A stretch of 13,243 nt of DNA, from the NCBI GenBank assembly GCA_026395455.1, contig JAPLYR010000117.1, positions 1 to 13,243 on the forward strand, given 5' to 3'. A program made the position numbers and the translations under genes. Below the pieces are notes generated by a model that saw only the letters and a program-made list of their open reading frames with translations, did no database searches and was not told the DNA's origin. This document shows, piece by piece, positions 1 to 13,243 of this stretch; the first letter of the stretch is position 1; each line of letters opens with the position of its first letter. The DNA comes from Candidatus Roizmanbacteria bacterium. GTDB taxonomy: Bacteria; Patescibacteriota; Microgenomatia; UBA1406; GWC2-37-13.

Positions 1-515
1 AGTTCATAAAATTTTTCCTGTGTCTTAACATCAACTCCAACGGTTGGTTCATCAAGTATTAGTAATTCAGGCTTCTTTACAAGTGCACGAGCAATAAATA
101 CACGTTGTTGTTGCCCACCAGAAAGCTCACGCAGGAGTTGGTGTTTATGAGAAAGCATGTCTACAGACGAAAGAGCCTCATCCACCTCATAGTCACTCGC
201 CTTTTCCATTCTCATTACCTCATCAACCGTTATTGGCACATGAGAAACTGCTAGTCCAGCTTTTTGAGGAATATACCCTATTTTCTCCCAATCTTTAAAT
301 TTTTTTATTGGTACTCCAAAGAGTTTTACTGTCCCTTTTTGAGGGGTAAGCACGCCCAGGATAATTTTGAGCAAAGTCGATTTTCCTGTGCCATTATGTC
401 CAACAAGTCCAACGAAATCACCTTTTAAGATGTCCATATTGAGACCATCCAGAACATTTCCAGATCTATATCCAAATACGATATTTTTTAAGCTTATAAC
501 AGTCTGTGTGTCCAT
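1..515 (-). CDS. znuC: Zinc/metal ABC transporter ATP-binding protein (ZnuC-type), C-terminus cut by window edge
   Basis: This is the ATPase that powers import of zinc (or a related divalent metal) through an inner-membrane permease. I translated it by hand from an ATG at 515 down to base 1, giving 171 codons of an expected roughly 230-250. It starts MDTQTVISLKNIVFGY. Walker A GHNGTGKST is at residues 39-47, the Q-loop Gln at 84 (YIPQK), the signature LSGGQQQR at 131-138 and Walker B LLILDEPT at 151-158, so every catalytic motif is present. The ATG overlaps the stop codon of the substrate-binding gene by one base (TAATG), which indicates translational coupling within a regulator, binding protein, ATPase operon. 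The permease gene is expected just outside the window. Zinc rather than manganese is inferred from the linked Fur-family regulator and the binding protein. Confidence 0.93.
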   Translation of the reverse strand, partial: MDTQTVISLKNIVFGYRSGNVLDGLNMDILKGDFVGLVGHNGTGKSTLLKIILGVLTPQKGTVKLFGVPIKKFKDWEKIGYIPQKAGLAVSHVPITVDEVMRMEKASDYEVDEALSSVDMLSHKHQLLRELSGGQQQRVFIARALVKKPELLILDEPTVGVDVKTQEKFYE

Positions 516-1426
516 TATTTACAGTTTAATGCAATTTGTAAATTTGCAAGGTTTTCTTTTTGAATAGTAACATATGTCTTTTTAGTAATTTCATCATTTT
601 TTGTTAGTCCTTCAAGCGGATTAAAAACGAGTGTTTTTGCTCCAATTTCCCGTGCGATCGTCTCTGCGATTACAGGACTTACCAACTCTTCAAAAAAGAT
701 ATATCTAATATTGTTATTCTTTGCAAAAGTGGTTATATCAGACAATGTTTTTGATGATGGCTCCTCTTCAGGTGAAAGTCCTGCAAGTGCCACTTCACGT
801 AGATTATATCTATGAGCAAGATAACTGAAGGCTTTGTGAGATGTAATAATGTTTTTTTGACTACAGTTATTAAGTCCTTTTTGGAAATCACTATCCAGTT
901 GCGACAATTCATTTATGAGCATGTGTAAATTTTCAGTATATTTTTTAGTATGGAGTTGATCCTTTTGAATGAGTGCTTTTGCAACTACTTCTGCCTCTTT
1001 CATATAGAGTATCGGATCAAGCCAGATATGTGGATCTTTTGGATCACTCATAAGAGACTTACCCACAATAATAAGGAGTGTTTTTTTTGGATTAACATTC
1101 TTTCTTAGATTATCGGTATATCCCTCTACTCCACCCCCGTTAAGAAAAATAATATCTTGATTTTCAAGTTCCGTTATATCCCGAGTACTTGGTTCAAAAT
1201 CATGCGGTTCAGCGCCTGCTGGAGTCAGGTTTGTTACAGTTACATACTGTCCCCCAATTCTTTCTGTTAAAAATGCTAACGGATAAAACGATGTGGTAAC
1301 TTTCAATTTATTAACCTGTACTGGGGCAACTTGAATAGTTTTTTTGAATGAAAAAACCCCCACCATACTAATAAGTATTACTAATACTATCGCTAATCGA
1401 TTACGGCTTATTGACATTTTATACAT
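515..1426 (-). CDS. znuA: Zinc/metal ABC transporter substrate-binding protein (ZnuA/TroA family)
   Basis: This extracytoplasmic protein captures a metal ion and hands it to the permease. At 303 residues it is of normal length for the family (PF01297). Residues 11-26 are a hydrophobic segment without a lipobox Cys, so it is probably held by an N-terminal anchor or released by cleavage. The three metal-binding His residues appear in their usual contexts: GAEPHDFEPS (H75), DPHIWLDP (H133) and ITSHKAFSYL (H197). The fourth ligand position, often Asp, reads VFNPLEGL, so it is Asn (N269). The His-rich loop that many ZnuA proteins carry before the second ligand is absent. The ATG at 1426 overlaps the regulator gene by 19 bases; a second ATG at 1417 (codon 4) would shorten the overlap to 10. 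Neither start has a Shine-Dalgarno sequence. Confidence 0.9.
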   Translation of the reverse strand: MYKMSISRNRLAIVLVILISMVGVFSFKKTIQVAPVQVNKLKVTTSFYPLAFLTERIGGQYVTVTNLTPAGAEPHDFEPSTRDITELENQDIIFLNGGGVEGYTDNLRKNVNPKKTLLIIVGKSLMSDPKDPHIWLDPILYMKEAEVVAKALIQKDQLHTKKYTENLHMLINELSQLDSDFQKGLNNCSQKNIITSHKAFSYLAHRYNLREVALAGLSPEEEPSSKTLSDITTFAKNNNIRYIFFEELVSPVIAETIAREIGAKTLVFNPLEGLTKNDEITKKTYVTIQKENLANLQIALNCK

Positions 1427-1809
1427 GTACCAAAAAATTCTAATGAATGTTCCTTTACTCTGAATTGTGATTGTTTTTGTACTTCCTTCAAGAGCTCATC
1501 TTCGCATAATTGTATATCTTCAATATGTCCACAATTCTCACATACAAGATGGTGGTGGTGATCACAATTGGTAAGTTCATAGTGCACTTCTCTTGCTCCT
1601 AAATTTATTTCTTTCACTATTCCTAGTTTAACGAAATTTGTTAATATACGATAAACAGTAGCCTTATCAATCTTTCCTTTCTTTGACTTTACTAAAGTTA
1701 AAATTTGAAGAACGGTAAGTGGCTTCTTTTGGAGTACCTGTATAACTTCTTTTTTTTGAGATGTAAGTCTTTGACCCTTTCCCTTCAATAGTTTGATAAT
1801 TGCATCCAT
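1408..1809 (-). CDS. zur: Fur-family metalloregulator, probably Zur
   Basis: This is a DNA-binding repressor of the Fur superfamily that senses a metal, most likely zinc because it heads a zinc-importer operon. The reading frame is open to a TTG at 1836, but that TTG lies inside the operator palindrome. The ATG at 1809 gives 133 residues, typical for the family, and sits 6 bases after the -10 box, so I prefer it. Numbered from the ATG, the winged-helix part (about 5-75) includes KATVYRILTNFVKLGIVKE. The metal and dimerisation part has NCDHHHHLVCENCGHIEDI and a C-terminal CIKC; the two CxxC pairs (C90/C93 and C129/C132) match the structural zinc site of Fur, Zur and PerR proteins. Which metal it senses cannot be read from the sequence: Fur and PerR remain possible, and the gene symbol rests on context. 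Confidence 0.9.
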   Translation of the reverse strand: MDAIIKLLKGKGQRLTSQKKEVIQVLQKKPLTVLQILTLVKSKKGKIDKATVYRILTNFVKLGIVKEINLGAREVHYELTNCDHHHHLVCENCGHIEDIQLCEDELLKEVQKQSQFRVKEHSLEFFGTCIKCQ

Positions 1810-1815
1810 GAATAT

Positions 1816-1844
1816 ATTATCGCAAATGATTTGCAATAAGTCAA
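1816..1844 (-). promoter_or_regulatory. Promoter of the zinc-uptake operon (-35 TTGACT, 17 bp, -10 GATAAT)
   Basis: On the minus strand TTGACT (1844-1839) and GATAAT (1821-1816) are separated by exactly 17 bases, each matching the sigma-70 consensus at 5 of 6 positions. Six bases separate the -10 box from the ATG at 1809, which predicts a transcript starting at the start codon. The -35 box overlaps the TGA stop codon of the upstream peptidase gene. Confidence 0.7.
1817..1839. promoter_or_regulatory. Fur/Zur-type palindromic operator upstream of the regulator gene
   Basis: This is an 11-1-11 inverted repeat with 10 of 11 positions paired. The left arm is TTATCGCAAAT, the centre G is at 1828 and the right arm is ATTTGCAATAA. 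The core GCAAAT-G-ATTTGC has the AT-rich symmetric form of Fur-family boxes. It fills the space from the last base of the -35 box through most of the -10 box of the minus-strand promoter, so a bound repressor would occlude RNA polymerase. Regulation of the whole regulator-znuA-znuC operon by its own product is inferred from this position. Confidence 0.75.
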
Positions 1845-2467
1845 TGAGAGTTTGCGGTGAAGACTTCTTCTTTATCTCCCTGAATTACGAGAGCTTGGTT
1901 ATTTCTCAATGGGAGCACTTCATATTTTTTGCTTATCCATCTTTCAATAATGTTCTCAAATTTAGATTTATACTTCTCCTCTCCAAAATGGGGCAGAATA
2001 AGTTTCCTTGTAAATCCAAGCCCTTTAAAGTCGGTAATGCAGGTAATACTTTTATCATCAAAATCTTCTATATGTTCAATCGTAGGACATGCAAGAGCAG
2101 AACCTGCACTAGATCCAATATATAATACTCCCCCCTCAACAAGCTCCCTTCCTATTTCAAGAAATCCACTTTCCTGTGCTTTTTCGAGAAGATAGTAGGT
2201 ATTACCTCCACTGACAAAAATGACGTCGATATCTTTTAGTAACGTAATAAGTTGTTCTTTTGTTTTATTCTTAATGTCGACATCAATCATGTTAAAACCC
2301 ATAAGCTTCAACTTCATTTTATCTCCATAAAACCATGGTTTTATTTTATATGGATCAGCTGCTGTTGGAATAAACGCAAGACGTAATTCATTTGGTTTTT
2401 TTGGAAGTAAAGGGAGAAGTAAGTCTGATACAAATGCAAAGTAAGATGCTAAAAATAAAGTTTTCAT
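1841..2467 (-). CDS. Peptidase E-like protein (Ser peptidase family S51)
   Basis: This is a cytoplasmic Ser hydrolase of the S51 family, whose characterised members (PepE) cleave Asp-X dipeptides and whose relatives include cyanophycinases. The 208 residues carry the family marks in order: an early LAFIPTAADP segment (30-39), VSGGNTYYLL (85-94), the nucleophile elbow YIGSSAGSAL with S120 as the predicted nucleophile (G-x-S-A-G), and LPHFGEEKY with H160 near the usual catalytic His. The ATG at 2467 follows the stop codon of the DUF5680 gene by two bases, so the two are almost certainly co-transcribed. A weak AGAG lies just upstream. The end of the gene carries the promoter of the zinc operon. 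The family call is firm; the substrate is not known. Confidence 0.85.
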   Translation of the reverse strand: MKTLFLASYFAFVSDLLLPLLPKKPNELRLAFIPTAADPYKIKPWFYGDKMKLKLMGFNMIDVDIKNKTKEQLITLLKDIDVIFVSGGNTYYLLEKAQESGFLEIGRELVEGGVLYIGSSAGSALACPTIEHIEDFDDKSITCITDFKGLGFTRKLILPHFGEEKYKSKFENIIERWISKKYEVLPLRNNQALVIQGDKEEVFTANSH

Positions 2468-2469
2468 TT

Positions 2470-2934
2470 TTATCTCTTTATGTCTACTAACCCACCAAGA
2501 TAGTGTGCTTTATATATTTCTTTTCCATCTTTCAAAATAATTTCTTCGCCAGAAAATTTTGTAAGAGTCCCTGTCCATGAATTTTTATAGATGTATTCTC
2601 CATTTATTACTTCTAGTGGTCCTCGAAATGGCGACTCTGGAGGCATTGCTCGAAGGGCTTTTTGTAAGGTTGGGTATACTGTTTCAGGCGCCACGTTATT
2701 ATTTATCGATCCATAATATACCATTATCCATAACGGTTGGTCCTTATAGAAAACTACTTCCCTGCCCCCATAGGGCTCTCCCCCAAAAAAATTATCATGA
2801 AAACTCCAGTCCTCTTTTTGATATGTAATTGTTGTAGATTTATCTATTTCTTTTTTATTCAATGACTCATCACCGGTGGCATATGTATGTCTATTGGCAT
2901 CTACTAAAAAAGCTCGTAATTCTTCTAAATTCAT
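2470..2934 (-). CDS. DUF5680 domain-containing protein
   Basis: This is a soluble 154-residue protein without a signal peptide or membrane segment. It matches my recollection of the DUF5680 pattern: an N-terminal LRAFLVDANRHTYATGDE, a central DNFFGGEPYGGREVVFYKDQPLWIMVYYG (residues about 47-75), an ESPFRGP motif near 100-106 and a C-terminal YKAHYLGGLVD. The biochemical role of this family is not known to me. Homologues often occur as stand-alone small proteins. It is the first gene of a two-gene unit with the peptidase E gene. A TACAAT hexamer at 2947-2942 lies 7 bases before the ATG, and no Shine-Dalgarno sequence is visible. The gene is divergent from the His-rich protein gene at 2988, with 53 bases between the two starts. 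Confidence 0.75.
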   Translation of the reverse strand: MNLEELRAFLVDANRHTYATGDESLNKKEIDKSTTITYQKEDWSFHDNFFGGEPYGGREVVFYKDQPLWIMVYYGSINNNVAPETVYPTLQKALRAMPPESPFRGPLEVINGEYIYKNSWTGTLTKFSGEEIILKDGKEIYKAHYLGGLVDIKR

Positions 2935-2941
2935 AGGAACT

Positions 2942-2947
2942 ATTGTA
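2942..2947 (-). promoter_or_regulatory. -10 box (TACAAT) of the DUF5680-peptidase E unit
   Basis: TACAAT on the minus strand lies 7 bases before the ATG at 2934. No good -35 box is seen 16-18 bases further upstream. The position predicts a leader of at most one base. Confidence 0.45.
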
Positions 2948-2973
2948 CTAGTAATTCACTTTTATAAATAGTA

Positions 2974-2979
2974 TATACT
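2974..2979 (+). promoter_or_regulatory. -10 box (TATACT) of the His-rich protein gene
   Basis: TATACT lies 8 bases before the ATG at 2988. It forms the right part of a perfect 10-bp palindrome, AGTATATACT (2970-2979), in the short divergent gap, so it may double as a binding site. No clear -35 box is seen. Confidence 0.45.
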
Positions 2980-2987
2980 CAAATTAT

Positions 2988-3497
2988 ATGAATACAAAAC
3001 AAAGTTTAATACTTATGTGTATCGGTATTGCTATTGTTTCAATATTCATATTTCTATCCTTTCCTAAGCAAGTAGAGATTCCCCACTATCATGCAGGATT
3101 TTTAGTCTATATTGACGGTCAAAAACAAGATTATGCAGATACTCAATATATGTATTTAGACTCATGTACGGTAATTGACAAACAAAAAAATCACACAATG
3201 GAAACTCCAGATAAAGTTCATCTTCATAATGATGTTGGAGATGTTGCACACGTACATGATGACACTTCCACATGGGCATTGCTATTCAAAAATATTGAAA
3301 TAAATTTCCCACCTAATGAGCCTTTGGTTGGGTATAAAAATGGAGAAAAAATAGACAACCTTATCAATATGCCTATTAAACCTTATGATAGCGTTATCTT
3401 TATTATTGGGAGTGAGGATGGTATAGATAAAACACAGTATGTAACTCAAGCACACATCCAAGATGTTGAGGGTAAAAGTAGTGTTTGTAATCGATAA
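2988..3497 (+). CDS. Membrane-anchored protein with three His-x-His motifs, family not recognised
   Basis: I do not recognise a named family. The 169 residues start with a hydrophobic segment (about 6-25, LILMCIGIAIVSIFIFLSF) that should anchor the rest outside the membrane. The exposed part has three His-x-His pairs: PHYHAGFLVYIDG (H33, H35), KVHLHNDVGD (H78, H80) and VAHVHDD (H88, H90). Single His residues occur at 69 and 156, and Cys at 60 and 167 could form a disulfide. The last third reads as a compact beta-rich domain (SVIFIIGSEDG). The clustered His pairs, mixed with Asp, suggest binding of a transition metal such as zinc or copper. That is an inference, helped a little by the zinc-uptake operon about 1 kb away. 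It has its own promoter, and its stop codon lies 4 bases from that of the converging gene. Confidence 0.8.
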   Translation: MNTKQSLILMCIGIAIVSIFIFLSFPKQVEIPHYHAGFLVYIDGQKQDYADTQYMYLDSCTVIDKQKNHTMETPDKVHLHNDVGDVAHVHDDTSTWALLFKNIEINFPPNEPLVGYKNGEKIDNLINMPIKPYDSVIFIIGSEDGIDKTQYVTQAHIQDVEGKSSVCNR

Positions 3498-3501
3498 AGA
3501 G

Positions 3502-4107
3502 TTAGCGAGTGATAGTTTCCCCTGTTATTGTATTGTAGCAGCTTGGGATCATTGATTTTGGAAAATCTGCATATTCTTTGAGCGTCTCACACATAATCAT
3601 TCCATTACCGTCTGCAACAATCTTCCATTCTGAAGCTACCTTTTTTGCATAAAAGTATCCACCCCCACCTTGCTTCTCACTTACCGTTCCACCAGCATAT
3701 ACTCCATCATTTTGAGCTACACTTAAATCTACTTCCAAGGTCGAAGCCCAATTATTCTTAGTAAAGAGTGCTTGTTTTATAAGATCGGCATCTGATATTT
3801 TTGATGCTTCACACTTCTCCTCCCAAACACGCAGACACTTTTGTTTTACCTCACACCAAGAATATCCTGCGGGTCCTAAACAGCCATGAACATCCTTATC
3901 GCCCCCAATCAACTGCTGCTTTCCTTCACTTGTAGCAAGAGAGGGATCAGTAAGCATAGGAACTTCAACAAATGGCGTTGGAGAAGGAGCTTGAATAGTA
4001 GGAGTTGGAACCTCTGTCTTTTGGCTATTTTTTATCAATAAAACATTTGCAACTCCCAATAAACCAACAATAAGGACTAGTCCTCCTATCAATAAAGTGT
4101 TTTTCAT
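3502..4107 (-). CDS. Anchored extracytoplasmic protein with two Cys-containing segments, function unknown
   Basis: This 201-residue protein has an N-terminal membrane anchor (about 5-25), a Pro/Thr-rich linker (33-48, PTPTIQAPSPTP) and an exposed part with two regions. The first is a Cys motif, DVHGCLGPAGYSWCEVKQKC followed by an LRVWEEKC stretch (C76, C85, C91, C99), which could form two disulfides. The second (about 105-200) looks like a small alpha/beta domain with a GGGGYFYAKK turn, a WKIVADGNG motif and a final Cys pair (C173, C190). I recall similar Cys motifs in uncharacterised proteins of candidate-phyla bacteria but can name no function. A TATCAT box lies 6 bases before the ATG. It converges on the His-rich protein gene with a 4-base gap and no visible terminator between them. 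Confidence 0.75.
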   Translation of the reverse strand: MKNTLLIGGLVLIVGLLGVANVLLIKNSQKTEVPTPTIQAPSPTPFVEVPMLTDPSLATSEGKQQLIGGDKDVHGCLGPAGYSWCEVKQKCLRVWEEKCEASKISDADLIKQALFTKNNWASTLEVDLSVAQNDGVYAGGTVSEKQGGGGYFYAKKVASEWKIVADGNGMIMCETLKEYADFPKSMIPSCYNTITGETITR

Positions 4108-4113
4108 ACATTT

Positions 4114-4119
4114 ATGATA
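4114..4119 (-). promoter_or_regulatory. -10 box (TATCAT) of the Cys-rich anchored protein gene
   Basis: TATCAT on the minus strand is followed by exactly 6 bases and then the ATG at 4107. No -35 box is recognisable at the normal distance. Confidence 0.45.
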
Positions 4120-4132
4120 ATTGATTTTGTCA

Positions 4133-4706
4133 CTATTTTACAGATGCAATTGTATTTCCCCTTAACCATCGAACTCCGACATACACAAGAGGAGTCTCAA
4201 TTATGGACATACCACATTTAAGTCCCCAATAAGGAATGATTAAGCTTAATAAAAAACTCATATTTAAATTCAGCGGTAGTCCAACTTCATAAAATGCAAA
4301 AGTCATAAAAATAAATGTATCAAGAAATTGAGACACAAAATTGGAAATATTATTTCTTAACCATAAAGCCTTTTTTCCAAGTGTATTCCGGAGTTTAACA
4401 AAAATTAAAACATCCATAAGGTCTGCTATCCCAAAAGCAACCAAACTCGCAAACGATATTCGTGCTGACTGTTTGAATATGAGATCATAAGCACTTTCAC
4501 TTTTTATAAAACGTATAGATGGCGGAAGTGCAGTAGCGCCAAGTGAAAATATAAACAAGAAAAAAATAATGATTAACCCTGAACGAATAATACTCCTCGT
4601 TCTTTCGAAGTGGAAATGTTTTTCCCCCCATTACTTCTGACACCACTATGCAGAATGTATAAAGGGAAACAAGAAAATCCATTTTATTAATCGAAAAAGT
4701 CTTCAT
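4133..4706 (-). pseudogene. Broken queuosine-precursor transporter (YhhQ/VUT_1 family), internal deletion and frameshift
   Basis: An intact YhhQ/VUT_1 protein (PF02592) imports queuosine precursors through about six membrane helices. Here it is split over two frames. The first frame starts at an ATG at 4706 and gives 33 family-like residues ending in VSEVMGGKTFPL (to 4608), then runs into nonsense. The second frame resumes at 4606 with ERTRSIIRSGLIII and continues, family-like to the end at 4133, through ALWLRNNISNFVSQFLDTF and IPYWGLKCGMSIIETPLVYV. Family members have some 40 residues between these two segments, including a membrane helix and a conserved Asp-Glu-rich loop; these are missing here. 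The remnant is therefore best explained by a deletion of about 120 bases that also changed the frame, near 4606-4610. The right-hand frame could still be translated from a TTG at 4558, but the product would lack the first helices. An assembly error is the main alternative. Confidence 0.8.
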
Positions 4707-4811
4707 TTTATATTGTGTATAGATAACTAGTAATGAGAGGTTGTTGCCGTTTCAAGGCATATTATGAGAGTAAGTGTGGAGAGTAATTGTTCAGAACATT
4801 AACTCGTGGAT

Positions 4812-5429
4812 TCATGGTATATTTTTTTTAAATGTGATATGTAAATCTTTTTCTCTTTCCTTTAGATATGACTCTCTCAATTCCTTTGTATAGTTGGATG
4901 AAAATGGTTTTTTTCCATGTATTGGTGAAACTTCATCTTTCAAATGTTGAAGCATCTGCAAATCATTTTTTTTAAGAACTATTTTTATAGCATCAAATCC
5001 TATTTTTGTATATATCCACAGATAATCAAAATCTTTAAAAGTTCCAAGAATGTTATCTTGTAAATACATATCTACCTCCCCAAACGCCCAATTGTCATGA
5101 ATCCCAATGTATTCAATAATTTTTTTTGATTTATCATCTGGATATTTTACCTGCTTCAAGATCTTTTCAGCTATTTCAGCCCCGGCTTTCATATGTGCCC
5201 TTCTAATATCCTTATCATAATAATTGGCAGTTTTTGGATTTGTCAAAGTCGCATATCCAACATCATGAAGTATTGCAAGAGGCATGAGGAGAGATTCATC
5301 AAGTTTTTCTATCTGACATATTGTTTCTACCATCTCTATAAACCACTCAATATGCTTCACGTCCATTGGTCTACTTGTTAAGTAGTACGGTTTTGCTTCT
5401 GACCATATCTTTTGATAAAGTGAATTCAT
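4812..5429 (-). CDS. HD-domain protein (predicted metal-dependent phosphohydrolase)
   Basis: This 205-residue soluble protein has the HD superfamily pattern: DVKHIEWF (H26), LAILHDVGYA (H55, D56), RRAHMKAGAEIAEKIL (H79) and IGIHDNW (H111), followed by a helical part with Asp residues near 132-134 that could supply the last ligand. HD proteins hydrolyse phosphate esters of nucleotides or related molecules at a metal centre. The layout resembles small stand-alone HD proteins rather than RelA/SpoT or cyclic-di-GMP (HD-GYP) enzymes, and the substrate cannot be told. The ATG at 5429 follows the TAA stop of the cupin gene by 5 bases without a Shine-Dalgarno sequence, so the gene is probably translated from the same mRNA as the cupin. 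Confidence 0.82.
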   Translation of the reverse strand: MNSLYQKIWSEAKPYYLTSRPMDVKHIEWFIEMVETICQIEKLDESLLMPLAILHDVGYATLTNPKTANYYDKDIRRAHMKAGAEIAEKILKQVKYPDDKSKKIIEYIGIHDNWAFGEVDMYLQDNILGTFKDFDYLWIYTKIGFDAIKIVLKKNDLQMLQHLKDEVSPIHGKKPFSSNYTKELRESYLKEREKDLHITFKKNIP

Positions 5430-5434
5430 GTTGT

Positions 5435-5758
5435 TTATGACGCCATTCCAAATGCAGGCTGATTAATAACAAGTAATTTAAATGTCCCTGCCATTGTGTA
5501 GATCGTTCCCTTGGAAATAAAACAGCTATCCCCACTTTCTAATACCTGATCATTATCATCTGTTGTTAAACCTAACTTTCCATCAATTACATAATAAATT
5601 CTGTCATATAAGGTCTTTTCCTCTTCGCAATAATTTGTTGCATCAATAATAGCAAGCGAGACACCTGGAGATATATCTTTTGTTATAAGATTAATTGCTG
5701 TTTTATTATCAGCAATAACGTTTTTTTTCCCCTCGTTATTTCTAATGACTTTAATCAT
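5435..5758 (-). CDS. Small single-domain cupin lacking the usual metal ligands
   Basis: This 107-residue protein fits one cupin beta-barrel. The second half is clearest: RIYYVIDGKLGLTTDDNDQV, then LESGDSCFISKGTIYTMAG and LLVINQPAF. The classical motif 1 (G-x5-H-x-H-x3,4-E-x6-G) is replaced by NYCEEEKTLYDRIYYVIDG, which has no His. In motif 2 the usual Pro and His are Ser and Tyr (GDSCFISKGTIYTM). It therefore probably does not hold a metal in the normal way and may act in binding or sensing rather than oxidation. It is the first gene of a pair with the HD protein. A strong TATAAT box lies 6 bases before the ATG at 5758. Function unknown. Confidence 0.78.
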   Translation of the reverse strand: MIKVIRNNEGKKNVIADNKTAINLITKDISPGVSLAIIDATNYCEEEKTLYDRIYYVIDGKLGLTTDDNDQVLESGDSCFISKGTIYTMAGTFKLLVINQPAFGMAS

Positions 5759-5764
5759 ATGACT

Positions 5765-5770
5765 ATTATA
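5765..5770 (-). promoter_or_regulatory. -10 box (TATAAT) of the cupin-HD unit
   Basis: A perfect TATAAT on the minus strand is followed by exactly 6 bases and then the ATG at 5758. No consensus -35 box is found 17 bases upstream (the bases there read AGCTGT). Confidence 0.55.
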
Positions 5771-5822
5771 AAGTATCTTATAGAGTACAGCTAGTTCTTA
5801 CCAATCCTTGCTAAATATTCTA

Positions 5823-6701
5823 TTATGTTTTAGATACTTTTTTACTGATCAGAAGTACTCCAATAAACATGGGGATAAATGAGATAAGTTGCCATGAGGT
5901 TGGAGAAGTTTTAAAAATTACCCATGCAAAAAGAAGGGTAATTAATGGACCCAATGAACTAAGCGCATTTGCTTTTGTAACTGGGATTCTATGAATTCCC
6001 TCTACCCATAACATGGTTGATAGACCTAAAATAAAAATGCCATTTGCTATTAAATAAGGGAGTGAATGAATAACTTGAGGAAGTGGTGAAGCAGTATGAA
6101 ATAAAATGGAGATAATATATATTGAGCATGATCCCACAAATCCGCGTACAAACATTATTGTTTCTGTGTTTACGAGTTTTCTCGCCTTTTGAACAAATAA
6201 ATTGCCAAACGGGACAATTGCTGCACCCAAAAGAATCAATAAATCTCCTATGTGAAAATGTGTCATTGATGGAATGAGTACTATAACAGCGCCTACCAAT
6301 ATAAAAGCAGCTCCATAGATATGTACTTTAGGAATATATTCTTTTTTCCATACGTGAAAAAGCAAAAAACTAAAAAAAGCCTCTGAAAGTGCAAGAATGC
6401 TCACATTTCCTGCACTCGAATATCTTAAACTCAAAAAATATAAAAGATAATAAATAATGCCTACAAAAAAAGTTGAATACAACGTGTAACGAAGGGCTTG
6501 TATATTAAGAACTTCTCTCCAACGATGGTGAATGGTGAGAATAACAGCAAAAAAAAGAGCAGAGAATAGTGAACTCACTGCCAGCGATGAATAAGGAGAA
6601 ACTGAAGAATAGGAGAGTTGAGCGATTATAGGAAATATACTCCAAAGAAGTATTCCAGAAATAAGATATAACTCCCCTTGACGCTGAACAGATAGTTTCA
6701 T
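5823..6701 (-). CDS. EamA-type drug/metabolite transporter (DMT superfamily)
   Basis: This 292-residue membrane protein is built of two EamA repeats, about residues 10-140 and 150-287, with roughly ten hydrophobic helices. Typical landmarks are LYLISGILLWSIFPIIAQL at the start of repeat 1, LSLRYSSAGNVSILALSEAF near its end, and GIHRIPVTKANALSSLGPLI in repeat 2. EamA proteins export or exchange small metabolites such as amino acids, but the substrate cannot be read from the sequence. The length is normal and nothing is truncated. The ATG at 6701 lies 18 bases downstream of the stop codon of the DUF805 gene on the same strand, so the two probably share a transcript. No good Shine-Dalgarno sequence is present in the gap. 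Confidence 0.88.
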   Translation of the reverse strand: MKLSVQRQGELYLISGILLWSIFPIIAQLSYSSVSPYSSLAVSSLFSALFFAVILTIHHRWREVLNIQALRYTLYSTFFVGIIYYLLYFLSLRYSSAGNVSILALSEAFFSFLLFHVWKKEYIPKVHIYGAAFILVGAVIVLIPSMTHFHIGDLLILLGAAIVPFGNLFVQKARKLVNTETIMFVRGFVGSCSIYIISILFHTASPLPQVIHSLPYLIANGIFILGLSTMLWVEGIHRIPVTKANALSSLGPLITLLFAWVIFKTSPTSWQLISFIPMFIGVLLISKKVSKT

Positions 6702-6719
6702 AGATATAACGATAATCCC

Positions 6720-7118
6720 TTATTTAATACCTAATAATGTTAAGAGGTTGATATTTGGACCTGGAATAGTTCCAAATTGATTGTCTTCTGGATCGCCTTT
6801 TTTGAAAATTAATTGAGATCGTGTAATCCAATCTCTTATTCCGTATCTTAAAAATACATCCCACCCTACCCCAATATCATGAGCTCTTCTCAGAGTAAAA
6901 GAAAAAATGTAAATTCCTGTAATAATATATATTACTATTGAAATAATTTCGATCAACAACCGTGACATTTTTACATGAAATAATGAGTAATAGATTGTTT
7001 CTATTCCAACCATATTTAAATATAGTACTACACACGAAATAATAATTAATCCTGTGAGATAAGTCTCTCTATTTATTCTCCCTTTATATAATCGAGTAAA
7101 AAAACTTGATGAGTTCAT
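6720..7118 (-). CDS. DUF805 family membrane protein
   Basis: This 132-residue protein has three or four hydrophobic segments and the hallmarks of DUF805 (PF05656): YKGRINRETYLTGLI near the start, SFTLRRAHDIGVGWDVFL (about 74-91) and a C-terminal FKKGDPEDNQFGTIPGPN. The Arg-Arg-x-His-Asp-x-Gly motif is the best-conserved part of the family. No member's function is well established to my knowledge. It precedes the EamA transporter gene by 18 bases and probably forms an operon with it. A TATCAT box sits 6 bases before the ATG at 7118 and overlaps one arm of an inverted repeat. Confidence 0.8.
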   Translation of the reverse strand: MNSSSFFTRLYKGRINRETYLTGLIIISCVVLYLNMVGIETIYYSLFHVKMSRLLIEIISIVIYIITGIYIFSFTLRRAHDIGVGWDVFLRYGIRDWITRSQLIFKKGDPEDNQFGTIPGPNINLLTLLGIK

Positions 7119-7124
7119 TTCATA

Positions 7125-7160
7125 ATGATATCAGAAAGGTATTTTTATTTTGTCTGATAT
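7125..7160. promoter_or_regulatory. Promoter region of the DUF805-EamA unit with an 8-bp inverted repeat
   Basis: TATCAT (minus strand, 7130-7125) is followed by exactly 6 bases and the ATG at 7118. ATATCAGA (7128-7135) and TCTGATAT (7153-7160) form a perfect 8-bp inverted repeat with 17 bases between the arms; one arm overlaps the -10 box and the other covers the -35 region. This is the layout of a two-half-site operator, though a regulator is not known. Confidence 0.4.
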
Positions 7161-7232
7161 ACAGATATTTCGATATGTAAGTAGTGTGTAAAAAGATCGC
7201 TCCCATAGTCTATCTATAAATAGTATTCACTT

Positions 7233-7257
7233 GCATTTATCGAAATGCTTGTATAAA
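7233..7257 (+). promoter_or_regulatory. Promoter of the phosphoribosyltransferase gene, with inverted repeat
   Basis: TATAAA at 7252-7257 lies 8 bases before the GTG at 7266. Just upstream, GCATTT (7233-7238) and AAATGC (7243-7248) form a 6-4-6 inverted repeat in the spacer region. TTGCAT at 7231-7236 is a possible -35 box, although its spacing of 15 is short. Confidence 0.4.
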
Positions 7258-7265
7258 CTCTTCCC

Positions 7266-7898
7266 GTGGCAGCATCAAGATACGAAACGCGTGATCTCAC
7301 CCAACTTCCCATTGAAGCACTCCAACCAGGAGAGGTGGTTCTTAATGCTGAGCAAATTCAAAATAGAGTAAACGAACTCGCAGAAGAAATAGCTGAAACA
7401 TATAGAGATCAAAAACTTATACTTGTTGGATTATTAAAAGGTGCAGATGTGTTTATGGTTCATATGATGGAGGCACTGTATAAGGCGGGGTTTACTAACT
7501 TTGAAACGGAATATATGCAGGTAAAAACTCGTGATAATCAATTAGAATCAAGCGGAAAAATTGATATTATCAAAGACATTCCACCAGAAAAACTTATAAA
7601 TAAAAACGTGTTGTTGGTTGATGATATTGCTGACAGCCTTACAACATTTGTTGGTGTTGCAGAACACTTTCAACCCTATGGGCTTACTTCATTTAGAACA
7701 CTTTCCCTTTTAGAAAAGCCATCGAGACATAGACCAGAACTACGGGGATTCCCACTAGATTTTGTTGGATTTAAAATACCAGATGTATGGGTTGAAGGAT
7801 ACGGGCTCGATTCTTTTGAGTATGGAAGAGGAAATCCAGATATTGTAAAAGGTCCAACACCTGGCGCCCTTGCCTTCAAAGCAGCTCAACAAAAATAG
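7266..7898 (+). CDS. hpt: Hypoxanthine(-guanine) phosphoribosyltransferase
   Basis: This purine-salvage enzyme joins hypoxanthine or guanine with PRPP to give IMP or GMP in the cytoplasm. Key family segments are present in order: LILVGLLKGADVFMVHM (the Leu-Lys-Gly loop, about residues 51-67), the PRPP-binding VLLVDDIADSLTT (about 115-127; the usual form is LLVEDIIDTGLT), and PDVWVEGYGLDSFEYGRGNPDI near 172-193, matching the family's base-binding VGYGLDYAEKYRNLPYI region. At 210 residues it is slightly longer than typical (about 180) because of an N-terminal extension of about 20 residues. The change of Thr-Gly to Ser-Leu in the PRPP loop is a small oddity. The start is a GTG without a Shine-Dalgarno sequence, 8 bases after a TATAAA box. 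For a genome of this type, purine salvage would be an expected dependency. Confidence 0.85.
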   Translation: MAASRYETRDLTQLPIEALQPGEVVLNAEQIQNRVNELAEEIAETYRDQKLILVGLLKGADVFMVHMMEALYKAGFTNFETEYMQVKTRDNQLESSGKIDIIKDIPPEKLINKNVLLVDDIADSLTTFVGVAEHFQPYGLTSFRTLSLLEKPSRHRPELRGFPLDFVGFKIPDVWVEGYGLDSFEYGRGNPDIVKGPTPGALAFKAAQQK

Positions 7899-7900
7899 AG

Positions 7901-7923
7901 ATGAGAATGCGTTTGAATCTCAT
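7901..7923. terminator. Weak stem-loop between two convergent genes
   Basis: ATGAGA (7901-7906) and TCTCAT (7918-7923) can pair around an 11-base loop in the 57-base gap between the converging hpt and GNAT genes. The stem is short and no T-run follows directly, so a terminator role is only a possibility. Confidence 0.2.
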
Positions 7924-7955
7924 ATTTATCTGCTTTGAACATTTTTCACACAACT

Positions 7956-8444
7956 TTAGACAAGTTTCTCCATAACTACGCAAGTCATATGAACAGATGC
8001 AATTTCGAAAGTTTTTTTACCAATTCTTTGGAAACCCTGTTTCTGATAAAAAGTAAGTGCTCTTTCATTCTGTTTTTCTACCTCTAATTCAATTTTTAAA
8101 GCTTTGGGAAATGTCTTTATAACTTCTTCTATCAATTTTGATCCAATCCCGCGTCGTTGATATTCAGGAATAATATGCAATCTTTGGATATTGATTACCT
8201 TCCCTCCTTGGGTTAAAGTTGCGTTACACATCCCCACAATTTTATTACCATCTTTAGCAACACTAAAAAATAATGAGGGATTCTTGATTTGTTTTGTGAG
8301 GAGGACAACTGAATGCCACCTTGAAGTTATCAGTTCGATTGCTTCGGGGGAATATATGTTTGAATACGTGGCAGTCCACGTATTAAAAAGTAATTTTTTT
8401 ATCTCATAAACATCTTCGACTTTCGCTCTATGAATGGTAATCAC
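7956..8444 (-). CDS. GNAT family N-acetyltransferase
   Basis: This 162-residue enzyme transfers an acetyl group from acetyl-CoA to an amine on an unknown acceptor. The acetyl-CoA binding motif A is clear: IQRLHIIPEYQRRGIGSKLI (about residues 89-108), where Q-R-R-G-I-G matches the family's R/Q-x-x-G-x-G/A. Motif B follows with LEVEKQNERALTFYQKQGF (about 120-138), where NERALTFYQKQGF is the usual Asn-x2-Ala-x3-Tyr-x3-Gly-Phe pattern. The N-terminal IHRAKVEDVYEIKKLL is also standard. Similarity to the stand-alone RimI/YhdJ kind of acetyltransferase does not give a substrate. The start codon is GTG at 8444, supported by a TATACT box 6 bases upstream; no Shine-Dalgarno sequence is present. The tRNA-Ser gene lies just upstream on the same strand. 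Confidence 0.88.
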   Translation of the reverse strand: MITIHRAKVEDVYEIKKLLFNTWTATYSNIYSPEAIELITSRWHSVVLLTKQIKNPSLFFSVAKDGNKIVGMCNATLTQGGKVINIQRLHIIPEYQRRGIGSKLIEEVIKTFPKALKIELEVEKQNERALTFYQKQGFQRIGKKTFEIASVHMTCVVMEKLV

Positions 8445-8450
8445 TCAAAA

Positions 8451-8456
8451 AGTATA
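8451..8456 (-). promoter_or_regulatory. -10 box (TATACT) of the GNAT gene
   Basis: TATACT on the minus strand is followed by exactly 6 bases and then the GTG at 8444. It begins 22 bases downstream of the 3' end of the tRNA gene, so the GNAT gene need not be read from the tRNA promoter. Confidence 0.5.
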
Positions 8457-8477
8457 TCAAAAACTCAAAAGCCTAGG

Positions 8478-8564
8478 CGGAGAGGGAGGGGTTCGAACCC
8501 TCGATAACCTTGCGGCTATACAGGTTTTCGAAACCTGCGCGATCAACCACTCTGCCACCTCTCC
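8478..8564 (-). tRNA. tRNA-Ser (anticodon CGA)
   Basis: This 87-base tRNA folds as a class II cloverleaf. The acceptor stem GGAGAGG pairs perfectly with CCTCTCC, followed by discriminator G. The D arm contains GGCAGAGTGGTTGATCGC. The anticodon arm is CAGGT-TTCGAAA-ACCTG, giving anticodon CGA, which reads TCG codons. A long variable arm (GCCGCAAGGTTATC region) typical of Ser, Leu and Tyr tRNAs follows. The T arm is GAGGG-TTCGAAC-CCCTC. The 3' CCA is not encoded. The acceptor, the long variable arm and discriminator G all fit Ser. Confidence 0.97.
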
Positions 8565-8587
8565 AAAGCCTATTCTAGCCTCACTAA

Positions 8588-8593
8588 AGTATA
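8588..8593 (-). promoter_or_regulatory. Probable -10 box (TATACT) of the tRNA-Ser gene
   Basis: TATACT on the minus strand lies 23 bases before the first base of the mature tRNA, leaving room for a short 5' leader removed by RNase P. TTGGTT upstream is a possible -35 box with short spacing (14). Confidence 0.4.
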
Positions 8594-8746
8594 ACATAGG
8601 AGTTAAAAACCAAGCTCGCCAATTCCCTCTTCCATACAAGTTGACGATTAGCACTATTTTACTTACACTTAAATAAGTATTTGCTATGGAAACTAATCCC
8701 AAAAAAAGTATCTTTGAGTATATTTTGCAGATTTTTATATCTACGT

Positions 8747-8753
8747 AAGAGGA
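8747..8753 (+). promoter_or_regulatory. Shine-Dalgarno sequence (AAGAGGA) of the hexapeptide-repeat gene
   Basis: AAGAGGA ends 9 bases before the ATG at 8763. It is the only convincing ribosome-binding site I find in front of any gene in the window. A promoter TTGAGT, 16 bases, TATATC lies just upstream and would leave a normal leader. Confidence 0.55.
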
Positions 8754-8762
8754 AGAGTTCAA

Positions 8763-9377
8763 ATGCTTACCGATTCAATTGACAAATCTCTTGTTGTTTT
8801 AGCACAAAAGAAAATACATTTAAACGTGAAAGTTAATCAAAATATTCCTGTAAAAATGGATTTACTTTTGAAAGATGCAATTGATGTATACTCCATGATT
8901 CCAAGCTCTGTACGGATAAAAGACAGTGTACCAGTTAATGCAGTTGTCCCGATTGATACTGACATTCCCATCAATCAGACAATAGCCATCGATCAAACGG
9001 TCCCTATTGACCAAACCGTCACTACTTCAACAAATATTCCTATGATTGGACCCATTAATGTGTCATTGCCAATTAAAGCAAACATTCCTCTCAAACTCGA
9101 TGTACCCATAAATACAACTGTCCATGTTAAAAAAGATATTCCAGTAAATGTTGTCGTCCCTATCGATAAAGATTTTAAAATCGATAAAAATAGCATTTAT
9201 ATAGACCCTCAAAAAACAATTAAAATTAATAAAGAAATTCCTGTTTCTATTACGGTTCCTGTCAGTCTTACTCCACAAGAACTGGACTTAAAAACACAAA
9301 TCCTTGCATTTCATGAAATAGCAAATTTATTGCGTGTTTCTGTGCTTATTATCCCCCAAGATCTTCACTTAGATTAA
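8763..9377 (+). CDS. Hexapeptide-repeat protein ([IV]-P-[IV]-[ND]-x-x), function unknown
   Basis: This 204-residue protein has no signal peptide and no clear membrane helix. Its middle is a tandem six-residue repeat of the form Ile/Val-Pro-Ile/Val-Asn/Asp-x-x. Units start at residues 56, 62, 68, 74, 80, 86 and 92 (for example VPVNAV, VPIDTD, IPINQT, VPIDQT). After a 4-residue insertion a second set starts at 102, 108, 114, 120, 126, 132 and 138 (LPIKAN, IPLKLD, VPINTT, IPVNVV, VPIDKD). Two more Ile/Val-Pro units stand at 159 and 165. The alternation suggests repeated short beta strands ended by Pro. It is not the left-handed beta-helix hexapeptide, which has a different pattern. Uniquely in this window, an AAGAGGA Shine-Dalgarno sequence (8747-8753) precedes the ATG by 9 bases. 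The ABC-F gene follows closely and may be co-transcribed. Confidence 0.8.
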   Translation: MLTDSIDKSLVVLAQKKIHLNVKVNQNIPVKMDLLLKDAIDVYSMIPSSVRIKDSVPVNAVVPIDTDIPINQTIAIDQTVPIDQTVTTSTNIPMIGPINVSLPIKANIPLKLDVPINTTVHVKKDIPVNVVVPIDKDFKIDKNSIYIDPQKTIKINKEIPVSITVPVSLTPQELDLKTQILAFHEIANLLRVSVLIIPQDLHLD

Positions 9378-9422
9378 TTACGTGTCTTTGTCTAGAGGCA
9401 GCAAATTGAGGCTCTTTTGTGG

Positions 9423-9428
9423 TAAAAT
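9423..9428 (+). promoter_or_regulatory. Possible -10 box (TAAAAT) of the ABC-F gene
   Basis: TAAAAT lies 7 bases before the TTG at 9436. This matches the spacing seen before other genes here and favours that start. The gene may also be read through from the hexapeptide-repeat gene. Confidence 0.3.
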
Positions 9429-9435
9429 AAGGTCT

Positions 9436-10893
9436 TTGGAAACCATAATAAAGTTCTCTCAAGTCTCCTTTGACTTCGGGCACGACAAAACCATTATCGA
9501 CGAGGTAAGCTTCTCAGTGCGTAAAGGCATGAAAGTTGCTTTAATGGGTCAAAATGGGGCTGGAAAGAGTACTCTATTTAAACTTATCACCAAAAAAATA
9601 GAGCCTACTTCAGGTGAGATCTCAATAGATAAACGACTCGTAATTGCAATAGCCCACCAAGTTATTGCGCCAGTTGACATGACGTTAACTGTAGAACAAT
9701 ATTTTCAAAAATGGCTCGGTAACGTCGAACACTATGAATTAAATAGAAAGCTTAGCAATGTCCTAGATGTAGTAAATCTCCATGCTCCGCTGGACAAAAT
9801 TATCAAGTCATTCTCTGGGGGACAACAAGCACGCCTCCTTCTCGCTTCTGCTCTTATCCAAGATCCTGATCTACTACTTCTGGATGAACCAACAAATAAC
9901 CTCGATCATAAGGGAATTGACCATCTCACAAGTTTTCTGATGAACTATCAAAAAAGTGTCATCGTTATTTCCCATGATGCAGAGTTTTTAAATGCTTTTA
10001 CAGAAGGCGTCCTGTATCTTGATAGCTTTACAAAAAAAATAGAACAGTATGCGGGTGATTATAACGATGTAGTTGAACAAATTGCAGTCCGCATTGAACG
10101 CGAACACAGACAAAATGCCCAGATGGAACGAGGAATCCAGGAAAATAAAGATCGTTCGAACTTTTTTGCACATAAAGGTGGAAAAATGAGACTTGTTGCA
10201 AAAAAGATGAGAGAAAAAGCAGAAAAAATGGAAAGTGAAAAAGTTGCAGTAAGACGAGAAGACAAAACAATTCGACCTTTTATTATTCCAGTTCAAGAGG
10301 GGCTGGTGAATGAAGATATGAAGATATCCTCATTCACTATCATGAAGAATCATAAAGAAGTCACAAAACCTGCTCGAGTATTCCTCGTAAAAGGAAAACA
10401 TTTACTTATTAAAGGTCCAAATGGTATCGGAAAAAGCACACTCATTGAAAGTCTTGCAAGAGGAACTGCACAGGGAGTCGCTATGACTCCAGGGATTCGT
10501 ATTGGCTATTATAGACAAGATTTTTCTACACTAGACTTCAATGACACAGTATACGAGTCTTTTACAAAGGCAGTTAAGCTGGCAAGCGGCGTTATTTATG
10601 AACAACAGATTCGTTCCGTTGCTGCAGGATTTCTCATCACAAATGAACATGTTCATTCCAAAATTGGCACATTGTCTGAGGGCCAAAAAGGACTAGTAGC
10701 GTTTGCGCAATTGGTTCTTCAAAAGCCTGGACTCCTTATTCTTGATGAACCAACTAATCACATCAACTTCCGTCACCTTCCCCGAATCGCAGAAGCGCTC
10801 AGTAATTATCAGGGTATGATGATTCTTGTTTCCCACGTGCCTGAATTTGTCTCACAAATTCGAATTGATGAAGTGCTTGATCTAGAAAAGTAA
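9436..10893 (+). CDS. ABC-F family ATPase (ribosome-associated type)
   Basis: This soluble protein has two ABC ATPase domains and no membrane part. ABC-F members act on the ribosome in translation or antibiotic protection. Numbered from a possible GTG at 9382 (503 residues): Walker A GQNGAGKST is at 56-64, the signature FSGGQQARLL at 144-153 and Walker B LLLLDEPTNNLD at 164-175, with switch His 198. A charged linker of about 230-295 fits the ribosome-contacting ABC-F linker. The second set is GPNGIGKST (345-353), LSEGQKG (431-437), LLILDEPTNH (451-460) and H485. The second signature reads SEGQ instead of SGGQ. I prefer a TTG start at 9436 (485 residues), which gives the usual short lead (ETIIKFSQVSF) and lies 7 bases after a TAAAAT box; the 18 extra codons look non-coding (two AGG codons). 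The subfamily (Uup, EttA, YkpA and so on) cannot be fixed. Confidence 0.9.
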   Translation: METIIKFSQVSFDFGHDKTIIDEVSFSVRKGMKVALMGQNGAGKSTLFKLITKKIEPTSGEISIDKRLVIAIAHQVIAPVDMTLTVEQYFQKWLGNVEHYELNRKLSNVLDVVNLHAPLDKIIKSFSGGQQARLLLASALIQDPDLLLLDEPTNNLDHKGIDHLTSFLMNYQKSVIVISHDAEFLNAFTEGVLYLDSFTKKIEQYAGDYNDVVEQIAVRIEREHRQNAQMERGIQENKDRSNFFAHKGGKMRLVAKKMREKAEKMESEKVAVRREDKTIRPFIIPVQEGLVNEDMKISSFTIMKNHKEVTKPARVFLVKGKHLLIKGPNGIGKSTLIESLARGTAQGVAMTPGIRIGYYRQDFSTLDFNDTVYESFTKAVKLASGVIYEQQIRSVAAGFLITNEHVHSKIGTLSEGQKGLVAFAQLVLQKPGLLILDEPTNHINFRHLPRIAEALSNYQGMMILVSHVPEFVSQIRIDEVLDLEK

Positions 10894-11079
10894 AATGCTC
10901 TCCACTTTTGCAAAAACTATGATATAATTAATACTAGATTGAGTAATGGAGTAATAAACCTGCTTGAATTTTAGTTCGATTGAGTAAAACTTCTTTTTTT
11001 AAAGACAGCACCACAAAAAAATAGTTGTATGATAGTAATCACGTTTTAGACAAGACTTAAAAAAATTCTGGCAGATTTA
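10894..11079. other. 186-base gap between convergent genes, with an orphan TATAAT and a 10-bp direct repeat
   Basis: The gap holds no convincing gene. A perfect TATAAT (10923-10928, plus strand) is not followed by a start codon of a real reading frame. GATTGAGTAA occurs twice, at 10937-10946 and 10978-10987, 41 bases apart. No terminator hairpin is evident. Confidence 0.35.
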
Positions 11080-11397
11080 TTATTCTCCCACTTTTTTCAT
11101 TGCATCAGCATATTCTTCATCCGTCGCTTCATCCCCCAGTAGACATTTATCATTTCTTGTTTTCCAATAGGGTAAAGACTTCATATTTCTTCTGGTAATT
11201 CTCTCAGCAAGATCAAGGGGTGTTCCTTCAACGGTATGCATAAAAAAGGAAACGCCACCGGCAAATATTTGATCAGAATTCTTTACTGTCCCATCTATAT
11301 TCACACAGTATCGGCAAAATGATCCACTGGTGTTTACGACACCAATATCTTCCTTCTTTTCTAGTGGCATGCCACATGTGCTACAAAAAGTAGTCAT
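11080..11397 (-). CDS. Small zinc-ribbon protein (PF12674-like)
   Basis: This 105-residue cytoplasmic protein begins with a zinc ribbon: FCSTCGMPLEKKEDIG (C5, C8), then SFCRYCVNIDG (C28, C31). The four Cys residues would hold one zinc. The pattern Cys-x-x-Cys-Gly-Met-Pro-Leu, followed by a second pair about 20 residues on, matches the putative zinc-ribbon family PF12674 as I remember it. The rest has an RRNMKSLPYWKTRND segment and an acidic, helical end. The function is unknown; partners may be nucleic acid or protein. The ATG at 11397 is preceded by an AT-only stretch without a clear -10 box or a Shine-Dalgarno sequence. It converges on the ABC-F gene and diverges from the MFS gene. Confidence 0.8.
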   Translation of the reverse strand: MTTFCSTCGMPLEKKEDIGVVNTSGSFCRYCVNIDGTVKNSDQIFAGGVSFFMHTVEGTPLDLAERITRRNMKSLPYWKTRNDKCLLGDEATDEEYADAMKKVGE

Positions 11398-11486
11398 ATA
11401 TTTTATTAAATTAAATTAATATTATGGTTTTAATATACCATATGGAATATGTATTTGACCTCCAGTTTTTGTGCCTATTTTTTTGA

Positions 11487-11492
11487 TATAAT
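11487..11492 (+). promoter_or_regulatory. -10 box (TATAAT) of the MFS gene
   Basis: A perfect TATAAT is followed by exactly 6 bases and then the ATG at 11499. TTGACC at 11455-11460 is too far upstream (26 bases) to act as its -35 box. Confidence 0.55.
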
Positions 11493-11498
11493 CAAAGA

Positions 11499-12827
11499 AT
11501 GTCCCAAGTAAATGAGTCAGAGGAAGATCAGTATATCGTGAATGAAAGTTCAGAGATTAATGTTGGAGAAACCGTTGGCTGGACTAATAAAATTCTTTCC
11601 TCCCTCCCCGCTTTTAAGAGCAAAAACTACCAATTATATTTTATTGGACAACTCATCTCCACAATAGGCTCTTGGTTGCAGATTGTGGCAGAAGGATGGC
11701 TTATTTTTCAGCTTTCTCGCTCAGCATATTATGTGGGGTTAAGCGCCGCCGCTTCTACCCTTCCCGCACTTTTTCTCTCACTTATTGGGGGTGTTATTGT
11801 AGATAGGTTTCCGAAGAAAAAGGTTATTATGGTAACTCAAACCTGTTCAATGATTTTGGCATTCATTTTGGGAATATTAACAGTTACCAATCTGATAACT
11901 GTATGGCAGATAATATTGTTAGCATTCCTTCTTGGAATCGTACAGGCAATTGATATTCCTGCCCGTCAAGCATATGTCTCAGAACTTGTTGATGATAAAA
12001 AACTCCTTTCTTCTGCAATCGCCTTAAATTCTACTATTTATAATAGTGCACGAGTCGTTGGACCTACAGTAGCTGGACTATTAATTGCAAGTTTTGGATT
12101 GGGAATGGCATTTCTATTGAACGGATTTAGTTATATTGCTGTGATTATTGCCTTATTTTTTATTAAAACAAGGGTTGTCCCACTCAAAATCCATGCAAGC
12201 CCATTGAAGGCAATTCAAGAAGGACTTCATTACGCATTTTCTCATCCAACTATAAAGACACTCCTTATGTCGACGGTTATGATCTCTATATTTGGTTGGT
12301 CATATTCAACTCTAATGCCTGTTATCGCGCATGATATTTTTAATCTGAATGCCTCTGGATTGGGATATTTATATGCGGCAACTGGGATTGGCGCATTATG
12401 TGCAACGGTCATAATATCAGCCTATTCACATAAGATCAGCCCTTATATATTTATCATTGGGGGAAATATTTTGTTTGCAGTAATGCTTATTTTATTTACC
12501 TTTACGAGAAATGTAGCTATCGCATATTTCTTCCTTTTTATAATTGGTTTTAGTTTAGTTGGTATGTTTGCAATGATAAACACCACCATTCAGCATGCTG
12601 TTTCCGACAACATGAGAGGAAGAGTTATGAGTATCTATACGCTTTCTTATCTTGGATTTGCACCAATTGGCAATTTTGAAATAGGATATGTAGCAGAAAA
12701 ATGGGGACCAGGCTTTGCTATACGTATCAGCGCATTTATTGTTTTATTTTTTGGATTATATTTTTTCAAAAACTTAAAACAAGTAAAGATAGCTCAAGTA
12801 AAATACAATGAAAAACATTTAGTATAA
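11499..12827 (+). CDS. MFS transporter, MFS_3 (EntS-like) exporter type
   Basis: This 442-residue membrane protein with about 12 hydrophobic helices belongs to the major facilitator superfamily. The first 40 residues are a soluble acidic tail. Helix 1 begins at SKNYQLYFIGQLISTIGSWLQ, which with the following AEGWLIFQLSRSAYYVGL is characteristic of the MFS_3 group that includes the enterobactin exporter EntS. The loop between helices 2 and 3 carries the MFS motif A as GGVIVDRFPKKKV (97-109). A second-half equivalent, NMRGRVMSIY, stands before a late helix. Drug or siderophore-like compounds are typical substrates of this group, but none is indicated here. TATAAT 6 bases before the ATG suggests a leaderless mRNA. 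The stop codon overlaps the promoter of the next gene. Confidence 0.9.
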   Translation: MSQVNESEEDQYIVNESSEINVGETVGWTNKILSSLPAFKSKNYQLYFIGQLISTIGSWLQIVAEGWLIFQLSRSAYYVGLSAAASTLPALFLSLIGGVIVDRFPKKKVIMVTQTCSMILAFILGILTVTNLITVWQIILLAFLLGIVQAIDIPARQAYVSELVDDKKLLSSAIALNSTIYNSARVVGPTVAGLLIASFGLGMAFLLNGFSYIAVIIALFFIKTRVVPLKIHASPLKAIQEGLHYAFSHPTIKTLLMSTVMISIFGWSYSTLMPVIAHDIFNLNASGLGYLYAATGIGALCATVIISAYSHKISPYIFIIGGNILFAVMLILFTFTRNVAIAYFFLFIIGFSLVGMFAMINTTIQHAVSDNMRGRVMSIYTLSYLGFAPIGNFEIGYVAEKWGPGFAIRISAFIVLFFGLYFFKNLKQVKIAQVKYNEKHLV

Positions 12828-12828
12828 T
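12823..12828 (+). promoter_or_regulatory. -10 box (TATAAT) of the DUF2584-like gene, overlapping the MFS stop codon
   Basis: A perfect TATAAT, whose bases include the TAA stop codon of the MFS gene (12825-12827), is followed by exactly 6 bases and the ATG at 12835. No clear -35 box is seen. The downstream gene may thus be expressed separately from the MFS gene. Confidence 0.5.
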
Positions 12829-12834
12829 AAATAC

Positions 12835-13143
12835 ATGGGATATTATGTTGAGCTAAACACACTTCTTCGACCACCAGAACCTTTTAATTTCTCATCACTT
12901 GCGGTGGGAAATAAATATACTGTAACTCTTGAACGAGAACGAGCTTTTCCTCTTCATATTGCTATTCTACTTATTGATGCTAATTGGAATTTTTATGGAT
13001 ACGCTGTTGCGCATTCAGCTTTTCTTAAAGATAAAAAAACAACTATTGAGTTTGAAGTATTAACTCTATTTACAAAAGAGGAGCAAAGTATCTATCAAAG
13101 AAAATTTGTTGAAGCGGGCAAGCTGACTGGTGAAGTTAAATAA
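12835..13143 (+). CDS. Small conserved soluble protein, possibly DUF2584-like
   Basis: This 102-residue protein has no signal peptide or membrane segment. The start MGYYVELNTLLRP resembles the MGMPLELNTMI start of DUF2584 proteins known from Bacillus, and the pattern of short beta strands (FPLHIAILLIDANWNFYGYA, then TTIEFEVLTLF) fits a small beta-barrel of that size. The similarity is from memory and weak. The function of DUF2584 is not known to me. The reading frame is supported by its own -10 box, its full length to a TAA and a protein-like composition. It lies 7 bases after the MFS stop codon. Confidence 0.7.
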   Translation: MGYYVELNTLLRPPEPFNFSSLAVGNKYTVTLERERAFPLHIAILLIDANWNFYGYAVAHSAFLKDKKTTIEFEVLTLFTKEEQSIYQRKFVEAGKLTGEVK

Positions 13144-13152
13144 TTGAATTTC

Positions 13153-13243
13153 TCATTCTTCATTTTTTTTTGGTGAGGGTGTAATGCCAAAAAAAATCAT
13201 TCTTCCCATTCCGAAGATGTAAAGTAAGTAAACCCCAATTTGT
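13153..13243 (-). CDS. C-terminal end of a membrane protein entering from the right edge
   Basis: Read leftward from 13242, the frame gives 29 residues, QIGVYLLYIFGMGRMIFFGI followed by a TPSPKKNEE tail and a TGA stop at 13155-13153. A hydrophobic stretch ending in a short charged tail is typical of the C-terminus of an integral membrane protein. The family cannot be named from so little. The other two leftward frames meet stops sooner or read less plausibly. It converges on the DUF2584-like gene with a 9-base gap. Confidence 0.55.
   Translation of the reverse strand, partial: QIGVYLLYIFGMGRMIFFGITPSPKKNEE

Follow-up and report, generated by a model that had tools for sequence, protein, structure and literature searches.

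Start-adjoining -10 boxes in a Candidatus Roizmanbacteria genome suggest leaderless or nearly leaderless mRNAs at about half of first genes

Leaderless genes are already a known kind in bacteria. In Deinococcus-Thermus, leaderless genes with an adjacent -10 motif account for about 30% of the open reading frames (ORFs) of the phylum; the motif lies a few bases before the ORF, its promoter role has been tested, and a -35 element is dispensable but enhancing (PMC12340547, sections consulted). EM revealed a TA-like Pribnow signal shortly upstream of start codons in 207 out of 953 bacterial genomes, and about 20% of actinobacterial genes are leaderless; the groups named in the sections consulted do not include CPR bacteria (PMC3160421). 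No report of leaderless genes in CPR was found in the literature searched. Initiation of the Bacteroidetes type is poor in Shine-Dalgarno (SD) sequences, with A-rich starts and a retained anti-SD that is sequestered by bS21/bS18/bS6.

We analysed a window of 13,243 nucleotides from the draft genome, G000, of an ultrasmall, uncultured bacterium that is Candidatus Roizmanbacteria-like (CPR/Patescibacteria). These bacteria resemble the Bacteroidetes type in their little use of SD, the anti-SD kept in relatives and the A-rich starts at internal genes, but differ from it in a putative leaderless promoter arrangement at about half of the first genes. A -10 motif a few bases upstream of the ORF is shared with Deinococcus-Thermus, where, according to the same sections, an RBS motif was also found (PMC12340547); in Roizmanbacteria SD words are rare, the box is nearer to TATAAT and the phylum is another one. 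While the promoter role was tested in Deinococcus-Thermus (PMC12340547), it is read here from sequence alone. The Pribnow-type signal close to the start codon is also shared with Actinobacteria and other bacteria (PMC3160421, sections consulted).

The preliminary description of the window had placed TATAAT-like hexamers 6 bases before seven starts (1809, 4107, 5758, 7118, 8444, 11499 and 12835), 7 bases before 2934 and the TTG at 9436, and 8 bases before 2988 and 7266, the gap being the number of bases between the last base of the hexamer and the start codon. All of them were located, none differing from TATAAT at more than one base, and those of 5758, 11499 and 12835 are perfect, as described. 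The promoter of the zinc operon has both boxes (TTGACT, 17 bp, GATAAT). The features are as follows:

1816..1821, minus strand: -10 GATAAT, gap 6 to ATG 1809 of a Fur-family regulator; kept in relatives
1839..1844, minus strand: -35 TTGACT, 17 bp before the -10 at 1816-1821; several Fur-family homologues are alike
1817..1839, no strand assigned: imperfect 23-bp palindrome TTATTGCAAATCATTTGCGATAA between -35 and -10; a similar one precedes several Fur-family homologues
2942..2947, minus strand: -10 TACAAT, gap 7 to ATG 2934; identical in the close relative G002
2974..2979, plus strand: -10 TATACT, gap 8 to ATG 2988; identical in G002
4114..4119, minus strand: -10 TATCAT, gap 6 to ATG 4107
5765..5770, minus strand: -10 TATAAT (perfect), gap 6 to ATG 5758
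7125..7130, minus strand: -10 TATCAT, gap 6 to ATG 7118
7252..7257, plus strand: -10 TATAAA, gap 8 to GTG 7266 (phosphoribosyltransferase domain)
8451..8456, minus strand: -10 TATACT, gap 6 to GTG 8444 (product acetyltransferase-like by eye only)
9423..9428, plus strand: -10 TAAAAT, gap 7 to TTG 9436 (ABC ATPase); start uncertain
11487..11492, plus strand: -10 TATAAT (perfect), gap 6 to ATG 11499 (product transporter-like by eye only)
12823..12828, plus strand: -10 TATAAT (perfect), gap 6 to ATG 12835; overlaps the gene upstream, which ends at 12827
11405..11410, minus strand: weak candidate TTTAAT, gap 7 to ATG 11397; left out of the count

By our own count the box fits 11 of 14 plausible unit starts in the window (p ~1.5e-12 at an assumed chance of 5% per start, for sites chosen post hoc). 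The misfits are 8763, which has no box, 4558/4706 (a Vut_1 gene with an unclear start) and 11397. Since a same-strand gene lies 31, 25 and 7 bases upstream of 1809, 4107 and 12835, respectively, these three are not certain first genes; TTG 9436 is one among several possible starts, and the TATAAA at 7266 ends in A and so would not satisfy the strict rule applied in the genome counts.

Because the window sites were picked post hoc, more weight is given to a genome test on 257 kb of G000 and 400 kb of the same-genus genome G001, in which the motif played no part in the choice of starts. A TATAAT-like box with a gap of 5-8 was present at 40 of 112 putative first genes in G000 and at 46 of 147 in G001, against a summed expectation of about 7.4 in each sample from dinucleotide shuffles (binomial p ~2e-19 and ~4e-24, respectively). 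At each gap from 5 to 8, the hexamer precedes 0-0.9% of in-frame internal ATGs. The counts peak at gaps 6-8 in both genomes, with gap 6 or 8 the most populated. Among 30 random-start motif searches on the first genes of both genomes TATAAT ranked best, and no SD motif emerged from them. By EM seeded with TATAAT, 50% of 173 divergent genes have a box at gap 5-9 (bootstrap 46-58%), compared with a mean of 13% and a maximum of 33% on 40 shuffles; the log-likelihood was 155.7 against 44.9 for the highest shuffle. Thus, in both samples -10 hexamers are found at a set distance close to the start more often than chance allows, and the TATAAT peak expected from the window exceeds what AT content predicts. 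The arrangement had been called the rule at most transcription units; this holds for about 50% of divergent genes by EM, but "most" is too strong, since the strict blind count gives 28/74 (38%) in G000 and 34/99 (34%) in G001, and about half of the first genes have no recognisable box at short distance.

Low GC content and A/T-rich upstream sequence could yield TATAAT-like words at any spacing. The GC content of 36-41% and a background of about 1.5% per gap in both genomes would suit such a coincidence, but it is at odds with the sharp peak over shuffles and internal ATGs and with the extended -10, the -35 at 17 bp and the conservation described below, and the class member G158, at 45% GC, still has the box (10/25). 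This explanation is already contradicted and retains practically no probability. Pooling samples from 20 CPR genomes that belong to other classes gave the peak again, with gap 6 the largest class, while some single genomes have no peak and G022, of the same family, shows little excess (2/21). Escherichia coli K-12, the negative control, gave 1/30 in 50 kb. Deinococcus radiodurans MP1, meant as the positive control, had 0/32 strict matches in 50 kb and low TANNNT counts, so GC-rich systems escape the strict rule; MP1 is a GC-rich plasmid and a poor control, and nothing was concluded from its result.

The box is commoner at divergent genes than at close same-strand genes, which carry it at 16/108 (15%) and 25/176 (14%) in G000 and G001; where the same-strand gene ahead is over 100 bases away, the counts are 7/28 (25%) and 5/27 (19%). 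Since the close genes also exceed shuffles, first and internal genes are not cleanly split. EM on close same-strand genes gave 9% and was unstable (bootstrap 5-37%), drifting to an A-rich motif adjoining the start.

The box looks like a sigma-70 promoter element. In the 86 pooled hits an extended -10 is visible (T 0.58, G 0.41); at least five of six TTGACA matches at 17 bp occur in 6 of them, against 0.4 in shuffles, a weak -35 in agreement with the mostly poor -35 boxes described before. A sigma-70 region-3 match was found once each in G000, G001 and G002, and the G001 protein has regions 1.2, 2, 3 and 4. Compared with G002, 0 of 42 hexamer bases and 26 of 189 flanking bases were changed (Fisher p 0.004), from 7 first genes with a box among 22 usable gene starts. 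Only 8 first-gene pairs with G001 had aligned starts, and 3 of these match strictly in both genomes. The regulator at 1809 matched the FUR domain, and in a Fur-family scan 21 of 25 rows, counted by eye and with the window's own gene and paralogues included, have a box that precedes a start close to the query start by 4-8 bases. The palindrome TTATTGCAAATCATTTGCGATAA is likely a Fur/Zur-type operator. Upstream of RNase P RNA, a -10-like box lies 5-12 bases from the model start in 6 of the 7 same-class genomes with a match, only 2 of the 7 matches reaching the family cut-off; the family was not found in the organism's own order, so no calibration was possible there. As a conserved example rpoB had the box at gap 5-8 in only 1 of 29 loci read in the group, and phosphoribosyltransferase homologues were dropped because they are too rare (7/54 genomes, own included).

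These features also bear on the idea that the hexamer is a translation signal of the RNA, such as an AU-rich site for protein S1, within a leader and without a promoter. AT- or U-rich biases ahead of starts have, for other bacteria, been discussed as sites for S1 (PMC5397173, sections consulted). An RNA-level role is nevertheless improbable, given the lower frequency of the box at close same-strand genes than at divergent ones, the sigma-70 features of the DNA upstream of the hexamer, the similar box before RNase P RNA and the Fur-type palindrome between -35 and -10. Equally unlikely are real promoters whose transcription starts farther off, or true starts downstream, giving short leaders: gaps 9-12 are likewise somewhat above shuffles and some starts are ambiguous, but the most frequent gap is 6 or 8 in each of the two genomes and 6 in the pooled phylum set, and such leaders would measure a few bases, with room for no SD.

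SD sequences had been described as missing nearly everywhere, which the counts bear out: 5-mers occur at 5/112 and 5/147 first genes, slightly above shuffles (1.7 and 2.6) and close to the control of internal ATGs (37/1288 and 82/2131). The 16S rRNA gave a divided answer. The anti-SD is kept in 28 of 28 readable relatives (30 loci tried; CACCTCC in 26, CATCTCC in 2), and is absent from the only 16S of G000, which may be an assembly fault. In G001, whose 16S is 94.6% identical to that of G000, the CCUCC anti-SD is kept and SD words are at control level. Loss of the anti-SD was not adopted as a cause, as G001 and other relatives keep it and the G000 16S end is perhaps misassembled. A bS21 match at E <= 0.001 was present in 30 of 33 genomes, own genome included, 23 above cut-off. 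IF3 counteracts leaderless starts in E. coli. Across 32 of the 33 genomes (G002 left out, its starts not being sampled) IF3 C-domain bits correlate with SD excess (rho 0.62; 0.52, p 0.008, in 25 genomes outside the order), and with leaderless excess at -0.40 (outside the order -0.16, p 0.44). These IF3 correlations are uncorrected for descent and only a lead. Leaderless excess and SD excess showed no significant correlation across the genomes sampled.

We favour, with a probability of about 0.86, a reading in which -10 elements of sigma-70 promoters sit 5-9 bp upstream of the start codon and RNA polymerase would begin on the A of the ATG or within about 2 bases; as gaps 6 and 8 are both common, a leader of up to 2 nt is possible. 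About half of the first-gene mRNAs would be leaderless or nearly so, and the ribosome would initiate on the 5'-terminal AUG without SD pairing. Promoter features, position, conservation and the rarity of SD thus support the earlier proposal of a start-adjoining sigma-70 -10 box, and from them we infer RNA 5' ends at or next to the start codon and an SD-free mode of translation at starts with a box. Where a gene closely follows another on the same strand, box and SD are mostly both lacking and the start region is A-rich, with a U before the AUG, so translation of such genes probably begins through coupling to the gene upstream or at unstructured A-rich sites.

CPR bacteria form one of the large branches of bacterial diversity and are known mainly from genomes. 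Tentatively, and at somewhat less than even odds, leaderless initiation from a start-adjoining -10 may be widespread and perhaps ancestral in CPR/Patescibacteria, with some lineages, including Roizmanbacteria, almost without SD while keeping the anti-SD, and IF3 may have drifted with SD loss. If many CPR mRNAs are leaderless, gene finders tuned to SD may misplace starts, promoters would be readable directly from start codons, and genes moved into other hosts may not be expressed unless leaders are added. The small CPR ribosomes would then be natural subjects for SD-free initiation, and the debate on whether bacterial leaderless genes are ancient or derived would have to cover CPR.

All 11 hexamers that the preliminary description had placed in the window are present there, each matching TATAAT perfectly or with one mismatch. 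Three of the listed gene starts (1809, 4107 and 12835) have a same-strand gene close upstream and may not be first genes, i.e. putative transcript-starting genes, and three additional plausible unit starts in the window (8763, 4558/4706 and 11397) do not fit the box pattern. The gene at 8763-9377 encodes a 204-aa protein in which, by eye, short motifs like I-P-V and V-P-I recur many times; a Pfam match above the curated cut-off was not found for it. Its start is without a -10 box and has AGAGGAAGAG a few bases upstream. The start at 4558 belongs to the following feature:

Window 4133-4706, minus strand: Vut_1 transporter frame, start at TTG 4558 (frame and domain reading).

A frame with ATG at 4706 overlaps the transporter frame in a different phase, so the start or frame assignment is tentative; the locus perhaps contains a frameshift.

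The window is contig C48 of a draft genome (G000; 976,606 bases in 151 contigs, 84.75% complete) that most likely falls within the Roizmanbacteria (Microgenomatia, CPR/Patescibacteria). The box was counted in samples of G000 and of a genome of the same genus (G001). Genes were called with a simple codon-based script (297 genes in 257,133 bases of G000, 379 genes in 400,000 bases of G001), the 5'-most ATG was used as start, picked blind to the motif, and genes counted as first genes if their upstream neighbour was divergent or lay over 60 bases off. A strict box was allowed at most one mismatch to TATAAT, with A2 and T6 fixed. Such a box, 5-8 bases before the start codon, preceded 40/112 first genes in G000 and 46/147 in G001 (summed shuffle expectation about 7.4 each), with peaks at gaps 6 and 8. 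At in-frame internal ATGs (1288 in G000, 2131 in G001) it was found in 0-0.9% per gap at gaps 5-8. Strict counts were 28/74 (G000) and 34/99 (G001) for divergent genes; for same-strand genes they were 17/47 and 23/70 at 26-100 bases behind the upstream gene, 7/28 and 5/27 at more than 100 bases, and 16/108 and 25/176 at 25 bases or less. Allowing any in-frame start within 60 bases raised the divergent counts to 34/74 and 44/99, with wrong-frame decoys yielding 9 and 4, and 6 and 4.

De novo motif search by EM returned TATAAT as the best of 30 random-start runs on first genes of both genomes; gaps 5-9 held 54% of the positional weight. Seeded with TATAAT, EM placed a box at gap 5-9 in a fraction of 0.50 of 173 genes with a divergent neighbour (bootstrap 0.46-0.58), compared to a mean of 0.13 and a maximum of 0.33 in 40 shuffles; the log-likelihood was 155.7 versus a shuffled maximum of 44.9. 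The fraction was 0.53 for 117 same-strand genes at 26-100 bases and 0.09 for 284 close same-strand genes, the latter equal to the shuffled mean and unstable (bootstrap 0.05-0.37). Taken together, the counts and EM fractions locate the box at about half of first genes; the proposed extent, most transcription units, is not clearly reached.

In 86 pooled box matches an extended -10 pattern is visible, T (0.58) preceding the hexamer by three bases and G (0.41) by two. TTGACA-like words at 17 bp were found in 14/86 with at least 4/6 bases (4.5 in shuffles) and in 6/86 with at least 5/6 bases (0.4 in shuffles), showing that the -35 boxes are mostly poor, as had been stated, yet real. A single sigma-70 region-3 match per genome was detected in G000, G001 and the close relative G002, and the G001 match contains regions 1.2, 2, 3 and 4. 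In G002, matching DNA was available for 26 gene starts, of which 22 could be used; at 7 boxed first genes the hexamer had changed at 0/42 positions and the flanking sequence at 26/189 (Fisher p 0.004). Among 8 first-gene pairs with aligned starts in G000 and G001, the strict box was present in both genomes in 3, in a single one in 3 and in neither in 2. Judged from its sequence pattern and conservation, the box is a promoter element.

RNase P RNA (RF00010) was found in 0/47 genomes of the same order and in 7/7 same-class genomes of other orders, 2 of these above the family cut-off (54 genomes searched, Infernal with stricter filters); its absence from the order would reflect loss or strong divergence. 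In 6 of the 7 genomes with a match, a TATAAT-like box lies 5-12 bases ahead of the RNA model start. Such a distance is roughly what would be expected between a -10 element and a transcript start, and its range overlaps the -10-to-start-codon spacing of the genes studied here.

The zinc operon had been described as having both boxes in good form, and the Fur-family gene at 1809 is indeed preceded by TTGACT, a 17-bp spacer, GATAAT, six bases and ATG.

Window 1816-1844, between -35 and -10: Fur/Zur-type palindrome TTATTGCAAATCATTTGCGATAA, most of it in the 17-bp spacer.

Fur-family matches were obtained in 23/54 genomes searched, the own genome included. Of 25 rows, the window's own gene and paralogues among them, 21 were counted by eye as having a box 4-8 bases ahead of a start close to that of the query; several starts and gaps were permitted. 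Eight of these 21 also have TTGAC and the palindrome at a protein identity of only about 31-44%, and a similar -35/palindrome/-10 layout precedes several homologues in the same order. In the G002 gene the box is the same, but its gap is 8 instead of 6. The arrangement would fit a metal-dependent repressor closing its own leaderless-type promoter at 1809.

SD 5-mers preceded 5/112 (G000) and 5/147 (G001) first genes (shuffles 1.7 and 2.6), 2/110 and 3/176 internal genes (shuffles 2.7 and 3.3) and 37/1288 and 82/2131 internal ATGs. SD words are therefore rare and near control levels in both samples, in agreement with the claim that nearly all genes lack them. In close same-strand genes the ATG is flanked by A-rich sequence on either side, and position -1 is T in 61% (G000) and 56% (G001); internal genes are likely to start through coupling with the preceding gene and on A-rich sites that are unstructured.

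Inspection of 16S rRNA revealed the anti-SD in the 28 relatives read; it is lacking in the only 16S gene found in G000.

L001 (the 16S locus) 1501-3035, corresponding to contig C35 of G000, 4933-6467, minus strand: 16S rRNA gene.

Missing from this gene are the CCUCC anti-SD and the 3' strand of helix 45; by eye, the sequence continues directly into a HAD-like gene. Identity to the G001 16S, which keeps the anti-SD, is 94.6%, and a second copy of the 16S end was not found in the G000 or G002 sequence. The missing end may represent either a chimera or a real loss. IF3 was found in 33/33 genomes and bS21 in 30/33 (23 over cut-off). For the IF3 C-domain, genomes of the own order score low, at about 49-59 bits, and across 32 genomes the score increases with SD excess (rho 0.62, descent uncorrected). 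The lowest values occur in genomes with little SD use (G180, G038, G042, G001 and others); this link is a lead only.

A wider survey with a simpler gene caller and mostly small 40-kb samples (14-35 first genes) detected the box at 28/119 first genes in 5 same-order genomes, 26/106 in 5 genomes from other orders of the class and 73/476 in 20 genomes of other classes, the last set with 37 boxes at gap 6 versus a background of about 7 per gap (Poisson p 1.5e-15). At rpoB loci (78/80 used, grouped partly by rank; homologous, de-duplicated neighbourhoods that are not independent) counts were 60/333 for Roizmanbacteria and near, 13/111 for Gottesmanbacteria and near, and 23/126 for others. A -10 box at gap 5-8 before rpoB itself was seen in 1/29 loci (among L092-L139); many rpoB loci have a terminator-like G-run and T-run about 25-50 bases upstream, often followed by TTGTTAT, perhaps an attenuator or internal promoter. 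The box excess was at least 10 points in 19/32 genomes (8/20 among other classes), only 4 points in G022 of the same family, and at most 3 points in 6/32 (G177, G157, G115, G072, G079 and G096); three of these six, G115, G079 and G096, are SD-rich. The arrangement is not universal in the sampled genomes.

Leaderless-type genes are a known kind, according to excerpts of PMC3160421, PMC12340547 and PMC5397173. An excerpt of PMC9581028 refers to a survey of 5,007 prokaryotic genomes, a set that may include CPR, in which 21.6% of the bacterial species were predicted to use leaderless transcription. YchF is mentioned in a passage of PMC12641178 as promoting leaderless mRNA translation; in a passage of PMC6851277 the word 'leaderless' appears solely in the citation of a protein-secretion paper. 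Among the matches listed (titles and abstract starts; subscription papers, preprints and supplements outside the search) no description of leaderless genes in CPR was found, neither for this lineage nor of a CPR-wide extent. As read from the genomes, about half of the first genes in this CPR lineage, where SD use is very low, have a leaderless-type promoter arrangement; the feature is real, strong and conserved.
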